The notes under the pieces: generated by a model
Told to the model about the DNA's origin: nothing
What the model saw: only the letters and a program-made list of their open reading frames with translations
The model's database searches: none
Shown: in pieces, positions 1-64,000 of the stretch
Layout: every line of letters begins with the position of its first letter
How positions within the stretch are numbered: position 1 is the stretch's first letter
Translations under genes and position numbers: made by a program
Assembly (NCBI RefSeq): GCF_022809125.1
Contig: NZ_JALGBI010000001.1
Span: 2,976,001-3,040,000 of the forward strand
DNA length: 64,000 nt
Origin: Variovorax terrae
GTDB lineage: Bacteria > Pseudomonadota > Gammaproteobacteria > Burkholderiales > Burkholderiaceae_C
Direction of reading: 5' to 3'

Positions 1-1882
1 CGTTGTACATGAACTGCCCCCCTGTGGCTTCCAGATAGGTTCTTGTTTGGGCCACATTGTAGCGGTAGCTTCCCAGCAGGAGCTTCGCGGTGTCGGGCTC
101 GAGCACGCTGGGACCATAGGGGATCGCACTGGGAGTGGAGCGGACGAAACGGCCGGCCTCCAGCCCGAAGCGATGCCGGCCCTCGCCCGGCTCCCAGCGC
201 AACTCTGCGTCCACGCCCTTGTACTGCGGATTGATCTTGCCGGCGCTGACCTGGGCTGTCAGCGCGTACAAGCCCAGGCGCGTGGCTTGCACGGGGTCGG
301 CCCCCAGCCATTTCTCGAGCGGAATCCGAAGAGCCTGGCTCAGGACGGCGCGGTCCATGCCGCTCTGGAGACGCCTGTCGGCAAACACACCGCCCGGCTC
401 GTAATTGCGCGAGTTCGACACGGGCGAGGTGTAGCGCACCTCGCCATAGGCACCTACCCACAACGGCATCTGGAAGGCCGTTCTGACACCCAGCGAATAG
501 TCGAACACGCCGTATTCCTGCGCCACGGCGCTGCGCAGCACAGGGGAGAGGCCCACTCGCAGTGTATGGTTGCTCGGCGCCAGCCCGTTCACCACCCATT
601 GCACGCCTTGCAGCAGCCGATCCATGTCAGTGGTGCCTGGCGTCATGAGCTGGCCAGCGGTGCAGGTTGCGCTCTCCCCGGCGATCCACTGGCGCAGGCA
701 ATCCGTCTGCCCACTCACAGCCACCAACGGAAGCTGCCGCTGCGTGAGCACCAGCCGGTAGCCCGCGCGGGCCGGGGCCAGCTCACGGGCCACCACGCCG
801 AGCGCCACGCCCAGGGCATCAAGGGAATTCCAGTTGTAGGTGGCGTTGTTGGCCTTGACCGCGATGCCGCCATCGGGCAGGCGTCCCACCTGAATATCCT
901 CCAGCCCCTTGGCGCGCAGGCTTTCCGCCATCGACTGCAGTTGCGGATCCAGCACCGGTGGCGGCGGCACGGGTACATCGCGCTTGTCTGCAACCCCGGC
1001 TACGGGAGCCGTGGCCGTCGCTGGGGCTTGCCCGGCGGAAGGCGTCAGCGCCGCGCCGGAGGCAGGCACTTCAGCCGCATAAGTAGGCTCGCGCAACTGA
1101 CCGGCGGGCAAGGACGCACTCGCTCCGGCAGCACGGGCTCCGGGCAGGCTGGGCACTTTGTAGAGCGGAATATCCAGCCCTACGCTCCACCAGGTACGCT
1201 CGGTCACACGGCTGGAGCTCAGGCGAACATTGGCGCCCACATGGGCCTTCCAGCCATCGGGCAACCATGCAGCCGGTGCGTACAGCCGGGCGCCGGCCCA
1301 GGTGTTCTTGTCCGAGTATTCCAGATGGGCCTGCAGCCACGGCAAGGGCTGCACCACGGCACTGCCAAACACCCCCTTCAACGGAGAGGCCGGCGCCGTC
1401 GCATTGGAGCGCTTGGCCACCCCGGCGCTCAAGCTCACAAAATCCACCGGGTCATAGCTCAGTACGCCATAGTAGGCGCGAAAATGCCCCGTTTGACCGC
1501 CTATATCCGAGGCGCCGGCGGCCAGCCTGAACTGGTTGCGGGCATCCAGCCCGATGCCCACCTTGAGATTGGCCGAGAGGTCGCGCGCACCACAGCCTTG
1601 CGTGAAGCAATTGTTGTGAATGGTGTTGGAAGCGATGCGGCCTGACAACTCCAGATTGGGCAGAAGCCCAAAGCCCACCACCAGGTTGTGGCCCGCCGGG
1701 TTGGCCGCTCCGGGCATCTGGTTGTCATACGCCAGGGCCATCTTTCCCCACCCCAGCAGATGGGCGTTGGGGGTGATGCTCAGCCCGGTGTAGCCCTGGG
1801 GCGACATCGATGTGTCCACTGCCAACGCGCCGTGGAAGGTCAAGACAGCAAAGGTTCCAACGAGCAGCTTTGGGCGGTACAT
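1..1882 (-). CDS. YjbH-domain outer-membrane protein (partial, 3' end outside window)
   Basis: Reading the minus strand from an ATG at 1882 gives an open frame to the window edge, about 627 residues without a stop. It begins with a signal peptide (MYRPKLLVGTFAVLTFHGALA, cleavage after ALA). The next residues (SPQGYTGLSITPNAHLLGWG, then a MALAYDNQ strand) are typical of the YjbH/DUF940 family, predicted beta-barrel or lipoprotein-like outer-membrane proteins linked to exopolysaccharide export. A Pro/Ala-rich linker near residues 250-310 separates an N-terminal barrel-like part from a C-terminal part with many alternating aromatic strands. The family assignment comes from recognised sequence style. 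The exopolysaccharide role is family knowledge, and no polysaccharide genes are visible here. It lies downstream of a lipoprotein gene on the same strand but behind a hairpin-plus-T-run, and has no strong ribosome-binding site. Confidence 0.72.
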   Translation of the reverse strand, partial: MYRPKLLVGTFAVLTFHGALAVDTSMSPQGYTGLSITPNAHLLGWGKMALAYDNQMPGAANPAGHNLVVGFGLLPNLELSGRIASNTIHNNCFTQGCGARDLSANLKVGIGLDARNQFRLAAGASDIGGQTGHFRAYYGVLSYDPVDFVSLSAGVAKRSNATAPASPLKGVFGSAVVQPLPWLQAHLEYSDKNTWAGARLYAPAAWLPDGWKAHVGANVRLSSSRVTERTWWSVGLDIPLYKVPSLPGARAAGASASLPAGQLREPTYAAEVPASGAALTPSAGQAPATATAPVAGVADKRDVPVPPPPVLDPQLQSMAESLRAKGLEDIQVGRLPDGGIAVKANNATYNWNSLDALGVALGVVARELAPARAGYRLVLTQRQLPLVAVSGQTDCLRQWIAGESATCTAGQLMTPGTTDMDRLLQGVQWVVNGLAPSNHTLRVGLSPVLRSAVAQEYGVFDYSLGVRTAFQMPLWVGAYGEVRYTSPVSNSRNYEPGGVFADRRLQSGMDRAVLSQALRIPLEKWLGADPVQATRLGLYALTAQVSAGKINPQYKGVDAELRWEPGEGRHRFGLEAGRFVRSTPSAIPYGPSVLEPDTAKLLLGSYRYNVAQTRTYLEATGGQFMYN

Positions 1883-1901
1883 AGAAGAAACAGCAACAAT
1901 G

Positions 1902-1927
1902 AAAACAGGGCAGCCAAGCTGCCCTGT
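1902..1927 (-). terminator. Intrinsic terminator or attenuator between lipoprotein gene and YjbH gene
   Basis: A perfect 10-bp stem (arms 1905-1914 and 1918-1927, 3-nt loop) is followed on the minus strand by four T residues. It lies only about 20 bases before the YjbH start, leaving no room for a separate promoter downstream. It may therefore attenuate read-through rather than stop transcription completely. Confidence 0.6.
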
Positions 1928-1971
1928 CGATCGGTTTTAATCTAAAAAATCAAGCGAAACCGTCGATGCCT

Positions 1972-2709
1972 TCAGGTGCCGCTGGCGCCCGTGGTACCGG
2001 TGCCTGGAGCGGGGATCTTCTTGCCTTCGGTGATCGCTGCGTTCGTGACGGCGGTCTTCACCGTTCCATCCGAGTTTTGCAAGACCGGCCCCGTCATGTC
2101 CAACACCTTGTCAAGGCCTGTACCGTTGGCAGCGAACACCACAGACTCGAAGGAAGTACCGTTCAGAGCGCTCAAGGTAGCGTCGGCCTGCGCAGGCGTA
2201 TTACCGGCGGCGATCAGTTGATTGCGAACCACCGTGACAACAGCTGCGCGATAGGTGGCCACAGTTGCAGGCTGGCTCACATTGGTCGCGAATGCAGCGT
2301 CCGTTCTGGTTTTGGCCACGAAAGCGTCAATCGACGCCAAACCCGAAGAGGCCAGCACGGAGGTGACCAGCAAATCGGTCAGAGGCGTGAAGTTGGCTAC
2401 TGCGCCTGAAAACAGGATGCCGCGATAGCTCGTGGCGCCCATTGTGGCCGTGCCGGCGCAGGGATAAACAACCGTACCCGGAGCAATCGTAAAAGTACCA
2501 TCGGCACCCGTCTTGCCACTCAGACCAAGGCCATTGGCGCAGGTCATGCTCACCGTGGCGCCACCAAGCGCCTTGCCGCTGGCCGCCGTTCCGCTGACCG
2601 ACACAACGCGAGAAAGATCCGCACTCCCACCACCGCACGCCGCCAGCGATGCTGCGATCGCCGCCGCGGCCGCAAACTTAAGGCCAGTCCTGTTCATTGC
2701 GCACTTCAT
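1972..2709 (-). CDS. Putative lipoprotein, function unknown
   Basis: A 245-residue protein with a lipoprotein signal peptide: a hydrophobic stretch ends in the lipobox LAAC followed by GGGS, so the mature protein is probably anchored by Cys25. Residues 35-110 look like a carboxypeptidase-regulatory/Ig-like fold (SGTAASGKALGGATVSM, then a GKTGADGTFTI turn). The rest is Ala/Thr-rich with no motif I recognise, ending in a Pro/Gly/Thr-rich tail. The start is supported by GGAGG six bases before the ATG. A possible promoter on the minus strand is TTGCCT (2795-2790) and TAAAGT (2773-2768), 16 bp apart. The gene is followed by a hairpin terminator and then by the YjbH-type gene. Confidence 0.7.
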   Translation of the reverse strand: MKCAMNRTGLKFAAAAAIAASLAACGGGSADLSRVVSVSGTAASGKALGGATVSMTCANGLGLSGKTGADGTFTIAPGTVVYPCAGTATMGATSYRGILFSGAVANFTPLTDLLVTSVLASSGLASIDAFVAKTRTDAAFATNVSQPATVATYRAAVVTVVRNQLIAAGNTPAQADATLSALNGTSFESVVFAANGTGLDKVLDMTGPVLQNSDGTVKTAVTNAAITEGKKIPAPGTGTTGASGT

Positions 2710-2894
2710 TCACTACCTCCGTAGATGTATCTGGAAAAACCCAATTGAAAAAAATTGTTGCTACCTGACTTTAGCATTGAGAGGGGATAAGGCAAGTGAT
2801 TTTTGAGACAGCTATGCAGGCACTTTGCAACAAACCAGAGACATAGTTCCGGGAAAACCCCAAAACCCAAGCCAAAAGTTCGCATTGGTTGACA

Positions 2895-4160
2895 TCAGGC
2901 CTGCGCCGCCCTCTTCCATGCCTCGGCGGCCACAGCCATGTCTCCGCGCTGCTCGGCCAGTTCGGCCAAGGCGCGCCAGGCGCTGCGATGCAGACCGGCA
3001 TCCTGCAGGCCTAGCGCAGCGTGGGTGAGCAGTTGCTGCGCCTTGCCCCAGAGCTGGCGCTTCATGCAGGCCATGCCGGCCAAATATTGGAGATTGGCGT
3101 CGCGCGGGTTCTTCAGTTGGGCTGATTCGATGCGGGCCAGCCAGGCGGCGTCGACCGAGTCGCGCCCCGCTTCGAGCGCCCGCACCAGCTTCACGCGCAG
3201 GTGGTCGCCCAGCGCATCGGGCTGCTCCACCATGCGTTCCCACACCGGCAACAGCCAGGCCCGCGCCACGGCGGCGTCTCCGCCCAGCGTGATCAGGCGC
3301 TGGGCGGCCTGGATGGCCAGTTCAGGCATGGCGCGTTCGGCGCCGTCCAGCGTGCTCCAGGTGCGCAGCAATTGGGCCGTGTCGTGTGCGCCGTTGATCA
3401 GCTCGGTCGCCAGCCCGCGCACGAGGCTCTGCGCCGCCCCGGCGGAAAACGCGCGGTGCTTGGCCAGCAGGCGCGCGGTTTCGAGCGCTTCCAGCGTCTG
3501 GCGGGCCTGGCGCGCGGCCTTGAGGCGGATGCGCAGGGCCAGCGTGCGGCGTGCGGCGCCCTGCGGCAGCTCTTCCAGCCACTTCAGGGCCGTCTGCGGC
3601 TCCCGGTCGTCCAGGGCCCAGCGCGCCGCGCGCAGCTGCGCGCCTTCCCGGGCCTCTTGCCCCTCGCGCTGCGAGGTGTGTTCGAGGGCGAGTTTCAAGT
3701 GCTCGTCGCGCCCGGCCCGATCCTGCAGGGATTGGGCGCTTTCGGCCGCCAGCAGATGGGCCAGGGCGCGCACCTGCACGGCATTGGCCAGCATTTCACC
3801 GGTGGCGTGCAACGATTTTTCCTGGACCAGCGCCGCCTCGGCCGACTTGCGCGAGCGGATGAAACGCCCGGCCAGCAGGTTCGACAGCGCATCTAGCAGC
3901 GCGGCATGCATGGCGCGCTCCTTCTGCTGCACGCGCCAGCGCCAGGCCTGGCGCGGCAGATCGAACAATGCCGACAGCGCGCGCAGCGCCGCATACAGCA
4001 CCACGAAGGCACCAGCCAGCAGCAGCAGCACGAGGTTGAGCGACAGATCGACCCGCCACGGCGGCCAGAACACGGTGATCGTGCCTTGGTTGTTGCCGGC
4101 AAACAGCGCGATGGCCACCGCCACGCCAAACAGGGCCAGGAACCACAGAGCCGCGCGCAT
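2895..4160 (-). CDS. hemY: HemY, TPR-containing inner-membrane protein of the haem operon
   Basis: A 421-residue protein with two N-terminal membrane segments (about residues 4-22 and 39-62) flanking the HemY_N hallmark GNNQGTITVFWPPWRVDLSL. A long helical TPR-like region follows (TPR-like pairs around 100-230 and 330-420). HemY proteins of this type are associated with late haem synthesis, but their biochemical role is not settled. They are not the oxygen-dependent protoporphyrinogen oxidase that carries the same name in Bacillus. It is the last gene of hemC-hemD-hemX-hemY, 56 bases after hemX, and probably shares its transcript. Confidence 0.9.
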   Translation of the reverse strand: MRAALWFLALFGVAVAIALFAGNNQGTITVFWPPWRVDLSLNLVLLLLAGAFVVLYAALRALSALFDLPRQAWRWRVQQKERAMHAALLDALSNLLAGRFIRSRKSAEAALVQEKSLHATGEMLANAVQVRALAHLLAAESAQSLQDRAGRDEHLKLALEHTSQREGQEAREGAQLRAARWALDDREPQTALKWLEELPQGAARRTLALRIRLKAARQARQTLEALETARLLAKHRAFSAGAAQSLVRGLATELINGAHDTAQLLRTWSTLDGAERAMPELAIQAAQRLITLGGDAAVARAWLLPVWERMVEQPDALGDHLRVKLVRALEAGRDSVDAAWLARIESAQLKNPRDANLQYLAGMACMKRQLWGKAQQLLTHAALGLQDAGLHRSAWRALAELAEQRGDMAVAAEAWKRAAQA

Positions 4161-4216
4161 GTCAGCGCCGGCCCTCAGGGCTGCGAACGAAGTGGGCGAG
4201 GCGGCGCGTCATGCCT

Positions 4217-5320
4217 TCAGCGCCCCGCCGCGGCCGTGGCCAATGCCGCCAGGGTGTCGTCCACGCGCGGCAGTTCCACCGATTTCATCTGGCCCTGCAC
4301 TTGCTGCAGCAGGCTGGCGGCAGCCTGGGTCTTGCGCGAAGCAGGGTCGAAGTACTTGTTGAGCGCCGCAGCGGCCGCTGCCAGGTCGGCGCGCGACGAC
4401 TCCAGCTGCCGCGCCAGCAGGCCGAGCCGCGCATTGAGCAGCTTGAGCTTGAGGTTCTCGCGCAGGAAGAAGGATTGTTCGGGCGACAGCAGCACCGCTT
4501 CGGGTTGCTCGATGCGGCTCACGCGCACCAGGCCACGGGCCTCCTCGTGCACCAGGGCCAGGGCACGCCGCCACCATTCGGCCAGCAAGGTGGCTGGCGG
4601 CGGCTTGGCGTCTGCGGGCGCGCTGGCCGGGCGCTGGGAGCTCACCGCCCGGGCCGAAGCCACAGCGTTGAGCAGAGGCAGCTCGTCCACCTGCCGCACC
4701 AGTTCGTCGAGCTTGACCAGCAGGCCCGGCGTATCGGTCACGCTGGCGGCCTTGATTCGGTCGATGTCGCGCGCCAGGGCGCGCTGCACCGGCGTCAGGC
4801 GCGGCTGGGCGGCGCGCGCCACGCGCTGGTCGGCCGTCTTGAGCGCGGCCAGCAGCGGCTCCACGCTGCCGGTGAGCTGGGCCTGCTGCTGGGCCAGGCG
4901 CAGGCTCGACTCGATGTCGACCACCAGGTTTTCGTCGCGCGAGCGTGACAGGCTTTGCATCAGGTCTTCGAGCTGGGTGCGCTGCAGGCTGACCTCGCTC
5001 AGGCGCGTGTCGGTCACGGCCTGGCGAGCCGCGGTGTCGCGCGCCAGGTCCTGCGCCTGCCGGGCCAGGGTGCGGGCCTCCACAGCCTGGGCGCCCGAGT
5101 CGGCGCTGCGGCGCGCCAGCTCTTCCTGGATGTGGCCCAGTTTCTGCCACAGCAGGCCGCCGACCAGCAGGGCCAGGGCTGCGAGCACCACGACGGCATA
5201 GGCCAGCAGGCGCGGCACCGCCACGAAACCTGCGGGCGGGCCGGCAGAGACCGAAGCGGGAGCCGCCTGCGCCTGGGCGGCAGGCTCGATGACTGACTCG
5301 GTGACAGGCTCGGAACTCAT
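4217..5320 (-). CDS. hemX: HemX-like membrane protein (uroporphyrinogen-III C-methyltransferase-annotated family)
   Basis: A protein of about 367 residues, with an acidic/Ala-rich N-terminus, one membrane segment near residues 39-60 (LLAYAVVVLAALALLVGGLL) and then a long periplasmic coiled coil rich in Ala, Arg, Glu and Gln. This is the HemX pattern. Such proteins are often labelled uroporphyrinogen-III methyltransferase, but no methyltransferase motif is visible here. The start was set at the ATG at 5320 because it overlaps the hemD stop as ATGA. An upstream in-frame start exists but would lie inside hemD. Role in haem synthesis is inferred from the operon. Confidence 0.85.
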   Translation of the reverse strand: MSSEPVTESVIEPAAQAQAAPASVSAGPPAGFVAVPRLLAYAVVVLAALALLVGGLLWQKLGHIQEELARRSADSGAQAVEARTLARQAQDLARDTAARQAVTDTRLSEVSLQRTQLEDLMQSLSRSRDENLVVDIESSLRLAQQQAQLTGSVEPLLAALKTADQRVARAAQPRLTPVQRALARDIDRIKAASVTDTPGLLVKLDELVRQVDELPLLNAVASARAVSSQRPASAPADAKPPPATLLAEWWRRALALVHEEARGLVRVSRIEQPEAVLLSPEQSFFLRENLKLKLLNARLGLLARQLESSRADLAAAAAALNKYFDPASRKTQAAASLLQQVQGQMKSVELPRVDDTLAALATAAAGR

Positions 5321-6099
5321 TGCATCGATTCTATCGAGGCCACCACCTCGTCCAGCGTCGGACGTGACTCGCAAACAACACCGAAGCCCGCATCGCGCGC
5401 GGCCTGCGCGATACGCGGATGGGTGGCCAGCGCACGCACGCGCTCCCAGGATTGCGCGGGCAGCCCCTGCCGGAGATGGCCGATCGCCTCGGAGCTGCTG
5501 AACAGCCAGACCGAGCCGTCGCCCGCCGCCTCGCGCGCGGCGGCCTGCAGCGCGGCATCGAACCGCGGCGCGCGGCGTTCGTAGGCGGCCACGAAGTCGG
5601 CCGTGGCGCCCGCGGCCGCCAGTTGGCTGGCCAGCCAGTCACGGCCCACGCTGCGGCCGCTGCCATCGCTGCCGCGCACGATCAGCACCGGGTCGCCCGG
5701 CCGCACGCGCGGGCCGACGGCCTGCCACAGTGCCTCGGAGTCGAACTGGCCGGCGCCGGACCCGGGCTGATCGATCAGGGCTTCGGCCACGCCCGCTTCG
5801 CGCAAGGCCTGCGCGGTGCCGGGGCCGGGCGCCCACGCTCTTGTTTTGATAGCAGAAGATGACCAGGGGACGAGGACATCCGGTGGTTTTGATGCAAAAA
5901 AGTGGGTCACGGCATTGCCGCTGACGAACATGACGGCCGCATAGCCGCCAAGCTGCCGCCAAGCCGCCTGCAACGGCTGCAGATCGGCCACCGGGGCGAT
6001 GGCGATCAGCGGCAGCGCCAGCGCATCAAGGCCGCGCGCGGCCAGCTCATGCACCCACTGCTGCGCCTCGCGCTCGGGGCGGGTGACGACGACACGCAT
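5317..6099 (-). CDS. hemD: Uroporphyrinogen-III synthase
   Basis: A protein of about 260 residues that closes and inverts ring D of hydroxymethylbilane to form uroporphyrinogen III. The start MRVVVTRPEREAQQW is the usual HemD N-terminus, and FVSGNAVTHFF and GPGTAQAL are conserved family blocks. It starts 14 bases after hemC and its stop overlaps the hemX start. Residues about 66-87 are unusual: they are encoded by an AT-richer 65-bp stretch (5838-5902) that is one copy of the dispersed repeat described separately. This copy is read in the same orientation as the gene and gives KPPDVLVPWSSSAIKTRA, apparently a lengthened loop. The frame stays open, so the enzyme is probably functional. Confidence 0.9.
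   Translation of the reverse strand: MRVVVTRPEREAQQWVHELAARGLDALALPLIAIAPVADLQPLQAAWRQLGGYAAVMFVSGNAVTHFFASKPPDVLVPWSSSAIKTRAWAPGPGTAQALREAGVAEALIDQPGSGAGQFDSEALWQAVGPRVRPGDPVLIVRGSDGSGRSVGRDWLASQLAAAGATADFVAAYERRAPRFDAALQAAAREAAGDGSVWLFSSSEAIGHLRQGLPAQSWERVRALATHPRIAQAARDAGFGVVCESRPTLDEVVASIESMQ
5838..5902 (-). repeat. Dispersed repeat, copy A (inside hemD)
   Basis: About 65 bp, AT-richer than its surroundings. Read on the minus strand it starts with a TTTTTTGCA run, has GTCC twice in the core, then TGGTCAT, and ends TGCTATCAAAAC. It aligns along its length with the copies at 61535 and 62838. The ends are roughly inverted (TTTTGCA against TGC...AAAA). It is translated in frame within HemD. 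Confidence 0.7.
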
Positions 6100-6113
6100 G
6101 GGCCCGGGCCCGC

Positions 6114-7016
6114 TCAGCGCGCGCCGCCGGCCCGCAGCCGGGCGGCCACGTCCTCGCCCAGCGCGGCAGCGGCGGCCAGATCGGCCACGGCAGCGGCGGA
6201 GCGCACCCGCACCAGGGCGCCGCCGCCTTCGGGGTCGCCCCACGCGGCCTGCAGTTGCAGGTATTCGCCGCCGAAGGTGGCGAAAGCCGCCAGCGGCATC
6301 GAGCAGCTGCCGCCCATGGCGCGGCTGACCGCGCGCTCGGCGGCCACGGCCAGCCAGGTGGACTGGTGCGCCAGCGGCGCCAACGCGTCGAGCAGGTCGC
6401 GGCGGTCCGCCCGCACCTCGATGCCCAGGGCGCCTTGCCCCGCGGCGGGCAGCATCTGGTCGGGCTCGAAGGCATTGCGGATGCGCGGCTCCAGGCCCAG
6501 GCGCTTGAGCCCGGCCGCCGCCAGCACGATGGCGTCGTACTGCCCTTCGTCGAGCTTGCGCAGCCGGGTGTCGAGGTTGCCGCGCAGCGGCTCGATCTTC
6601 AGGTCCGGGCGCAGCGCGCGCAGCAGCACCACGCGGCGCAGGCTCGAGGTGCCCACCACCGCGCCGGCCGGCAGCTGGGCCAGCGCGGCGTAGCGGTTGG
6701 AGACGAAGGCATCGCGCGGGTCCTCGCGCTCCATCACGCAGGCCAGGCTGAAACCTTCGGGCAGGTCCATCGGCACGTCCTTGAGCGAGTGCACGGCGAT
6801 GTCGGCCCGGCCCTCTTCCAATGCCACTTCGAGTTCCTTGACGAACAGGCCCTTGCCGCCGACCTTGCTCAGCGAGCGGTCCAGGATCTGGTCGCCGCGG
6901 GTCGTCATGCCCAGCAGCGAGACGCTGTGGCCGCGCTGCTCCAGCAGCGTCTTGACATGTTCGGCCTGCCACAAGGCGAGGCGGCTTTCGCGGGTGGCGA
7001 TGGTCAACTTGCTCAA
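6114..7016 (-). CDS. hemC: Hydroxymethylbilane synthase (porphobilinogen deaminase)
   Basis: A 300-residue enzyme joining four porphobilinogen units into hydroxymethylbilane in the cytoplasm. The family blocks are intact: [15 protein letters not shown] at the N-terminus, [28 protein letters not shown] and [21 protein letters not shown] carries the cysteine (about residue 238) that binds the dipyrromethane cofactor. Length is normal. It is the first gene of the haem operon, with an 88-bp divergent gap to ppc that must contain promoters for both. Confidence 0.96.
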
Positions 7017-7104
7017 ACTCGTAACCTGTTTGTAAACCTTGGGGAAAAGTCGATGCTAGCATGCGGGCTGCCGAAAAATTAAGCAGCCCGAGGAAGCCCA
7101 TACC

Positions 7105-9918
7105 GTGGAAAAGCCCAGCACCAGCACGCCGTCGCGACGCGCCAAGGACAACGAACGCCCCCTGGTCGAGGACATCCGCCTGCTCGGCCGCATCCTGGGC
7201 GACGTGATCCGCGAGCAGGAAGGCGTGGACGCCTACGAGCTGGTGGAGCAGATCCGCAAGCTCTCCGTCGCGTTCCGCCGCGATGCCGACCAGGAGGCCG
7301 ACCGCGCGCTCAAGAAACTGCTCAAGGGCCTGTCGGGTGACCAGACGGTGAGCGTGATCCGCGCCTTCACCTACTTCAGCCACCTGGCCAACCTGGCCGA
7401 GGACCGGCACCACATCCGCCGCCGCGCCATCCACGAGCGCGCGGGCGACACCCAGGAAGGCAGCATCGAGGTGGCGCTGTCGCGCCTGCGCTGGGCCGGC
7501 ATCACGCCCAAGACGATCGCGCGCACGCTGGAGCAGAGCTACGTATCGCCAGTGCTCACCGCGCACCCGACCGAGGTGCAGCGCAAGAGCATCCTCGACG
7601 CCGAGCGCGACATCGCCCAGCTGCTGACGGCGCGCGACGAGATCAAGGCCCATGCGCTGCCCAAGGACGCGCTGGCGCCGCGCGAGCTGGCCGCCAACGA
7701 GGCGCAGATCCGCGCCCGCGTGATGCAGCTGTGGCAAACCCGGCTGCTGCGCTTTTCCAAGCTCACCGTGGCCGACGAGATCGAGAACGCGCTGAGCTAC
7801 TACGAGGCCACCTTCCTGCGCGAGATCCCCAAGCTCTATGCCGACCTGGAGCGCGAGCTGGGCCACCATCCGGTGCACAGCTTCCTGCGCATGGGCCAGT
7901 GGATCGGCGGCGACCGCGACGGCAACCCCAACGTGAGCGCACAGACGCTCGAGTACGCGCTCGGCCGCCAGGCCGACGTGGCGCTGCGCTACTACCTGAC
8001 CGAGGTGCACTACCTGGGCGGCGAGCTCTCGCTGTCGGCCCGGCTGGTGGGCGTCACGCCCGAGATGCAGGCCTTGGCACTGCGCTCGCCCGACACCAGC
8101 GAGCACCGCCAGGACGAGCCCTACCGGCGCGCGCTCACCGGCGTCTACGCGCGCCTGGCCGCCACGCTCAAGAACCTGACCGGCGGCGACGCCGCGCGCC
8201 ACGCCGTGGCGCCGCAGAACCCCTACGCCTCGGCCGGCGAGTTCCAGGCCGATCTGCGCACCATCGAGGACTCGCTGCTGGCGCACCATGGCGCCGCCAT
8301 CGTCGCGCAACGCCTGCACCCGCTGCTGCGCGCGGTGGAAGTGTTCGGCTTCCACCTGGCCACGGTGGACCTGCGCCAGAGCTCCGACCAGCACGAGGTC
8401 GTGGTGGCCGAGCTGCTGGCCGCGGCCCGCATCGAGCCCAACTACGGCCAGCTGCAGGAAGCTGCCCGGCAGGCGCTGCTGGTCAAGCTGCTCAACGATG
8501 CCCGGCCGCTGCGCGTGGTGGGCGCCACCTATTCGGCGCTGGCGCAGGGCGAGATCGCGATCTTCGAGACCGCGAAGCGGCTGCGCGAGCGCTTTGGCGC
8601 GCAGGCCATCCGCCACTACATCATCAGCCACACCGAGACCGTGAGCGATCTGCTCGAGGTGCTGCTGCTGCAAAAAGAGGTGGGCCTGATGCACGGCACA
8701 TTGGATGCGCCCGAGGCCACCCATGACCTGATCGTGGTGCCGCTGTTCGAGACCATCGAGGACCTGCGCAACGCCGCGCCCATCATGCGCGGCTTCTACG
8801 CCCTGCCCGGCGTGGCGCGGCTGGTGCAGCGCAGCGGCGCCGAGCAGGACATCATGCTCGGCTACAGCGACAGCAACAAGGACGGCGGCATCTTCACCAG
8901 CAACTGGGAGCTGTACCGCGCCGAGATCGCGCTGGTGGAGCTGTTCGACGAGCTCGCCAATTCGCACAACATCCAGCTGCGCATGTTCCACGGCCGCGGC
9001 GGCACCGTGGGCCGCGGCGGCGGCCCAAGCTACCAGGCCATCCTGGCGCAACCGCCCGGCACGGTGCGCGGCCAGATCCGCCTGACCGAGCAGGGCGAGG
9101 TGATCGGCTCCAAGTACGCCAACCCCGAGATCGGCCGGCGCAACCTGGAGACGCTGGTGGCCGCCACGCTGGAGGCCACGCTGCTGCAGCCGACCAAGCC
9201 CGCCACCAAGGCCTTCCTGGAAGCGGCGGCCCAGCTCTCGCAGGCCAGCATGGCGGCCTACCGCGCCCTGGTGTACGAGACGCCGGGCTTCAGCGACTAT
9301 TTCTTCGGCTCCACGCCGATCCGCGAGATCGCCGAACTCAACATCGGCTCGCGCCCGGCCTCGCGCAAGGCCACGCAGAAGATCGAGGACCTGCGCGCCA
9401 TCCCCTGGGGCTTCAGCTGGGGCCAGTGCCGCCTCACGCTGCCCGGCTGGTACGGCTTTGGCTCGGCAGTGGACGCTTTTTTGAACCAGAACGGCCCGCA
9501 GTCCAGGAAGGACGGTCTTTCCCTGCTACAAAAAATGTACCGCCAGTGGCCGTTCTTCCGCACGCTGCTGAGCAACATGGACATGGTGCTGGCCAAGAGC
9601 GACCTCGCGCTGGCCTCGCGCTATGCCGAGCTGGTGGGCGATGCGCGCCTGCGCAAGAAGGTCTTCACGGCCATCGAGGCCGAGTGGCACCGCACGGCCG
9701 ATGCGCTGACGCTGATCACCGGCGACAAGCAGCGCCTGGCCCACAACAGCGCGCTGGCCCGCTCCATCCGCCACCGCTTTCCCTACATCGACCCGCTGCA
9801 CCATCTGCAGGTGGAGCTGGTGCGCCGCTATCGCGGCGGACAAGGCGACGAGCGCGTGCAGACCGGGATCCACATCTCCATCAACGGCATCGCGGCGGGC
9901 TTGCGCAACACCGGCTGA
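7105..9918 (+). CDS. ppc: Phosphoenolpyruvate carboxylase
   Basis: A 937-residue enzyme that carboxylates phosphoenolpyruvate to oxaloacetate to refill the TCA cycle. Catalytic blocks are intact: [13 protein letters not shown] with the essential His near residue 154, [10 protein letters not shown] near 586, [14 protein letters not shown] near 628, and the C-terminal LRNTG. The start is a GTG at 7105 with GAGGAAG just upstream. Residues about 790-811 ([20 protein letters not shown]) are encoded by an AT-richer repeat copy at 9475-9536, just before the conserved [14 protein letters not shown] block. Possible promoter: TTGTAA at 7030-7035, with no clear -10. It converges on the TetR gene 18 bases downstream. 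Confidence 0.97.
9475..9536 (+). repeat. Dispersed repeat, copy B (inside ppc)
   Basis: About 62 bp, AT-richer at its ends. It begins TTTTTTG-N3-CAG and ends with the matching inverse CTG-N3-CAAAAAA, so it has clear terminal inverted repeats. The core (GGCCCGCAGTCC...GACGGTC) aligns with the other copies. It has the same orientation as ppc and is read in frame. Confidence 0.65.
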
Positions 9919-9936
9919 GGCCGGGCACCGCCGGAT

Positions 9937-10611
9937 TCAGGCCGGCGCGGCGGCGGCCACGCGGCGGTAGCGTTCGGGGTCGAACCGCAGGCCCACGCCG
10001 CGCAGCACCAGCCGGGTCACTTCCAGGCGCACCTTCTCGCGATCGATGGGCGCGTCATCGGGGCAGCGCGTGAAGTAACGCACCTGCACCTCGTAGTCGG
10101 CATAGTGCTGGGTCAGCGCCCAGATGTGGAACAGAAAGAAGAACGGGTCGATCGGGTCGATCCGGCCCTTGTGAACCCAGTTTTCGATGACCTTCACCGC
10201 GCTGTCCACCAGCGGCGTGCCCTCCTGCCAGATCTGGCGGATCACCGGCCCGCCGCGCATCACCTCGTTGCTGAACAGGCGCGAGATCTGGGGATAGTCG
10301 AAGGTGAAGTCCAGCTTGCGCCGGATCAGGCGCGTGATGGCGTCGCCCGGATCCACCCCTTCGTCCTCCTCGGCCAGCCCGATGTGGCCCCAGTGGCGCA
10401 GGGTCTTGCGCAGGATGGATTCGTAGAGCACTTCCTTGCTCTCGATGTAGTAGTGCAGCTGCTGCTTGGACATGCCCGCGCGCTCGGCAATGGCCTGGGT
10501 GGACGTGCCCTTCAGCCCGTGCTGGGAGAACTCGGCCAGCGCCGCGACGTAGATGACATCCATCATCTCCGCGCGCTTCTTCGCCAATGCACTGGCTCTC
10601 TGGTCTGACAT
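9937..10611 (-). CDS. TetR-family regulator, RutR-like
   Basis: A 224-residue protein with an N-terminal TetR helix-turn-helix (GTSTQAIAERAGMSKQQLHYY) and a C-terminal domain strongly resembling E. coli RutR/YcdC, with the phrases FDYPQISRLFSNEVM and HIWALTQHYADYEVQV. RutR senses uracil and controls pyrimidine breakdown. Whether this protein senses a pyrimidine is inference only. The ATG at 10611 is preferred over a GTG four codons upstream because GAGGG lies at suitable spacing. It is on the same strand as, and downstream of, the ABC importer cluster, so it may regulate that cluster. Confidence 0.85.
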   Translation of the reverse strand: MSDQRASALAKKRAEMMDVIYVAALAEFSQHGLKGTSTQAIAERAGMSKQQLHYYIESKEVLYESILRKTLRHWGHIGLAEEDEGVDPGDAITRLIRRKLDFTFDYPQISRLFSNEVMRGGPVIRQIWQEGTPLVDSAVKVIENWVHKGRIDPIDPFFFLFHIWALTQHYADYEVQVRYFTRCPDDAPIDREKVRLEVTRLVLRGVGLRFDPERYRRVAAAAPA

Positions 10612-10721
10612 GGCTACCCTCACCCTCCGTATGCTGCTTGCACTGAAACCCGGCGTCCGCGCCCGCCTGGGCGGCCGACGCGGCTGCGCGCCACTTTACA
10701 CGCCTGCGCCGGTTCGCGGCC

Positions 10722-11747
10722 TTACTTCTTTACCAGCCTGGCGCGCACGTCCAGGCCCACGCCCTTGTTCACGAAGCGGTCCGTGGCCAGCGTCTTCATG
10801 TCCACGTCGCCGGGCTTGAACACGCCAGCTTTCACCATGTCATCGACATAGCGGTTGAGCCGCACGAGGTTCAGCGCGCCGATGCCCTTGGTCAGCGCAT
10901 CGCCGGCGTCGATCATGCCCAGCTCCTGCAGTTTGGCGACTTCCTGGTCGAGCTTGTCGTCGGTCATCTCGGGGTTGTCGCGCCGGATCAGCGCGTAGGC
11001 GCCCTTTCGGTCGCCGTAGAGGTAGTTGTACCAGCCGATGGCCGAGGCGTCGATGAACTTCTGGATCAGCTCGGGGTTCTTCTCCACCATGTCGCGGCGG
11101 GCCTCGATCAGGTTGGCGTAGGCCTCCCAGCCGTTGTCGGCCAGCAGGAACACGTCGGTCTTCACGCCGTCCTTGGCCAGATACAGCGGCTCGGCGGTGG
11201 CGTAGGCCTGCTGCACCGATTTCTTGTCGGCCAGGAACGGCGCCATCGCGTAGTTGTAGGGCCGGTACTGCTCGTCCGAGAAGCCGTGGCGCGCCTTCAT
11301 CCATTGCCAGAAGCTGAACTGGCTGGCCTTGGCCACGTACATGGTCTTGGCGTTGCGCAGGTCAGCAAAGTTCTTGTACTCGCCGGCATGCGCCATCAGC
11401 GCCGTCGGGTCCTTCTGCATGAAGGCGCCCACCAGGATGGTCGGCTGCTTGCTCTTGTTGGCATCCATCATGCCGATGGTGCCGATCGGGATCATCAGGT
11501 CGATCTTGCCCGTCAGCATCAGCGGCCGCGGGTTGGCCTGGGGGCCGCCCTGCATGATTTCCACGTCGAGGCCATAGCGCTTGTAGGTGCCGTCGGCCAC
11601 CGCCTGGTAGAAGCCGCCATGGCTGCCCTGCGCCTTCCAGTTGGTGGCAAACACCACCTTCTGCTGGGCCTGCGCCATGCCGCCGGCCAGCAGCGCTGCG
11701 GCGGCCAGGCAGCCCAGCCCCGTGTTCCTCAGATGTCTCCAGATCAT
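10722..11747 (-). CDS. ABC importer periplasmic binding protein (SsuA/THI5/NMT1-like)
   Basis: A 341-residue protein with a Sec signal peptide ending AQA (about residue 27). Its mature fold is of the NMT1/THI5-like type: NWKAQGSHGGFYQAVADGTY followed by GLDVEIMQGGPQ, typical of binding proteins for aromatic sulfonates, thiamine precursors, nitrate analogues or pyrimidines. The ligand cannot be read from the sequence. A good Shine-Dalgarno (AAGGAGAC) precedes the ATG. It is the last transport gene of the minus-strand cluster after ATPase and permease, from which it is separated by the FAD oxidase gene and a hairpin-bearing gap. Confidence 0.88.
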   Translation of the reverse strand: MIWRHLRNTGLGCLAAAALLAGGMAQAQQKVVFATNWKAQGSHGGFYQAVADGTYKRYGLDVEIMQGGPQANPRPLMLTGKIDLMIPIGTIGMMDANKSKQPTILVGAFMQKDPTALMAHAGEYKNFADLRNAKTMYVAKASQFSFWQWMKARHGFSDEQYRPYNYAMAPFLADKKSVQQAYATAEPLYLAKDGVKTDVFLLADNGWEAYANLIEARRDMVEKNPELIQKFIDASAIGWYNYLYGDRKGAYALIRRDNPEMTDDKLDQEVAKLQELGMIDAGDALTKGIGALNLVRLNRYVDDMVKAGVFKPGDVDMKTLATDRFVNKGVGLDVRARLVKK

Positions 11748-11803
11748 CGATGTCTCCTTGGGTTGGTAACGCAGTGCCGCACCGGCATCTGTCGTCTAGG
11801 GCC

Positions 11804-11832
11804 CGTTCGCACGATTGTTGCCAGTGCGAACG
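11804..11832. promoter_or_regulatory. Long inverted repeat before the binding-protein gene
   Basis: Perfect 9-bp arms CGTTCGCAC (11804-11812) and GTGCGAACG (11824-11832) are separated by 11 bases. They lie between the FAD oxidase stop and the binding-protein start. It could be an operator or an mRNA hairpin adjusting binding-protein expression within the operon. No T-run follows, so it is not a normal terminator. Confidence 0.45.
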
Positions 11833-11859
11833 AGATGAAACGGCGCCCCTCCAGGCGCA

Positions 11860-13251
11860 TCACACGGTGGCCAGCGTCTTGCCCGGGTTCATCAGGCCCA
11901 GGGGATCGACCTGGCGCTTGAACGCCACCTGGTCGGCGCTCATTTCCTTGCGGCCGCTTTTCTCCAGGATGTAGACATGCGGATTCATGACGGTGCAGCC
12001 GTCGCGCTCCAGCTCGCCCATGATCTCGTCCAGCCGCTCAGCATCGAGGTAGCGCACCAGCGGCAGGCCCGACAGCCGCGGCGCGCCCGCGAAGCGCGAG
12101 AACTCGTGGTGCATCAGCATCTCGTCGCCATAGCGCTCCATCTGGGCCTCGATCAGGCCGGCGTCGAACGGCGCCGGCACCACCATCTGCAGGTAGGTCC
12201 AGCCGCGGTCGGTCTTGAGCGCCTGCAGCGTGGTGTGGTTGTAGGCGCATTCGTGCACCGGCGGCAGCCCGGCGGCGGCCATCTCCGCCTCGGTCTTGCA
12301 CAGCCCGCGCCGCCCACCCAGCGATGCAGCCAGCTCGAAGAACTTCTGCTCGTCGCGCGGGTTCACCAGCGCGAACATCGCATCGGCCGAACCGTCGAAG
12401 TGCGCAGACAGTTCGCTGTAGTACGGCGCGAAGCGCCTGTCCACGCCGCTGAGCAGGAACACGTCGATCTCGGAAGCCAGCACGGCCGCGCCGAAGCGCA
12501 CCACGTCGCCATAGCGCGGGAACAGCGCGATGCAGTGCAGCCATGGCTCGGCCGGCACCAGGCCCAGCTCCAGCTCCGTGATGATGCCGTTGGTGCCCCA
12601 GGCGTGGTGCACCTTCTCGATGTCGGCGCCCGACAGGGTCAGCATGCGCGGCGACGCCTCGATCGTGGCCACCCGGATGGACCGGATCGTGCCCGACTCC
12701 TTGAGGATGCCGTGGCGCACCGAGCCGATGCCGGCCGAGCCGCCCGCGATGAAGCCGCCCACCGTGGCGATGCGCATCGTCGACGGGTAGATCATGAGCT
12801 GCTGGCCGGTCTCGCGCGCGGCGTCCAGTACCGCTTCCACGCGCGCACCAGCCTGGGCGCGCACCTGCCCCGGCGCCACCTCCAGCACACGGTTCATGCG
12901 TGTCATGTCCAGCACGATGCCGCCCTGCAGCGGCACGGCCTGGCCGTAGTTGCCCGTGCCGCCGCCGCGCACCGTCAGCGGCAGGCGGTGGCGCGCGGCC
13001 GCCGCGGCCACACGCAGCACCTGCGCCTCGCTGTCGGGCTGCACCACGATCTCGGCGCGGCAGTCCTTCAGCTGCTCGTCAAGCACCGGGCTGTACCAGT
13101 AGAAGTCGCGGGCCTTGAGGCGCAGGTCCTTGGCGTCGGTCAGGCAGGCGATGCCCTCGATGTCGCGTTGGAAAGCCGCCAGCGCCTGCGGGTGGACGGC
13201 GGTTCCAGCCGCCTGGGTGTCGTCAGTGTTCACGCTTGAGCTCGCTTTCAT
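11860..13251 (-). CDS. FAD-binding oxidoreductase (FAD-linked oxidase, GlcD/VAO type)
   Basis: A 463-residue flavoprotein with a PCMH-type FAD-binding domain in the N-terminal half: VVQPDSEAQVLRVAAAAARH, LTVRGGGTGNYGQAVP, YPSTMRIATVGGFIAGGSAGIGS. It has a C-terminal FAD-linked oxidase domain ending in the usual QVDPLGLMNPGKTL. The family oxidises hydroxy acids or related alcohol substrates. The substrate is unknown. The gene starts inside the end of the permease gene (29-base overlap), so it belongs to the importer operon and probably acts on the imported compound or its product. Confidence 0.88.
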   Translation of the reverse strand: MKASSSVNTDDTQAAGTAVHPQALAAFQRDIEGIACLTDAKDLRLKARDFYWYSPVLDEQLKDCRAEIVVQPDSEAQVLRVAAAAARHRLPLTVRGGGTGNYGQAVPLQGGIVLDMTRMNRVLEVAPGQVRAQAGARVEAVLDAARETGQQLMIYPSTMRIATVGGFIAGGSAGIGSVRHGILKESGTIRSIRVATIEASPRMLTLSGADIEKVHHAWGTNGIITELELGLVPAEPWLHCIALFPRYGDVVRFGAAVLASEIDVFLLSGVDRRFAPYYSELSAHFDGSADAMFALVNPRDEQKFFELAASLGGRRGLCKTEAEMAAAGLPPVHECAYNHTTLQALKTDRGWTYLQMVVPAPFDAGLIEAQMERYGDEMLMHHEFSRFAGAPRLSGLPLVRYLDAERLDEIMGELERDGCTVMNPHVYILEKSGRKEMSADQVAFKRQVDPLGLMNPGKTLATV

Positions 13252-14071
13252 GCCAGTGGCCCAGCACCTTGCGCGACAGCCAGCTGCAAGCCAGGAAGAT
13301 CACGATGCCGCACAGCGACACCAGCAGCAGCGCCGCGAACATGCGGGGAATTTCATTGCGGAAGCTCGCCTCCAGGATGCGCGAGGCCAGGCCGGTCTCC
13401 TTGCCGGCCGCGCCGGCCACGAACTCGGCCACCACCGCGCCGATCAGCGCCAGGCCGCCGGCCACCTTGAGCCCCGCCATGAAGTACGGCAGCGCCGAGG
13501 GCACGAGCAGGTAGCGAAAGCGCTGCCAGGGCGTGGCGCGGTACAGCGTGTAGAGGTCGCGCAGGTTGTGGTCGGCGCTGCGCAGGCCGATCACGGTGTT
13601 GGACAGGATCGGGAAGAACGCCACGATCCAGGCGCAGATCAGCAGCGCGGCCAGGGTGCTGTCCACGTAGATCATGATCAGCGGCGCGATCGCGATGATG
13701 GGCGTGACCTGCAGGACCACCGCGTACGGGAACAGGCTGATCTCCACGATGCGCGACAGCGCGAACAGCGTGCCGATGGCCACGCCACCCACCACGGCCA
13801 GCCCCAGCGCCATCAGCGTGAGCTTGGCCGTGAAGACCAGCGAACCCAGCAGAGAGGGAAAGCTCTCCCACAGCGTCTGCAGCACCAGGATCGGGCCCGG
13901 CAGGATGTACGGCGGCATCTTGTTGACGCGCACCACCAGCTCCCAGGCCACCAGCAGCGCCACCAGCACCAGCAGCGGCGCGATCACGCGCTGCCGGCGT
14001 TCGCTGCGCTCGCGCCGCAGCTGCGCGTCGTTGAGCGTGGGCAGGTCGTCGGGGGTTTCAGTGGTCGACAT
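13223..14071 (-). CDS. ABC importer permease (SsuC/TauC-like)
   Basis: A protein of about 282 residues with six predicted membrane segments and the EAA-type cytoplasmic loop (DLYTLYRATPWQRFRYLLVPSALPYFMAGLK). This is the BPD_transp_1 pattern of SsuC/TauC-type permeases. The ATG at 14071 was chosen because it overlaps the end of the ATPase gene by 14 bases, as expected for translational coupling. Together with the ATPase and the NMT1-like binding protein it forms a complete importer. Confidence 0.92.
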   Translation of the reverse strand: MSTTETPDDLPTLNDAQLRRERSERRQRVIAPLLVLVALLVAWELVVRVNKMPPYILPGPILVLQTLWESFPSLLGSLVFTAKLTLMALGLAVVGGVAIGTLFALSRIVEISLFPYAVVLQVTPIIAIAPLIMIYVDSTLAALLICAWIVAFFPILSNTVIGLRSADHNLRDLYTLYRATPWQRFRYLLVPSALPYFMAGLKVAGGLALIGAVVAEFVAGAAGKETGLASRILEASFRNEIPRMFAALLLVSLCGIVIFLACSWLSRKVLGHWHESELKREH

Positions 14072-14873
14072 CGTTTTCTCCGAGCGTGCTGCGCAGGGCC
14101 TGGGACACGCGCACGCTGTACTCCGTGTACAGGGGCGAGGTGCGGAACGCCTCGGTCCGCGGATAGGGGGCGTCGATCCGGATGTCATCGACCACGCGGC
14201 CGGGCCGGGCCGCCATCACCACGATGCGGCTGGACAGGTACACCGACTCCCAGACGTTGTGCGTGACGAACATGACGGTGAGCTTGCGCTCCTGCCACAG
14301 CCGCAGCACGTCGTCGTTGAGCTTGGCGCGCGTCATCTCGTCGAGCGCGGCAAACGGCTCGTCCATCAGCAGCAGCTTGGGGTGCGTGACCATGGCGCGC
14401 GCGATCGACACGCGCATCTTCATGCCGCCCGACAGCTCGCGCGGGTACACGTCGGCAAACTTCGACAGCCCCACCAGGGCCAGCGCATCCTTCACGGCGG
14501 GCGTGGCCGCCGCGCGGTCGACGCCTGACAGCTTGAGCGGCAGATAGACGTTCTCGAACACCGTGGTCCAGGGCATCAGCGTGGGCTCCTGGAACACGAA
14601 GCTGATGTCCTGGCGCGCGGTGTCGCTGCCACCGTCGCGGTCCGGCCAACGGATCTCGCCGGACGACAGCGACAGCAGGCCCGCGATCATGCGCAGCGCC
14701 GTGCTCTTGCCGCAGCCCGAAGGGCCCAGCAGACTCACGAACTCGCCCTCGCCGACGTCGAGCGACATGTCGCGCAGCGCGACGGTGCCGTTGGAATAGC
14801 GCTTGTTGACATGGGCCAGCCGCACCAGCGGGTGCTGCCGGGCCGCGGATTCGGCGTGGGGCGCGGGCGTCAT
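14058..14873 (-). CDS. ABC importer ATPase (SsuB/TauB-like)
   Basis: A protein of about 271 residues with all nucleotide-binding motifs: Walker A GPSGCGKST near residue 52, Q-loop FVFQEPTLMPW, signature LSGGMKMRVSIARA, Walker B LLLMDEPFAALDE and switch His in VTHNVWES. The ATG at 14873 is preferred over a TTG seven codons upstream because AAGG lies upstream at suitable spacing. It follows the creatininase-like gene by 13 bases. Confidence 0.94.
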   Translation of the reverse strand: MTPAPHAESAARQHPLVRLAHVNKRYSNGTVALRDMSLDVGEGEFVSLLGPSGCGKSTALRMIAGLLSLSSGEIRWPDRDGGSDTARQDISFVFQEPTLMPWTTVFENVYLPLKLSGVDRAAATPAVKDALALVGLSKFADVYPRELSGGMKMRVSIARAMVTHPKLLLMDEPFAALDEMTRAKLNDDVLRLWQERKLTVMFVTHNVWESVYLSSRIVVMAARPGRVVDDIRIDAPYPRTEAFRTSPLYTEYSVRVSQALRSTLGENDVDH

Positions 14874-14886
14874 CGGGCGCGGCCTT

Positions 14887-15690
14887 TCAGGCAAACACCG
14901 GCTGCTGCGCCAGCCATTGCGGCGAGGTCTGGTGCACGTCGCGCAGCATCTCGATGAAATGCGTGGCGATGTGGTCGATCACGCGGTCGCCCTTCTCGGC
15001 GGTGGCGATGCTGGCATCGCCGCAGGCGCCATGGGGGTTCAGGTCCTGCACCTGCCAGCCGAGCTTGGCCCGCGCGTTGATGGAAAGATGGCGCGTGTCG
15101 CTCACCAGTTGTTCCGCGGAGGAGCGGAAGTTCTGCGCCTGCGCCATGTCCACCAGATCCGGTCGCAGGGCCAACAGCAGCGAGGTTTCCTTGTCGCCGG
15201 CATGGATGCCGTGCTGCGTCTCGGCGGCGCTGAACATGCCTGCGGGCGTGCCGAAGGAATAGGTGTTGGTGGCGATCACCATCATGTCGTGCTTCACGCG
15301 CAGGTCGCGCGCCACGATCTCGCCCACCATGCCCTGGCCGCCATGGCTGTTCAGGATGACGAGCTTGCGCACGCCGGCCGCCGCCACGCTGTCGCCGATC
15401 TCCATCCAGATACGGATCAGGGTCTCGATCGAGAATGTCAGCGTACCCGGGTAGCGGGAATGTTCGTTGCTCTTGCCGACGCGCTGCGTGGGCAGGAACA
15501 GCACCGGCAGGTCGTCGGGCAGGCGCCCGATGACACGGTCGATCACGCCTTCGACGATGGTGGTGTCCACCGACAGCGGCAGATGCGGGCCGTGCTGCTC
15601 GATGGCGGAAACCGGCAGCACCGCGATCAGGTTCTCACGGTCGAGCGCAGCGAATTCGCGGCAGGTGTATTCGGCCCATTGGCGCTTCAT
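14887..15690 (-). CDS. Creatininase-family amidohydrolase
   Basis: A 267-residue protein with the metal-binding pattern of the creatininase family: IEQHGPHLPLSVDTT supplies Glu, His and Asp ligands, LNSHGGQGMVG a second His, and HAGDKETSLLL the Glu. The family hydrolyses cyclic or linear amides (creatinine, formamides, mycofactocin precursor). The natural substrate here is unknown. It is the first gene of the minus-strand operon leading to the ABC importer and FAD oxidase. GAAGGAGA provides a good ribosome-binding site. The operon likely imports and degrades a small N-containing compound (inference). Confidence 0.88.
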   Translation of the reverse strand: MKRQWAEYTCREFAALDRENLIAVLPVSAIEQHGPHLPLSVDTTIVEGVIDRVIGRLPDDLPVLFLPTQRVGKSNEHSRYPGTLTFSIETLIRIWMEIGDSVAAAGVRKLVILNSHGGQGMVGEIVARDLRVKHDMMVIATNTYSFGTPAGMFSAAETQHGIHAGDKETSLLLALRPDLVDMAQAQNFRSSAEQLVSDTRHLSINARAKLGWQVQDLNPHGACGDASIATAEKGDRVIDHIATHFIEMLRDVHQTSPQWLAQQPVFA

Positions 15691-15744
15691 GGCGATGTCT
15701 CCTTCGTCCGGTGAACAGGTGTCTGATGAATGAAAATCACAGCA

Positions 15745-15773
15745 AATTTACTTATGGTCTGACCATTCGTAAA
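15745..15773 (-). promoter_or_regulatory. Promoter with GntR/FadR-type operator for the creatininase-ABC operon
   Basis: On the minus strand a -35-like TTTACG (15773-15768) and a -10-like TAAATT (15750-15745) are 17 bp apart. The spacer holds a perfect 13-bp palindrome, ATGGTC-T-GACCAT (15754-15766). This TGGTCNGACCA shape matches the operator type of FadR-subfamily GntR repressors such as LldR and PdhR. No GntR gene is present in the window, so the regulator would be encoded elsewhere. Confidence 0.5.
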
Positions 15774-15858
15774 AATATATAGACAAGCCTCTGCGGCGAC
15801 CAGTCCCCGTCGCCTGTTTTTGCTAGTGGATTACCCGGGGCCGCCCGGCAGGCGGGCC

Positions 15859-16815
15859 TCAGCCCGGCGCAGGCGCCTCGGCCCGATCCTGCACCATGCA
15901 CAGCAAGGCATGGAGCGCTTCGAGCGAAGGCACGGCCACGCCATGCCGGCGCGCGGAGCGCACCACGTTGCCGATGATCGGATCGATCTCCAGGGCGCGC
16001 CCGTTCTCGTAGTCCAGCGCCATGCTGGTCTTGTAGGGCGTCATGGCGCGGGTGCTGCGGATGCTGCCCTCGATGACCTGCTCGTCCATCGGGTAGCCGT
16101 TGGCGGCCGCCACCCGGCACATCTCCTGCATCACCCGCCGCACGAAGGCTTCACCCTCGGGCGGCGCGAGGATGGCGCGCGTGTCCAGCGCGCCGCCGAG
16201 CACCGAGATCGGATTGAAAGCGATGTTCCACAGGCACTTGTGCCAGCGCGACGCGGCAATGTCGTCCTGGGTTTCGCAGCTCAGCCCTGCCGCCCGGAAC
16301 AGCCCGGCCAGCCGCTCGGTGCGCGCCGTCACGCCCCGGGGGAAATTGCCCATCGCCAGCGCGCCTAGCGCATGGTGCTGGACCGTGCCGCGGCCGGTCC
16401 GGCTGACCGCCACATAGGCCAGCACACTGACCAGCTCGTTGTGCGGAAACGCATCGGCGAGTTCCTGCTCGACGCCGATGCCGTTGGCAATCAGCACGAT
16501 CACGGTGTGCGGCCCGACCGCATCGCGGATCAGCGCCGCGCGGTCGAGCCCGCGCACCGTCTTCACGCACAGCAGCAGGTAGTCGGGAGGGACGGGGCAG
16601 TCGGCCGCGCTGCGCAGCACCTGTGCCGGACGGAAAACGAAGTCGCCCAGAGGGCTGCGGATGTCGTAGCCCACGGACTGCACGGCCTCGAAATCGGCCC
16701 GGCTCACCACCGAGACCTGCGCGCCCGCACGCGCCAGTTGCCCGCCGTAGAAGGCGCCGATGGCGCCCGCGCCCACCACGAGCACGCGCGGCGGCGCCTC
16801 TGCTGAATCCACCAT
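15859..16815 (-). CDS. 2-dehydropantoate 2-reductase family protein (PanE/ApbA-like)
   Basis: A 318-residue protein with an N-terminal NADP-binding Rossmann motif (VLVVGAGAIGAFYGGQLA) and the C-terminal ApbA domain carrying SRWHKCLWNIAFNPISVL, where the Lys is the expected catalytic residue. PanE reduces ketopantoate to pantoate for coenzyme A synthesis, but many family members next to catabolic genes reduce other 2-oxo acids, so I do not assign panE firmly. The ATG at 16815 follows GGAGG with seven bases between. It is separate from the creatininase operon, with its own promoter. Confidence 0.85.
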   Translation of the reverse strand: MVDSAEAPPRVLVVGAGAIGAFYGGQLARAGAQVSVVSRADFEAVQSVGYDIRSPLGDFVFRPAQVLRSAADCPVPPDYLLLCVKTVRGLDRAALIRDAVGPHTVIVLIANGIGVEQELADAFPHNELVSVLAYVAVSRTGRGTVQHHALGALAMGNFPRGVTARTERLAGLFRAAGLSCETQDDIAASRWHKCLWNIAFNPISVLGGALDTRAILAPPEGEAFVRRVMQEMCRVAAANGYPMDEQVIEGSIRSTRAMTPYKTSMALDYENGRALEIDPIIGNVVRSARRHGVAVPSLEALHALLCMVQDRAEAPAPG

Positions 16816-16877
16816 CTTCAAACCTCCGTTCCACGCACGGGCCAGGGCACCGGCGCCAGGCTCTCAAGGGGATTTGG

Positions 16878-16906
16878 TTTTTACTGAAGGTTTGACCGAC
16901 TGTCAA
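16878..16906 (-). promoter_or_regulatory. Promoter of the PanE-like gene with overlapping inverted repeat
   Basis: The minus strand carries a consensus -35 TTGACA (16906-16901), a 17-bp spacer and a -10-like TAAAAA (16883-16878), about 60 bases before the gene start. The -35 lies inside an inverted repeat TTGAC-N5-GTCAA (16892-16906), a possible repressor site. Confidence 0.55.
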
Positions 16907-16968
16907 TCATCATTTCTGCAAGCCGCATGCGCCGGACCGCCACCCGGCGCGCACCGGCCCAGGCCGCC

Positions 16969-17745
16969 TCACGGCGCAGGCGGCGGCGGGGGCGACTCGC
17001 GCACATAGGCCTCGCTGAGGCGCACCGGCCTGGCGGCCTTCTTGCGCATGCGGATGTTGAGCATCTCCACGCAGATCGAAAAGGCCATGGCGAAGTACAC
17101 GTAGCCCTTGGGCACGTGGTGGTCGAAGCCCTCGGCGATCAGCACCACACCGACGACCACCAGGAACGACAGCGCCAGCATCTTGACCGTCGGGTGGTCC
17201 GACACGAAGCGGCCGATCGCGCCCGCGAACACCATCATCAGCCCGACCGAGGCCACCACCGCGGAAACCATCACCGCCAGTTCGTCCACCATGCCCACGG
17301 CCGTGATGATGGAGTCGAGCGAGAACACCATGTCCACGATCATGATCTGCACGATCACCGCCGCGAAGGTGGCCTGGACGGCGCCGGAAGCATGCCCCTC
17401 CTCGCCCTCGAGCGCCTGGTGGATCTCGCCGGTGCTCTTCCAGATCAGGAACAGGCCGCCGGCGATCAGCACCAGGTCGCGCCCCGAGATCTCCTGCCCG
17501 ATCCACGGCATCGTGAACAGCGGCGCCGTCAGGCCAATGATCCAGGACAGCGCCAGCAGCAGCCCGATGCGCATGAACATGGCCATGAACAGCCCCAGGC
17601 GCCGGGCCAGGCCGCGCTGCGCGGCCGGCAGCTTGTCCACCAGGATCGAGATGAAGATGATGTTGTCGATGCCCAGCACCAGTTCCAGCGCGGTCAGCGT
17701 GGCGAAGGCGATCCAGGCTTGCGGGTCGGTCAGCAGTTCGATCAT
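16969..17745 (-). CDS. TerC-family integral membrane protein
   Basis: A 258-residue protein with about seven membrane segments and the TerC/YkoY signature LELVLGIDNIIFISILVDKL, plus MVFSLDSIITAVGM, whose acidic residues in membrane helices are conserved. TerC-type proteins are implicated in metal-ion handling (notably Mn export during protein secretion in some species) and tellurite resistance. The ion here is not known. The C-terminus ends in a Pro-rich tail. It is a single gene, 40 bases after the AlgR-like gene on the same strand, so it may be partly co-transcribed with it. Confidence 0.88.
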   Translation of the reverse strand: MIELLTDPQAWIAFATLTALELVLGIDNIIFISILVDKLPAAQRGLARRLGLFMAMFMRIGLLLALSWIIGLTAPLFTMPWIGQEISGRDLVLIAGGLFLIWKSTGEIHQALEGEEGHASGAVQATFAAVIVQIMIVDMVFSLDSIITAVGMVDELAVMVSAVVASVGLMMVFAGAIGRFVSDHPTVKMLALSFLVVVGVVLIAEGFDHHVPKGYVYFAMAFSICVEMLNIRMRKKAARPVRLSEAYVRESPPPPPAP

Positions 17746-17784
17746 GGAGCGTCCGTGTCGGGTGATGGGGTGGGCGGCCGGGGT

Positions 17785-18528
17785 TCAGCGCGCGGCGATG
17801 GCCTCGCGCACCGCCGTGAGCTGGCGGCGCGATACCGCGAGCAGGTCGTCGATGCCGGCCAGCCGCACCGCCCAGCCTTCGCCCTCCTCGGGGTCGAAAT
17901 GCTTCTCCAGCACCCGCACGGCGCGGCGCGCCACCAGAGCATTGCGGTGCACGCGCATGAAATGCGCGGCGTGGCGCTCTTCCAGCTCGCTCAGCGAGCC
18001 GTCGAGGATGTAGCTCTTGCCAGCCGTGCGCACGGTCACGTACTTGAGTTCGGCCTTCAGGTACAGCACGTCGCCCAGCGGCACGCGCTCGGTGCGGCCA
18101 CGATCCTGGATGATCAGCATTTCCTGAGGAAAATCGGGCCGACGTCCTTGTCCCGCGGTCATTTGGCGCTCTACTTTTTGTAGCGCCGCCTGCAGCCGCT
18201 CCAGCCGCACGGGCTTGGTGAGGTAGTCCACCGCTTCCAGATCGAACGCCTGCACCGCATGCTCGGCATGGGCCGTGACGAACACCACGGCCGGCGGGCG
18301 CGGCAAGGTGCGCAGGGTCTGCGCCAGCGCCAGGCCGTCGGCACCGGGCATGCGGATGTCCAGCAGCGCCGCATCGAAGGCATCGCGGCGCAGCAGCTCG
18401 ATGGCCTCGACCGCATTGGCAGCCTCGCCGCCCAGGCGGGCCGCGGGCGCGCCGCAGTCGCCCAGCAGCGTGCGCAGCCGCGCGCGCGCCAGCGCTTCGT
18501 CGTCGACGATCAGAACCCTGAGGCTCAT
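17785..18528 (-). CDS. algR: LytTR-type response regulator, AlgR-like
   Basis: A 247-residue regulator. Residues 1-118 form a receiver domain (acidic pair DDE, phospho-acceptor Asp in ALLDIRMPGADGL, Lys in YLTKPVRLERL). Residues 140-245 form a LytTR DNA-binding domain (DVLYLKAELKYVTVRT, MRVHRNALVARRAV). GGAGGTG five bases before the ATG at 18528 fixes the start. It follows an AlgZ/LytS-type kinase gene, and the block sits beside argH. In pseudomonads argH, algZ (fimS), algR and hemC are neighbours, which supports the AlgR assignment. The linker between domains is encoded by a copy of the dispersed repeat (18123-18187), antisense to the gene but kept in frame. Confidence 0.85.
   Translation of the reverse strand: MSLRVLIVDDEALARARLRTLLGDCGAPAARLGGEAANAVEAIELLRRDAFDAALLDIRMPGADGLALAQTLRTLPRPPAVVFVTAHAEHAVQAFDLEAVDYLTKPVRLERLQAALQKVERQMTAGQGRRPDFPQEMLIIQDRGRTERVPLGDVLYLKAELKYVTVRTAGKSYILDGSLSELEERHAAHFMRVHRNALVARRAVRVLEKHFDPEEGEGWAVRLAGIDDLLAVSRRQLTAVREAIAAR
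18123..18187 (+). repeat. Dispersed repeat, copy E (inside algR-like gene, antisense)
   Basis: About 65 bp whose plus strand contains GAGGAAAATCGGGCC, then GTCC twice, GCGGTCATT, and a terminal hairpin-forming stretch with CTAC-TTTTT-GTAG inside GGCG...CGCC. The first half is almost identical to copy C at 61535. It codes, on the minus strand, for residues about 114-135, the REC-LytTR linker. Confidence 0.7.
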
Positions 18529-18589
18529 GGCATCACCTCCGTGCACCGCACGGCGGTGCGAGCCCCCTTCGGAGCGGCCGGGCGGGAGC

Positions 18590-19642
18590 TCATGCCACCT
18601 CCCCCTCATGGATGGGTATTTCGATCCGCACTTGGTACACCCCCTCTTTCAGCGCTGTCCGGAACTGGCCCTGCACATCATGCAGCAGCCGCAGCCGGTC
18701 GCGCACGTTGTCCAGGGCCACGCCATGCCCGCGCTGCCCCTGGCCCGACGGCACGGTATTGGTCACCTTGACGACGACCAGGGCGCCGCGCCGCTGGGTC
18801 GAAACCGTCACCTCGGCCCCGCTGGCGCTGGGCTCCACACCGTGCTTCACCGCATTCTCCACCAGGGGCTGCAACAGCAGCGGCGGCAGCCGCGCCTCGC
18901 CGGCCTCGGGGTCGATCACCCAGTTGACCCGCAGCCGCTCGCCAAAGCGCACCTGCTCGATGGCGAGGTAGCGCTCGGCCAGCGTGATTTCCTCGGCCAG
19001 GGTGACCGACTCGCCCTGGTCCACCAGTGCGTGGCGGAACAGGTCGCTCAGATCTTCCAGCAGGGCCTCGGCCTTGGCCGGCTCGGCCCGCACCAGCGCG
19101 ATGGCGCTGTTGAGGGTGTTGAACAGAAAGTGTGGCCGGATGCGCGCCTGCAATTCGCTCAGGCGCGCCGCGGTGGCGGCCGGCGCCCGGCCCTTGGCGC
19201 GCAGCACCAGCGCCGCCACCAGCATGGCCGACAGCAGCGCACCGGAGAAGGCGCTGGCCAGCCAGGGCGCCGACTCCACCACCCCCACCAGGGCCATCAG
19301 GGCGCAGCCGTACAGCCCGGCCAGCGCGCCCAGGCCGACGCCGGCCACATACTGCCCGACGCGCGGCAGGCCGGCCAGCCGCTGCTTCAGGCTGCAGGCC
19401 GCGATCAACCAGGCCAGCGTGGCCGGCAGCGCCCCCCCCGTCAGCAGCGACAGCCCGGCCAGCCAGCCCCAGAACGTGGCGGCGCCGTACATAGCGCCGA
19501 CTCCGATCACGGCCTCCACGAACAGCACGGCCCGCAGGATGACGCCCACGTGGCAGGCGTCAAACACCAGCACGCGGGGGGGCGGTGGCGGCGACTCTGC
19601 CGGGAATTCCTGGAAGGTCGATAAAATTTGGGAGTCTTTCAT
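18590..19642 (-). CDS. LytS/AlgZ-type sensor histidine kinase
   Basis: A 350-residue protein with an N-terminal Pro-rich stretch, four predicted membrane helices (about residues 20-160), and a cytoplasmic HisKA_7TM-less kinase of the His_kinase (LytS/YehU) type. The phospho-acceptor lies in [16 protein letters not shown], the N-box in [14 protein letters not shown], and the G-box region in [13 protein letters not shown]. The ATG at 19642 is preferred because upstream codons run into the divergent argH control region. It is transcribed with the AlgR-like gene 61 bases downstream and is its likely partner. In pseudomonads the equivalent AlgZ/FimS pair controls pili and alginate. The targets here are unknown. 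Confidence 0.85.
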
Positions 19643-19730
19643 CGGAAGTCGGATATCCACCCGATTATTGGTGATCCCTCCACGCGAACCAACACGCCGC
19701 CCCCGCAAACAGGTGCCGGCCCCCTCTTTT

Positions 19731-21128
19731 ATGTCAAAAAACCAACTCGACAAGAAATCCGAAGCCTGGTCGGCCCTGTTCTCCGAGCCGATGAGCGAGT
19801 TGGTGAAGCGCTACACCGCCAGCGTGTTCTTCGACAAGCGGCTGTGGCAGGCCGACATCGCCGGCTCGCTGGCGCATGCCGACATGCTGGCCGCGCAGGG
19901 CATCATCGCCGCCGACGACCACGCCGCCATCGGCAAGGGCATGGCGCAGATCACCCAGGAGATCGAGTCCGGCGCCTTCGAGTGGAAGCTCGACCTGGAG
20001 GACGTGCACCTCAACATCGAGGCCCGCCTGACCCAGCTCGTGGGCGACGCCGGCAAGCGCCTGCACACCGGACGCAGCCGCAACGACCAGGTCGCCACCG
20101 ACGTGCGCCTGTGGCTGCGCGACGAGATCGACCTGATCGGCGGCCTGCTCACCGACCTGCAGCAGGCGCTGGTGGACATCGCCGAGAAGAACATCGACGT
20201 GATCCTGCCCGGCTTCACCCACCTGCAGGTGGCGCAGCCGGTGAGCTTTGGCCACCACATGCTGGCCTACGTGGAAATGTTCAGCCGCGACGCCGAACGC
20301 ATGCTGGACGTGCGCCGCCGCGTCAACCGCCTGCCTCTGGGCGCTGCCGCGCTGGCCGGCACCAGCTACCCGCTGGACCGCGAGCGCGTGGCCCGCACCC
20401 TGGGCATGGACGGCGTCTGCCAGAACAGCCTGGACGCCGTGAGCGACCGCGACTTCGCGATCGAATTCACGGCAGCCGCCTCGCTGGCCATGGTGCACAT
20501 CAGCCGCTTCAGCGAGGAGCTGGTGCTGTGGATGAGCCAGAGCTTTGGCTTCATCGACATCGCCGACCGCTTCTGCACCGGCAGCTCGATCATGCCGCAG
20601 AAGAAGAACCCCGACGTGCCCGAGCTGGCACGCGGCAAGACCGGCCGCGTGGTCGGCCACCTGATGGGCCTGATCACGCTGATGAAGGGCCAGCCGCTGG
20701 CCTACAACAAGGACAACCAGGAAGACAAGGAGCCGCTGTTCGACACGGTAGACACCCTGAAGGACACGCTGCGCATCTTTGCCGAGATGGTGGGCGGCAT
20801 CACCGTCAAGCCGGAAGCCATGGAGCGCGCCGCGCTCAAGGGCTACGCCACGGCCACCGACCTGGCGGACTACATGGTGAAGAAGGGCCTGCCCTTCCGC
20901 GATGCGCACGAGGTCGTGGCGCATGCGGTGAAGACAGCCATCTCGCACGGCGTGGACCTGTCCGAACTGCCGCTCGCCGTGCTGCAGCAGTTCAACCCGA
21001 AGATCGAGAAAGACGTCTACAACGTGCTGAGCCTGCGCGGCTCGCTCGACGCGCGCAACGTCCTGGGTGGCACCGCACCCGCCCAGGTGCGCGCGCAGGT
21101 GGCACGGCATCGGGCGCGGCTGGGCTGA
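19731..21128 (+). CDS. argH: Argininosuccinate lyase
   Basis: A 465-residue enzyme splitting argininosuccinate to arginine and fumarate, the last step of arginine synthesis. The family signature [12 protein letters not shown] lies near residue 284. [12 protein letters not shown] near 112 and [10 protein letters not shown] near 162 are the other active-site blocks. The start [13 protein letters not shown] is typical, and longer in-frame extensions upstream would cross the divergent kinase gene. The divergent 88-bp gap to the AlgZ-like gene contains promoters for both. Confidence 0.97.
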
Positions 21129-21571
21129 GCTTCCCTTCTTGCAGGTTTTCTCCGGTGGGGCGCCCGCTGCTGCGGCGCAGCGGGCGCGTTGCGGGGGCGA
21201 GGCTTCACGCAACCGCCTGTGCGCCCCCACGCCCGTCTCGCGGTCAAGGGCTTGGGCGGGGCATGCGGCCCGATCAGAGCTGCAGGCTCGAAGCGCGGAA
21301 AAGCAGGCCAAAGGGTTGGCACGCACCATAGAGTCAAGCCCGCTCTACTGTGGCTCGCCTGTTTTGAGCACTGCAGAGGCTCACCCCGAAGGGGGGCTGC
21401 AGCGGGGGCTGCATGTCCTGCCCAAGTCCTTGGCCGCAGGAAGACCAAGCTGGCGCAAAAAGCAACTTTATGCATTAATTGCATAATCTTGAATCAACCC
21501 GGCCTTGGACATCGAGCCCGGCGGCGCCTACCCTTCGGGCTGGCAAGTCACCCAGTTCTTCAGGAGTCTCC
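21129..21571. other. Non-coding gap between argH and gdhA
   Basis: 443 bases with no convincing gene. A strong GC hairpin just after argH (arms 21160-21169 and 21178-21187, 10 bp perfect, 8-nt loop) could end argH transcription, though no T-run follows. Near gdhA there is an AT-rich patch with a symmetric element TATGCA-N5-TGCATA (21469-21485) overlapping a -10-like CATAAT (21482-21487), a possible regulated promoter for gdhA. Confidence 0.5.
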
Positions 21572-22888
21572 ATGTCACACGCACCCGGCACCGCCTCCAC
21601 GGCCGCCCCCTCCCCCAACGCCCTGCCCTCATACCTCGACGCCAACAACCTCGGCCCCTGGGGCATCTACCTGCAGCAGGTGGACCGCGTCACGCCCTAC
21701 CTGGGCAGCCTGGCGCGCTGGGTTGAAACGCTCAAGCGCCCCAAGCGCGCGCTGATCGTGGACGTGCCGATCCACCTGGACGACGGCACCGTGGCCCACT
21801 TCGAGGGCTACCGCGTGCAGCACAACACCTCGCGCGGCCCCGGCAAGGGCGGCGTGCGCTTCCACCAGGACGTGACGCTGTCCGAGGTGATGGCCCTGTC
21901 GGCCTGGATGTCGATCAAGAACGCCGCCGTGAACGTGCCCTACGGCGGCGCCAAGGGCGGCATCCGCGTCGACCCGCGCCGGCTCTCGCGCGCCGAACTC
22001 GAGCGCGTGACGCGCCGCTACACCAGCGAGATCGGCATCATCATCGGCCCCAACAAGGACATCCCCGCGCCCGACGTCAACACCGACGAGCAGATCATGG
22101 CCTGGATGATGGACACCTACTCCATGAACCAGGGCTCCACCGCCACCGGCGTGGTCACCGGCAAGCCGGTCGACCTGGGCGGCTCGCTGGGCCGGCGCGA
22201 GGCCACCGGGCGCGGCGTGTTCACCGTGGGCGTGGAGGCCGCCAAGCACATCGGGCTGGACGTGGCCCAGGCCCGCGTGGCGGTGCAGGGCTTTGGCAAC
22301 GTGGGCGGCATCGCGGCCAAGCTGTTCGCCGAGACCGGCGCCCGCGTGGTGGCGGTGCAGGACCATGGCGGCACCATCTACCGCGAAGCCGGGCTCAACG
22401 TGCCCGAGTTGCTCAAGCACGTGGCCGAGCACCGCACGGTGGCGGGCTTCGCCGGGGCGGAAACCCTGCCCAACGACCAGTTCTGGGAGGTGGACTGCGA
22501 GATCCTCATCCCCGCCGCGCTCGAAGGCCAGATCAACAAGACCAATGCCGGCCGCATCAAGGCGCGCATGGTGATCGAAGGCGCCAACGGCCCGACCACG
22601 CCCGAGGCCGACGACATCCTGCAGGAGCGCAACGTCCTGGTGCTGCCCGACGTGATCGCCAATGCCGGCGGCGTCACGGTCAGCTACTTCGAGTGGGTGC
22701 AGGATTTCTCCAGCTTCTTCTGGGACGAAGACGAGATCAACGCCCGCCTGGTGCGCATCATGAGGGCCGCCTTCGCGGGCATCTGGCAGGTGGCGCAGGA
22801 CCACAAGGTCAGCCTGCGCACCGCCACCTTCATCGTCGCCTGCACGCGCATCCTGCACACGCGCGAGCTCCGCGGGCTGTACCCCTGA
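21572..22888 (+). CDS. gdhA: Glutamate dehydrogenase (Glu/Leu/Phe/Val dehydrogenase family)
   Basis: A 438-residue enzyme interconverting glutamate and 2-oxoglutarate plus ammonia. The substrate-binding block [13 protein letters not shown] and the catalytic-lysine block [15 protein letters not shown] are intact. The Rossmann motif [11 protein letters not shown] binds the dinucleotide cofactor, and whether NAD or NADP is used cannot be decided by eye. AGGAGTCTCC directly before the ATG at 21572 fixes the start. Longer frames upstream lack a ribosome-binding site. Single gene, followed 69 bases later by a two-component system. Confidence 0.94.
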
Positions 22889-22897
22889 TTCCGAAGG

Positions 22898-22930
22898 CTT
22901 AAGCCCGGCCTAAGCCGCCGGCCGTATCAT
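22898..22930 (+). promoter_or_regulatory. CTTAAG-N5-CCTAAG box and -10 in front of the response-regulator gene
   Basis: Direct hexamers CTTAAG (22898-22903) and CCTAAG (22909-22914) are five bases apart. Ten bases later comes a good -10, TATCAT (22925-22930). This tandem 6-5-6 arrangement replacing the -35 is how PmrA/QseB-class OmpR regulators sit at their own promoters. The same box occurs before the DegP-type gene at 26483. Confidence 0.65.
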
Positions 22931-22957
22931 CGCCGTGCCCCTTCAAGGACGGAAAAG

Positions 22958-23629
22958 ATGCGACTGCTGCTGGTCGAAGACGACCCCATGATCGGCGAGG
23001 CTGTGCTCGACGCGCTGCGCGCCGAGCACTATGCCGTGGACTGGGTGAAGGACGGCCTGATGGCCGACACCGCGCTGGCCAGCCAGGACTACGACCTGGT
23101 GCTGCTCGATCTCGGCCTGCCCAAGCGCGACGGCCTCGACGTGCTGCGCCGCCTGCGCGAGCGCCGCAAGCCGGTGCCGGTGCTGGTGGCCACCGCGCGC
23201 GATGCCGTGGGCGACCGCATCGCCGGGCTCGACGCCGGCGCCGACGACTACGTGCTCAAACCCTACGACATCGACGAGCTGCTGGCCCGCGTGCGCGCGC
23301 TGCTGCGGCGCAGCGCAGGCCGCGCCGAGCCGGTGTTCGAGCATGCGGTCGAGGGCAAGCGTGTCAGCCTGAACCCGGCCACGCACGAAGCCAGCGTCAA
23401 CGGCGAGCTGGTCTCGCTCTCGGCCCGCGAATGGGCCGTGCTGGAGCCGCTGCTGGCGCGGCCCGGCGTGGTGTTCTCGCGCGCGCAGCTCGAGGAAAAA
23501 CTCTACAGCTGGAAAGACGAGATCAGCAGCAATGCGGTGGAGGTCTACATCCACGGCCTGCGCAAGAAGCTCGGCAGCGAACTGATCCAGACCGTGCGCG
23601 GCCTGGGCTATGTGGTGCCACGCACATGA
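22958..23629 (+). CDS. OmpR-family response regulator (QseB/PmrA/TctD-like)
   Basis: A 223-residue regulator with a receiver domain at residues 1-115 (acidic pair EDD, phospho-acceptor Asp51 in DLVLLDLGLPKRDGLD, Lys in YVLKPYDIDELLAR). Its winged-helix DNA-binding domain at 125-221 has LSAREWAVLEPLL, SSNAVEVYIHGLRKKL and TVRGLGYVV. The kinase gene follows with an ATGA overlap. The tandem CTTAAG-type box in front suggests autoregulation. The genes behind it (phospholipase-D family enzyme and DegP-type protease) point to an envelope-stress role. The signal is unknown. Confidence 0.93.
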   Translation: MRLLLVEDDPMIGEAVLDALRAEHYAVDWVKDGLMADTALASQDYDLVLLDLGLPKRDGLDVLRRLRERRKPVPVLVATARDAVGDRIAGLDAGADDYVLKPYDIDELLARVRALLRRSAGRAEPVFEHAVEGKRVSLNPATHEASVNGELVSLSAREWAVLEPLLARPGVVFSRAQLEEKLYSWKDEISSNAVEVYIHGLRKKLGSELIQTVRGLGYVVPRT

Positions 23630-25035
23630 CGCCCCAGCCTTCTTCCGATGCGGACACGGCACGGCACGAGGCCGCCGGCGGCCCGGCCACGCACTCCCTG
23701 CGCCGCCGCCTGCTGTGGTTCGTGCTGGCGGCCATCCTGCTGGCCGCGCTGCTGCAGGGCACCACGGCCTACCGGGGAGCGCTGCAGCAGGCCGACGACA
23801 TGTTCGACTACCACCTGCAGCAGATGGCCTACTCGCTGCGCGGCGGCATTCCGCTGGTGCCGGCCCAGCCCGGCAACAGCAACATCGACGACCTCGACTT
23901 CATCATCCAGATCTGGGGCCAGGACGGCGCCCAGCTGTTCCGCTCCGAGCGCTCCGGGCTGCCGCCGCGCGCGGTGCTCGGTTTCTCCGACGTCACGGTC
24001 AACGGCACCAGCTACCGCGTCTACTCGGTGCAGACGCCGCTGCACACCATCCAGATCGCACAGGACATGAGTGCGCGCCAGGCGCGCGCCCGCGCGCTGG
24101 CGCTGCGCGCCACGCTGCCGATCGCGCTGATGGCGCCGCTGCTCATGCTCGCGGTGGGCTGGGTCATCAGCCGCTCGTTCGCGCCGGTGGAGCGCACGCG
24201 CCGCCAGGTGGCCGCGCGCGCCGCGGAAGACCTCTCGCCGCTGCCCGATACCGGCCTGCCCGACGAGGTGCGCCCGCTGGTGCAGGAACTCAACCTGCTG
24301 TTCGGCCGCGTGCGCACCGCGTTCGAAGCGCAGAAGCACTTCGTGGCCGACGCCGCGCACGAGCTGCGCTCGCCGCTGACCGCGCTCAAGCTGCAGGCCC
24401 AGGCGCTGCGCCGTGCCGACGACGCCGGCACGCGCGATGCCGCGGTGGCGAGGCTGAACCAGGGGATCGACCGCGCGATCCGGCTGGTCGAGCAGCTGCT
24501 CGTGCTGGCCCGCGCCGAAGCCGGCGGCGAAACCGCGCAGGACAGGCCGGTGGATCTGCAGGAGGTGGTGCGCCTCGCGGTGTCCGACGTGCTGCCGCAG
24601 GCCCAGGCCGCCGGCATCGACCTCGGCCTGATGGACGACAGCCCCGCCGGCCCCGTGGTGGTGCAGGGCCAGTCGGAGGCGTTGCGCGTCCTGCTGCGCA
24701 ACCTGCTGGACAACGCCATCAAGTACACGCCGGTGCCCGGCCGCGTCGATGTGGGCCTGCATATCGATGGCACCCAGGCCCGGCTGATGGTGGACGACAG
24801 CGGCCCCGGCATCGCCGAGCCCGAGCGCGAGCGGGTCTTCGACCGCTTCTACCGGGCCCACAGCCCGGACGCCGCGCCGGCCGCCACGGGCAGCGGCCTC
24901 GGCCTGGCCATCGTGCAGGCCATCGCCCAGCAGCACGGCGCCGCCCTGCGGCTGGAGCGCTCGCCGTCGCTGGGCGGCCTGCGGGTGGAGGTTCGCCTGG
25001 CGCTGTCGGCTCCAGCCGCCACGGCAACGCGCTAG
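23626..25035 (+). CDS. Sensor histidine kinase of the OmpR-type system
   Basis: A 469-residue membrane kinase. TM1 is near residues 25-48 and TM2 near 163-183, enclosing a periplasmic sensor of about 115 residues (2CSK_N type). A short HAMP-like linker follows. The HisKA motif is HFVADAAHELRSPLTALK, and the ATPase has N-box LLRNLLDNAIKYTP, G1 DDSGPGI and G2 GSGLGLAIVQ. The ATG overlaps the regulator stop (ATGA), so the two are translated together. Closest in layout to QseC/TctE kinases. The ligand is not known. Confidence 0.93.
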   Translation: MTPQPSSDADTARHEAAGGPATHSLRRRLLWFVLAAILLAALLQGTTAYRGALQQADDMFDYHLQQMAYSLRGGIPLVPAQPGNSNIDDLDFIIQIWGQDGAQLFRSERSGLPPRAVLGFSDVTVNGTSYRVYSVQTPLHTIQIAQDMSARQARARALALRATLPIALMAPLLMLAVGWVISRSFAPVERTRRQVAARAAEDLSPLPDTGLPDEVRPLVQELNLLFGRVRTAFEAQKHFVADAAHELRSPLTALKLQAQALRRADDAGTRDAAVARLNQGIDRAIRLVEQLLVLARAEAGGETAQDRPVDLQEVVRLAVSDVLPQAQAAGIDLGLMDDSPAGPVVVQGQSEALRVLLRNLLDNAIKYTPVPGRVDVGLHIDGTQARLMVDDSGPGIAEPERERVFDRFYRAHSPDAAPAATGSGLGLAIVQAIAQQHGAALRLERSPSLGGLRVEVRLALSAPAATATR

Positions 25036-25065
25036 GATGGCAGTTCACGCAGCACGGTAACCGTT

Positions 25066-26460
25066 TTGCCTGTCCTTGCCCATTTCGCCATCGTCCTCGC
25101 CAGCCTGCTGGTCTATGCGGTCAGCACCCACACCAGCGGGCAGCGCCGCCACCCCTCGGCCGCCCTGGCCTGGGTGCTGACGATCACGCTGCTGCCTTAC
25201 GTGGGGCTACCGCTGTACCTGGTGCTGGGCACGCGCAAATTCGTGCGCCCGGCGCGCCGCCCCGTGCCGCCCTCCAACGCACCGCAGGACAGTCCCCGCG
25301 GCTGCAGCATCGCCACCCTCGAAGGCATGGGCCTGGCCCCGCCGACGGCCAACCAGCGGATCTGCTTTCACGATGACGGCCCGGCCGCCTGGGACGAACT
25401 CGCGAGCCTCATTGGCAGCGCGCAGACGCAGCTGGACATCTGCACCTACGTGCTGGGCCACGATGCCCTGGGCCGGCGCGTGGGCCGCCTGCTCGAAGCC
25501 CGGGCCGCCGCGGGCGTGCGCGTGCGGCTGCTGCTCGACGCCGTGGGCAGCTGGCGCACACCGTCGGCCCAGGTGCGGCGCCTGCGCGCTGCCGGCGTCC
25601 AGGTGCACTGGTTCATGCCGCTGCTGCGCAACCCGCTGCGCGGACGCGTCAACCTGCGCAACCACCGCAAGCTGGCGATCGCCGACGGCCAGCGGCTGTG
25701 GAGCGGCGGGCGCAACCTGGCCGCCGAGTATTTCAACGGCCATGGCCATCAGGCGCCCTGGGTCGATCTGAGCTTCACCCTCGAAGGCCCGCTGGCCACG
25801 CAGGCGCAGGACCTGTTCGACGATCACTGGCGCCACAGCCGGGGGCCGGACTCTGCGGACGGCAGCCCCCTCCCCGCCGCAGCCGCGCCGCGCGAGGCCG
25901 CCCCGGCCGCGGCAGACGGCCCGCAGCACCGCGCCCAGCTGGTTCCCAGCGGCCCCGACCAGGCCGAGGACACGGTGCACGACCTGCTGCTCACCGCGCT
26001 GTTCCGCGCCCGCCACCGGGTGCAGGCCGTCACGCCCTATTTCGTGCCGGACGACAGCCTGCTCACCGCCCTGTGCCTGGCCGCGCGGCGCGGCGTGCAG
26101 GTTGAACTGGTGGTGCCGGCGCACTCCAACCATCGCCTCGCCGACATTGCACGCTCCCGGGCACTGCGCGACCTGGCCGCGGCCGGCGGGCAATTGCGGC
26201 TGGCCCCCGGCATGGTGCATGCCAAGGCCGTGGTGGTGGACGACACCCTGGCCCTGTGCGGCTCGCTCAATCTCGACTCGCGCAGCCTGTTCCTGAACTT
26301 CGAGATGATGGTGGCGTTCTACGCACCCGACGACATTGCCGCCGTCACCCGCTGGATCGACCACCATTTCCATCACCTGCCCTGCGACGAACCCCGCCGG
26401 CCCTCGCTGCGGCGCGACATCGCCGAAGGCCTGGTGCGCTGGCTCGGCTTCCAGATCTAA
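25066..26460 (+). CDS. Cardiolipin synthase-like phospholipase-D family protein
   Basis: A protein of about 464 residues starting at TTG (the exact start is uncertain; no clear ribosome-binding site). Two N-terminal membrane segments (residues 4-18 and 32-54, LAWVLTITLLPYVGLPLYLVLG) match the PLDc_N domain of Cls. Two HKD motifs follow: HRKLAIADGQRLWSGG near 205 and HAKAVVVDDTLALCGSLN near 385, each with Asn/Gly-rich ends typical of cardiolipin synthase. It would join phosphatidylglycerols into cardiolipin at the inner membrane. It lies 30 bases after the kinase gene and was probably recruited to the same regulon. Confidence 0.85.
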   Translation: MPVLAHFAIVLASLLVYAVSTHTSGQRRHPSAALAWVLTITLLPYVGLPLYLVLGTRKFVRPARRPVPPSNAPQDSPRGCSIATLEGMGLAPPTANQRICFHDDGPAAWDELASLIGSAQTQLDICTYVLGHDALGRRVGRLLEARAAAGVRVRLLLDAVGSWRTPSAQVRRLRAAGVQVHWFMPLLRNPLRGRVNLRNHRKLAIADGQRLWSGGRNLAAEYFNGHGHQAPWVDLSFTLEGPLATQAQDLFDDHWRHSRGPDSADGSPLPAAAAPREAAPAAADGPQHRAQLVPSGPDQAEDTVHDLLLTALFRARHRVQAVTPYFVPDDSLLTALCLAARRGVQVELVVPAHSNHRLADIARSRALRDLAAAGGQLRLAPGMVHAKAVVVDDTLALCGSLNLDSRSLFLNFEMMVAFYAPDDIAAVTRWIDHHFHHLPCDEPRRPSLRRDIAEGLVRWLGFQI

Positions 26461-26482
26461 ATCTATCTAGGGCGAGCCAGCT

Positions 26483-26499
26483 CTTAAGACTCCCCTAAG
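26483..26499 (+). promoter_or_regulatory. Second CTTAAG-N5-CCTAAG box, before the DegP-type gene
   Basis: CTTAAG (26483-26488) and CCTAAG (26494-26499) with exactly five bases between, identical in both hexamers to the box at 22898-22914. It lies 50 bases upstream of the protease start and 22 bases after the preceding stop. The following -10 is not obvious (ACAGTT at 26511-26516 is the best candidate). It implies control by the response regulator encoded at 22958. Confidence 0.6.
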
Positions 26500-26549
26500 G
26501 CGGCTCCGCCACAGTTGGGCCATCAACTGGTTTCAACCCTGGAGCACAC

Positions 26550-28031
26550 ATGCAAACCATCTCCCTCAAGACTTCGCGCCTGATGCTGGCGCTCGTGGTG
26601 GCTGGCGTCATCGGCGGCGCCAGTGCCTCATTCATTCAGAGCAGCCGGGCCCATGCGACGCCGCCTCCCGTGGTCGCCGCGGCCACCGCCCCGATCGCGT
26701 CGATGGCCGTGCCCGACTTTTCGCAGATCACCGAGCGCTTCGGGCCGGCCGTGGTCAACATCAGCGTCACCGGCACCACCAAGGTCTCGGACGAATCGGC
26801 CACGACCGGACGCGAAGACCCGTTCGGCAACGACCCGTTCTTCGAATTCTTCCGCCGCTTCCAGCAAGGCCAACCCGGCCGCAGCGCGCCCCAACGCGAG
26901 GTGCCGACGCGCGGCCAGGGCTCGGGCTTCATCGTCAGCCCCGACGGCATCATCCTGACCAACGCCCACGTGGTGCGCGACGCCAAGGAAGTGACCGTCA
27001 AACTCACCGACCGCCGCGAGTTCCGCGCCAAGGTGCTGGGCGCCGACCCCAAGACCGACGTGGCCGTGCTCAAGATCGACGCGAAGAACCTGCCCGTGGT
27101 CACGCTGGGCAAGACCAGCGAGCTCAAGGTCGGCGAATGGGTGCTGGCCATCGGTTCGCCCTACGGCTTCGAGAACACCGTGACGGCCGGCGTGGTCAGC
27201 GCCAAGGGCCGCAGCCTGCCTGACGACAGCGCCGTGCCCTTCATCCAGACCGACGTGGCGGTGAACCCCGGCAACTCGGGCGGCCCGCTGTTCAATGCGC
27301 GCGGCGAAGTGATCGGCATCAACTCGCAGATCTACAGCCAGACCGGCGGCTACCAGGGCCTGTCGTTCGCCATCCCGATCGACGTGGCCAACAAGATCAA
27401 GAACCAGCTCGTCGCCACCGGCAAGGTCGAGCATGCGCGCCTGGGCGTGGCGGTGCAGGAAGTCAACCAGACCCTGGCCGACTCCTTCAAGCTCGACAAG
27501 CCCAACGGCGCGCTGGTTTCCAGCGTGGAGAAGAACGGGCCGGCCGACAAGGCGGGCCTGCAGCCGGGCGACGTGATCCTGAGCCTCAACGGCCAGCCCA
27601 TCGTGTCCTCGGGCGACCTGCCGGCCGCCCTCGGCCTGGCCGCGCCCGGCGACAAGGTCAAGCTGGAAATCTGGCGCAAGGGCGGCCGTGACACCGTCAC
27701 CGCCCAGCTCGGCAATGCCGGCGACAAGACCACGCAGACCGCCAGCAAGGGCGATGGCGAAAGCCACGGCAAGCTGGGCCTGGCCCTGCGCCCGCTGCAG
27801 CCCGACGAGAAGCGCGAAGCCGGCGTGGCCGATGGCCTGCTGATCCAGGACGCCAGCGGCCCGGCCGCCATGGCGGGCGTGGAGGCCGGCGACGTGCTGC
27901 TGGCCGTCAACGGCACGCCGGTGCGCAGCATCGACCAGGTGCGCGCGGCGGTGGCCAAGTCCGACAAGTCGGTGGCGCTGCTGATCCAGCGCGGCGAGGA
28001 CAAGATCTTCGTGCCGGTGCGGCTGGGCTGA
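26550..28031 (+). CDS. DegP/MucD-type periplasmic serine protease
   Basis: A 493-residue HtrA protease/chaperone. It has an N-terminal signal or anchor segment (residues 9-27), then a trypsin-like domain with the triad His near 140 (LTNAHVV), Asp near 170 (DPKTDVAVLK) and Ser near 243 (NPGNSGGPL). Two PDZ domains follow (about 295-385 with LGVAVQEV and GLQPGDVILSLNG, and 405-490 with GVEAGDVLLAVNG). It degrades misfolded envelope proteins. The length and two PDZ domains fit DegP/MucD rather than DegS. It has its own regulated promoter sharing the box of the upstream two-component system, and a strong terminator behind it. Confidence 0.94.
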   Translation: MQTISLKTSRLMLALVVAGVIGGASASFIQSSRAHATPPPVVAAATAPIASMAVPDFSQITERFGPAVVNISVTGTTKVSDESATTGREDPFGNDPFFEFFRRFQQGQPGRSAPQREVPTRGQGSGFIVSPDGIILTNAHVVRDAKEVTVKLTDRREFRAKVLGADPKTDVAVLKIDAKNLPVVTLGKTSELKVGEWVLAIGSPYGFENTVTAGVVSAKGRSLPDDSAVPFIQTDVAVNPGNSGGPLFNARGEVIGINSQIYSQTGGYQGLSFAIPIDVANKIKNQLVATGKVEHARLGVAVQEVNQTLADSFKLDKPNGALVSSVEKNGPADKAGLQPGDVILSLNGQPIVSSGDLPAALGLAAPGDKVKLEIWRKGGRDTVTAQLGNAGDKTTQTASKGDGESHGKLGLALRPLQPDEKREAGVADGLLIQDASGPAAMAGVEAGDVLLAVNGTPVRSIDQVRAAVAKSDKSVALLIQRGEDKIFVPVRLG

Positions 28032-28061
28032 CAGCGCCCCCGTTACAGCCCGTAACGCCCG

Positions 28062-28086
28062 ATGCCGCCGCCAGGCGGCATTTTTT
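28062..28086 (+). terminator. Intrinsic terminator after the DegP-type gene
   Basis: An 8-bp perfect stem, ATGCCGCC (28062-28069) and GGCGGCAT (28074-28081), with a 4-nt loop followed by a run of T. It ends the two-component/cardiolipin/protease transcription unit before the macroglobulin gene. Confidence 0.85.
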
Positions 28087-28133
28087 CGCCTCGAAAATCG
28101 GCTACGCTGTCCCGCTTGAACAGGAGGGACAGC

Positions 28134-31100
28134 GTGGCCAGAATCATCCAACAACTCCTCGCCACCTGCTGCGCCCTGGGCGCCCTGCAGGCCCAGGCGC
28201 TGCAAATCACCAGCCTCACGCCCCAGGGCGAAGTGGCGCGCATCCGGCAGGTGGTGGCCAAGTTCGACGACAGCGCCGTCAACTTCGGCGACCCCAAGGC
28301 GCCGGCCCCGCTGGCGCTGAGCTGCAGCGATGCCCAGGCCACCCAGGGCAATGGCCGCTGGATCAGCGACCGCGAGTGGGCCTTCGAGTTCGAGAACGAC
28401 CTGCCGCCGGGCGTGAGCTGCGCGCTGCAGCCGCGTTCAGGCTTCAAATCGCCCAAAGGTCAAGAGCTGGCGGTCACCGGCAGCTATAAATTCAATAGCG
28501 GCGGCCCGTTCGTGCAGAACATCCGGCCCGGCAGCTACCAGCGCATCGACGAAGAACAGTTCTTCCTGCTGCAGCTCAACGGTGCGGCCACGCTGGCCAG
28601 CGTGCAGGCCAATGTCTGGTGCGCGGTGGATGGCCTGGGCGAGCGCGTACCGGTGCGCCTGATCGACGGCAAGGACCGCGCCGAGCTGCTCAAGTCGCAG
28701 GGGCTGGACAAGGCCGCCGAGAAAGACCCGCTGCGCTTCATCACCCTGGCCTGCAACCGCCGCCTCACGCCCTCGGCCAAGCTCCAGTTGGTCTACGGCA
28801 AGGGCGTGAGCACGCCCAGCGGCGTGCCCAACTCGGTGGAGAAGCGCTTCAACTACCAGGTGCGCGAGCCGTTCGAGGCCAGCTTCAGCTGCGAGCGCGA
28901 GAACGCCCAGGCCGCCTGCCTGCCGATCCGCCCGATGCGCCTGGGCTTCAACGCGCCGGTGCCGCGCAAACTGGCCGAGGCGATCCGCCTCAAGTCAGAC
29001 AAGGACCAGTTCAAGCCCAGCTTCGACCAGGAAGAAGGCGACGGCGACAGCCTGGTCAACGGCGTGAGCTTCAAGCTCATCTTCCCCGAGCAGACCCGCT
29101 TCACGCTGGAGCTGCCCAAGGACTTCAAGGACGCCTCGGGCCGCACGCTGCGCAATGCCGACAACTTTCCGCTCAAGCTCGCCACCGGCCCGATGCCGCC
29201 GCTGGCCAAATTCGCGGCCGCGCCCTTCGGCATCGTCGAGCGCTTTGCCGAGCCGGACTCCGGCCCTGCCTCGCCCGCACTGCTGCCTGTGACCCTGCGC
29301 AACGTGGAGCCGGCGCTGCAAATCAAGGGCCTCGCACCCGGCGCGGCGGCCAATGCCGGTGGCAAGGTCAGCGACCTGCGCCCCGGCACCGATGCCGAGA
29401 TCATCGCCTGGTTCCGCAAGGTCCAGCGCTACGACCAGTTCACCGTGCCGCGCCGCCAGGCCGCGCGCGACGTGCAGGGCCCGCTACCCAAGGTGCTGGA
29501 GGAGCGCGACAAGGACGAGGTGCAGTCGCGCATGGTCTCGCTGCTCGCCGGCCAGCCCAACGTGAAGACGCTGGATCTGCCCAAGCCCGCGAACAACGAC
29601 CCGCGCCCGTTCGAGGTGGTGGGCATCCCGCTCACGCCGGGCTTCCACGTGGTGGAGATCGCCTCGCAGAAGCTCGGCGGCTCGCTGCTGGACGAGCGCT
29701 ACGGCGGCGGCCGCACGATGTACGTGCGCAGCTCGGCGCTGGTGACCAACCTCGGCGTGCACTTCAAGCTCGGCCGCGAGAACGCGCTGGCCTGGGTCAC
29801 CACGCTGGACAAGGGCAAGCCGGTGGCCGGCGCGGCGGTGCGCGTGTCCGACTGCCGCGGCAAGGAGCTCGCCACCGGCACCACCAATGCCCAGGGCCTG
29901 GCCGAGATCAAGGGCCTGTCGCCCGAGGCGCCGCAGTGCGGCAGCGGCGACGGCGAGGACTACCGCTCGGCCTACTTCGTGAGCGCGCGCAGCAAGGACG
30001 CCGGCGGCACCGAGGACCTGGCCTTCACCTGGAGCGACTGGTACCGCGGCATCGAGCCCTGGCGCTTCAACGTGCCCACCAGCCGCGAGGCCCAGCCCGA
30101 CCAGCGCGCCCACACCATCTTCGACCGCACGCTGCTGCGCGCCGGCGAGACGGTGTCGATGAAGCACCTGATCCGCACCGAGACCAGCCAGGGCTTCGGC
30201 CTGCCCGATGCGCAGCCCGCCACGCTGGCCATCACCCATGTGGGCAGCGGCCAGCAGTACACGCAGCCGATCGTCTGGCGCAAGACGGCCACCGGCGGGC
30301 TGAGCGCCGAGAACAGCTTCCAGATTCCGCCGGCTGCCAAGCTCGGCGTCTACCAGGTGGAGCTGCGCAGCGGCGGCGCGCGCGCGCGCAGCTTCACCAC
30401 CGGCGAGTTCCGCGTCGAGGAGTTCCGCCTGCCGGTGCTCGAAGGCCGCGTGGCGCCGGTGGAGAAAAAGGCGCTCATCAACGCCAAGGCCGTGCCCACC
30501 GAGGTGCAGATCAACTACGTGGCCGGCGGCGGCGCGGCCAACCTGCCGGTGCGCGTGTCGGCCCTGGTGCGCGGCAAGTCCCTGAGCTACAGCGACTACG
30601 ACGAGTTCAACTTCTCGCCGCCGCGCGGCAACCGGGGCACCACGTCCGAGGGCGAAGAGGAAGCCAATGCCGGCCAGGACCAGCGCGTGATCGCCGACAA
30701 GCTGCCGCTCACGCTGGACCGCAACGGCGCGGGCAAGCTCACCATCGGCGACGTGCCGGCCGCCAGACAGCCGCAGGAGCTGCTGCTGGAAGCCACCTAT
30801 GCCGACCCGAACGGCGAGGTGCAGACCCTGCGCAGCACCGCCACGCTGTGGCCCGCGGGCGTGGTCGCCGGCATCAAGACCGAGGGCTGGGTCTCGGCCA
30901 GCCAGAAGATCCGCTTCCAGGCGCTGGCGCTGGACCTCGGCGGCAAGCCCCAGGCCGACGTGGCGCTGGAGGTGAAGGCCGTGGCCCGCATCACCACCTC
31001 CAGCCGCAAGCGCATGGTGGGCGGCTTCTACAGCTACGACAACAAGACCGAGACCAAGGATCTGGGCAGCGTCTGCAGCGGCAAGAGCGACTCGCGCGGC

Positions 31101-34100
31101 CTGCTGCTGTGCGAGACCGCGCTCAAGGAGGCCGGCGAGGTGGAACTGGTGGTAACGGCCAAGGACCCGTCCGGCAACGCAATCCAGGCCGCCGCCTCGG
31201 TCTGGGTCACGAAACAGGGCGAGCTCTGGTTCGGCGGCGAGAACACCGACCGCATCGACGTGCTGCCCGAGAAGAAAAGCTACCAGCCCGGCGAGGTGGC
31301 CAAGCTGCAGGTGCGCATGCCGTTCCGTTTCGCCACCGCGCTGGTGGCGGTGGAGCGCGAAGGCATCATCGACACCCAGGTGGTGCAGCTCAACGGCCAG
31401 GACCCGACCGTGAACCTGCAGATCAAGGACGGCTGGGGCCCCAACGTCTACGTCAGCGTGCTGGCCCTGCGCGGGCGGCTGCGCGAGGTGCCCTGGTACA
31501 GCTTCTTCACCTGGGGCTACAAGGCGCCGCGCGAGTGGTGGACGGCCTTCTGGTACGAGGGCCGCGAGTACGTGGCGCCCACCGCGCTGGTGGACCTGAG
31601 CAAGCCCGCGTTCCGCCTCGGCCTGGCCGAGATCCGCGTCGGCACCAAGGCCCACCAGCTCGACGTGAAAGTCGCCGCCGACAAGCCCAGCTACCCGGTG
31701 CGCGGCACGGCCCGCGTGACCGTGACAGCCAAGCTGCCCAACGGCCAGCCCGCCGCCGGCGCCGAGGTGGCGCTGGCCGCGGTGGACCAGGCCCTGCTGG
31801 AGCTGATGCCCAACATCAGCTGGAATCTGCTCGATGCCATGCTGCAGCGCCGCGCCTGGGGCGTGGAAACTTCCACCGCGCAGATGGAGATCATCGGCCG
31901 GCGCCACTACGGCCGCAAGGCCGTGCCGGCGGGCGGTGGCGGCGGGCGCAGCAACACGCGCGAGCTGCTGGACACCTTGCTCCTGTGGAACCCGCGCGTG
32001 GTGCTCGACGCCAACGGCCAGGCTATGGTGAACGTGCCGCTGAACGACGCGCTCACCACCTTCAAGATCGTTGCCGTGGCCGATGCCGCCACCGGCCTGT
32101 TCGGCACCGGCGCCACCAGCATCCAGGCCACGCAGGACCTGCAGATCATCAGCGGCCTGCCGCCCCTGGTGCGCGAGGACGACCAGTTCCGCGCCCAGCT
32201 CACGCTGCGCAACACCGCCAAGGCGGCCATGAAGGTGGAGGTGGCGCCGCGCGCCACGCTGCTGGACCTGAAGCCGCAGACCGTGGACATCCCCGCCGGT
32301 GAAGCGCGCGAGGTGGCCTGGAACGTCACTGCGCCGGCCCAGCTCGGCCAGACCCGGGCCGAGGCCATCCTGTGGGAGATCGAAGCCAGGGACACGCTGA
32401 GCGGCGCGCGCGACGGCCTAAAGGCGCGCCAGCGCATCATCCCGGCCGTGCCGCTCACCGTGCAGCAGGCCACGCTGGTGCAGCTTGACGGGCCGTTCAC
32501 GCTGGACGTGAACCCGCCAGCCGATGCCCTGCCCGCCAGCGGCCCCAAGCGCGGCGGCCTGCGCCTTGCGCTGCAACCCAAGCTGGCCGAGGGCCTGCCC
32601 GGCGTGCGCGACTGGTTTGCCAACTACCCGTTCGCCTGTCTGGAGCAGAAGACCAGCAAGTCGGTGGGCCTGCGCGACGGCAAGCTCTGGCAGGGCGTGG
32701 TGAGCCAGCTGCCGAGCTACCTGGATGCCGACGGCCTGGCCAGCTACTTCCCGCCGCGCGACGGCGAGAGCAACCGCGGCAGCGACATCCTCACCGCCTA
32801 TGTGCTGGCGGCCACGCACGAGGCGGCTTCGCTCGATCCGGCCTTCGCCCTTCCCGACGAGGTGCGCGCGCCGATGGAGCGCGGGCTGATCGCCTTCGTC
32901 GAAGGCCGCATCACGCGCGAGTTCTGGAGCCCGCGCAAGGATCTGGACGTGCGCAAGCTCGCCGCCATCGAAGCGCTGTCGCGCTACGGCCGCGCCCAGG
33001 GCCGCATGCTGCAGAGCATCACCCTGGCGCCCAACCAGTGGCCCACCAGCGCGGTGATCGACTGGCTCAACATCCTGCGCCGCGTGAACGACGTGCCGCA
33101 GCGCGAGCAGCGCCTGGCCGAGGCCACGCAGATCCTCAAGAGCCGCCTCTCCTACCAGGGCACCAAGCTGATCTTCAGCACCGAGCAGGGCGATTACTGG
33201 TGGTGGCTCATGACCAATGGCGACGTCAACACCGCGCGCCTGATGCTGGCCGTGATGGACGACCCGGCCTGGAAGGACGACATGGGCCGCCTGGCCAACG
33301 GCTTCATCGGCCGCCAGCAGAACGGCGCCTGGCACACCACCACGGCCAACCTCTGGGGCGGGCTGGCGCTGGAGAAGTTCTCGCAGAAATTCGAGGCCAC
33401 GCCAGTGGCCGGTGTCACCCGCGCTACGCTGGCCGCGGCCCAGGCCAGCGTGGACTGGAGCAAGGTGGAGCGCGTCAAGACCAGCGACGCCGCCGGCGCC
33501 CCGAACCAGACCACCTGGTTCGGCGCCCCCGCCTCGCCCGGCAACCTGCGCAACAACACGATGTTCCTGCCCTGGCCGGCGTCAGGCAAGGACACTTTGA
33601 GCGTCACCCAGCAGGGCACGGGCAAGCCCTGGCTTACGCTGCAGTCGGTGGCGGCCATCGAGCTCAAGGCGCCGTTCAGCGCGGGCTACCAGATCAAGAA
33701 AACCATCACGCCGGTGGAGCAGGCCGTCAAAGGCAAATACAGCCGCGGCGACGTGCTGCGCGTGACGCTGGAGGTGAACGCCAGCGCCGACATGACCTGG
33801 GTCGTGATCACCGACCCCATCCCCGGCGGCGCCACCATCCTGGGCAGCGGCCTGGGACGCGACTCCGAGATCGCCACCGCGGGCCAGAAGAGCGCTTCCG
33901 GCGCTGGCTGGCCGGCCTTCGAAGAACGCAGCTTCGAGGCCTTCCGCAGCTACTACGAGTACCTGCCCAAGGGCGTGGTCAAGATGGAGTACACCGTGCG
34001 CCTGAACAACGTGGGCGAATTCTCGCTGCCGCCCTCGCGGGCGGAGGCGATGTATGCGCCGGAGATGTTCGGCGAGACGCCGAACGCCAAGGTCAAGGTG

Positions 34101-34106
34101 GAGTGA
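28134..34106 (+). CDS. Bacterial alpha-2-macroglobulin with thioester
   Basis: A protein of about 1,990 residues (normal length is 1,500-2,000) trapping attacking proteases in the periplasm. It starts at GTG 28134, with AGGAGG six bases upstream. The signal peptide ends near ALQAQA. No lipobox is seen, unlike E. coli YfhM. Macroglobulin (MG) domains fill the first 1,200 residues. The bait-like region contains the Gly-rich stretch AGGGGGRSNTRELLDTLLLWNP near 1,265. The thioester CLEQ lies at about 1,502 in the alpha-helical TED-like domain, so covalent trapping is expected. A repeat copy at 28433-28499 encodes residues about 100-122. A small membrane-protein gene overlaps its stop. pbpC, its common partner, is displaced to 39353. 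Confidence 0.93.
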   Translation: MARIIQQLLATCCALGALQAQALQITSLTPQGEVARIRQVVAKFDDSAVNFGDPKAPAPLALSCSDAQATQGNGRWISDREWAFEFENDLPPGVSCALQPRSGFKSPKGQELAVTGSYKFNSGGPFVQNIRPGSYQRIDEEQFFLLQLNGAATLASVQANVWCAVDGLGERVPVRLIDGKDRAELLKSQGLDKAAEKDPLRFITLACNRRLTPSAKLQLVYGKGVSTPSGVPNSVEKRFNYQVREPFEASFSCERENAQAACLPIRPMRLGFNAPVPRKLAEAIRLKSDKDQFKPSFDQEEGDGDSLVNGVSFKLIFPEQTRFTLELPKDFKDASGRTLRNADNFPLKLATGPMPPLAKFAAAPFGIVERFAEPDSGPASPALLPVTLRNVEPALQIKGLAPGAAANAGGKVSDLRPGTDAEIIAWFRKVQRYDQFTVPRRQAARDVQGPLPKVLEERDKDEVQSRMVSLLAGQPNVKTLDLPKPANNDPRPFEVVGIPLTPGFHVVEIASQKLGGSLLDERYGGGRTMYVRSSALVTNLGVHFKLGRENALAWVTTLDKGKPVAGAAVRVSDCRGKELATGTTNAQGLAEIKGLSPEAPQCGSGDGEDYRSAYFVSARSKDAGGTEDLAFTWSDWYRGIEPWRFNVPTSREAQPDQRAHTIFDRTLLRAGETVSMKHLIRTETSQGFGLPDAQPATLAITHVGSGQQYTQPIVWRKTATGGLSAENSFQIPPAAKLGVYQVELRSGGARARSFTTGEFRVEEFRLPVLEGRVAPVEKKALINAKAVPTEVQINYVAGGGAANLPVRVSALVRGKSLSYSDYDEFNFSPPRGNRGTTSEGEEEANAGQDQRVIADKLPLTLDRNGAGKLTIGDVPAARQPQELLLEATYADPNGEVQTLRSTATLWPAGVVAGIKTEGWVSASQKIRFQALALDLGGKPQADVALEVKAVARITTSSRKRMVGGFYSYDNKTETKDLGSVCSGKSDSRGLLLCETALKEAGEVELVVTAKDPSGNAIQAAASVWVTKQGELWFGGENTDRIDVLPEKKSYQPGEVAKLQVRMPFRFATALVAVEREGIIDTQVVQLNGQDPTVNLQIKDGWGPNVYVSVLALRGRLREVPWYSFFTWGYKAPREWWTAFWYEGREYVAPTALVDLSKPAFRLGLAEIRVGTKAHQLDVKVAADKPSYPVRGTARVTVTAKLPNGQPAAGAEVALAAVDQALLELMPNISWNLLDAMLQRRAWGVETSTAQMEIIGRRHYGRKAVPAGGGGGRSNTRELLDTLLLWNPRVVLDANGQAMVNVPLNDALTTFKIVAVADAATGLFGTGATSIQATQDLQIISGLPPLVREDDQFRAQLTLRNTAKAAMKVEVAPRATLLDLKPQTVDIPAGEAREVAWNVTAPAQLGQTRAEAILWEIEARDTLSGARDGLKARQRIIPAVPLTVQQATLVQLDGPFTLDVNPPADALPASGPKRGGLRLALQPKLAEGLPGVRDWFANYPFACLEQKTSKSVGLRDGKLWQGVVSQLPSYLDADGLASYFPPRDGESNRGSDILTAYVLAATHEAASLDPAFALPDEVRAPMERGLIAFVEGRITREFWSPRKDLDVRKLAAIEALSRYGRAQGRMLQSITLAPNQWPTSAVIDWLNILRRVNDVPQREQRLAEATQILKSRLSYQGTKLIFSTEQGDYWWWLMTNGDVNTARLMLAVMDDPAWKDDMGRLANGFIGRQQNGAWHTTTANLWGGLALEKFSQKFEATPVAGVTRATLAAAQASVDWSKVERVKTSDAAGAPNQTTWFGAPASPGNLRNNTMFLPWPASGKDTLSVTQQGTGKPWLTLQSVAAIELKAPFSAGYQIKKTITPVEQAVKGKYSRGDVLRVTLEVNASADMTWVVITDPIPGGATILGSGLGRDSEIATAGQKSASGAGWPAFEERSFEAFRSYYEYLPKGVVKMEYTVRLNNVGEFSLPPSRAEAMYAPEMFGETPNAKVKVE
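28433..28499 (+). repeat. Dispersed repeat, copy G (inside the macroglobulin gene)
   Basis: About 65 bp. CAAATCGCCC, AAGGTC, GCGGTCA and a terminal GCTAT-N7-ATAGC palindrome align with the consensus of the other copies, though the middle has diverged. It has the same orientation as the gene and is in frame, encoding SPKGQELAVTGSYKFNS. It is the weakest of the seven matches. Confidence 0.55.
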
Positions 34107-34417
34107 TGAACGACCTCGCCGCCTTCTTCGCCGGCGCCTTCCTCTGCAACAGCCTGCCACACCTGGTGTGCGGGCTGAAGGGAGAGCCCTTTCCAACGCC
34201 GTTCGCCAAGCCGCGCGGCGTGGGCGACTCGTCGCCGCTGGTGAATTTTCTGTGGGGCTTCTTCAACCTGATGGCGGGCATCGCGCTCGCGACCTGGCCG
34301 CCCATCCAGGTCGGGCTCAACGCCGGATTCCTGGCACTCATCGTGGGAGTGCTGCTCATAGGCCTGCACCTCTCGCGGCATTTCGGCAAAGTCAGACCGC
34401 GCCAGCAAGGGCGGTAG
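34106..34417 (+). CDS. Small membrane protein of unknown function
   Basis: 103 residues starting at an ATG that overlaps the macroglobulin stop (TGATG), so it is likely translationally coupled. It has three hydrophobic segments (about residues 4-20, 47-66 and 69-88), with a Pro-rich loop (GEPFPTPFAKPRGVG) between the first two. No family recognised. Position suggests a role with the macroglobulin or its membrane environment, but this is inference from overlap only. Confidence 0.75.
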   Translation: MNDLAAFFAGAFLCNSLPHLVCGLKGEPFPTPFAKPRGVGDSSPLVNFLWGFFNLMAGIALATWPPIQVGLNAGFLALIVGVLLIGLHLSRHFGKVRPRQQGR

Positions 34418-34480
34418 CGGCGGCCATGCCTTCATGCACCTCGGGGCAGGCTTGTGCCGCAACCGAGGCCGGGGTCCTCG

Positions 34481-35458
34481 CTACTGCGCCGTGGCGCCGG
34501 AAGCCTTGACCAGCATCGCCTGCCGCGGAATTTCAGCCTCCAGATAGTCGCTCAAGGCCTGGGCCGCGCCACCGCGGATCTGCACGCCCATGGCCTCGAT
34601 CTTTTGCCGTGCCGCCTTGTCTGCCAGCACCTCGTTCATGCTCTTGTTGAGTTGCGAGACCACGGCGGGCGGCGTGTCCTTCGGCGCCAGCAGGGCGAAG
34701 CAGGTGTCGCTGATCAGGTCCGGGCGCCCCTGCTCGACCGTGGTCGGCACCTCGGGCAGCACGGACGAGCGCTCCTTCGAGAACACGGCCAGCACCTTCA
34801 TCTCGCCGGCACGCACGTGGGGAACGGTCATGGGAATCACGGGGAAGATCGCCTGCAGGCGCCCGCCCAGCAGATCGGTCAGTGCCGCGCCGGGGGTCTG
34901 GTAAGGAATGTGCACCAGCGAGTTGCCCACCACGCGGCTCATCATCTCGCCGGAGATATGCCAGGAGCTGCCAACGCCCGTCGTGCCATAGCTGACCTTG
35001 CCAGGCTGCTGCATGGCGTAGGCTTCGAACTCCTTGAGATTCTTCGCGGGCAGCGCGCGGCTCACGGCCAGCACGTTGGGCGTGCAGCCCACCATGCCGA
35101 TGGGAGCGAAGTCGCGCTTCGGGTCGTAGCCCACCTCCTTGTACAACGCCAGATTGGTGGCCAGCGGCCCGGTCCAGGAGATCACCAGGGTATAGCCATC
35201 GCCCCGTGCGCGCGCCGTCTGGGCCATGCCCAGATTGCCGCCCGCTCCCGGGCGGTTCTGCACCACGATCGACTGGCCGATGCGCCGGCCCATCTCGTCG
35301 GCCAGCAGGCGCGCCAGCGGATCGGATGAGCCACCCGCGCCGGCCGGCAGAATCATCGTCAGCGGCTGGCGCGCAGGCCAGGCTTCCTGGGCCATGGCCG
35401 GGTGTGCCGAGAGGCCGGCCAGCGCCAGGGCCAGCCCGGTCTTGAGGGTCGAAAACAT
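34481..35458 (-). CDS. Bug-family (TctC-like) periplasmic receptor
   Basis: A 325-residue protein. The signal peptide ends AMA (about residue 24). The Bug fold follows: PLTMILPAGAGGSSDPLARLLADEM, IVVQNRPGAGGNLG, VSYGTTGVGSSWHISGE and ALTDLLGGRLQ. Bug proteins bind carboxylates or amides for tripartite TctABC transporters, but most members, as here, have no membrane partner genes beside them. It is the last gene of the operon with the AtuA-like pair. It converges on the small membrane-protein gene. Confidence 0.92.
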   Translation of the reverse strand: MFSTLKTGLALALAGLSAHPAMAQEAWPARQPLTMILPAGAGGSSDPLARLLADEMGRRIGQSIVVQNRPGAGGNLGMAQTARARGDGYTLVISWTGPLATNLALYKEVGYDPKRDFAPIGMVGCTPNVLAVSRALPAKNLKEFEAYAMQQPGKVSYGTTGVGSSWHISGEMMSRVVGNSLVHIPYQTPGAALTDLLGGRLQAIFPVIPMTVPHVRAGEMKVLAVFSKERSSVLPEVPTTVEQGRPDLISDTCFALLAPKDTPPAVVSQLNKSMNEVLADKAARQKIEAMGVQIRGGAAQALSDYLEAEIPRQAMLVKASGATAQ

Positions 35459-35505
35459 GAAACGGACTCCTTCGATTGAAAACGAAATACGATGCCTGCG
35501 CGCCG

Positions 35506-36906
35506 TCACCTGGAGTGGTGCAGGCTGACCGTGACCTGCACGGCCTCGCGCGGCACCAGGCAGGAATTGAGCCCCACCACCGGCCGCACCCGCGAGCCTG
35601 GCGAGCTGGTGGCCCACTTGCCGGTGGCGGCCACGCCGTTGACCGCCAGCGGATCGATCTCGCGCCTGAGCTTTTCGGCCTCCCGGCGGTCGAGCGTCTT
35701 CAGCGCCACCCGCAGGATGACTTCGTAGGGCTCCACCGTCACCGGCGGGGAAGACTCCCGGTGCACACCATTGAGGCCCAGGTAGTCGAAACGGATTTCC
35801 TGGGCCTGCAAGCCCACTTCCCGAAAGCGCGTCTCCAGCAGGGTTTGCGTCATGCGGGCCCGGTCGAGCGCACCCGCGCCGGCGAAGATGACCATCTCCT
35901 CGGTCATGAAGCCCTCGGTCAGCCCCACCAGGACCTTCAGCGTGGGGGTCTTGGGCAAGCCCGCGTCATGGACCAGCACCTCCACCTCGTCGGGCGCCGT
36001 CTGCTGGAACGCCACCTGCGTCAGGTCCGTCACGCAGTCGGGGCCGAAGTAGCACGAAGGGTCCTGCACCTCGTAGAGCAGCTGCTCCTTGCAGGTGGCC
36101 GGTGAGAGCAGGCCGCCGGTCTTCGGCAGCTTGGACATCACGATGCGGTCGGCCGTGACTTCGACGATCGGATTGCCAATGTGCGCGAGGTCCGGCACGA
36201 GCTTGTAGCCCGGGTCAGCGAAGTAGCCTCCCGCCACCTGGGCGCCGCACTCCATCAGGTGCCCGATGACCATGCCGCGGCCGGCCTGCTTCGCGTCATC
36301 CAGGCTCCAGCCGAACTCATGGGCCAGCGGCCCGTAGTACAGGCAGGCATCCGCCACCCGCGTCGTGATCACCACGTCGGCGCCGGCCGCCAGCGCATCG
36401 ACAATGCCCTGCGCCCCCAGGTAGGCTTCGGCGGAGACGATGCGCTCGCGGCTGTCGGCCACGGGCTCGCCGGTTTCGATGAAGCGCAGGCCCAGGCCGG
36501 CGATGCGGTCGGTGAGAATGCCGCCCTGCACGGCAGCCACCTTCAGGTCCGCAATGCCCAGCGCCGCGGCCAGTGCCACCACGCGCTCGGCCGCCGCCAC
36601 CGGGTCCAGCCAGCCCTGGTTGCTGATGATGCGGATGCCCCTGGCCTTGCAGTCGCGCAGGATCGGCTCCAGCCGCGCCACCAGGTAGGGGTCGTAGGGC
36701 GGCGTTTCGGTGTTCTCCATGCGCGCCACCTGCGCGGCGCTCATGGTCACTTCGGACATCGATTCAAAGCAGAGGTAATCCAGGTCGCCTTGCGCCACGA
36801 GCGCGCTGGCCGGCTCGAACCGGTCGCGCGACCAGGCGGTTGCCGCGCCCAAGCGCACGCTCTTGTGCCCCTGCAAGGTGCGCGAGGACCGGTAGGCGGC
36901 GCTCAT
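35506..36906 (-). CDS. AtuA-like (DUF1446) protein
   Basis: A 466-residue protein of the AtuA/DUF1446 family, recognised by VRLGAATAWSRDRFEPA near the N-terminus, DLDYLCFESMSEVTM, VITTRVADACLYYGPLAHEFGW and the Cys-containing CGAQVAGGYFADPG. AtuA belongs to acyclic terpene utilisation in Pseudomonas, but many homologues lie in unrelated catabolic operons and the reaction is unknown. The ATG overlaps the end of the preceding small gene as ATGA. Flanked by two Bug receptor genes, it probably helps degrade the compound those receptors bind (inference). Confidence 0.85.
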   Translation of the reverse strand: MSAAYRSSRTLQGHKSVRLGAATAWSRDRFEPASALVAQGDLDYLCFESMSEVTMSAAQVARMENTETPPYDPYLVARLEPILRDCKARGIRIISNQGWLDPVAAAERVVALAAALGIADLKVAAVQGGILTDRIAGLGLRFIETGEPVADSRERIVSAEAYLGAQGIVDALAAGADVVITTRVADACLYYGPLAHEFGWSLDDAKQAGRGMVIGHLMECGAQVAGGYFADPGYKLVPDLAHIGNPIVEVTADRIVMSKLPKTGGLLSPATCKEQLLYEVQDPSCYFGPDCVTDLTQVAFQQTAPDEVEVLVHDAGLPKTPTLKVLVGLTEGFMTEEMVIFAGAGALDRARMTQTLLETRFREVGLQAQEIRFDYLGLNGVHRESSPPVTVEPYEVILRVALKTLDRREAEKLRREIDPLAVNGVAATGKWATSSPGSRVRPVVGLNSCLVPREAVQVTVSLHHSR

Positions 36907-37265
36907 GTCGCCTCCCTCATCTTCTGTGCGCGCCCGACATAGCCGGCATCCACCTCCACCGGCAGGGACAGCATGAGCGAGGACAGGGCCTTGCCCGACT
37001 CCTCGAATGCCAGCGTGCGCGAGCGGCCGCCCTCCAGCACTTCGTCCAGCACGAAGTTCAGCGCGCCGATGCGCGGCACCTCGTAGCGCTGGATGCGGCC
37101 TTTCGTGATCGGACCGTAGAGGCGGCGCACCGCCTCCACCGTGACCTGCTCGCACAGCAGGGCATAGTCCTCCATCTCATAGGCGATGACCGACACGGTG
37201 GAGCTGTTGCCCTTTTCACCGGAACGCGAATGCGCCACCTCGCGCAGGCTGATCGTCTTCTTCAT
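36903..37265 (-). CDS. Small AtuA-associated protein
   Basis: A 120-residue protein with an N-terminal stretch VAHSRSGEKGNSSTVSVIAYE and a conserved RIGALNFVLDEVLEGG. This is the domain normally found as a separate small partner of, or fused to the C-terminus of, AtuA-like proteins. Here it is encoded separately upstream and overlaps the AtuA-like start by four bases, which suggests a 1:1 complex. No catalytic motif recognised. Confidence 0.8.
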   Translation of the reverse strand: MKKTISLREVAHSRSGEKGNSSTVSVIAYEMEDYALLCEQVTVEAVRRLYGPITKGRIQRYEVPRIGALNFVLDEVLEGGRSRTLAFEESGKALSSLMLSLPVEVDAGYVGRAQKMREAT

Positions 37266-37280
37266 GAATCCCCCGTGGCT

Positions 37281-38273
37281 TCAGTTGATGCTGGCACCCG
37301 TGGCCTTGACCACTTCCGCCCACTTCGCAATGTCGTCCCGCACGAACTGCTGGAACTCCGTGGGACTGCTGCCCACCAGCGTGAAGCCCTGGGGCGCGAG
37401 CTGGGTGCGCAGTGCGGCGTCGGACGTGGCCTTGACGATGGCGCGGTTCAGCCGCGCCACCAGTTCCGGCGGCGTGCGCGCCGGCGCAAACAGGCCCATC
37501 CACGCGGTGGCGTCGAAGTCCTTGATGCCCTGCTCGCCCGGCGTTGGCACGTCCGGCAGCAGCGGCGTGCGCCTGGGTGCCAGCACGGCCAGCGCCTTCA
37601 GGTTGCCGCTCTTGATGTGCGAGACCAGGGCCGGCACCTGGTAGAACAGCACGGGCACATGGCCCGCCATGGTGTCGGTGATCGCCTGGCCCACTTCCTT
37701 GTAGGGCACGTGGTTCAGCGGGGCACCGGTGCGCAGCTTCAGCAGCTCGCCCGCGAGCTGGCCCGAGGAGCCCACGCCCCCGGTGGCGAAACTCAGGCCG
37801 CCCCGCTGGCGCGCCAGCGCCACGAGTTCGGAGATGTTGTTGGCAGGCAGGTCCTTGTTCACCGCCAGCAGATTGGGGAAATACGCCACCAGCGACACCG
37901 GCGCGAAGTCCCGCAGCACGTCGTAGGGCAGGTTCTTCATCATCGAGGCATTGATGGAATGCGATGAGATCGTGCCCATCACCAGCGTGTAGCCATCGGG
38001 GGCGGCCTTGGCCACCTGGGCGCTGCCCAGCGCTCCTCCGGCGCCCGCGCGGTTCTCCACCACCACCGGCTGCCCCAGGTCCTGGCTCATCTGCTTGGCG
38101 ATCACCCGCGTGAGGATGTCGGTGCTCGAGCCCGCGCCATACGGCACCACCAGCGTGACCGGGCGCTCCGGATAGCTCCCCGGAGCATCGGCGGCGAAAG
38201 CCGCACCCAGCGGCAGGGCCCACAGCGCGGCCCAGGCCGCCCAGCGCCGGCGGCGCACTCGAATCGATTCCAT
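37281..38273 (-). CDS. Bug-family (TctC-like) periplasmic receptor
   Basis: A 330-residue protein with an Arg-rich signal peptide ending AFA and the Bug fold: PVTLVVPYGAGSSTDILTRV, VVVENRAGAGGALGSAQVAK, LSFATGGVGSSGQLAGE, ALAVLAPRRTPLLPDVPT. The ATG at 38273 is preferred because GAGGAG lies seven bases upstream. It is first in a four-gene operon (Bug, small AtuA partner, AtuA-like, Bug) and is divergent from a LysR gene that probably controls it. Confidence 0.92.
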   Translation of the reverse strand: MESIRVRRRRWAAWAALWALPLGAAFAADAPGSYPERPVTLVVPYGAGSSTDILTRVIAKQMSQDLGQPVVVENRAGAGGALGSAQVAKAAPDGYTLVMGTISSHSINASMMKNLPYDVLRDFAPVSLVAYFPNLLAVNKDLPANNISELVALARQRGGLSFATGGVGSSGQLAGELLKLRTGAPLNHVPYKEVGQAITDTMAGHVPVLFYQVPALVSHIKSGNLKALAVLAPRRTPLLPDVPTPGEQGIKDFDATAWMGLFAPARTPPELVARLNRAIVKATSDAALRTQLAPQGFTLVGSSPTEFQQFVRDDIAKWAEVVKATGASIN

Positions 38274-38376
38274 AAGTCTCCTCATCACCCAGAAAAATCA
38301 AGGCCCGCCTCACGGGGAGGGCGCCTGGGCTGAGGGGCATCTTATGAACACGCGCCCCGGCGCACAAACGCTATAT

Positions 38377-38389
38377 TTCAATCCATTGA
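38377..38389. promoter_or_regulatory. LysR-type box between the Bug/AtuA operon and its LysR gene
   Basis: T-N11-A element with a perfect inverted repeat TCAAT-CC-ATTGA (38378-38389) inside, 17 bases before the LysR start in the divergent gap. This is the expected recognition-site shape for the LysR protein encoded at 38406. Confidence 0.55.
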
Positions 38390-38405
38390 TAACCCCTCAC
38401 GATCA

Positions 38406-39356
38406 ATGAAGCAACTCCCCTGGTTTCAAGCGCTGCATCCGCTGAACCTCAACCACCTGCTCACCTTCATGGCCGTGGCCGAGGTGCGCAGCTTTCGCAC
38501 GGCCGCCGGCCTGGTGCACCTGTCGCAGTCGGCTCTGAGCGTGCAGGTGAAGCAGCTCGAAGATGCACTGGGGGTTGCCGTGCTGCACCGAACCACCCGC
38601 TCCGTCACGCTCACGCGCGAGGGCGAGCGCCTGTACGCCGTGATCAAGCCGCTGGTGAACGAGGTCGCCCAGGTGGCCTCCGAGCTCAAGGGCGAAGCCG
38701 CGCTGCAGCGCGGCGTGGTGAGGGTCGCCGTGCTGCCTTCGCTCGCCTCGACGCTGCTGCCCCAGGTGATCCGGGGGTTCAATGCGCTGCACCCGGGCAT
38801 CGACATCCGGATGCAGGACGTGGACTCCCGGCGCGCGCTGGAGCTGGTGCGCGACGGCGAGGTGGACATCAGCCTGATGTCCCGCAACATGCGGCTGCTG
38901 GACATGGCGTTCGAGCCGCTCTTCCAGGACGATTTCCTGGCCGTCGTGCCGGCGGCGGGCCACCCGCTGAGTGCGCGTTCGCGCGTGCGGGCACGCGACC
39001 TCGCGGCATTCCCCCTGCTGCTCAACCCGCGCGGCGTCGACCTGCGCGAAGCCCTGGAGCGCATTTTCGAAGCGGACGGCATCCAGGTCCAGCCGACCCA
39101 GGAGCTGACCGGCACCCATGCCCTGGTGTCCCTGGTCGGGCTCGGCCTCGGGGTCAGCGTGCAGCCGCGCATTTCGCTGTACGGGCTGGATCTGTCGCGT
39201 TGCCGCCTGCTGGATTTCCTGCCGCGCTCCTCGCGCGAGATCGGCGTGGTCACCCTTCGCCATCGATCCGCGTCACCGGCCATCGCGGCCTTCCGCGGCT
39301 TCATGGCGTCGCGCGCCACCGAGCTGGGCCTCCTGCTGCAAAAGGTCGTGGCGTGA
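38406..39356 (+). CDS. LysR-family regulator
   Basis: A 316-residue protein with an N-terminal winged helix-turn-helix (FRTAAGLVHLSQSALSVQVKQLEDALGVAVLHRT) and a C-terminal periplasmic-binding-like effector domain. Divergent orientation and the T-N11-A box point to control of the Bug/AtuA operon. Its stop overlaps the GTG start of pbpC, a coupling that makes little functional sense and suggests that the regulator and its operon were inserted in front of pbpC. Confidence 0.92.
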   Translation: MKQLPWFQALHPLNLNHLLTFMAVAEVRSFRTAAGLVHLSQSALSVQVKQLEDALGVAVLHRTTRSVTLTREGERLYAVIKPLVNEVAQVASELKGEAALQRGVVRVAVLPSLASTLLPQVIRGFNALHPGIDIRMQDVDSRRALELVRDGEVDISLMSRNMRLLDMAFEPLFQDDFLAVVPAAGHPLSARSRVRARDLAAFPLLLNPRGVDLREALERIFEADGIQVQPTQELTGTHALVSLVGLGLGVSVQPRISLYGLDLSRCRLLDFLPRSSREIGVVTLRHRSASPAIAAFRGFMASRATELGLLLQKVVA

Positions 39357-41605
39357 GCGCACGCGCCCTGCTCCGCCCCCACGCCGTGGCCGCCTGCCGC
39401 GCCGGACTGGCTGGCGTGCTGCTGGCAGCCACGCACCTGCCGGCCCATGCCTTGCCCAGCTTTGCCGAAGTCCGGCAGGAATTTCGCCCCTCCGACACCT
39501 TGATCCTCTCGCGCGAAGGCGAGGTGCTGCAGCGCATCCGCACCGATGCCACGGTGCGCCGCGGCCAATGGGTGGCGCTGGCCGACGTGTCGCCGGCCCT
39601 GCGCACGGCCCTGGTACTGAGCGAGGACCGGCGCTTCTGGGAGCACAGCGGCGTGGACTGGCGCGCGGTGTCCTCTGCCGCCTGGGGCAACCTGTGGAAC
39701 CAGAAGACGCGCGGCGCCTCCACGCTCACCATGCAGCTCGCCGGCCTGCTCGACGGCGACTGGCGCCAGGGCCCCGGCGGCCGCAGCGTGACGCAGAAGC
39801 TCGGCCAGGCGGTGGCCGCGCAGGTGCTGGACCGGCGCTGGCGCAAGGACCAGATCCTGGAGGCCTACCTCAACGTGGTGCCGTTTCGCGGCGAGATCGT
39901 GGGCATCGACGCGCTCTCGCGCACGCTGTTCGGCAAGGCGCCGCACGGCCTGGATGACCGCGAGGCCGCCGTGGCCGCGGCCCTGGTGCGCGCGCCCAAT
40001 GCGCGGCCGCAGCTCGTGGCGCAGCGCGCCTGCGGCGTGCTCCGGGCCCTGCAGCCGGCCGGCGCCGCGCGCGCGGACTGCGAGGGCCTGGACCTGTTTG
40101 CCACTGCGGCGCTGCAGCGCAAGGCCTTCGACGCCAGCGAGGGCATCGCGCCACACGCGGCGCGCCGGCTGCTGGCCAGCCGCACCGGCCGCGCCGACAC
40201 CGTGAACTCCACCCTTTCCGCCCCGCTGCAGCGGTTTGCCACGGAAACCCTGCAGCGCCAGCTGCGCGAGCTGCACGGCCGCCATGTGGAGGACGGCGCC
40301 CTCGTGGTGCTGGACAACTCCAGCGGCGAGGTGCTGGCCTGGGTCGGCTCCTCGGGGAGCTTGAGCGCCGCGGCCGAGGTGGACGGCGTCACCGCGCCGC
40401 GCCAGGCCGGCTCCACGCTCAAGCCCTTTCTCTACGCCCAGGCCATCGCCGAGCGGCGCCTCACCGCGGCCTCGCTGCTGGAGGATTCTTCGGCGCAGAT
40501 CCCCACCGCCAGCGGCCTCTACATCCCGCAGAACTACGACCGCCAGTTCAAGGGCTGGATCTCGGTGCGCACCGCGCTGGCCGCCTCGCTCAACGTGCCG
40601 GCCGTGCGTACGCTGGTGATGGTTTCGCCCGACGCCTTCCACCACCAGCTGCGCGCCGTCGGCCTGCCGCTGCGCGAAACCGGCGGCTACTACGGCTACA
40701 GCCTGGCGCTGGGCAGCGCCGAGGTGCCGCTGCTGGGCCTGGCCAACGCCTACCGCACACTGGCCAACGGCGGGCGCTTCAGCCCCACCTCGCTCACGCC
40801 GGTGCAGCGGCCCCCCACCTTCACGGCCGCGCTGGATGCGCGCGCCGCCTTCATCGTGGCCGACATCCTGAGCGACCCCAACGCCCGCGCCCGCACCTTC
40901 GGCACCGACAGCGTGCTGGCCACGCGCTTCTGGACGGCGGTGAAGACCGGCACCAGCAAGGACATGCGCGACAACTGGGCCGTCGGCTTCTCGCAGCGCT
41001 ACACCGTGGGCGTGTGGGTCGGCAACGCCGGCGGCGCGCCGATGTGGGACGTGAGCGGCACCAGCGGCGCGGCGCCGGCCTGGGCCGCGGTCATGAACTT
41101 CCTGCACCGCCGCGCGCCCAGCCGCACGCCCACGCCGCCCAGCGGCCTGGTGCAGGCGCAGGCGCAGTTCGGCCCGCAGCTCGAGGCGATGCGCCGCGAG
41201 TGGTTTTTGCAGGGCACGGAGCAAACCTCGTTCGCTATCAATTCAATAGCAAACAATGACCGCAGGACCTGGACCTCCGGCCAAAAACATACTCAAACCG
41301 GCGAAATGGGGCCGCCCGGCCGCATCCTCGCCCCCGCGCCGGGCACCATCGTCGCGCTGGACCCCGACATCCCGCCCCACCGCCAGCGCCTGAGCTTCAG
41401 CGCCGAAGGCGCGGACCTGCGCTGGCTGATGGACGGCAAGCCGCTGGCCCGGGGGCCACAGGCCCAGTGGCTGCCCTGGCCGGGCCGGCATGTGGTGCAG
41501 TTGACGGATGCCGGCGGCCGGGTGCTGGACGAGGTGCGCATCGAGGTGCGCGGCGCCGGCGTGCGCCCCGCAGGGAAAACCCCGACCGGCCGGAAAGCCG
41601 ACTGA
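39353..41605 (+). CDS. pbpC: Penicillin-binding protein 1C
   Basis: A 750-residue bifunctional peptidoglycan synthase. A signal or anchor segment lies at residues 12-33. The glycosyltransferase domain has EDRRFWEHSGVDW near 91 and GASTLTMQLAG near 122. The transpeptidase domain has active-site STLK near 353, NVPAVR and KTGTS near 531. A C-terminal BiPBP_C domain covers about 655-740. Start GTG 39353 overlaps the LysR stop. PBP1C is commonly paired with a bacterial alpha-2-macroglobulin, which here lies 5 kb upstream. The linker between transpeptidase and BiPBP_C is encoded by a dispersed repeat (41233-41297). A strong terminator follows. Confidence 0.95.
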   Translation: MSARALLRPHAVAACRAGLAGVLLAATHLPAHALPSFAEVRQEFRPSDTLILSREGEVLQRIRTDATVRRGQWVALADVSPALRTALVLSEDRRFWEHSGVDWRAVSSAAWGNLWNQKTRGASTLTMQLAGLLDGDWRQGPGGRSVTQKLGQAVAAQVLDRRWRKDQILEAYLNVVPFRGEIVGIDALSRTLFGKAPHGLDDREAAVAAALVRAPNARPQLVAQRACGVLRALQPAGAARADCEGLDLFATAALQRKAFDASEGIAPHAARRLLASRTGRADTVNSTLSAPLQRFATETLQRQLRELHGRHVEDGALVVLDNSSGEVLAWVGSSGSLSAAAEVDGVTAPRQAGSTLKPFLYAQAIAERRLTAASLLEDSSAQIPTASGLYIPQNYDRQFKGWISVRTALAASLNVPAVRTLVMVSPDAFHHQLRAVGLPLRETGGYYGYSLALGSAEVPLLGLANAYRTLANGGRFSPTSLTPVQRPPTFTAALDARAAFIVADILSDPNARARTFGTDSVLATRFWTAVKTGTSKDMRDNWAVGFSQRYTVGVWVGNAGGAPMWDVSGTSGAAPAWAAVMNFLHRRAPSRTPTPPSGLVQAQAQFGPQLEAMRREWFLQGTEQTSFAINSIANNDRRTWTSGQKHTQTGEMGPPGRILAPAPGTIVALDPDIPPHRQRLSFSAEGADLRWLMDGKPLARGPQAQWLPWPGRHVVQLTDAGGRVLDEVRIEVRGAGVRPAGKTPTGRKAD
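41233..41297 (-). repeat. Dispersed repeat, copy F (inside pbpC, antisense)
   Basis: About 65 bp. On the minus strand: TTTGAG, a T-run, GGCCGGAGGTCC-N-GGTCC, GCGGTCATTG, TTGCTAT and the palindrome GCTAT-N7-ATAGC. It is very close to copy C at 61535. It encodes, in the opposite orientation, residues about 627-648 of PBP1C (FAINSIANNDRRTWTSGQ), in the interdomain linker. Confidence 0.75.
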
Positions 41606-41681
41606 CAGCTTGGTGCGCCATCCTTGGCCTGCGCTGCACCTCCGGGTGTGCGCCAGCAAGCTTCATCCAAGAAGCCTTGGG

Positions 41682-41711
41682 GCACCCCGCCAGGCGGGGT
41701 GCTCTTTTTTT
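41682..41711 (+). terminator. Intrinsic terminator after pbpC
   Basis: GCACCCCG (41682-41689) pairs with CGGGGTGC (41695-41702), loop of 5, followed by TC and seven T residues (41705-41711). A classic Rho-independent terminator. Confidence 0.9.
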
Positions 41712-41746
41712 GCGGAGCCCGCGCCCCGGCCGCCCGCGGCATGAGC

Positions 41747-41770
41747 AAATTTGCGCGCCCGCGCAAATTT
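41747..41770. promoter_or_regulatory. 24-bp near-perfect palindrome upstream of the lactate dehydrogenase gene
   Basis: AAATTTGCGCG (41747-41757) and its exact reverse complement (41760-41770) are separated by only two bases. It sits 58 bases before the GTG start, with a -10-like TACGAT at 41799-41804 between. Probably an operator for a dimeric repressor of the downstream gene. No local regulator gene is an obvious match. Confidence 0.6.
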
Positions 41771-41828
41771 CTTCAAACCGCCCCCGGCCCAAACTCGCTA
41801 CGATTCACGGCTCCTAGGAGACTCTTTC

Positions 41829-42974
41829 GTGACCGTCATCACCAATATCGAAGACCTGCGCGTGCTCGCGCAAAAGCGCGTGCCCCGCATGTTCTACGAC
41901 TACGCCGACTCCGGCTCGTGGACCGAAGGCACCTACCGCGCCAACGAGGCCGACTTCCAGAAGATCAAGCTGCGCCAGCGCGTGGCTGTCAACATGGAGA
42001 ACCGCAGCACCCGCACCCGGATGCTGGGCGTGGACGTGGCCATGCCGGTGGCCATCGCGCCCACCGGCATGACCGGCATGCAGCACGCCGACGGCGAGAT
42101 CCTGGCGGCTCAGGCGGCCGAGAAGTTCGGCATTCCGTTCACGCTCTCGACCATGAGCATCTGCTCGATCGAGGACATCGCCGCCCACACCAAGGCGCCG
42201 TTCTGGTTCCAGCTCTACGTGATGCGCGACCGCGACTTCATCGAGCGCCTGATCGACCGCGCCAAGGCCGCGAACTGCGGCGCGCTGGTGCTCACGCTGG
42301 ACCTGCAGATCATCGGCCAGCGCCACAAGGACCTGAAGAACGGCCTGTCGGCGCCGCCGAAGCTCACGGTACCCAACCTCCTCAACATGGCCACCAAGCC
42401 GCGCTGGTGCCTGGGCATGCTGGGGACGAAGCGCCGCAACTTCGGCAACATCTTCGGCCACGTCAAGGGCATCGAGAACATGGGCTCGCTCTCGGAGTGG
42501 ACCAACAAGCAGTTCGATCCGCGCCTGAACTGGGGCGACGTGGAGTGGATCAAGAAGCGCTGGGGCGGCAAGCTCATCCTCAAGGGCATCCAGGACGTGG
42601 AGGACGCGCAGCTCGCCGCCAGCAGCGGCGCCGATGCGCTGATCGTCTCCAACCACGGCGGGCGCCAGCTCGATGGCGCGCCGTCTTCGATCTCGGCGCT
42701 GCCGGCGATCGTGGACGCGGTGGGAAGCAAGATGGAAGTGCACATGGACGGCGGCATCCGCAGCGGCCAGGACGTGCTCAAGGCCGTGGCGCTGGGCGCC
42801 AAGGGCACCTACATCGGCCGCAGCATGCTGTACGGCCTGGGCGCGATGGGCGAGGCCGGCGTCACCAAGGCGCTGCAGATCATCCACAAGGAGCTGGACC
42901 TCACCATGGCCTTCTGCGGCCACACCGACATCAGCCGGGTGGACGCCGGCATCCTGCTGCCGGGCACGTACTGA
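41829..42974 (+). CDS. lldD: FMN-dependent L-lactate dehydrogenase / alpha-hydroxy-acid oxidase
   Basis: A 381-residue flavoprotein oxidising L-lactate or a related 2-hydroxy acid to the 2-oxo acid, feeding electrons to quinones. Family blocks: PVAIAPTGMTGMQHADGE, FTLSTMSICSIEDIA, WFQLYVM, LILKGIQDVEDA, then the catalytic-His block SNHGGRQLDGAPSS near 276 and the FMN phosphate block DGGIRSGQDVLKA. Start GTG 41829 has TAGGAGA upstream at suitable spacing. Single gene between two hairpins. The exact substrate is not certain among hydroxy acids. Confidence 0.88.
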   Translation: MTVITNIEDLRVLAQKRVPRMFYDYADSGSWTEGTYRANEADFQKIKLRQRVAVNMENRSTRTRMLGVDVAMPVAIAPTGMTGMQHADGEILAAQAAEKFGIPFTLSTMSICSIEDIAAHTKAPFWFQLYVMRDRDFIERLIDRAKAANCGALVLTLDLQIIGQRHKDLKNGLSAPPKLTVPNLLNMATKPRWCLGMLGTKRRNFGNIFGHVKGIENMGSLSEWTNKQFDPRLNWGDVEWIKKRWGGKLILKGIQDVEDAQLAASSGADALIVSNHGGRQLDGAPSSISALPAIVDAVGSKMEVHMDGGIRSGQDVLKAVALGAKGTYIGRSMLYGLGAMGEAGVTKALQIIHKELDLTMAFCGHTDISRVDAGILLPGTY

Positions 42975-42983
42975 GCGCCTGCG

Positions 42984-43003
42984 GGGCCGGGCCAGCCCGG
43001 CCC
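42984..43003. terminator. GC hairpin between convergent genes
   Basis: GGGCCGGGC (42984-42992) is exactly complementary to GCCCGGCCC (42995-43003). It lies between the convergent lactate dehydrogenase and MFS genes. There is no T-run, so it is at best a weak or Rho-assisted two-way terminator. Confidence 0.4.
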
Positions 43004-43027
43004 GTCCTGCCATGGCGAGCGGTGGGG

Positions 43028-44614
43028 CTACAGCGCCAGGAAATGATGCACTTGCGGTTGGCCGGGCCCTCTGTGGAACCGCAGCACTTCGCTCTGCAAA
43101 TCCGCATCGGCCTGCGACACGCGGTGGTGCTGGCGCAGATGCTCGGCCCACGACTCGACGAGAAACCACTCCATCACGTGTTCGGCGTCGGCGCTGTGCT
43201 CCACAACGCCCCAGGCATAGGCTCCGTCGCGCAGGCGCTCCTGCGACAGGCGCCTGATCGCCCCCAGGAACGCAGGCCGGTCTTCCTGGCGGATGCGGTA
43301 CTCGATCTGCACCATGACCGGGCCGCGGTCATGCACGACCGGCTCGGCAACCAGGGGCTCGGGCCAGTGGCGTGACGCCTGCAGATCCGCTTCGCCGGCG
43401 GGCAGGCGGACGCGATGGAACAGCAGGGCCACGGCCGCCAGGCCGGCGGCGCTCACCAGCAGCGCGCCGGGCACGCCGATCTCATGCGCGACCAGGCCCC
43501 AGCCGAAGCTGCCGGCGGCCATGGCGCCATTGAACACGGTGAGGTACACCGCCAAGCCGCGCCCGCGCACCCAGTTCGGCAGGATGGCCTGGGCCACGCT
43601 GTTGAAGGTGGTCAGCGCCGTGATCCAGCCCAGCCCCAGCAGCAACAGCAGGGCCACCGCCAGCCAGGGAGGCGGCGCGAACACCAGTGCGCCCATGACG
43701 GCGGCGCTGATGAGCGAGGCCAGCAGCACCAGGCCATCGGCATCCAGCCGCCGGCGCAGCTGCGGCATCACCAGTGCACCGGCGATGGCTCCCGCGCCCA
43801 CGGCCCCGAGCAGCACACCGTAGAAGCCGGCGCTGCCGCCGAGCATCTGGCGCGCCACCAGCGGCAGCAAGGCCCACACGGCGCTGGCGAACAGGAAGAA
43901 CACCGCTGCCCGCAGCAGGACGCGGTGCAGTTCCGTGCTGGCCCGCGTGTAGCGCAGCCCGGCGCGAAAAGCCCCCAGGAAGTTCTCCGACAGCGTGCTG
44001 TCGGCCACTGCCGGCCGTTTCCACCACAGCAAGGCGGCGATCACGAAGGCATAGCTCAGCACGTCCACCCCGTAAGTCACCGCCGCGCCGAAGCTGGCCA
44101 GGATCAGCCCGCCCGCCGCCGGGCCAATGGCGCGTGCAATGTTGATGCCCAGCGAATTCAGCGCCACCGCGCCCTTGAGGTCTTCGCGCGGCACCAGCTC
44201 GGGCACGATGGACTGCCAGGTCGGCCCCATCAGCGCGGCGCCGATGCCGCCGACGAAAGTCAGCGCGATCAGGTACTCCACCGTCAGCGTGTCGGTGTGC
44301 GAGAGCAGCAGCAGCGTGCCGCTCACCGCCGCCAGCACCAGTTGCACGAAGATCAGGAAGCGCCGGCGGTCCAGGATGTCCGACAGCACGCCCGCCGGAA
44401 TGGCCAGCAGGAAGATCGGCAGCGTGGCGGCTGTCTGGATCAGCGCCACCGCGGTCGCGCTGGCCGACAGGTCGGTCACCAGCCACGAGCTGGCGACGTC
44501 GCGCATGAAGCTGCCGATGTTGCCCAGCACGGTGGCGGCCCACAGCACGGCAAACACCGGCTGGCGCAGCGGCGCGAAGCTGCTGGCGGTTGAAGCGTTC
44601 TTGGTCTCAGGCAT
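43028..44614 (-). CDS. MFS transporter with C-terminal ABM-like domain
   Basis: A 528-residue protein. Residues 1-430 form a 12-helix MFS_3 (EntS-type) exporter with the loop GVLSDILDRRRFL. Residues about 435-528 form a soluble ferredoxin-like ABM/NIPSNAP-type domain, starting MVQIEYRIRQEDRPAFLGAI and containing GAYAWGVVEHSADAEHVMEWFLVESWAEHLRQH. The fusion occurs in a known subgroup of MFS proteins whose substrate is unknown. The start codon at 44614 has GGGAGG upstream and overlaps the DoxX-like gene. Last gene of the pirin operon, so it likely exports a toxic or oxidised compound (inference). Confidence 0.88.
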   Translation of the reverse strand: MPETKNASTASSFAPLRQPVFAVLWAATVLGNIGSFMRDVASSWLVTDLSASATAVALIQTAATLPIFLLAIPAGVLSDILDRRRFLIFVQLVLAAVSGTLLLLSHTDTLTVEYLIALTFVGGIGAALMGPTWQSIVPELVPREDLKGAVALNSLGINIARAIGPAAGGLILASFGAAVTYGVDVLSYAFVIAALLWWKRPAVADSTLSENFLGAFRAGLRYTRASTELHRVLLRAAVFFLFASAVWALLPLVARQMLGGSAGFYGVLLGAVGAGAIAGALVMPQLRRRLDADGLVLLASLISAAVMGALVFAPPPWLAVALLLLLGLGWITALTTFNSVAQAILPNWVRGRGLAVYLTVFNGAMAAGSFGWGLVAHEIGVPGALLVSAAGLAAVALLFHRVRLPAGEADLQASRHWPEPLVAEPVVHDRGPVMVQIEYRIRQEDRPAFLGAIRRLSQERLRDGAYAWGVVEHSADAEHVMEWFLVESWAEHLRQHHRVSQADADLQSEVLRFHRGPGQPQVHHFLAL

Positions 44615-45002
44615 GGCGTCCTCCCAGGTCTTGCCAGACGACCAGCAGCAGTCCCCCTGCCAGCGCGCCATGTTCACAGAATGCGATGCCCAGGCGCCGC
44701 CGCTTGGCGCCTGAAGTTTGCCAGAAGCGATGGGCCAGCACGGCCGCGAGCAGCGTGAAGGCGGCCAGCAACAGCGCACCCAGCCAGCGATGCCAGCCGC
44801 TCAGGATCAGCGCGGGCGCCACCACTTGCAGCGCGGCCGTGGCGGCGGCCAATGGCGCGGCGGGCGCCAGGCCGAGGCCGCTCACTTCGGCCACCGCGCC
44901 GCGAAAGTCCAGCAGCTTGAGCACCGCCCCTTGCAGGTAGGGGGCACACAGGCACAGCAGCAGCAGCGTGTGCATCCAGGGCGCCGTGAGAACCGCCTGC
45001 AT
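44607..45002 (-). CDS. DoxX-like membrane protein
   Basis: A 131-residue protein with four membrane segments in the DoxX/DUF4870-like layout: LLLCLCAPYLQGAVLKLLDFRG, an Ala-rich second helix, and a final LAGGLLLVVWQDLGG. DoxX-family proteins often accompany redox or detoxification operons. Its biochemical role is unknown. It starts two bases after the amidohydrolase stop and its end overlaps the MFS start, so it is co-translated. Confidence 0.78.
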   Translation of the reverse strand: MQAVLTAPWMHTLLLLCLCAPYLQGAVLKLLDFRGAVAEVSGLGLAPAAPLAAATAALQVVAPALILSGWHRWLGALLLAAFTLLAAVLAHRFWQTSGAKRRRLGIAFCEHGALAGGLLLVVWQDLGGRHA

Positions 45003-45003
45003 G

Positions 45004-46893
45004 TCACACCGCCCAGCAGGCACAGCCCAATGCACCCCAGAAGCCTTTGGCGTCGGAGGTGGGCAGCTGCGCACTCCAGGCGCCGGTGTGCGCGTGGCCG
45101 TGCACGTTGCACAGGTTGCTGCAGGCGCAGGCGGCCGCGGCCTGGCGCGCTGCCGATCGCAGCGGGCCCGCGTCCTGGGCGCCCCAGGCGCCGTAGCCGC
45201 CATAGCGGCGCACGGGCGACCAGTCGGGCATGGCCGGCGGCGGTGGCGCCTCATCCAGCGCAGCAAAGTCGCCGGCGCCCCAGACCACCTTGCCGCCCAC
45301 CACGGTGAGCAGCGCCGTGGTGTCGGCGATGTCGGATTCGGGGCAAGCGAAGAAGTCGCGGTCGGGCACCACCAGGTCGGCCAACTGCCCCACCGCGATG
45401 CGGCCCTTCCGGCCCTCCTCGTTCGAGAACCAGGTGACGTTCTCGGTCCACATGCGCAGCGCCTGCTCGCGGTCCAGCAGGTTGCGCTGCGGCGTGATCT
45501 GCAGGCCGCCCACCGTCTTGCCGGTGATCAGCCAGGACAGCGACACCCAGGGGTTGTAGCTGGCCACGCGCGTGGCGTCGGTGCCGGCCGAGGTTTTCAC
45601 CCCCATCTCCAGCATGCGCTTGACGGGAGGCGTGGCCTCGGCCGCGCGGGCGCCGTAGCGCTCCACGAAGTACTCGCCCTGGTAGGCCATGCGGTGCTGC
45701 ACCGCCACGCCACCGCCCAGGGCCGCGACGCGCTCGATGGAGCGCTCCGAGATCGTCTCGGCATGGTCGAAGAACCAGTTCAGGCCTGCAAGCGGAGTGT
45801 CGCGGTTCACCTTCTCGAACACATCGAGCGCGCGGCTGATGGTCTCGTCGTAGGTGGCATGCATACGCCAGGGCCAGCGGTTCTGCGCGAGGATGCGAAC
45901 CACTGCCTCGAGATCGCCCTCCATGCCGGGCCCCATCTCGGGGCGGGGCTGGCGGAAATCCTCGAAGTCGGCCGCCGAGAACACCAGCATCTCGCCCGCG
46001 CCGTTGTGGCGGAAGTAGTCCGTGCCCTGCTTGTACTGCGACGTGGCCGTCCAGTTCAGGAAGTCCTCTTTCTCCTGCTTGGGCTTTTGCGTGAACAGGT
46101 TGTAGGCCAGGCGGATGGTGAGCTGGTCCGCGTCGGCCAGTTCCTGGATCACAGCGTAGTCGTCGGGGTAGTTCTGGAAGCCCCCGCCCGCGTCGATGGC
46201 GCCGGTGACGCCCAGGCGGTTGAGCTCGCGCATGAAGTGGCGCGTGGAGTTGACCTGGTAGTCGAAGGGCAGCTTCGGACCCTTGGCCAGCGTGGCGTAC
46301 AGGATCGACGCGTTGGGCTTGGCCAGCAGCAGGCCCGTGGGGTTACCAGCGCTGTCGCGCACGATCTCGCCGCCCGGGGGCGCGGGCGTGTCCTTGGTGT
46401 AGCCCACGGCACGCAGGGCCGCCCCGTTGAGCAGCGCGCGGTCGTACAGGTGCAGGATGAACACCGGCGTGTCGGGGGCCACCGCGTTGAGCTCCTCGAT
46501 GGTGGGCAGGCGCTTCTCGGCGAACTGGTGCTCGGTGAAGCCGCCCACCACGCGCACCCACTGCGGCGCAGGGGTGACGGCCACTTGTGCGCGCAGCATC
46601 GCCATCGCGTCGACGAGGCTTTTCACGCCGTCCCAGCGCAACTCCATGTTGAAGTTCAGGCCGCCGCGGATGATGTGCAGGTGGTTGTCGATGAGCCCTG
46701 GCAGCGCGCTCTTTCCGCGCAGGTCGATGCGGCGCGTGGCCGGGCCGGCGAGCGCGAGCACCTCGCGGTCACGGCCCACCTGCGTGAACCGGCCTTCGGC
46801 CATGGCCACGGCGCTGGCCGTGGGGTTGGCGCGGTCCAGCGTGGTGAAGCGGCCGTTGAAAAGGATCAGGTCGGGGGTGATGGTTTGCGACAT
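45004..46893 (-). CDS. YtcJ-like amidohydrolase with Cys/His-rich C-terminal tail
   Basis: A 629-residue metal-dependent hydrolase. An N-terminal beta-sandwich leads to ALPGLIDNHLHIIRGG, giving the HxH metal pair near residues 71-73. A TIM barrel includes RMHATYDETISRAL and WFFDHAETI (further His ligands) and SAGTDATRVAS with the catalytic Asp. Beyond the usual end of the family (about residue 550) is a tail ending in CACSNLCNVHGHAHTG and GALGCACWAV, with six Cys and three His that look like a metal or disulfide site. The substrate is unknown. It lies in the operon with isochorismatase-fold, pirin, DoxX and MFS genes. Confidence 0.85.
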   Translation of the reverse strand: MSQTITPDLILFNGRFTTLDRANPTASAVAMAEGRFTQVGRDREVLALAGPATRRIDLRGKSALPGLIDNHLHIIRGGLNFNMELRWDGVKSLVDAMAMLRAQVAVTPAPQWVRVVGGFTEHQFAEKRLPTIEELNAVAPDTPVFILHLYDRALLNGAALRAVGYTKDTPAPPGGEIVRDSAGNPTGLLLAKPNASILYATLAKGPKLPFDYQVNSTRHFMRELNRLGVTGAIDAGGGFQNYPDDYAVIQELADADQLTIRLAYNLFTQKPKQEKEDFLNWTATSQYKQGTDYFRHNGAGEMLVFSAADFEDFRQPRPEMGPGMEGDLEAVVRILAQNRWPWRMHATYDETISRALDVFEKVNRDTPLAGLNWFFDHAETISERSIERVAALGGGVAVQHRMAYQGEYFVERYGARAAEATPPVKRMLEMGVKTSAGTDATRVASYNPWVSLSWLITGKTVGGLQITPQRNLLDREQALRMWTENVTWFSNEEGRKGRIAVGQLADLVVPDRDFFACPESDIADTTALLTVVGGKVVWGAGDFAALDEAPPPPAMPDWSPVRRYGGYGAWGAQDAGPLRSAARQAAAACACSNLCNVHGHAHTGAWSAQLPTSDAKGFWGALGCACWAV

Positions 46894-46932
46894 GCTTGTC
46901 TCCTCGGGTCTCTGGCAGGGGCCGCGCCTTGT

Positions 46933-47598
46933 TCAGCCTTCGTGGGCGTTGAACATGGTCTTGGCGTAGTGGATGCCGATGCCGTAGGCACCACCCAGCT
47001 TCCTGGCAATGCCGGTGGCCATATCGTACGTCTCGGTGCGGGCCCAGTCGCGCTGCAGTTCCAGCAGGTACTGCAACGCGGTCATGGGCCGTGCGCCAGC
47101 CTGCACCATGCGCTCGACCGCGCGTTCGTGGGCCTCGGCGGACACGTCGCCGCTGGCGTCGGTGATCACGTAGACCTCGAAGCCCTGGTCCAGCGCCGAC
47201 AGCGCCGGGCCCACGATGCAGACGCTGGTCCACAGTCCCGCGAGCACGATGCGGGACTTGCCGATCTCGTTGACGCGGCGGATCACGGCCTCGTCCTCCC
47301 AGGTGTTCATGGAGGTGCGGTCCAGCAGCGCCTGGCCGGGAAACGGCGCCGTCACTTCGTCGAACACGGGGCCGCTGAAGCTCTTGGCGGCCACGGTGGT
47401 GAGGATGGTGGACACGCCAAAACCGGCGGCGGCGCTGGCCACCAGCCCCGCGTTGTTGCGCAGCGTGACCGCGTCGATGGAGTGCGTGGCAAACGCCATC
47501 TGCGACTGGAAGTCGATCAGGACCAGCGTGTGGTCTTGCGGCGTGAGCAGCGTGGCGCCGGGCTTGGCAACGGCGACGGGCTTGGGGGTCGGGGCCAT
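46933..47598 (-). CDS. Isochorismatase-fold hydrolase (YcaC-like)
   Basis: A 221-residue cysteine hydrolase. The nucleophile Cys is in LAGLWTSVCIVGPA, the Asp in TLVLIDFQSQMAFA, and the cis-peptide/Lys-Thr region in RTSMNTWED. Closest in appearance to the YcaC group, whose true substrate is unknown. Genes of this group often sit with pirin in stress-induced operons. Good ribosome-binding site AGGAGATC. 75 bases after the pirin gene. Confidence 0.85.
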   Translation of the reverse strand: MAPTPKPVAVAKPGATLLTPQDHTLVLIDFQSQMAFATHSIDAVTLRNNAGLVASAAAGFGVSTILTTVAAKSFSGPVFDEVTAPFPGQALLDRTSMNTWEDEAVIRRVNEIGKSRIVLAGLWTSVCIVGPALSALDQGFEVYVITDASGDVSAEAHERAVERMVQAGARPMTALQYLLELQRDWARTETYDMATGIARKLGGAYGIGIHYAKTMFNAHEG

Positions 47599-47673
47599 GA
47601 TGAGATCTCCTGGGGTGGGTTCAGAGAAAGAGAAGGCGAGGAAAGAGGAACCGATGAACGGATGCGACCCGCC

Positions 47674-48393
47674 TCACCAGGCGGGCAGTTCGTTGGGCCG
47701 CAGGTCGAACACGAGCACTTCGGCGTTGTCGCCGTGGTCGAAGCGCAGCATGCCCGCGTTGCGGATGCGGGCGCCATCGCCTTCGGCAAGGCGTTCGCCG
47801 TTCACATCGAGGCTGCCGCGCGCCACGTGCACATACGCATGGCGGTCTGCGCCGACGTCGAGCGCCGTGGACTCGTTGCCGTCGAACAGGCCTGCGTACA
47901 CGCGTGCGTCCTGGCGCACGGCCAGGGCGCCGTCCGCACTCTGAGGGGCAATGATCAGACGCAGGCGGCCGCGCTTCTCGGCGTCGCCGAAATGCGCTTC
48001 CTGGTAGCGGGGCTTCGCGCCGCGCTCGTTGGTCATGATCCAGATTTGCAGGAAATGCACCGGCTCCTGGGCCGAGTGGTTGAACTCGCTGTGCTGCACG
48101 CCGGTGCCCGCACTCATCATCTGCACGTCACCCGGGCGGATCACCGAACCCGTGCCCATCGAGTCCTGGTGCGCCAGCGCGCCTTCGAGCACGTAGGAGA
48201 AGATTTCCATGTCGCGGTGGCCGTGCGTGCCAAAACCCTGGGCCGGCGCAACGCGGTCGTCGTTGATGACCAGCAGGTCCGAGAAGCCCTGCTGGCGGGG
48301 ATCGTGGTAACTGCCGAACGAGAACGTGTGGCGCGATTGCAGCCAGCCGTGGTTGGCGCGGCCCCGGTGGTCGGCTTTGCGGATGTCGAGCAT
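47674..48393 (-). CDS. Pirin-family protein
   Basis: A 239-residue bicupin with the pirin metal site: GFGTHGHRDMEIFSYVLEGALAHQDSMG contributes two His, and MSAGTGVQHSEFN contributes His and Glu. Bacterial pirins act as quercetinases or as regulatory partners of metabolic enzymes. The ATG at 48393 follows AAAGGAGA. It is the first gene of a minus-strand operon (pirin, YcaC-like, amidohydrolase, DoxX, MFS), divergent from a LysR gene. Confidence 0.9.
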   Translation of the reverse strand: MLDIRKADHRGRANHGWLQSRHTFSFGSYHDPRQQGFSDLLVINDDRVAPAQGFGTHGHRDMEIFSYVLEGALAHQDSMGTGSVIRPGDVQMMSAGTGVQHSEFNHSAQEPVHFLQIWIMTNERGAKPRYQEAHFGDAEKRGRLRLIIAPQSADGALAVRQDARVYAGLFDGNESTALDVGADRHAYVHVARGSLDVNGERLAEGDGARIRNAGMLRFDHGDNAEVLVFDLRPNELPAW

Positions 48394-48536
48394 GATTTCT
48401 CCTTTTGACATTCGATGAAATTCACCCACCGCAGAACAACGTGGAATGCATTGGGTTTCCCATGAGTTCCTGCTGCGGTGTGGGAAGTTTCGGGCGAATC
48501 AGGTCTTGCCAAGCTGAAGGTTTTGGCGATTCATCA

Positions 48537-48549
48537 TCGATAATTTCGA
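48537..48549. promoter_or_regulatory. LysR-type box between the pirin operon and its LysR gene
   Basis: TCGA-TAATT-TCGA (48537-48549) is a perfect inverted repeat and also a T-N11-A motif, 25 bases before the LysR start in a 181-bp divergent gap. Likely site of the LysR protein encoded at 48575. Confidence 0.6.
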
Positions 48550-48574
48550 CGATCAACCTCGTGGAGTCCGGCCC

Positions 48575-49477
48575 ATGCTCAAACTCTCCCTCGAAGCCAT
48601 CGAAATCGTCGACACCATCGCCCGCCATGGCTCGTTCGCCGCGGCCTCGGAACGGCTGCACAAGGTGCCGTCCACCATCTCCTACGCCGTCTCCAAGCTC
48701 GAAGAGCAGCTCGGCCTGGCCTTGTTCGTGCGCAATGGCCCACGGGTCACGCTCACACCCGCCGGGCAGGAAATGCTCAAGGAGGGGCACTGGCTGCTGG
48801 CCGCGGCGCGGCAACTCGAATCGCGCATGCGGCAGATCGCCACGGGCTTCGAGGCCGAGCTGCGGCTGGCGCACGATTCGCTGATTCCCACAAGCGCGTT
48901 CAACCCCGACATTCGCGCCTTCGAGGACCTGAACTGCGGCACCCGCCTGCGCATTGGCACTGAAACGCTCACCGGCACCTGGGAGATGCTGCGCGAAGGT
49001 CGCGCCGATCTCATCGTGGCGGCCGGCGAAGGCCCGGCCGGCGGCGGCTACAAGGCCGTGGCGGTGGGCAGCCTGGACTTTGCCTTCTGCGTGACGGCCA
49101 CGCATCCGCTGGTGCGGCTGAAGCGCCCGCTCACGCGCGACGACCTGCTGGAGCACACCGCCATCGTGGTGGGCGATGGCGCGCGCTCCTCCGCTGACCG
49201 CACGGTGGGACTGCTGCTGGGCCAGCGACGCATCACGGTGCCCAGCATGCAAGCCAAGATCGCGGCCCAGATGGCGGGGCTGGGGCATGGGTTCCTGCCT
49301 CGCGCCTGTGTCCGAGCCGATCTGGAGCAAGGCGTGCTCGTGGAACTGCAGGTCGAGGAGCCGCGCCCGCCCGAGACGTTCTGGCTGGCCTGGAGCACCG
49401 AGCGCATGGGCGAGGCGCTCAAATGGTGGATTCAGCAGCTCGACCGGCCGCTGCTGCCGGGCATCCTGCCGTTCTGA
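48575..49477 (+). CDS. LysR-family regulator of the pirin operon
   Basis: A 300-residue protein with an N-terminal helix-turn-helix (GSFAAASERLHKVPSTISYAVSKLEEQLG) and a LysR substrate-binding domain. Homologues are typically found divergent from pirin/isochorismatase genes. Divergent orientation and the T-N11-A repeat between support control of the pirin operon. Converges on an MFS gene five bases downstream. Confidence 0.92.
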   Translation: MLKLSLEAIEIVDTIARHGSFAAASERLHKVPSTISYAVSKLEEQLGLALFVRNGPRVTLTPAGQEMLKEGHWLLAAARQLESRMRQIATGFEAELRLAHDSLIPTSAFNPDIRAFEDLNCGTRLRIGTETLTGTWEMLREGRADLIVAAGEGPAGGGYKAVAVGSLDFAFCVTATHPLVRLKRPLTRDDLLEHTAIVVGDGARSSADRTVGLLLGQRRITVPSMQAKIAAQMAGLGHGFLPRACVRADLEQGVLVELQVEEPRPPETFWLAWSTERMGEALKWWIQQLDRPLLPGILPF

Positions 49478-49482
49478 TGCCC

Positions 49483-50703
49483 TCACCGCACCATCCGCAG
49501 GATGAAAGCAGCCAGCGCGGTGGCCGTGGCCAGCGCGGTCACCGCCATCCAGCCGAACTGCGCGAACAGCACGGCGGCCAGTGCCGACCCCACGGCCATG
49601 CCCAGGAACATGCCCGTGAACAGCACCGCATTGAGCCGGCTGCGCGCTCCCGCGTCGATGCCGTAGATGAGGGTCTGATGGGCGATCAGCGCGGCCTGGA
49701 AACCCAGGTCGAAGCCGATGGCGCTCGCAACCAGCAGCCACAACTGCGCGCCCGGGGGGATGAACGCCGCCAGCCCCATCGCAGCGAAAGAGACGACCAC
49801 CAGGCCCGCGCCCAGGCGGGTGACGAGCCGAGGACCGTGCCGGTCCGCGATGCGCCCCGCCACCGGCGCCGCCAGCGCGCCCGCAGCACCGGCCAGGCCG
49901 AAGGCACCTGCGGCGGCCGCGCCCAGATGGAATGGCTCACTGTGCAGCATGACGGCCAGGGTGGACCAGAACGCGCTGAAGCCGATGGACAGCAGGCCCT
50001 GCGCCCAGGTGGCGCGCCGCAACGCGGCATGCTGTTTCCACAGCGCGCCCAGTGAACGCAGCAGCGCGAAGTACGGCAGGTGCGTGGTGGCCGCAAAGCG
50101 CGGCAACTGGCGCCACGCAGCCAGCCCCACGAACGCGATGCTGGCGGCAGCCGCCGCGAACATCGTCCGCCAGCCCCATTGCTCGGCCACGAAGCCGCTC
50201 ACCACGCGCGACAGCAGGATGCCCAGCAGCAGCCCGGTCATCACCGTGCCCACGACCTTGCCCCGGTGCGTTTCAGGCGCCAGCGTTGCGGCCGCGGGCA
50301 CGATGTCCTGCGCCATCGTGGCTGCCAGGCCGATGGCCAGGCTGGCGGCCAGCAGCGCCGCCAGTGAAGGCGCCAGCGCTGCCAGCAGCAGTGCGGCGCA
50401 CAGGACAGCCGCCTTGGCCAGGATGATGCGGCGCCGGTCATGCCGGTCGCCCAGCGGCGCCAGAAAGAAGATGCCCAGGGCATAGCCGAGCTGGGTGAGC
50501 GTGGGCAGCAGCCCGACCGATGGCATGGAGGCCCCCATGTCGGTGCCCAGCACGCCCAGCATCGGCTGGCTGTAGTAGAGGGCCGCGACCGCCAGCCCGG
50601 CGCCGCTGGCCAGCATGAGAGTCAACGGAAGCGGCAGCCCGGTGGGCGACGACGGTGCGGGCGAAGGCTGTTGGCTCGCGGCGGGGGCTTGAATGCAAGA
50701 CAT
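49483..50703 (-). CDS. MFS transporter
   Basis: A 406-residue protein with about 12 membrane helices after a Pro/Ser-rich N-terminus. The MFS loop motif appears as APLGDRHDRRRIILAKA, and ALYYSQPMLGVLG, seen in helix 1, is typical of a proteobacterial DHA1-like drug or metabolite exporter group. The ATG at 50703 was chosen because it lies five bases after the FAD monooxygenase stop with GGAGTGACTCCC upstream. Last gene of a three-gene operon, so the substrate may be a product of the monooxygenase. Confidence 0.88.
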   Translation of the reverse strand: MSCIQAPAASQQPSPAPSSPTGLPLPLTLMLASGAGLAVAALYYSQPMLGVLGTDMGASMPSVGLLPTLTQLGYALGIFFLAPLGDRHDRRRIILAKAAVLCAALLLAALAPSLAALLAASLAIGLAATMAQDIVPAAATLAPETHRGKVVGTVMTGLLLGILLSRVVSGFVAEQWGWRTMFAAAAASIAFVGLAAWRQLPRFAATTHLPYFALLRSLGALWKQHAALRRATWAQGLLSIGFSAFWSTLAVMLHSEPFHLGAAAAGAFGLAGAAGALAAPVAGRIADRHGPRLVTRLGAGLVVVSFAAMGLAAFIPPGAQLWLLVASAIGFDLGFQAALIAHQTLIYGIDAGARSRLNAVLFTGMFLGMAVGSALAAVLFAQFGWMAVTALATATALAAFILRMVR

Positions 50704-50708
50704 GGGAG

Positions 50709-51902
50709 TCACTCCTGGAAACCTGGGATGGAAGATGTGTCCGAAGGGGCGGTGTGCATGATCTGGTTGCCCATGCGCATGCCCCACTCGGTCATGGCGA
50801 TGCCGTCGCGAAGCTGTTGTGCCTCCCAGCCTGCAAGCGCGGCGTCGATGTCGGCGCCTGTCTCAGTGCCGCGAAGGGCCGTGGCGAGGGCCAGCGCATT
50901 GGCGGCGGCTTTCGCGGTGCTGCCGGCGGTATGCGGGCGGGGCACGAACGCCGCGTCGCCGAGCAGGAGCGCCCGGCCGAACACCATCCGATGGACCTGC
51001 AGATCCAGGATCGCCTGGACAAACGGCGCCTGGGTGGCCGCGACGAGTTGCTGGAACGCCGACGCGAGCCGTTCGCGCGACTGCTGCTGCAGCCAGGCCA
51101 CGTCTTCGTCCTTGGCCAGGCCGGGCGGCAGCGAAAAGGCATGGCGAACGCCATGGCGGTCGGTCAGCAGCCGGGACAAGTCGTCGCCGTGGCGCACCTT
51201 GCGGTACCAGACCCAGTTCCAGCGGCGATGGCCCGGCTGCGTCGATTCGTCCTCGCCAGGAACGAGGTATTCGAGCAGCAGGTGGTCCGAGCCCTGCTGG
51301 AAGGCGAAATTCCCTCGCAGAACATCCGCCGCATCCCCGGCCAACCCGGCCTCCTCGACCAGGCCCCGCCATGCGACGTAGCCCGCATAGCGGGGCGCGA
51401 GGCCGGGCAGGACTTGCCGGCGAACGGCGGAGCGTGCGCCGTCCGCGCCGATGAGCAGGTCGCCGGTTTCGGTGCGCCCGCTGGCGAAGTGGGCGTGGAT
51501 GCGCCGGCCATCCTGCTCGAAGCGCACGAACTGCTCGCCGCGGTGGTAGGCCGAGGCCGCCAGCTTGCGCTGCATCGCGCCGTACAGCATGTTCCACGAG
51601 GTCTGCGTTTGCGGCATCCAGGTGCGCTGCACGACCTCGCCGTCCCGGTTGAGGTAGATGCGGTCGCCCGACCGCACCCCCAGGCCGCCCGCAGCCTCGA
51701 CGCCGGCAAATCGGAAGGCCTGCAGCACGTCGCTTTGCAGCACGATGCCGCCGCCGCGGCTGTCCAGTTCGTGCGGGGAGCGCTCGAAGATGTCGACCTG
51801 CCATCCGATGGCCTGCAGGGTCGTGGCGGCGAACAGGCCGCCGAGGGAGCCGCCGATGATGAGGGCTCTGGGTTGCGTGTGATGCGTGCGGGTGGCGTGC
51901 AT
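50709..51902 (-). CDS. FAD-dependent monooxygenase
   Basis: A 397-residue group A flavin monooxygenase: GGSLGGLFAATTL (dinucleotide motif), GADGARSAVRRQVLPG (DG motif) and LLLGDAAFVPRPHTAGSTAKAA (GD motif). It resembles 2,6-dihydroxypyridine 3-monooxygenase and related N-heterocycle hydroxylases, but the substrate cannot be fixed. It lies between the DsbA-like gene (27 bases) and the MFS gene (5 bases). Confidence 0.88.
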   Translation of the reverse strand: MHATRTHHTQPRALIIGGSLGGLFAATTLQAIGWQVDIFERSPHELDSRGGGIVLQSDVLQAFRFAGVEAAGGLGVRSGDRIYLNRDGEVVQRTWMPQTQTSWNMLYGAMQRKLAASAYHRGEQFVRFEQDGRRIHAHFASGRTETGDLLIGADGARSAVRRQVLPGLAPRYAGYVAWRGLVEEAGLAGDAADVLRGNFAFQQGSDHLLLEYLVPGEDESTQPGHRRWNWVWYRKVRHGDDLSRLLTDRHGVRHAFSLPPGLAKDEDVAWLQQQSRERLASAFQQLVAATQAPFVQAILDLQVHRMVFGRALLLGDAAFVPRPHTAGSTAKAAANALALATALRGTETGADIDAALAGWEAQQLRDGIAMTEWGMRMGNQIMHTAPSDTSSIPGFQE

Positions 51903-51929
51903 GGCGGTGTGCTCCAGGGTGTTGCCGCT

Positions 51930-52595
51930 TCAGGCGCCGGGCGCGGCGGCGTTCTGCGCTGCGGCTTGCCGAAGCGCGTCGGCGAGCGCCGCCGCCGGCT
52001 GCGCGCCGCTGATGAGCGTGTTTCCGATGCGCAGGGTGGGCACCGAGCGCACGCCACCGAGTTGGGCCTGCCGTTCTGCCGCGACGACCTCGCGTTCCCC
52101 GGCCGAAGTGGCCAGGAAACGGCGGACCTCCTGCGCCTCAAACCCCGCCCGGCTCGCCAGTGCGGCCAGAAGCTCGGCCTGGCCAATGTCCTGGCCCTCG
52201 GAAAAATAGGCGTGGAACACCGATTCGAACAGCGCTTCGGTGCTGGCGGCATCGCCCTTGCCGGCAGCGAAGAACATCAGCCGATGAGCCAGGCGCGTGT
52301 TCGGGGTGACGGCCACGCGGTCGTAGTGAAACTCGGCGCCCGTGCGCCGGCCGGCCAGGGCCACCTGCGCATCCATCGCCTGGGAGCGCGCCCAGCTGCC
52401 GAATTTGGCGCTGCGATAGGCCTTGCGATCGGCTCCGTCCTTCGGCATGTCGGGGTTCAGTTCGTAAGGCAGGTAGCGGATGGCCATGGCCGTGTCCGAC
52501 GGCGCTTGTGCGAGGGCGGCCTGGAGGTGCCTGTGGCCAATCCAGCACCAGGGGCAGATGAAGTCGTAGGTGAGTTGAATCTCGATGGGTTTCAT
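51930..52595 (-). CDS. DsbA-family oxidoreductase (FrnE-like)
   Basis: A 221-residue protein without a signal peptide. The active site CPWC lies near residues 15-18 (DFICPWCWIGH), followed by the helical insertion and the cis-Pro loop GVRSVPTLRIG. This is the cytoplasmic FrnE/2-hydroxychromene-isomerase-related branch that acts as thiol oxidoreductase or glutathione-linked isomerase. First gene of a three-gene operon (with FAD monooxygenase and MFS), divergent from a LysR gene. Confidence 0.9.
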   Translation of the reverse strand: MKPIEIQLTYDFICPWCWIGHRHLQAALAQAPSDTAMAIRYLPYELNPDMPKDGADRKAYRSAKFGSWARSQAMDAQVALAGRRTGAEFHYDRVAVTPNTRLAHRLMFFAAGKGDAASTEALFESVFHAYFSEGQDIGQAELLAALASRAGFEAQEVRRFLATSAGEREVVAAERQAQLGGVRSVPTLRIGNTLISGAQPAAALADALRQAAAQNAAAPGA

Positions 52596-52650
52596 GGCGG
52601 GAGTCCTTGCGTTGGCGATGTGGTGAGATTAGTCTTTGCGTCATTCAATG

Positions 52651-52682
52651 TGAATCCGATTCATATGCAATCTAGAATTGCA
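52651..52682. promoter_or_regulatory. Two adjacent inverted repeats in the LysR/DsbA-like divergent gap
   Basis: TGAAT-CCG-ATTCA (52651-52663) and TGCAAT-CTAGA-ATTGCA (52666-52682) lie three bases apart in an AT-rich stretch, 19 bases before the LysR start. Two neighbouring sites of this size fit the recognition and activation sites of a LysR tetramer, although the two sequences differ. Confidence 0.55.
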
Positions 52683-52701
52683 ATAAACGCAAAGGTGAGA
52701 C

Positions 52702-53613
52702 ATGGACAAGCTCCAGGCCCTGCACGCCTTCATGGATGTGGCGGAATCGGGAGGTTTTTCAAAGACCGCGCGCCGGCTGGGCGTGGCCACCTCGTCGGTG
52801 ACCCGGCTGATCGACAGCCTGGAGGCTTCGCTCGGCGCGGCGCTGCTGACCCGTTCGACGCGCCGGGTGACGCTGACCGACGCGGGGGCGGCCTACCTCG
52901 AACAGGTCGCCCGGGTGATGTCGGACCTCGACGAAGCCGACGGCAGCGTGTCGGACGCGGGCGCTGAAGCGGTCGGCCCCCTGCGGGTTTCCATGCCGGT
53001 CACCTTCGCCCGCCTGTGCCTGGGGCCGCACATCGCGAGCTTCCTGCGCCAGCACCCGCGCGTGTCACTGGACCTCGTGCTGTCCGATGCCTACGTCGAC
53101 CTGGCCGCGGAGCGCATCGACGTGGCGGTGCGCATCGGCGCGCCGGCCAGCCAGCCCCAGCTCATCGTGCGCCACCTGGCCGAGCACCGCCGCTATGTGG
53201 TGGCCGGCCACGAGTATCTGGAGCGGCATGGAACCCCGGCCACACCCGCGGAGCTGGCCGCGCACGAGTGCCTGCGCTTTGCCTACCAGGCCGGGCCGCA
53301 GCGCTGGTCATTTCTTCGCGACGGAATGGTGCAGCATGTGGAAGTCCATGGCCGCCTGGCGGCCAACAACTCGGACCTCCTGCGCGAGGCCGTCCTCGAT
53401 GGACTCGGCATCGCCCTGCTGGCGGAATGGCTGGTCCAGGAAGACGTGCAGGCCGGACGCCTGCGCCGGCTGCTTGAGGAATACGACATCAATCCGCAGG
53501 ACCAGCGCATCAGCGTGCACGCGGCCTACCTGCCGAATCGCCGGCATTCCAGAAAGGTGCACGCCTTTCTGGATTTCCTCCAGGGACACCTGGCGAAGGC
53601 CCCGGCGGGCTGA
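52702..53613 (+). CDS. LysR-family regulator
   Basis: A 303-residue LysR protein of the DsdC/PA-type subgroup, with helix-turn-helix FSKTARRLGVATSSVTRLIDSLEASLG and effector domain LRVSMPVTFARLCLGPHIASF. Divergent from the DsbA-like/monooxygenase/MFS operon and probably its regulator. Confidence 0.92.
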   Translation: MDKLQALHAFMDVAESGGFSKTARRLGVATSSVTRLIDSLEASLGAALLTRSTRRVTLTDAGAAYLEQVARVMSDLDEADGSVSDAGAEAVGPLRVSMPVTFARLCLGPHIASFLRQHPRVSLDLVLSDAYVDLAAERIDVAVRIGAPASQPQLIVRHLAEHRRYVVAGHEYLERHGTPATPAELAAHECLRFAYQAGPQRWSFLRDGMVQHVEVHGRLAANNSDLLREAVLDGLGIALLAEWLVQEDVQAGRLRRLLEEYDINPQDQRISVHAAYLPNRRHSRKVHAFLDFLQGHLAKAPAG

Positions 53614-53790
53614 GCCCAGGCCTTCCGGGCCGAGGGCTTGATGTGGACAAAGTCTTGAGCGCCGGCGGCCAGCGGGCCCATCGCCGCTGCGCAAGGCCCG
53701 CCTGCCGCATCGAGAGGGGTCGCACGGCCCCGCCTGCGGTACCCTGAGCGGCTCGGCGGGCAGCGGCCCGCGGTTCCATCGGGTTCACAC

Positions 53791-54717
53791 GTGCAACTTC
53801 CCGCTCTGGCCGCCTGGGCCTGGATTCCCATCGTCATCTGGGCTGCGTTCGCGCAGACCGTGCGCAATGCCGCGCAGCGCTCGCTCACCGCCGAGGTCGG
53901 CACCCTGGCGGCCACGCTGGTGCGCTTTCTCTACGGCCTGCCGTTCGCCGCGCTGTGGGTCGCGGCGCTGTATCTCGCGGCGGGCGCACCGGTGCTGCCC
54001 GCGTTCAGCGCGCCCTACTTCGCCTGGGTGCTGCTGGGCGCCGTGGCGCAGCTCGCGGCCACCGCCTTTCTGCTGGCGGCCATGAAGGAGCGCAACTTCG
54101 TCGTTGCCGTCACCTACTCCAAGACCGAGGTGCTGCAGGTGGCGCTGTTCGCCACGCTGTTCCTGCACGAGCTGCCGGGCTGGCTGTCGGCTCTGGCGAT
54201 GGGGGTGGCCACGCTCGGCGTGCTGCTGCTGTCGCTGCCCAAGGCGGCGCCGGCCGGCGCCGGCAGCGCGGGCTGGGTCAGCCGTGCCGCCGGCTACGGG
54301 CTGGCCTCGGGCGCGGGCTTCGCGCTGTCGGCCGTGGGCTACCGCGGCGCGGCGCTGGCGCTGGACAGCGGCTCGCCCCTGTTCACCGGGGCCTGGGGCG
54401 TGCTGTGGGCGCAGGCCATCCAGTCGGCGCTGCTGGGCGGCTACCTGGCCTGGCGCCAGCCGCAGGCGCTGGGGGCCATCGCCAGGAGCTGGCGGCTGTC
54501 CACCCTCGCGGGCATGATGGGAGCGCTGGCATCGATCGGCTGGTTCACCGCCTTCTCGCTGCGGCCCGCCACCGACGTGCGCACCCTGGGGCTGGTGGAG
54601 GTGCTGTTCAGCTACCTAGTGTCGCGCCGCATCTTCCACGAGAAGCTGAGCCGCGCCGAACGGGCCGGGCTGCTGCTGGTCACCGCCGGCGTGCTGGGGG
54701 TCTGCGCCCAGCTGTAG
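53791..54717 (+). CDS. EamA-family (DMT superfamily) permease
   Basis: A protein of about 308 residues with ten predicted membrane helices in two EamA halves (helix LGVLLLSLPKAAPAG closing the first half, YLVSRRIFHEKLSRAERAGLLL near the end of the second). Start is a GTG at 53791 with no strong ribosome-binding site. Family members export or import metabolites. The substrate is unknown. A single gene, converging on a Bug gene 19 bases downstream. Confidence 0.85.
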   Translation: MQLPALAAWAWIPIVIWAAFAQTVRNAAQRSLTAEVGTLAATLVRFLYGLPFAALWVAALYLAAGAPVLPAFSAPYFAWVLLGAVAQLAATAFLLAAMKERNFVVAVTYSKTEVLQVALFATLFLHELPGWLSALAMGVATLGVLLLSLPKAAPAGAGSAGWVSRAAGYGLASGAGFALSAVGYRGAALALDSGSPLFTGAWGVLWAQAIQSALLGGYLAWRQPQALGAIARSWRLSTLAGMMGALASIGWFTAFSLRPATDVRTLGLVEVLFSYLVSRRIFHEKLSRAERAGLLLVTAGVLGVCAQL

Positions 54718-54735
54718 CGCGGGCGGCCCCGCGCC

Positions 54736-55743
54736 TCACTGCGAGTCGAGCTTGATGTTGGCCTGCCGGGCGATCTTGCCGTAGGTCGCGAGCTGCTCCT
54801 TCCAGAACGCATCCAGCTGCTCCGGCGTGGAGCCGATGCCCTCGGTGCCGGCTTCCTTGAACCTGGCAAGGGTGGCCGGGTCCTTCACGGCCTTGCTCAC
54901 GGCGGCCGACAGCTTCTCGACCACGGGCCGGGGCGTTCCCGCCGGCGCGTAGATGGCGACCCAGAAGGGAATGTCGTAGCCGGGCACACCCGCCTCGGCC
55001 ATGGTCGGCACGTTGGGCAGCACGGCCGAGCGCGTGCGCGTGGTGACAGCTAGCGGGCGCACGCGGCCCTGCGCGATGTTGCCGACCTGCGGCGGCACGC
55101 CGTCGATCAGCATCTCGATGCGGCCGCCCAGCAGGTCGGTCAGCGCAGCCGACGTGCCCTTGTAGGGAATGTGCTGGATGTCCACCCCCGCCAGCGTGCG
55201 GAACAGCTCGCCCGCCAGGTGGATGCCCGAGCCCACGCCGGACGAGCCATAGCTGAACTTGCCGGGATGGGCCTTGAGCAGGCCGATGAACTCCTTCATG
55301 TCCCGCGCCGGCACGGCCGGGTTGACGATCATCACCAGCGGAAACTGCGCCACCAGCGAGACCGGCGCGAAGCCTGCGACCGGGTCGTAACCGAGGTTGC
55401 TGTAGACCTGCGCGTTCACCACCGCGGACGAGACCGAATGGAACACCAGGGTGTAGCCGTCGGCCGGCGCGCGGGCCACGGCGCGCGAGGCCACGACACC
55501 GCCACCGCCGCCCTGGTTGTCGACCACCACGGTCTGGCCCAGGATCTCGCCCATCTTCAGGGCCGTGATGCGCGCCAGCAAATCGATGCCGCCGCCCGCG
55601 GCAAACGGCACCACGAGCCTGAGCGGCTTGTTCGGAAAGCTCGCCGCGTCCTGCGCATGGGCCGTGGCCGCGCCGAGCGCGAGCGCCAGGCCGGCGCAGA
55701 GGGCCGGCAGTTGCCGGCGAAGGAACGTGAGACGGGAGATCAT
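54736..55743 (-). CDS. Bug-family (TctC-like) periplasmic receptor
   Basis: A 335-residue protein. The signal peptide ends AHA. Bug motifs: PLRLVVPFAAGGGIDLLARI, VVVDNQGGGGGVVASRAVAR, FSYGSSGVGSGIHLAGELFR, ALTDLLGGRIEMLIDG. Last gene of a six-gene operon controlled by the IclR regulator at 59251. Its ATG overlaps the NIPSNAP stop (ATGA). Confidence 0.93.
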   Translation of the reverse strand: MISRLTFLRRQLPALCAGLALALGAATAHAQDAASFPNKPLRLVVPFAAGGGIDLLARITALKMGEILGQTVVVDNQGGGGGVVASRAVARAPADGYTLVFHSVSSAVVNAQVYSNLGYDPVAGFAPVSLVAQFPLVMIVNPAVPARDMKEFIGLLKAHPGKFSYGSSGVGSGIHLAGELFRTLAGVDIQHIPYKGTSAALTDLLGGRIEMLIDGVPPQVGNIAQGRVRPLAVTTRTRSAVLPNVPTMAEAGVPGYDIPFWVAIYAPAGTPRPVVEKLSAAVSKAVKDPATLARFKEAGTEGIGSTPEQLDAFWKEQLATYGKIARQANIKLDSQ

Positions 55744-56093
55744 GGGTTTTCCTTTGAAGCCAATGCCAGTTGCGCCGCGAGCCGCTGCTTGAAGAAGGCC
55801 GCGGGCCGGAGCAGGCGGCACTCCTGCGCCGACATCAGCGGGCGCACCTTGTCGAGGTAGGCGATCCAGCGCGCATCGGCGAACAGCGCCTCGCGGCGGT
55901 CCATGCGGTCCTGCATCGAGGCGTAGCCCCACAGCGCCGTCACCTGGTTGAGCAGGCCGACCTCGGTGACGTAGTAGCCCAGCATGTGCGGCAGGTACTC
56001 CAGCTGCACCGCCATGGCCTCGGCCTCGTAGATGCGCAGGAACTCCTGCAGCTTGCCGGGGTGGAAGGTGTAAAGGCGCTGCTCGACGATCAT
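55740..56093 (-). CDS. NIPSNAP-family protein
   Basis: A 117-residue ferredoxin-like fold protein. It opens MIVEQRLYTFHPGKLQEFL and contains LGYYVTEVGLLNQVTALWGYAS and WIAYLDKVRPLM, the usual NIPSNAP pattern. Such small proteins recur in catabolic operons with Bug receptors, with unknown reactions. It overlaps both neighbours (RraA-like upstream, Bug downstream) by four bases, so tight co-translation is expected. Confidence 0.88.
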   Translation of the reverse strand: MIVEQRLYTFHPGKLQEFLRIYEAEAMAVQLEYLPHMLGYYVTEVGLLNQVTALWGYASMQDRMDRREALFADARWIAYLDKVRPLMSAQECRLLRPAAFFKQRLAAQLALASKENP

Positions 56094-56848
56094 GGCTGCG
56101 GGTTGAATTTGTAGACATGCGTGCGCTGCGCGAGCTCGGGCACGGGCATGCCCGCCTTGATGTCGGCATAGCGTCGGGCTTCGCCCTCGCCGATCTCGCG
56201 GGCCCGCCGCAGCACGGCCTCGACCTGCTCGCGCGGGATGAAGCACACCGCGCCCTCGTCGGCCACCACGAGGTCGCCCGGCTTCACCTGCTTGCCGCAG
56301 ATGCTGACCACCCCATTGACGGCCACCGTCTCCAGCCGCCATTTGCCGGTGATGGAGCTGACGCCGCGCGACCAGACCGGGAAGCCCTGCGAGCGGGACT
56401 GCGCCACGTCGCGGATGCCGCCGTCCACGATGGCGCCCGCCTCGCCTTCGCGCTGCGCGATGGCGGCGGACAGCCCGCCCATGTTGGAGATGCCGGCCAC
56501 GCCTTCGATCACCAGCACATCGCCCTTCTGTGCGAGGTTGTGGGCCTCGATCTCGGCCATCTTGGAAACGCGCTCGCGCGCGCCCTTGTAGGCGTTGTCG
56601 CGCTGCTCGACGTTGCGCAGCGTCAGCGCCGGCCCGGCCATGCGCGCCATCGGCAGGGTGGGCATCAGCACCGAGGCGGGCACCACGCCGTCCAGCCCCA
56701 GTTCGTCCATCGCATCGGACACCGTGCCGGTCAGGTCGTCGAGCGCGAGGAAGCCGTCGATCACGGCCTGCTCATAACGCGGGATCTCCAGCATCTGGAG
56801 GGCGGAGGCGGGGATTTTTCCCAGGGGTTTCTTGCTCATGTCGTTCAT
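56090..56848 (-). CDS. RraA-like aldolase/decarboxylase family protein
   Basis: A 252-residue protein with the RraA/HMG aldolase fold: VSDAMDELGLDGV, GDVLVIEGVAGI and the metal-binding block GAIVDGGIRDVAQ, followed by FPVWSRG. Catabolic homologues cleave 4-hydroxy-4-methyl-2-oxoglutarate-type substrates. True RraA (an RNase E regulator) is shorter, at about 160 residues. The length of 252 and the operon context favour an enzyme. An ATG three codons downstream is an equally good start. Confidence 0.85.
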   Translation of the reverse strand: MNDMSKKPLGKIPASALQMLEIPRYEQAVIDGFLALDDLTGTVSDAMDELGLDGVVPASVLMPTLPMARMAGPALTLRNVEQRDNAYKGARERVSKMAEIEAHNLAQKGDVLVIEGVAGISNMGGLSAAIAQREGEAGAIVDGGIRDVAQSRSQGFPVWSRGVSSITGKWRLETVAVNGVVSICGKQVKPGDLVVADEGAVCFIPREQVEAVLRRAREIGEGEARRYADIKAGMPVPELAQRTHVYKFNPQP

Positions 56849-56859
56849 CCAAAAAAATA

Positions 56860-57843
56860 TCAGCGCTCAACGCGCACGGTGCCATCGCCGAACAGCGTCC
56901 GCCAGCGCGCGTTCTCGCTGCGGATGTAGTTCTGGAACTCGGCAGGGCTCATGTCGTCGGGCGCGCCGCCCAGCATCGCGAGGCTGTCGCGCGCCTCCTT
57001 GCGTTTCAGGCCCTCGCGCAAGGCGGCGGCCAGCGTCTCCACCACGGCGGCAGGCGTGCCGGCGGGCGCAACCACCCCGAACCACGAGGTGAGGTCGTAG
57101 CCGGGCAGGCCGGCCTCGGCCATGGTCGGAATGCCGGGCGCGCCGGGCGAGCGCACCGAGGTGGTGACGGCCAGCGCGTTGAGCTTGCCGCTGCGCTGGT
57201 TGGGCAGCGCGCTGATCTGGCTGTCGAACATGAAAGGGATGGCGCCCTGCAGCAGGTCCACCTGCGCCTGCGCCGTGCCTTTGTAGGGCACATGCGTGAG
57301 CTTGACCTTGGCCAGGCCCGCCATCAGCTCGCCGGCCAGATGCCCGGCCGAGCCCACGCCCGCCGAGCCATAGTTCAGCGTCCCCGGGTTCTTGCGCGCC
57401 AGCGCCAGCAGCTCCTGCAAATCCTTGACCGGCAGGCTGGGGTGCACCATGAGCACGTTGCCCACGCCCGTGATGCGCGTGACCGCCTTGAAGTCGTTGG
57501 CGAGGTTGTACCTGGCCTCGGGATTCATGATGGGGTTGAGCACGTCGGCAAAGGCCGCTAGCAGCAGCGTGTAGCCGTCGCCCGGCGCCTGCTTGACGGC
57601 CAAAGTGGCAATGCCGCCGCCAGCGCCCACGCGGTTCTCGACCACCACCGACTGCCCCAGCGACTCGGTGAGGATGCGCGCCGCAAGCCGCGCGCTCGCG
57701 TCAGCGGGGCCGCCGGCAGCGAAGCCCACGATGATCCTGATCGGCCGCTCCGGGTAGGCCGCGTGGGCCGCGCCGGCACATCCCGCGGCGAGCACGAGGC
57801 CCGCCGCCAGCCGCCTGAAAAAACTCTTGCCTGTCTGCCTCAT
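56860..57843 (-). CDS. Bug-family (TctC-like) periplasmic receptor
   Basis: A 327-residue protein with a signal peptide ending AHA and Bug motifs PIRIIVGFAAGGPADASARL, VVVENRVGAGGGIATLAVKQ, LNYGSAGVGSAGHLAGELM, KGTAQAQVDLLQGAIP. Second receptor of the same operon. It follows the YciI-like gene by one base. It differs clearly from the receptor at 54736, so the two may bind different intermediates. Confidence 0.93.
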   Translation of the reverse strand: MRQTGKSFFRRLAAGLVLAAGCAGAAHAAYPERPIRIIVGFAAGGPADASARLAARILTESLGQSVVVENRVGAGGGIATLAVKQAPGDGYTLLLAAFADVLNPIMNPEARYNLANDFKAVTRITGVGNVLMVHPSLPVKDLQELLALARKNPGTLNYGSAGVGSAGHLAGELMAGLAKVKLTHVPYKGTAQAQVDLLQGAIPFMFDSQISALPNQRSGKLNALAVTTSVRSPGAPGIPTMAEAGLPGYDLTSWFGVVAPAGTPAAVVETLAAALREGLKRKEARDSLAMLGGAPDDMSPAEFQNYIRSENARWRTLFGDGTVRVER

Positions 57844-57844
57844 G

Positions 57845-58156
57845 TCATGCCCCCGCCAGAAAGTGCGTGTTGATGCGGCGCACCACCATGCGCGCATAGA
57901 CGCCGGCCGCCACGTAGGGATCGGCCTCGGCCCACGCGCGCGCGGCTTCCAGCGACGGAAACTCCGCAACCAGCAGGCTGCCGCAGTAGGGATCGGGCGC
58001 GTCGGAGTCCACCAGCGGCCCCGAGACCCGCACGCGCCCCTGCGCATGCAGCTGCGCGCGCCGTTCGATGTGCGCCTCGCGCAGCGGCGCGCGCAGCGCT
58101 TCGCTGTCGCTCACGTCCTCCGCGAACACCAAGTAGAGCTGTCTTTGCGCGTCCAT
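57845..58156 (-). CDS. YciI-like protein
   Basis: A 103-residue protein of the YciI/YCII fold: LYLVFAEDVSDSEALRAPLREAHIERRAQLHAQGRV, then FPSLEAARAWAEADPYVAAGVY. YciI-like proteins are small enzymes (for example dehalogenase-like lactone hydrolases) or accessory proteins. The His/Asp pair expected at the active site is plausible in REAH and EADPY. Its start overlaps the dipeptidase stop by one base. Confidence 0.86.
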   Translation of the reverse strand: MDAQRQLYLVFAEDVSDSEALRAPLREAHIERRAQLHAQGRVRVSGPLVDSDAPDPYCGSLLVAEFPSLEAARAWAEADPYVAAGVYARMVVRRINTHFLAGA

Positions 58157-59112
58157 CAGCCCATCACCGTGCGGAACAGGCGCATGAAGTTGTCGCGCGC
58201 CACGCCCTGGATCTGCGCGGGCGACAGGCCGATGCCCGACAGCGAGGCCAGCAACGCCTGCTGCGCGTCGAGCGAATCGACGGGGTATCGCCACGGCCAG
58301 GTGCCGTAGACCTCGGGTTTGCGCATGAATTCCTGGTAGCGCTCCGGCGGCTGGCCGGTGATGAAGTCGGAGCCGATGCCCACATGCTCCACGCCGACAC
58401 GCCGCACCGCGTAGGCGATGTGCGCCACCACATCGGCCGCGGCCGGCGTCTGCCCCGGCATGAGCACGAGCGGCGGCAGGTAGGTGATGCCGAGCACGCC
58501 GCCGTTGGCCTTCAGGCCGTCGATCAGCGCATCGCTCTTGTTGCGCGCATTCGGGCACAGGGCGTAGGCATTGGCGTGCGTGACGGCCACGGGCTGGCGG
58601 GAACATGCCAGCACGTCCAGGCCGCTGCGGTCGCCGACATGCGACAGGTCGATCACGATGTTCAGCTCGTTGAGCGCGGCCACCATGTCACGCCCCAGTG
58701 AGGACAGCCCGGCGTCCGCGGGCTCGGCGCAGCCGTCCCCGTAGAGGTTGCGGATGTTGTGCGCGATCTGGACCACCCGCACGCCCAGGTCGTGGAACAG
58801 GGCCATCAGCCCCAGGTCACGCTCCACGCCCGGCACGTTCTGGTAGCCCAGCACGACCCCGAGCTTGTGGGCGGCGGCGGCGCGCGCGAAGTCGTCATAG
58901 GTTTCCACCAGGTGCACCACGTCGGACAGCGTGCGCAGGTGCTTGCGGTACGCGGCCAGCTCGTTGAGCGAATGCCGCAGGTCGGGCACCGGGTTGATGC
59001 CCCGGTAGTTGTTGAGCGTGATGTGCACGGCCTCGACGCCGTGAGCCAGGGAAGCTTGGGCGTATTCACGCGTCATGCGTGCGCCGTTCAGCAGATCGAA
59101 AACCTTGAACAT
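58156..59112 (-). CDS. Dipeptidase, peptidase M19-like, lacking the first HxD metal pair
   Basis: A 318-residue TIM-barrel protein of the renal-dipeptidase family: VIDLSHVGDRSGLDV, VAVTHANAYALCPNARNKSD, EHVGIGSDFITGQPPERY. The HxD ligands normally near the N-terminus are absent (the protein begins MFKVFDLLNGARMTREYAQ), as in a divergent family branch, so the reaction may not be dipeptide hydrolysis. The ATG at 59112 is preferred over a TTG 22 codons upstream, because the longer version would run across the operator at 59147-59163. First gene of a six-gene catabolic operon. Confidence 0.85.
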   Translation of the reverse strand: MFKVFDLLNGARMTREYAQASLAHGVEAVHITLNNYRGINPVPDLRHSLNELAAYRKHLRTLSDVVHLVETYDDFARAAAAHKLGVVLGYQNVPGVERDLGLMALFHDLGVRVVQIAHNIRNLYGDGCAEPADAGLSSLGRDMVAALNELNIVIDLSHVGDRSGLDVLACSRQPVAVTHANAYALCPNARNKSDALIDGLKANGGVLGITYLPPLVLMPGQTPAAADVVAHIAYAVRRVGVEHVGIGSDFITGQPPERYQEFMRKPEVYGTWPWRYPVDSLDAQQALLASLSGIGLSPAQIQGVARDNFMRLFRTVMG

Positions 59113-59146
59113 GATGGAAGCGGTTGTTGAGGAAGTTGCAGCCAGA

Positions 59147-59163
59147 GGTCCGACATACGGAAC
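59147..59163. promoter_or_regulatory. IclR-type operator, site 1
   Basis: On the minus strand GTTCCG-N5-CGGACC, an inverted repeat (TCCG/CGGA core 59149-59161). It lies just downstream of the inferred start point of the dipeptidase operon, a position suited to repression. Both half-sites are shared with site 2. Confidence 0.6.
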
Positions 59164-59177
59164 ATCTTTTCCAGGCA

Positions 59178-59206
59178 ATCATAGAAACCCCTTGACCTCC
59201 CATCAA
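59178..59206 (-). promoter_or_regulatory. Promoter of the dipeptidase operon
   Basis: Minus-strand -35 TTGATG (59206-59201) and -10 TATGAT (59183-59178) with a 17-bp spacer, located between the two IclR-type operator sites, 66 bases upstream of the dipeptidase ATG. Confidence 0.55.
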
Positions 59207-59219
59207 ACTTCATGAAAAT

Positions 59220-59236
59220 GTTCCGCATTACGGACC
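59220..59236. promoter_or_regulatory. IclR-type operator, site 2
   Basis: GTTCCG-N5-CGGACC on the plus strand, the same flanking hexamers as site 1, centres 73 bp apart (about seven helical turns). It lies directly upstream of the dipeptidase -35 and 14 bases before the preferred IclR start, so one regulator could control both directions. Confidence 0.6.
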
Positions 59237-59250
59237 ATTTGAGAAAAACC

Positions 59251-60024
59251 ATGAGCACCCAGACCCTCGACCGCGCCATCGGGCTGCTGCACCTTCTGGC
59301 GGCGGCCCCGCAGGGCTGCCGGCTGGTCGATCTGCAGCGGCAGACCGGTCTGACCAAGCCCACCGTGCACCGCATCCTGGAAACGCTGTGCCAGCACCAG
59401 ATGGCCGCGCAGGACCCGGCGTCGCGCCGCTACCGGCTGGGGCCCGAGATTGCCCTGCTGGCGGGCGCCGTGGCGCCGCCGCCCTATGACCTGCGCGAGG
59501 TCTGCGCCGACCACATGATCGAAGTGGCGCAGCGCAGCGGCGACACCAGCTTTCTCACCGTGCGCTCGGGCTTCGACGCCGTCTGCATCGACCGGCAGTC
59601 GGGCCCCTACCCGGTCAAGGCGTTCACCGTGGACGTGGGCACGCGGCGGCCGCTCGGCGTGGGGGCCGGCGGCATCATGCTGCTCGCCATGCTGGACGAG
59701 GAAGACCGCGCGGGGGTCTACAAAGCCACGCGCCAGGCGCTTCCCGCCGGGGGAGCGGTGACGATGAAAGCCATCGTGGCGGCCGTGGAAGAGGCGCGGC
59801 GGCAGGGCCACGCCTACAGCGACGGCCTGGTCCTGGGCGGGGTGCGCGGGCTGGCGGTGCCGATCCTCGCGCCCGATGGCAAGGCGGTGGCGGCGCTGAG
59901 CCTTGCCGCCATCCGCGACCGCATCACACGCCAGCGCATTCCGCAGCTGCTGAGCATCCTGAAGACGCACGCCGCCTCGATCGAGCAGCGCCTGCGCGCC
60001 GCCACGCCCGCGGCACGCCGCTGA
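59251..60024 (+). CDS. IclR-family regulator
   Basis: A 257-residue protein with an N-terminal winged helix (CRLVDLQRQTGLTKPTVHRILETLCQHQ) and the IclR effector domain (GFDAVCIDRQSGPYPVKAFTVDVGTRRPLGVGAGG). The ATG at 59251 (MSTQTLDRAIGLL) was chosen over one 13 codons upstream because the upstream one would place the palindromic operator inside the coding region. Divergent from the six-gene dipeptidase/Bug operon. Likely its repressor. Confidence 0.92.
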   Translation: MSTQTLDRAIGLLHLLAAAPQGCRLVDLQRQTGLTKPTVHRILETLCQHQMAAQDPASRRYRLGPEIALLAGAVAPPPYDLREVCADHMIEVAQRSGDTSFLTVRSGFDAVCIDRQSGPYPVKAFTVDVGTRRPLGVGAGGIMLLAMLDEEDRAGVYKATRQALPAGGAVTMKAIVAAVEEARRQGHAYSDGLVLGGVRGLAVPILAPDGKAVAALSLAAIRDRITRQRIPQLLSILKTHAASIEQRLRAATPAARR

Positions 60025-60207
60025 AGCCGCGGCGCCGCTGCATGGACTGGAAATCCACCAAATCCTGCACATAAGGCCGGTGGCGCCGGCGCGCGCCCTG
60101 CGAGACAATGCCCGCACAGGCAGCCTCCTGGCCGGGTCACGGCCGCGGCACCGCCGCGCCCGGGTCCGCCGCCGGCTTTCGGTTTCCGTTCGTCCAAAGG
60201 CCTCTGT

Positions 60208-61497
60208 ATGACCACAACGCACTACACCCCGCAGGAGCGCCGCAAGCGCATCTTCGCCATCGTGGGGGCCTCCTCGGGCAACCTGGTCGAGTGGTTCGAT
60301 TTCTACGTCTACGCCTTCTCGTCGATCTATTTCGCGGCCTCGTTCTTTCCCAAGTCGGACCCGACGGTGCAGCTGCTCAACACCGCGGGCGTGTTCGCCG
60401 CGGGCTTCCTGATGCGGCCGATCGGCGGCTGGCTGTTCGGGCGCATCGCCGACCGGCGGGGCCGCAAGACCTCGATGGTGATCTCGGTCACCATGATGTG
60501 CGCGGGCTCGCTGATGATCGCCTGCCTGCCCACCTACCACAGCATCGGCGCCTGGGCGCCGTTCCTGCTGCTGGTGGCGCGGCTGTTCCAGGGCCTGTCG
60601 GTCGGCGGCGAATACGGCACCACGGCCACCTACATGAGCGAGGTGGCGCTCAAGGGCCAGCGCGGCTTCTTCTCGTCGTTCCAGTACGTGACGCTGATCG
60701 GCGGCCAGCTGCTGGCGGTGCTGGTGATCGTGGTGCTCGAGCAGCTGCTCTCCGAGGCCGAGCTCAAGGCCTGGGGCTGGCGCATCCCGTTCGTGATCGG
60801 CGCCATCACGGCGGTGGTGGCGATGCAGCTGCGCCGCCAGCTGCACGAGACTTCCAGCGCCGAGAGCCGCGGCAGCCGCGAGGCCGGCACCGTCGCTGCG
60901 CTGTTTCGCGACCACAAGGCCGCCTTCTTCACGGTGCTGGGCTACACGGCCGGCGGCTCGCTGATCTTCTACACCTTCACCACCTACATGCAGAAGTACC
61001 TGGTGAACACCGTGGGCCTGCCGATCAAGACCAGCAGCTACGTGATGACCTGCGCGCTGTTCGTCTACATGTGCATGCAGCCGCTGTTCGGCATGCTGTC
61101 CGACCGCATCGGGCGGCGTAACAACATGCTGCTGTTCGGCGCGTTCGGCGCCTTCGCGACGGTGCCGATCCTGACCGCCCTGCAGCACGTGGCCAGCCCC
61201 GTGATGGCCTTCGTGCTGATCATCGCGGCGCTGGCGATCGTGAGCTTCTACACCTCGATCAGCGGCATCGTGAAGGCCGAGATGTTCCCGCCCGAGGTGC
61301 GCGCGCTGGGCGTGGGCCTGGCCTACGCGGTGGCCAATGCGATCTTCGGCGGCTCGGCCGAGTACGTGGCACTGGGGCTCAAGTCGGTCGGCCACGAATC
61401 GGCCTTCTACTGGTATGTGACGGTCATGATGGTGGTGGCCTTCCTGGTGGCCCTGCGGCTGCCGCGCCAGGCGGCCTACCTGCACCACGACCCCTGA
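60208..61497 (+). CDS. MHS-family MFS permease (KgtP/ProP-like)
   Basis: A 429-residue protein with 12 membrane helices. [17 protein letters not shown] is the metabolite:H+ symporter signature (helix 1). [14 protein letters not shown] is the conserved 2-3 loop, and [17 protein letters not shown] is the helix 5 block. The family takes up 2-oxoglutarate, citrate, proline or similar carboxylates. It follows the IclR gene by 183 bases and may be the inner-membrane uptake route for the compound processed by the divergent operon (inference). Confidence 0.92.
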
Positions 61498-61534
61498 GGC
61501 ACGGCCGGAGCCCCGGCAGCCGCCGCACGCGCTC

Positions 61535-61600
61535 GTTTTTGAGCAAAATCGGGCCGAGGTCCTGGTCCAGTGGTCATTGCTTGCTATCAAATCAGGAGTA
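61535..61600 (+). repeat. Dispersed repeat, copy C (upstream of dinB)
   Basis: The most complete and only intergenic copy. TTTTTGA and GCAAAATCGGGCC open it, GAGGTCC-T-GGTCC forms a direct repeat, then GTGGTCATTG, TTGCTATCAAAT. The ends are imperfect terminal inverted repeats (TTTGA-GCAA against TTGC-TA-TCAAA). It ends about 60 bases before the dinB start. Confidence 0.75.
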
Positions 61601-61660
61601 ACCAGCCCACCACTTCCCCACGCCCGGCAGGGCCGGCGCGGCGGCGGCACAATCCCCAGC

Positions 61661-62917
61661 GTGACGACCGAGCCTGCCCCAGCCGCCCCCGCGACGCCCG
61701 CCTTGCCCCGGCGCATCGCCCATCTCGACATGGATGCGTTCTACGCCTCCGTGGAGCTGCTGCGCTACCCGCAGCTCAAGGGCCTGCCGGTGGTGATCGG
61801 CGGCGGCCGGCGGAAGGCCGACGAGGTGCTGGACCAGGGCGCCGGGCTGCCGGTGGAGCAGTTCCCGCGGCTCAAGGACTACGTGGGCCGCGGCGTCATC
61901 ACCACCGCCACTTACCCAGCGCGGCAGTTCGGCGTGGGCTCGGCCATGGGGCTCATGAAGGCCGCCAAGCTGTGCCCGCAGGCGATCCTGCTGCCGGTGG
62001 ATTTCGACGAGGTGCGGCGCTACTCGCGCCTGTTCAAGAGCCTCATCACCGAGATCGCGCCGGTCATGGAGGACCGCGGCGTGGACGAGGTCTACATCGA
62101 CTTCACCCACGTGCCCGGCGGCCAGCGCGACGGCGGGCGCGTGCTGGCGCGGCTGATCCAGAGGAGCATCTTCGAGAAGACCGGCCTGACCTGCTCGATC
62201 GGCGTGGCGCCGAACAAGCTGATCGCCAAGATGGCCAGCGAGTTCAACAAGCCCAACGGCATCTCCATCGTCTACGAGGACGACCTGCAGGCGAAGATCT
62301 GGCCGCTGCCCTGCCGCAAGATCAACGGCATCGGCCCCAAGGCGGAGGCCAGGCTCACCCACCTGGACATCCGCACCATCGGCGAGCTGGCCGCCAAGCC
62401 GCGCGAGTGGCTGGTCGAGCACTTCGGCAAGGCCTACGGCGCCTGGATGAACGACGCCGCCTGGGGCCGCGACAGCCGCCCCGTGGTGACCGAGAGCGAG
62501 CCGGTGTCGATGAGCCGCGAGACCACCTTCGACCGCGACCTGCACGCGGTGCGCGACAAGGCCGAGCTCGGGCGCATCTTCACCTGGCTGTGCGAGAAGC
62601 TCGCGGAAGACCTGCAGCGCAAGGGCTACGTGGGCAGGACCATCGGCATCAAGCTGCGCTACGACAACTTCAAGAGCGTGACGCGCGACCAGACGCTCGC
62701 GCACTTCACCGCCGATGCCAAGGCCATCCGCCACACGGCGGGCCTGTGCCTCAAGCGCGTGCCGCTGGACCAGCGCCTGCGCCTGCTGGGCGTGCGCGTG
62801 GGCACGCTGGCGACCGTGGCCGAGGCCGCCGATCTGGAGAAAAAAGAGCAGGAGGTCCGCGCCCGGCGGTCATCTTCCGCTATGGATTCCATAGCATTGA
62901 CGGACCAGCTGTTCTGA
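61661..62917 (+). CDS. dinB: DNA polymerase IV (Y family)
   Basis: A 418-residue error-prone polymerase for translesion synthesis. Catalytic acidic residues lie in HLDMDAFYASVE near 23 and GVDEVYIDFT near 141. CSIGVAPNKLIAKMAS is the conserved palm block, KINGIGPKAEARL the helix-hairpin-helix, and a little-finger domain follows. Start GTG 61661 (no strong ribosome-binding site). The end is odd: residues about 392-413 (KKEQEVRARRSSSAMDSIA) are encoded by a dispersed repeat copy, directly before the terminal TDQLF, which may act as the clamp-binding motif. A second repeat copy lies 60 bases upstream. No clear LexA box is seen. Confidence 0.9.
   Translation: MTTEPAPAAPATPALPRRIAHLDMDAFYASVELLRYPQLKGLPVVIGGGRRKADEVLDQGAGLPVEQFPRLKDYVGRGVITTATYPARQFGVGSAMGLMKAAKLCPQAILLPVDFDEVRRYSRLFKSLITEIAPVMEDRGVDEVYIDFTHVPGGQRDGGRVLARLIQRSIFEKTGLTCSIGVAPNKLIAKMASEFNKPNGISIVYEDDLQAKIWPLPCRKINGIGPKAEARLTHLDIRTIGELAAKPREWLVEHFGKAYGAWMNDAAWGRDSRPVVTESEPVSMSRETTFDRDLHAVRDKAELGRIFTWLCEKLAEDLQRKGYVGRTIGIKLRYDNFKSVTRDQTLAHFTADAKAIRHTAGLCLKRVPLDQRLRLLGVRVGTLATVAEAADLEKKEQEVRARRSSSAMDSIALTDQLF
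62838..62900 (+). repeat. Dispersed repeat, copy D (3' end of dinB)
   Basis: About 63 bp: GAGCAGGAGGTCC, GCGGTCAT, TTCC and the fully palindromic GCTATGGA-T-TCCATAGC. It is read in the same orientation and same frame as copy A in hemD (both encode SSSA in the same place), and is in frame with dinB. Confidence 0.7.
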
Positions 62918-62931
62918 CAGCCGGCGCAGCC

Positions 62932-63306
62932 TCACTTCAGCGTGGCGAGGTAGGCCACCACGTCCTCGCGGTCCTGCGCCTGCTCCAGCCGGTAGCCCAT
63001 CTTCTGGCCGGGCACCAGCGCCTCGGGGTCGGTCAGCCAGGCCAGCAGCCGCGCCCGGTCCCAGCGGAAGCCGGCGTGCGCGAGGGCAGGCGAGTAGTCG
63101 AAGCCGGGCACGCTGCCGGCCCGGCGCCCGAGCACCCCCTGGTGCATCGGGCCCACGCGGTTGGCGTCCACGCTGTGGCAGGCGCCGCACCGCGTCTCAT
63201 AGAGCTGCCGGCCGCGCTCGACCGACTGGGCCGGGGCGCCCGCGGCGCAGGCCGCCAGCAGGGCCGCGGCCAGTGCCTGGCGCGCCGGCCATCCCCCGGC
63301 GCCCAT
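62932..63306 (-). CDS. c-type cytochrome
   Basis: A 124-residue class I cytochrome c. The signal peptide ends APA. The haem-attachment motif CGACH lies near residues 40-44, and the distal Met ligand in PGQKMGYRLEQ near 103. GPMHQGVLGRRAGSVPGFDYSPAL is a common cytochrome c2/c550 block. Its start overlaps the ferritin-like gene stop (TGATG), so the two are co-expressed. Likely an electron carrier in the periplasm. Confidence 0.92.
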   Translation of the reverse strand: MGAGGWPARQALAAALLAACAAGAPAQSVERGRQLYETRCGACHSVDANRVGPMHQGVLGRRAGSVPGFDYSPALAHAGFRWDRARLLAWLTDPEALVPGQKMGYRLEQAQDREDVVAYLATLK

Positions 63307-63875
63307 CACGCACCGAACGACAGGGCGTTGGCCGGCACCGGGCGGCCCAGCGCGCTGGTCAGCACCGTGAAGTGCATGGTCTCGTCGGCCGCCAGGCGCC
63401 CGGCCACCTTCGCGAGGTCGCGGTTGCCGAAGGCCGGGATCACGCCGAGGTAGGCATTGGTGGCGCCGAGTTCGAGGCGGGCCGCGAGGTCCAGCACGTC
63501 GCTCTGGTTCTTCAGCGTGTCGGCCTTCAGCGCCCGGGCGTAGTCGTCGAGCTTCTTCTCGGCCACCGGCGTGCCGCCCATCTTCTGGATGGTGGCGATC
63601 AGCGCATCGCGGTGCGCCTTGTGGTGGCTCTGGAACAGCACGGCCACGTCGAGCACCGGCTTTTGCAGCAGGCCGCTGCCGGCGCCGAGCTGGTAGGCGT
63701 TGATGGCCTCGTGCTCGAGGCCGAGCGCCACGTTCAGGATGGAGACGTCCTTGGACGGATCGCCGCCCATGCCCTGGGCCAGGGTTTCCCGGCCCGCCAG
63801 CAGGGCCACGGCCACCGCGGACAGCGAGCCCGTGGTGCCCAGGAAGGAACGGCGTGAAGCTTGGATGATCTGCAT
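63306..63875 (-). CDS. Ferritin-like domain protein with Tat signal
   Basis: A 189-residue protein with a twin-arginine signal (ASRRSFLGTTGSLSAVAVALLAG). A four-helix ferritin-like domain (DUF4439/Dps-like) follows, with Glu/His pairs in ALGLEHEAINAYQLG, SHHKAHRDALI, ARLELGATNAYLG and ADETMHFTVL that would bind a di-iron centre. Tat export fits a cofactor-loaded periplasmic protein. Co-transcribed with the overlapping cytochrome c gene. AAGGAGATT precedes the start. Confidence 0.88.
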   Translation of the reverse strand: MQIIQASRRSFLGTTGSLSAVAVALLAGRETLAQGMGGDPSKDVSILNVALGLEHEAINAYQLGAGSGLLQKPVLDVAVLFQSHHKAHRDALIATIQKMGGTPVAEKKLDDYARALKADTLKNQSDVLDLAARLELGATNAYLGVIPAFGNRDLAKVAGRLAADETMHFTVLTSALGRPVPANALSFGA

Positions 63876-63899
63876 GAGAATCTCCTTGAGGTGTCAGCA

Positions 63900-63937
63900 C
63901 AACCCGGCTGGGTTGCATCGTGGGTTGGCCGCAACCC
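63900..63937. promoter_or_regulatory. Symmetric four-hexamer array before the ferritin-like gene
   Basis: CAACCC-GGCT-GGGTTG (63900-63915) and GGGTTG-GCCG-CAACCC (63922-63937), two perfect 6-4-6 inverted repeats of the same hexamer in opposite order, separated by CATCGT. They lie 25-62 bases upstream of the gene start. The array could be a double operator or two leader hairpins. No promoter is obvious in the remaining 63 bases to the window edge. Confidence 0.55.
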
Positions 63938-64000
63938 CTGTGGCTGCGGACCTACCCTTTACGCCTCGCGCCCGGCCCGCGGATTCAGCCGGCAGCTTTT

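Follow-up and report, generated by a model that had tools for sequence, protein, structure and literature searches.

Seven copies of one repeat in the window

The window, a stretch of 64,000 nucleotides of the Variovorax terrae genome, contains seven copies of a ~65-bp repeat, each found at, or a few bases off, the place where an initial annotation had put it. Six lie in frame within protein-coding genes whose identities we checked; gene calls came from a codon-usage script, and starts are approximate. Copy A (5831..5902, minus strand) lies in hemD (5317-6099, minus strand) in the orientation of the gene and scored 54.5 bits, or 51.5 bits when held out from a model of the 104 other genome copies; all scores that follow in this paragraph are held-out scores under such a model. 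Copy B (9475..9542, plus strand), a weak or incipient copy, is found in ppc (7105-9918, plus strand; 30.0 bits). Copy E (18118..18187, plus strand; 39.1 bits) runs opposite to its host, an algR-type response regulator gene (17785-18528, minus strand; the name algR was taken from a source), and falls in the REC-LytTR linker, between the Response_reg and LytTR domains. Copy G (28434..28503, plus strand) is weak at 29.6 bits and lies in a bacterial alpha-2-macroglobulin gene (28062-34106, plus strand). Copy F (41227..41300, minus strand; 52.6 bits) is opposite in orientation to pbpC (39352-41605, plus strand) and occupies the linker between Transpeptidase and BiPBP_C. The intergenic copy C (61533..61606, plus strand) scored highest, at 62.1 bits, and begins 36 nt past the stop codon of an MFS transporter gene (60208-61497). 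Finally, copy D (62829..62900, plus strand; 48.7 bits) lies near the C-terminus of dinB (61577-62917, plus strand), after the IMS_C domain and directly before the terminal DQLF.

Under the 104-copy model, the top non-member in the window reached 9.2 bits. Leave-one-out searches with models built from the six other window copies recovered all held-out copies with E values of 6.9e-14 to 3.9e-3, copy B being the weakest, while the best non-members had E values of 0.015-1.1. The in-frame and linker placements described in the initial annotation held up, as did the statement that the repeats are AT-richer than their hosts (GC 46-58% in the copies vs 68-73% across the surrounding 2 kb).

Copy number, architecture and placement across the genome

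The genome holds hundreds of further copies, a result that the initial annotation had named as support. An evenly drawn genome sample of 864 kb contained 105 copies and its reversed sequence none, which corresponds to a genome total of about 600 copies, or ~120 per Mb. A pattern search returned 246 matches (127 forward, 119 reverse), compared with 10 in the control.

The element consists of a 5' block (TTTT..AAAnnGGCC), a middle of ~28 bp, which in the window genome reads GGAGGTCCnnGTCCnGCGGTCATTGnn, and a 3' block, GCTATnnAATnnATAGC. Six columns were invariant in all 105 copies. Pairwise identity among copies averaged 57% and reached at most 86%, near-identical recent pairs were almost absent, and we found no subfamilies among the genome copies. 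The hairpin-like arms, described by the initial annotation as a terminal palindrome or hairpin in copies D to G, show no covariation: columns of opposite arms paired at no higher a rate than expectation, the strongest twelve signals joined columns one or two apart, and distant columns varied almost independently. The site carries 57 bits of information, where 14 bits would be needed to locate 600 sites. A structured RNA was considered and rejected, given that the window has no Rfam match at gathering scores, that covariation is missing and that copies occur inside genes in both orientations.

Residence inside genes, true of six of the seven window copies, is not the main state genome-wide: 41 of the 105 copies lie inside genes, 34 at gene edges and 30 between genes. 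Intragenic copies favor certain open frames: of the 22 on the strand of the gene, 18 lie in phase 0, and of the 19 on the other strand, 12 lie in phase 1. More than half of the remaining copies (37/64) start at or beside a stop codon; 18 of these start 0 to +15 nt after the stop, a class for which (18/64 copies), and for which only, the random expectation is 6%, and 19 overlap the stop by up to 20 nt. The spacing between copies fits a Poisson expectation, and a replication-strand bias, to which some of the pattern matches had seemed to point, was rejected (27/21 and 28/29).

Host-gene orthologues point to change in place

The initial annotation had named copy-free orthologues and defined insertion junctions as support for its reading. 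Copy-free orthologues do exist for algR, ppc, hemD and pbpC; those of algR and ppc show no insertion. For algR, with 11 carriers, the 13 non-carriers lay at +1 to -3 amino acids, with 5 at 0 and 10 within one residue. For ppc, where 3 carriers were compared with 78 non-carriers, 32 of the latter had a difference of 0 and 62 were within one residue. These length counts used right-frame rows only, with wrong-frame rows, including the window's own algR row, left out, and the length tests cover few independent sites.

Codon choice in copy E illustrates how such a site can sit in a gene of unchanged length. Its residues ALQKVER are encoded by GCG CTA CAA AAA GTA GAG CGC, and the orthologues have the same length. 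The joint synonymous frequency of CTA CAA AAA GTA in the window genome is 5.7e-7. Across 17 orthologues in which the codons were read, 12 had CTA CAA AAA and 5 had other synonymous spellings.

In hemD, an orthologous copy was present in 36 of 73 other aligned genes, and carriers exceed many non-carriers in length, most often by 5-7 amino acids; in pbpC the excess is about 12-18 amino acids (by eye). Some length gain therefore accompanied those copies, although the differences are smaller than one element. By eye, element-like sequence with other middles occupies the pbpC site in about 8 of 17 other aligned orthologues, and element-like sequence also occurs in the dinB genes of G014, G012, G002 and G020, whose tails were compared from slightly different end points. 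In a flank-anchored DNA comparison, a length difference of 0 was the commonest result and no class of 65-80 bases appeared, with two isolated pairs differing by -77 and -82 bases.

These data bear on the possibility that the repeats are old, decayed RPE- or MITE-like insertions that are still translated in frame. The longer hemD and pbpC carriers, the two isolated pairs and the in-frame, AT-rich character of the copies would suit such an origin. Nevertheless, we consider it improbable: algR and ppc show no insertion, a class at -65 to -80 bases is missing, and neutral decay would neither keep columns invariant in 105 copies nor swap the middle alone genome-wide. Rickettsia palindromic elements, the parallel drawn by the initial annotation, likewise sit within unrelated genes as translated, in-frame sequence (PMC10969869). 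The parallel breaks down on insertion itself: RPEs are inserted elements of ~150 bp, whereas here the algR and ppc lengths, the missing 65-80-base class and the near absence of young copies speak against insertion, the arms show no pairing covariation and most copies lie outside genes.

Outer blocks follow the site and the middle follows the genome

Comparing copies both by site and by genome showed that the element is a mosaic, in which the outer blocks are inherited with the site and the ~28-bp middle forms a genome-specific "dialect". The outer blocks of the window hemD copy match those of its orthologues (0.64, 0.78), whereas its middle matches only copies from its own genome (0.61 against 0.32). 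In a permutation test over 28 genomes, the hemD middle followed the genome (0/2000) and the outer blocks did not; the same was true of algR over 11 genomes (21/2000). Nine overlapping matches were removed before the mosaic test (233 to 224), and 4 of the 105 own copies were left out because they were not anchored. The algR middles were about equally near to orthologues (0.534) and same-genome copies (0.515) across the 11 genomes, and the window algR middle keeps some likeness to its orthologues (0.414 vs 0.333 for unrelated foreign copies). By eye, each of the ppc copies in three genomes has a middle resembling the copies of its own genome, and dialects are graded between G042, G063 and the window genome. 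Different genomes carry different middles at nearly fixed spacing. The initial annotation had named shared ancestry with distant genera as an outcome that would refute its reading; the outer blocks are indeed kept at the same sites in other genera, and ancestry leaves the genome-specific middle unexplained. Because some of the same sites are marked in relatives but with a different middle, the marks look rewritten in place rather than inserted as jumping DNA.

If gene conversion with a small set of master copies as donors rewrote older elements, the middle would likewise change and the outer blocks would stay. Such conversion would be expected to produce a group of near-identical copies within the genome, and we found no such group; with distant columns varying almost independently as well, we regard this explanation as highly improbable.

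Distribution in Comamonadaceae and the possible role of RAYT

The element family is present in many Comamonadaceae genera; outside Comamonadaceae, matches to a general pattern did not exceed the control level. The general pattern is insensitive, detecting only 18 of the ~600 own copies, and zero-match genomes may therefore still hold copies. All genomes compared belong to genera other than that of the window genome. G063 had 18 elements in 100 kb, including 4 in 40 kb of stretches not chosen for known matches, and G042 had 12 in 80 kb, while an unchosen 20 kb beside its RAYT gene gave 4; as several of the stretches from these two genomes were chosen for a known match, the overall densities are biased upward. 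An exact scan of named genomes for the own dialect gave 0 matches. Separately, G090, from another family of the same order, had 12 own-dialect matches at up to two mismatches vs 1 in the control, but no match to the general pattern.

High copy number and hairpin-like arms recall REP elements, and the repeats could be non-autonomous substrates of the window genome's single-copy RAYT, a Y1 transposase. That genome has one Y1_Tnp match, followed by a weak element remnant (by eye), and in several genera the RAYT gene has an element 8-30 nt away (scoring at least 20 bits in G010, G035, G071 and G072, and less in others). A position after a stop codon is usual for elements, however, and the RAYT-adjacent copy may therefore be one ancestral event. 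PF01797 was found in all 22 genomes with at least three general matches vs 48 of 68 others (Fisher 0.0024; counts read by hand, relatedness ignored), an association we discarded as a sensitivity effect because a RAYT homologue is present in 87 of the 90 family genomes. In G044, moreover, a RAYT with 82% identity coexists with 0 elements in 80 kb (two contigs), while the element-rich G063 has a RAYT of only 43% identity without a model match within about 500 nt. Given this dissociation we rejected RAYT as the agent. With algR and ppc lacking an insertion and young copies almost absent, the substrate explanation is quite unlikely, and a REP-type transposase fits poorly. In REP, according to one report, a GTAG tag precedes the palindrome (PMC8266576). 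The repeats thus resemble REP/RAYT in their hundreds of short copies, their arms, the single RAYT and its adjoining element in some genera, and differ in that a GTAG tag is not prominent in the consensus and that the dialect changes in place.

A literature search of openly accessible main texts yielded no description of the whole element. One survey lists, among "potential novel motifs", GCTTAT(N)5AAGCG in Acidovorax ebreus (114 copies) and ATAGCT(N)22CAAAAG in Polaromonas naphthalenivorans (125 copies), both mostly intergenic near gene ends (PMC5217627). Judged by their wording, these are probably fragments of other dialects of the element family; in the text examined they appear as isolated statistical motifs, and no full element, dialect, orthologous site or function is described (PMC5217627). 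The beta-proteobacterial repeat element BRE, found in Comamonadaceae and relatives and sometimes within coding sequence, is ~90 bp long, GC-rich (69% in Bordetella), often tandem and present in up to 29 copies (PMC3110155). By that description, it is a different repeat.

A candidate system of genome marks

We tentatively favor the interpretation that the repeats are recognition sites of ~65 bp found throughout the genome, where they are maintained, and evolve, in place, as a candidate counterpart of the DNA uptake sequences DUS and USS; it is a good possibility rather than a probability. A putative sequence-specific DNA-binding component would read the site. The middle for which this reader is specific would drift between lineages, and variants matching the reader would spread site by site. 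The mechanism we judge most likely would be biased import and recombination of site-bearing DNA, as for DUS in Neisseriaceae and USS in Pasteurellaceae, which would let hundreds of dispensable positions follow one specificity without transposition. Host proteins would be altered only where this is tolerated, or the change would be made through synonymous codons. No reader protein was found in this sequence analysis. The window genome has comEC, as do 84 of the 90 family genomes (in G042, 241 of 803 ComEC residues were seen, the gene being cut by a contig end); a gene this widespread in the family gives no distinction between carriers and non-carriers.

DUS and USS are about 9-12 bp long and occur in thousands of copies per genome. 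The likeness to them lies in the high copy number, with copies in either orientation and both within genes and in the spaces between them, and in dialects around a constant core; a change by substitution in place, as in DUS, is indicated by algR, ppc and the mosaic test, which cover few sites, with hemD and pbpC also gaining length. The differences are the length of ~65 bp with fixed spacing, a merely putative receptor and uptake, the density of ~120 per Mb and the different family. Within one bacterial family, DUS form lineage dialects with a constant core, and their accumulation has been ascribed to uptake and recombination bias (PMC3630211).

Alternatively, the repeats may be binding sites for a protein of chromosome organization, recombination or repair whose specificity drifts between genera; cellular selection, rather than biased import, would then preserve each site. 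The in-place and dialect evidence fits this explanation equally, as do the six fixed columns and the Poisson-like spacing. Against it stand the lack of replication-strand bias, the difficulty of picturing strong joint selection at hundreds of sites in or after unrelated genes, and an information content far beyond what location needs. Overall, we consider it unlikely, though worth keeping in view.

If the uptake-like interpretation is right, self-spreading DNA recognition marks could have a third lineage, independent of the other two, in Comamonadaceae, a possibility we hold with somewhat more reserve. These would be composite ~65-bp sites whose ends stay constant and whose ~28-bp center can be replaced. 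Whenever the putative reader changed, the center would be rewritten in place at hundreds of loci, and protein linkers and gene ends would be reshaped along the way. To our knowledge, dialect-bearing genome marks that evolve in place are otherwise known only from Neisseriaceae and Pasteurellaceae. Such marks would then also occur in a large family of environmental bacteria, where the site is far longer and made of differently evolving parts, and the same sites with different middles across many genera would constitute a natural experiment. The interpretation would also caution that repeats in frame within genes need not be insertions, and the marks may account for odd linkers and C-termini of Comamonadaceae proteins.

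Copy number, anatomy and placement of the element

All seven copies of one pattern that the initial annotation claimed for the window were found in place, each was recovered when withheld from a model built on the other six, and the host genes it named held up against NCBIfam and Pfam. Recovery was stronger with a model from 104 other copies of the same genome: the withheld window copies scored 29.6 to 62.1 bits, while the best other place in the window reached at most 9.2 bits; the weakest of the seven are copies B (in ppc) and G (in the macroglobulin gene). The window spans C1:2976001-3040000. Genome-wide (4.93 Mb), GTCCNNGTCCNNNGGTCATT had 246 matches with at most two mismatches, and the backwards pattern had 10. 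We also scanned an even genome sample, consisting of the window and 40 stretches of 20 kb, in which 105 copies scored at least 18 bits, against zero matches of 10 bits or above in its reversed sequence. We therefore estimate about 600 copies in this genome, in keeping with the hundreds that the initial annotation named as support.

The core columns comprise a T-rich start, an A/T run, a GGCC-like box, GTCC-nn-G(T/C), GG.C.T and GCTAT..W-rich..ATAGC. All 105 copies share the GT at 28-29, the GCT at 52-54 and A66, and certain other columns are nearly random; the element holds about 57 bits of information, 24 of them in the middle. Of the proposed palindrome or hairpin, the hairpin-like arms are present, but opposite columns show no covariation, and the twelve strongest covariations join columns one or two apart. 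Pairwise identity among copies averages 57% and reaches 86%; in column-shuffled copies the maximum averages 78% and goes no higher than 83%. The copies thus form no subfamilies, and young duplicates are almost absent. Some Acidovorax-type copies (stretches L177, L136, L143 and L195) are near-perfect palindromes over most of the element, and these (AATAGCTGCCAGCGCTT...AAGCGCTGGCAGCTATT) match on both strands.

Since only 41 of the 105 copies lie inside called genes (34 cross a gene edge and 30 lie between genes) and 86% of the sequence is coding, genes are avoided (P = 1e-28). For 37 of the 64 copies not inside genes, the start lies close to a stop codon (-20 to +15 nt); in 18 of the 37 the offset is 0 to +15 nt, a range for which random gap placement expects 6%. 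In-gene copies prefer phase 0 on the same strand (18/22) and phase 1 on the opposite strand (12/19), the frames that are open in most copies (77/101 and 76/101, respectively). No strand bias with GC skew was seen, and copies per 20 kb are consistent with a Poisson distribution.

Distribution across genomes

Across 149 genomes, the dialect of the source genome, that is, its genome-specific middle, is abundant only in that genome (246 matches versus 10 in the control), with 28 versus 5 in genome G042. By eye, G042 (G[CT]CCCCGTCAAATGGTCATT) and G063 (ACCCAGCGTCAAAnGGTCATT) form a graded dialect series with the source genome. G090, from another family of the order, has 12 own-dialect matches with at most two mismatches, versus 1 for the reversed control, and none to the general pattern.

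A looser pattern of the shared ends is present in 30 of 90 Comamonadaceae genomes, the source included, and in 0 of 59 genomes from other families of the order, with the reversed control at zero throughout. A scan of 369 genomes of the class gave a single match in each of 10 genomes from outside the family, and a reversed-control match in 6. At a 14-bit cut, 39 of 80 named ppc-region contigs had at least one element; among the carriers are some labelled Polaromonas, Rhodoferax, Acidovorax, Ramlibacter, Curvibacter, Hylemonella and Paracidovorax konjaci; the ppc contigs examined from Delftia, Limnohabitans, Caenimonas and Diaphorobacter had none.

None of our literature searches turned up an account of the element, of its dialects or of its orthologous sites. 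One statistical screen lists as unexplained motifs GCTTAT(N)5AAGCG (114 copies, Acidovorax ebreus) and ATAGCT(N)22CAAAAG (125 copies, Polaromonas naphthalenivorans), and the highest number of motif pairs was in Rhodoferax ferrireducens (PMC5217627); judged by their wording, the Acidovorax and Polaromonas motifs appear to be pieces of other dialects.

Element dialects at orthologous sites

The initial annotation held that the same residues in orthologues from distant genera would point to coincidence or shared ancestry. At pbpC, hemD, algR and dinB, other genera do show recognisable outer blocks at the same site, but their middle differs: the dialect changes in place. The window hemD copy has identities of 0.640 (5' block), 0.318 (middle) and 0.784 (3' block) to 36 orthologues, versus 0.498, 0.606 and 0.661 to copies of its own genome; in the middle, orthologues are no nearer than unrelated foreign copies (0.317). 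The window algR copy has a 3' block 0.956 identical to those of 10 orthologues; its middle is nearest to own copies (0.594), followed by orthologues (0.414), with unrelated foreign copies at 0.333.

In 28 genomes with a hemD copy plus at least two others, the hemD middle had an identity of 0.557 to the same genome's other copies, 0.470 to those of other genomes (0 of 2000 permutations) and 0.500 to orthologues, and the outer blocks did not follow the genome (1134 and 532 of 2000). The corresponding algR values in 11 genomes were 0.515, 0.448 (21 of 2000) and 0.534; the algR middle still resembles its orthologues. In the three ppc copies, each middle resembles, by eye, the other middles of its own genome.

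Host-gene lengths

Clean insertion into host genes, with the defined junctions initially expected, is contradicted by algR and ppc, whose carriers and non-carriers are near-equal in length. Among the matches listed, 120 response-regulator homologues span 244-252 aa (window protein, 247), and the element-encoded AALQKVER part is largely conserved in 26 aligned homologues; 13 algR non-carriers lie +1 to -3 residues from 11 carriers. For ppc (3 carriers), the difference is 0 in 32 of 78 non-carriers and within one residue in 62. Non-carriers of hemD are most often 5-7 residues shorter (37 versus 37 carriers), and pbpC carriers are, by eye, about 12-18 residues longer than outgroups. Carrier dinB tails have 28-29 residues and non-carrier tails about 5 to 47, a range too wide for length to be decisive. 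In 677 flank-anchored element/relative pairs, dominated by few sites, chiefly ppc and algR, the commonest DNA length difference was 0; none formed a class at -65 to -80, with two isolated pairs at -77 and -82.

The algR site is spelt CTA CAA AAA GTA, codons that account for 0.5%, 9%, 11% and 1%, respectively, of synonymous usage in the source genome; CTA CAA AAA is common to 12 of 17 orthologues read, and 5 have other spellings. At window 62838-62917, the dinB element stops just before a terminal DQLF, which resembles a beta-clamp-binding motif, and four dinB carriers from other genera have a similar element/tail arrangement. In a Rhodoferax MAG (L178), ppc (10001-13021) has about 15 extra in-frame residues (RPEPVEGLPKVSTGSARTD region) at the same loop as copy B. 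This stretch is spelt like a common palindromic repeat of proteobacteria; it is a repeat distinct from the element, and does look inserted.

Candidate readers of the element

A RAYT, the Y1 transposase (PF01797) of REP-type systems, could be the agent behind the elements, given the single Y1 transposase match in the source genome and the element adjoining RAYT in several genera. A transposase would, however, be expected to leave young copies and insertion scars. Moreover, G044 encodes a RAYT 82% identical yet has 0 elements in 80 kb, whereas G063, with a RAYT 43% identical and no model match near the gene, has 18 in 100 kb, a density biased upward, as several G042 and G063 stretches were picked for known matches. 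By eye, the RAYT ends are alike in much of the family, with GGGGTCAGATTCCAATTA preceding the gene and GATATGTCCCC..AATTGGAATCTGACCCCAATTA following it (L101 1400-2330, L233-L261), and an element-like stretch lies between them in many genera.

Alternatively, the element may be subject to an uptake-like drive. comEC is present in 84 of 90 family genomes, a distribution with which this possible reading is compatible, though comEC does not discriminate. In G042, comEC (L311, end of G042:C11) comprises about 241 of 803 residues, cut by the contig end, and PF03772 has no further match in that genome (about 40 contigs). For the DNA uptake sequence (DUS) dialects of Neisseriaceae, dispensable sites following one specificity are described in PMC3630211. 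By inference, we favour an uptake-like drive, because hundreds of dispensable sites could then track one specificity.
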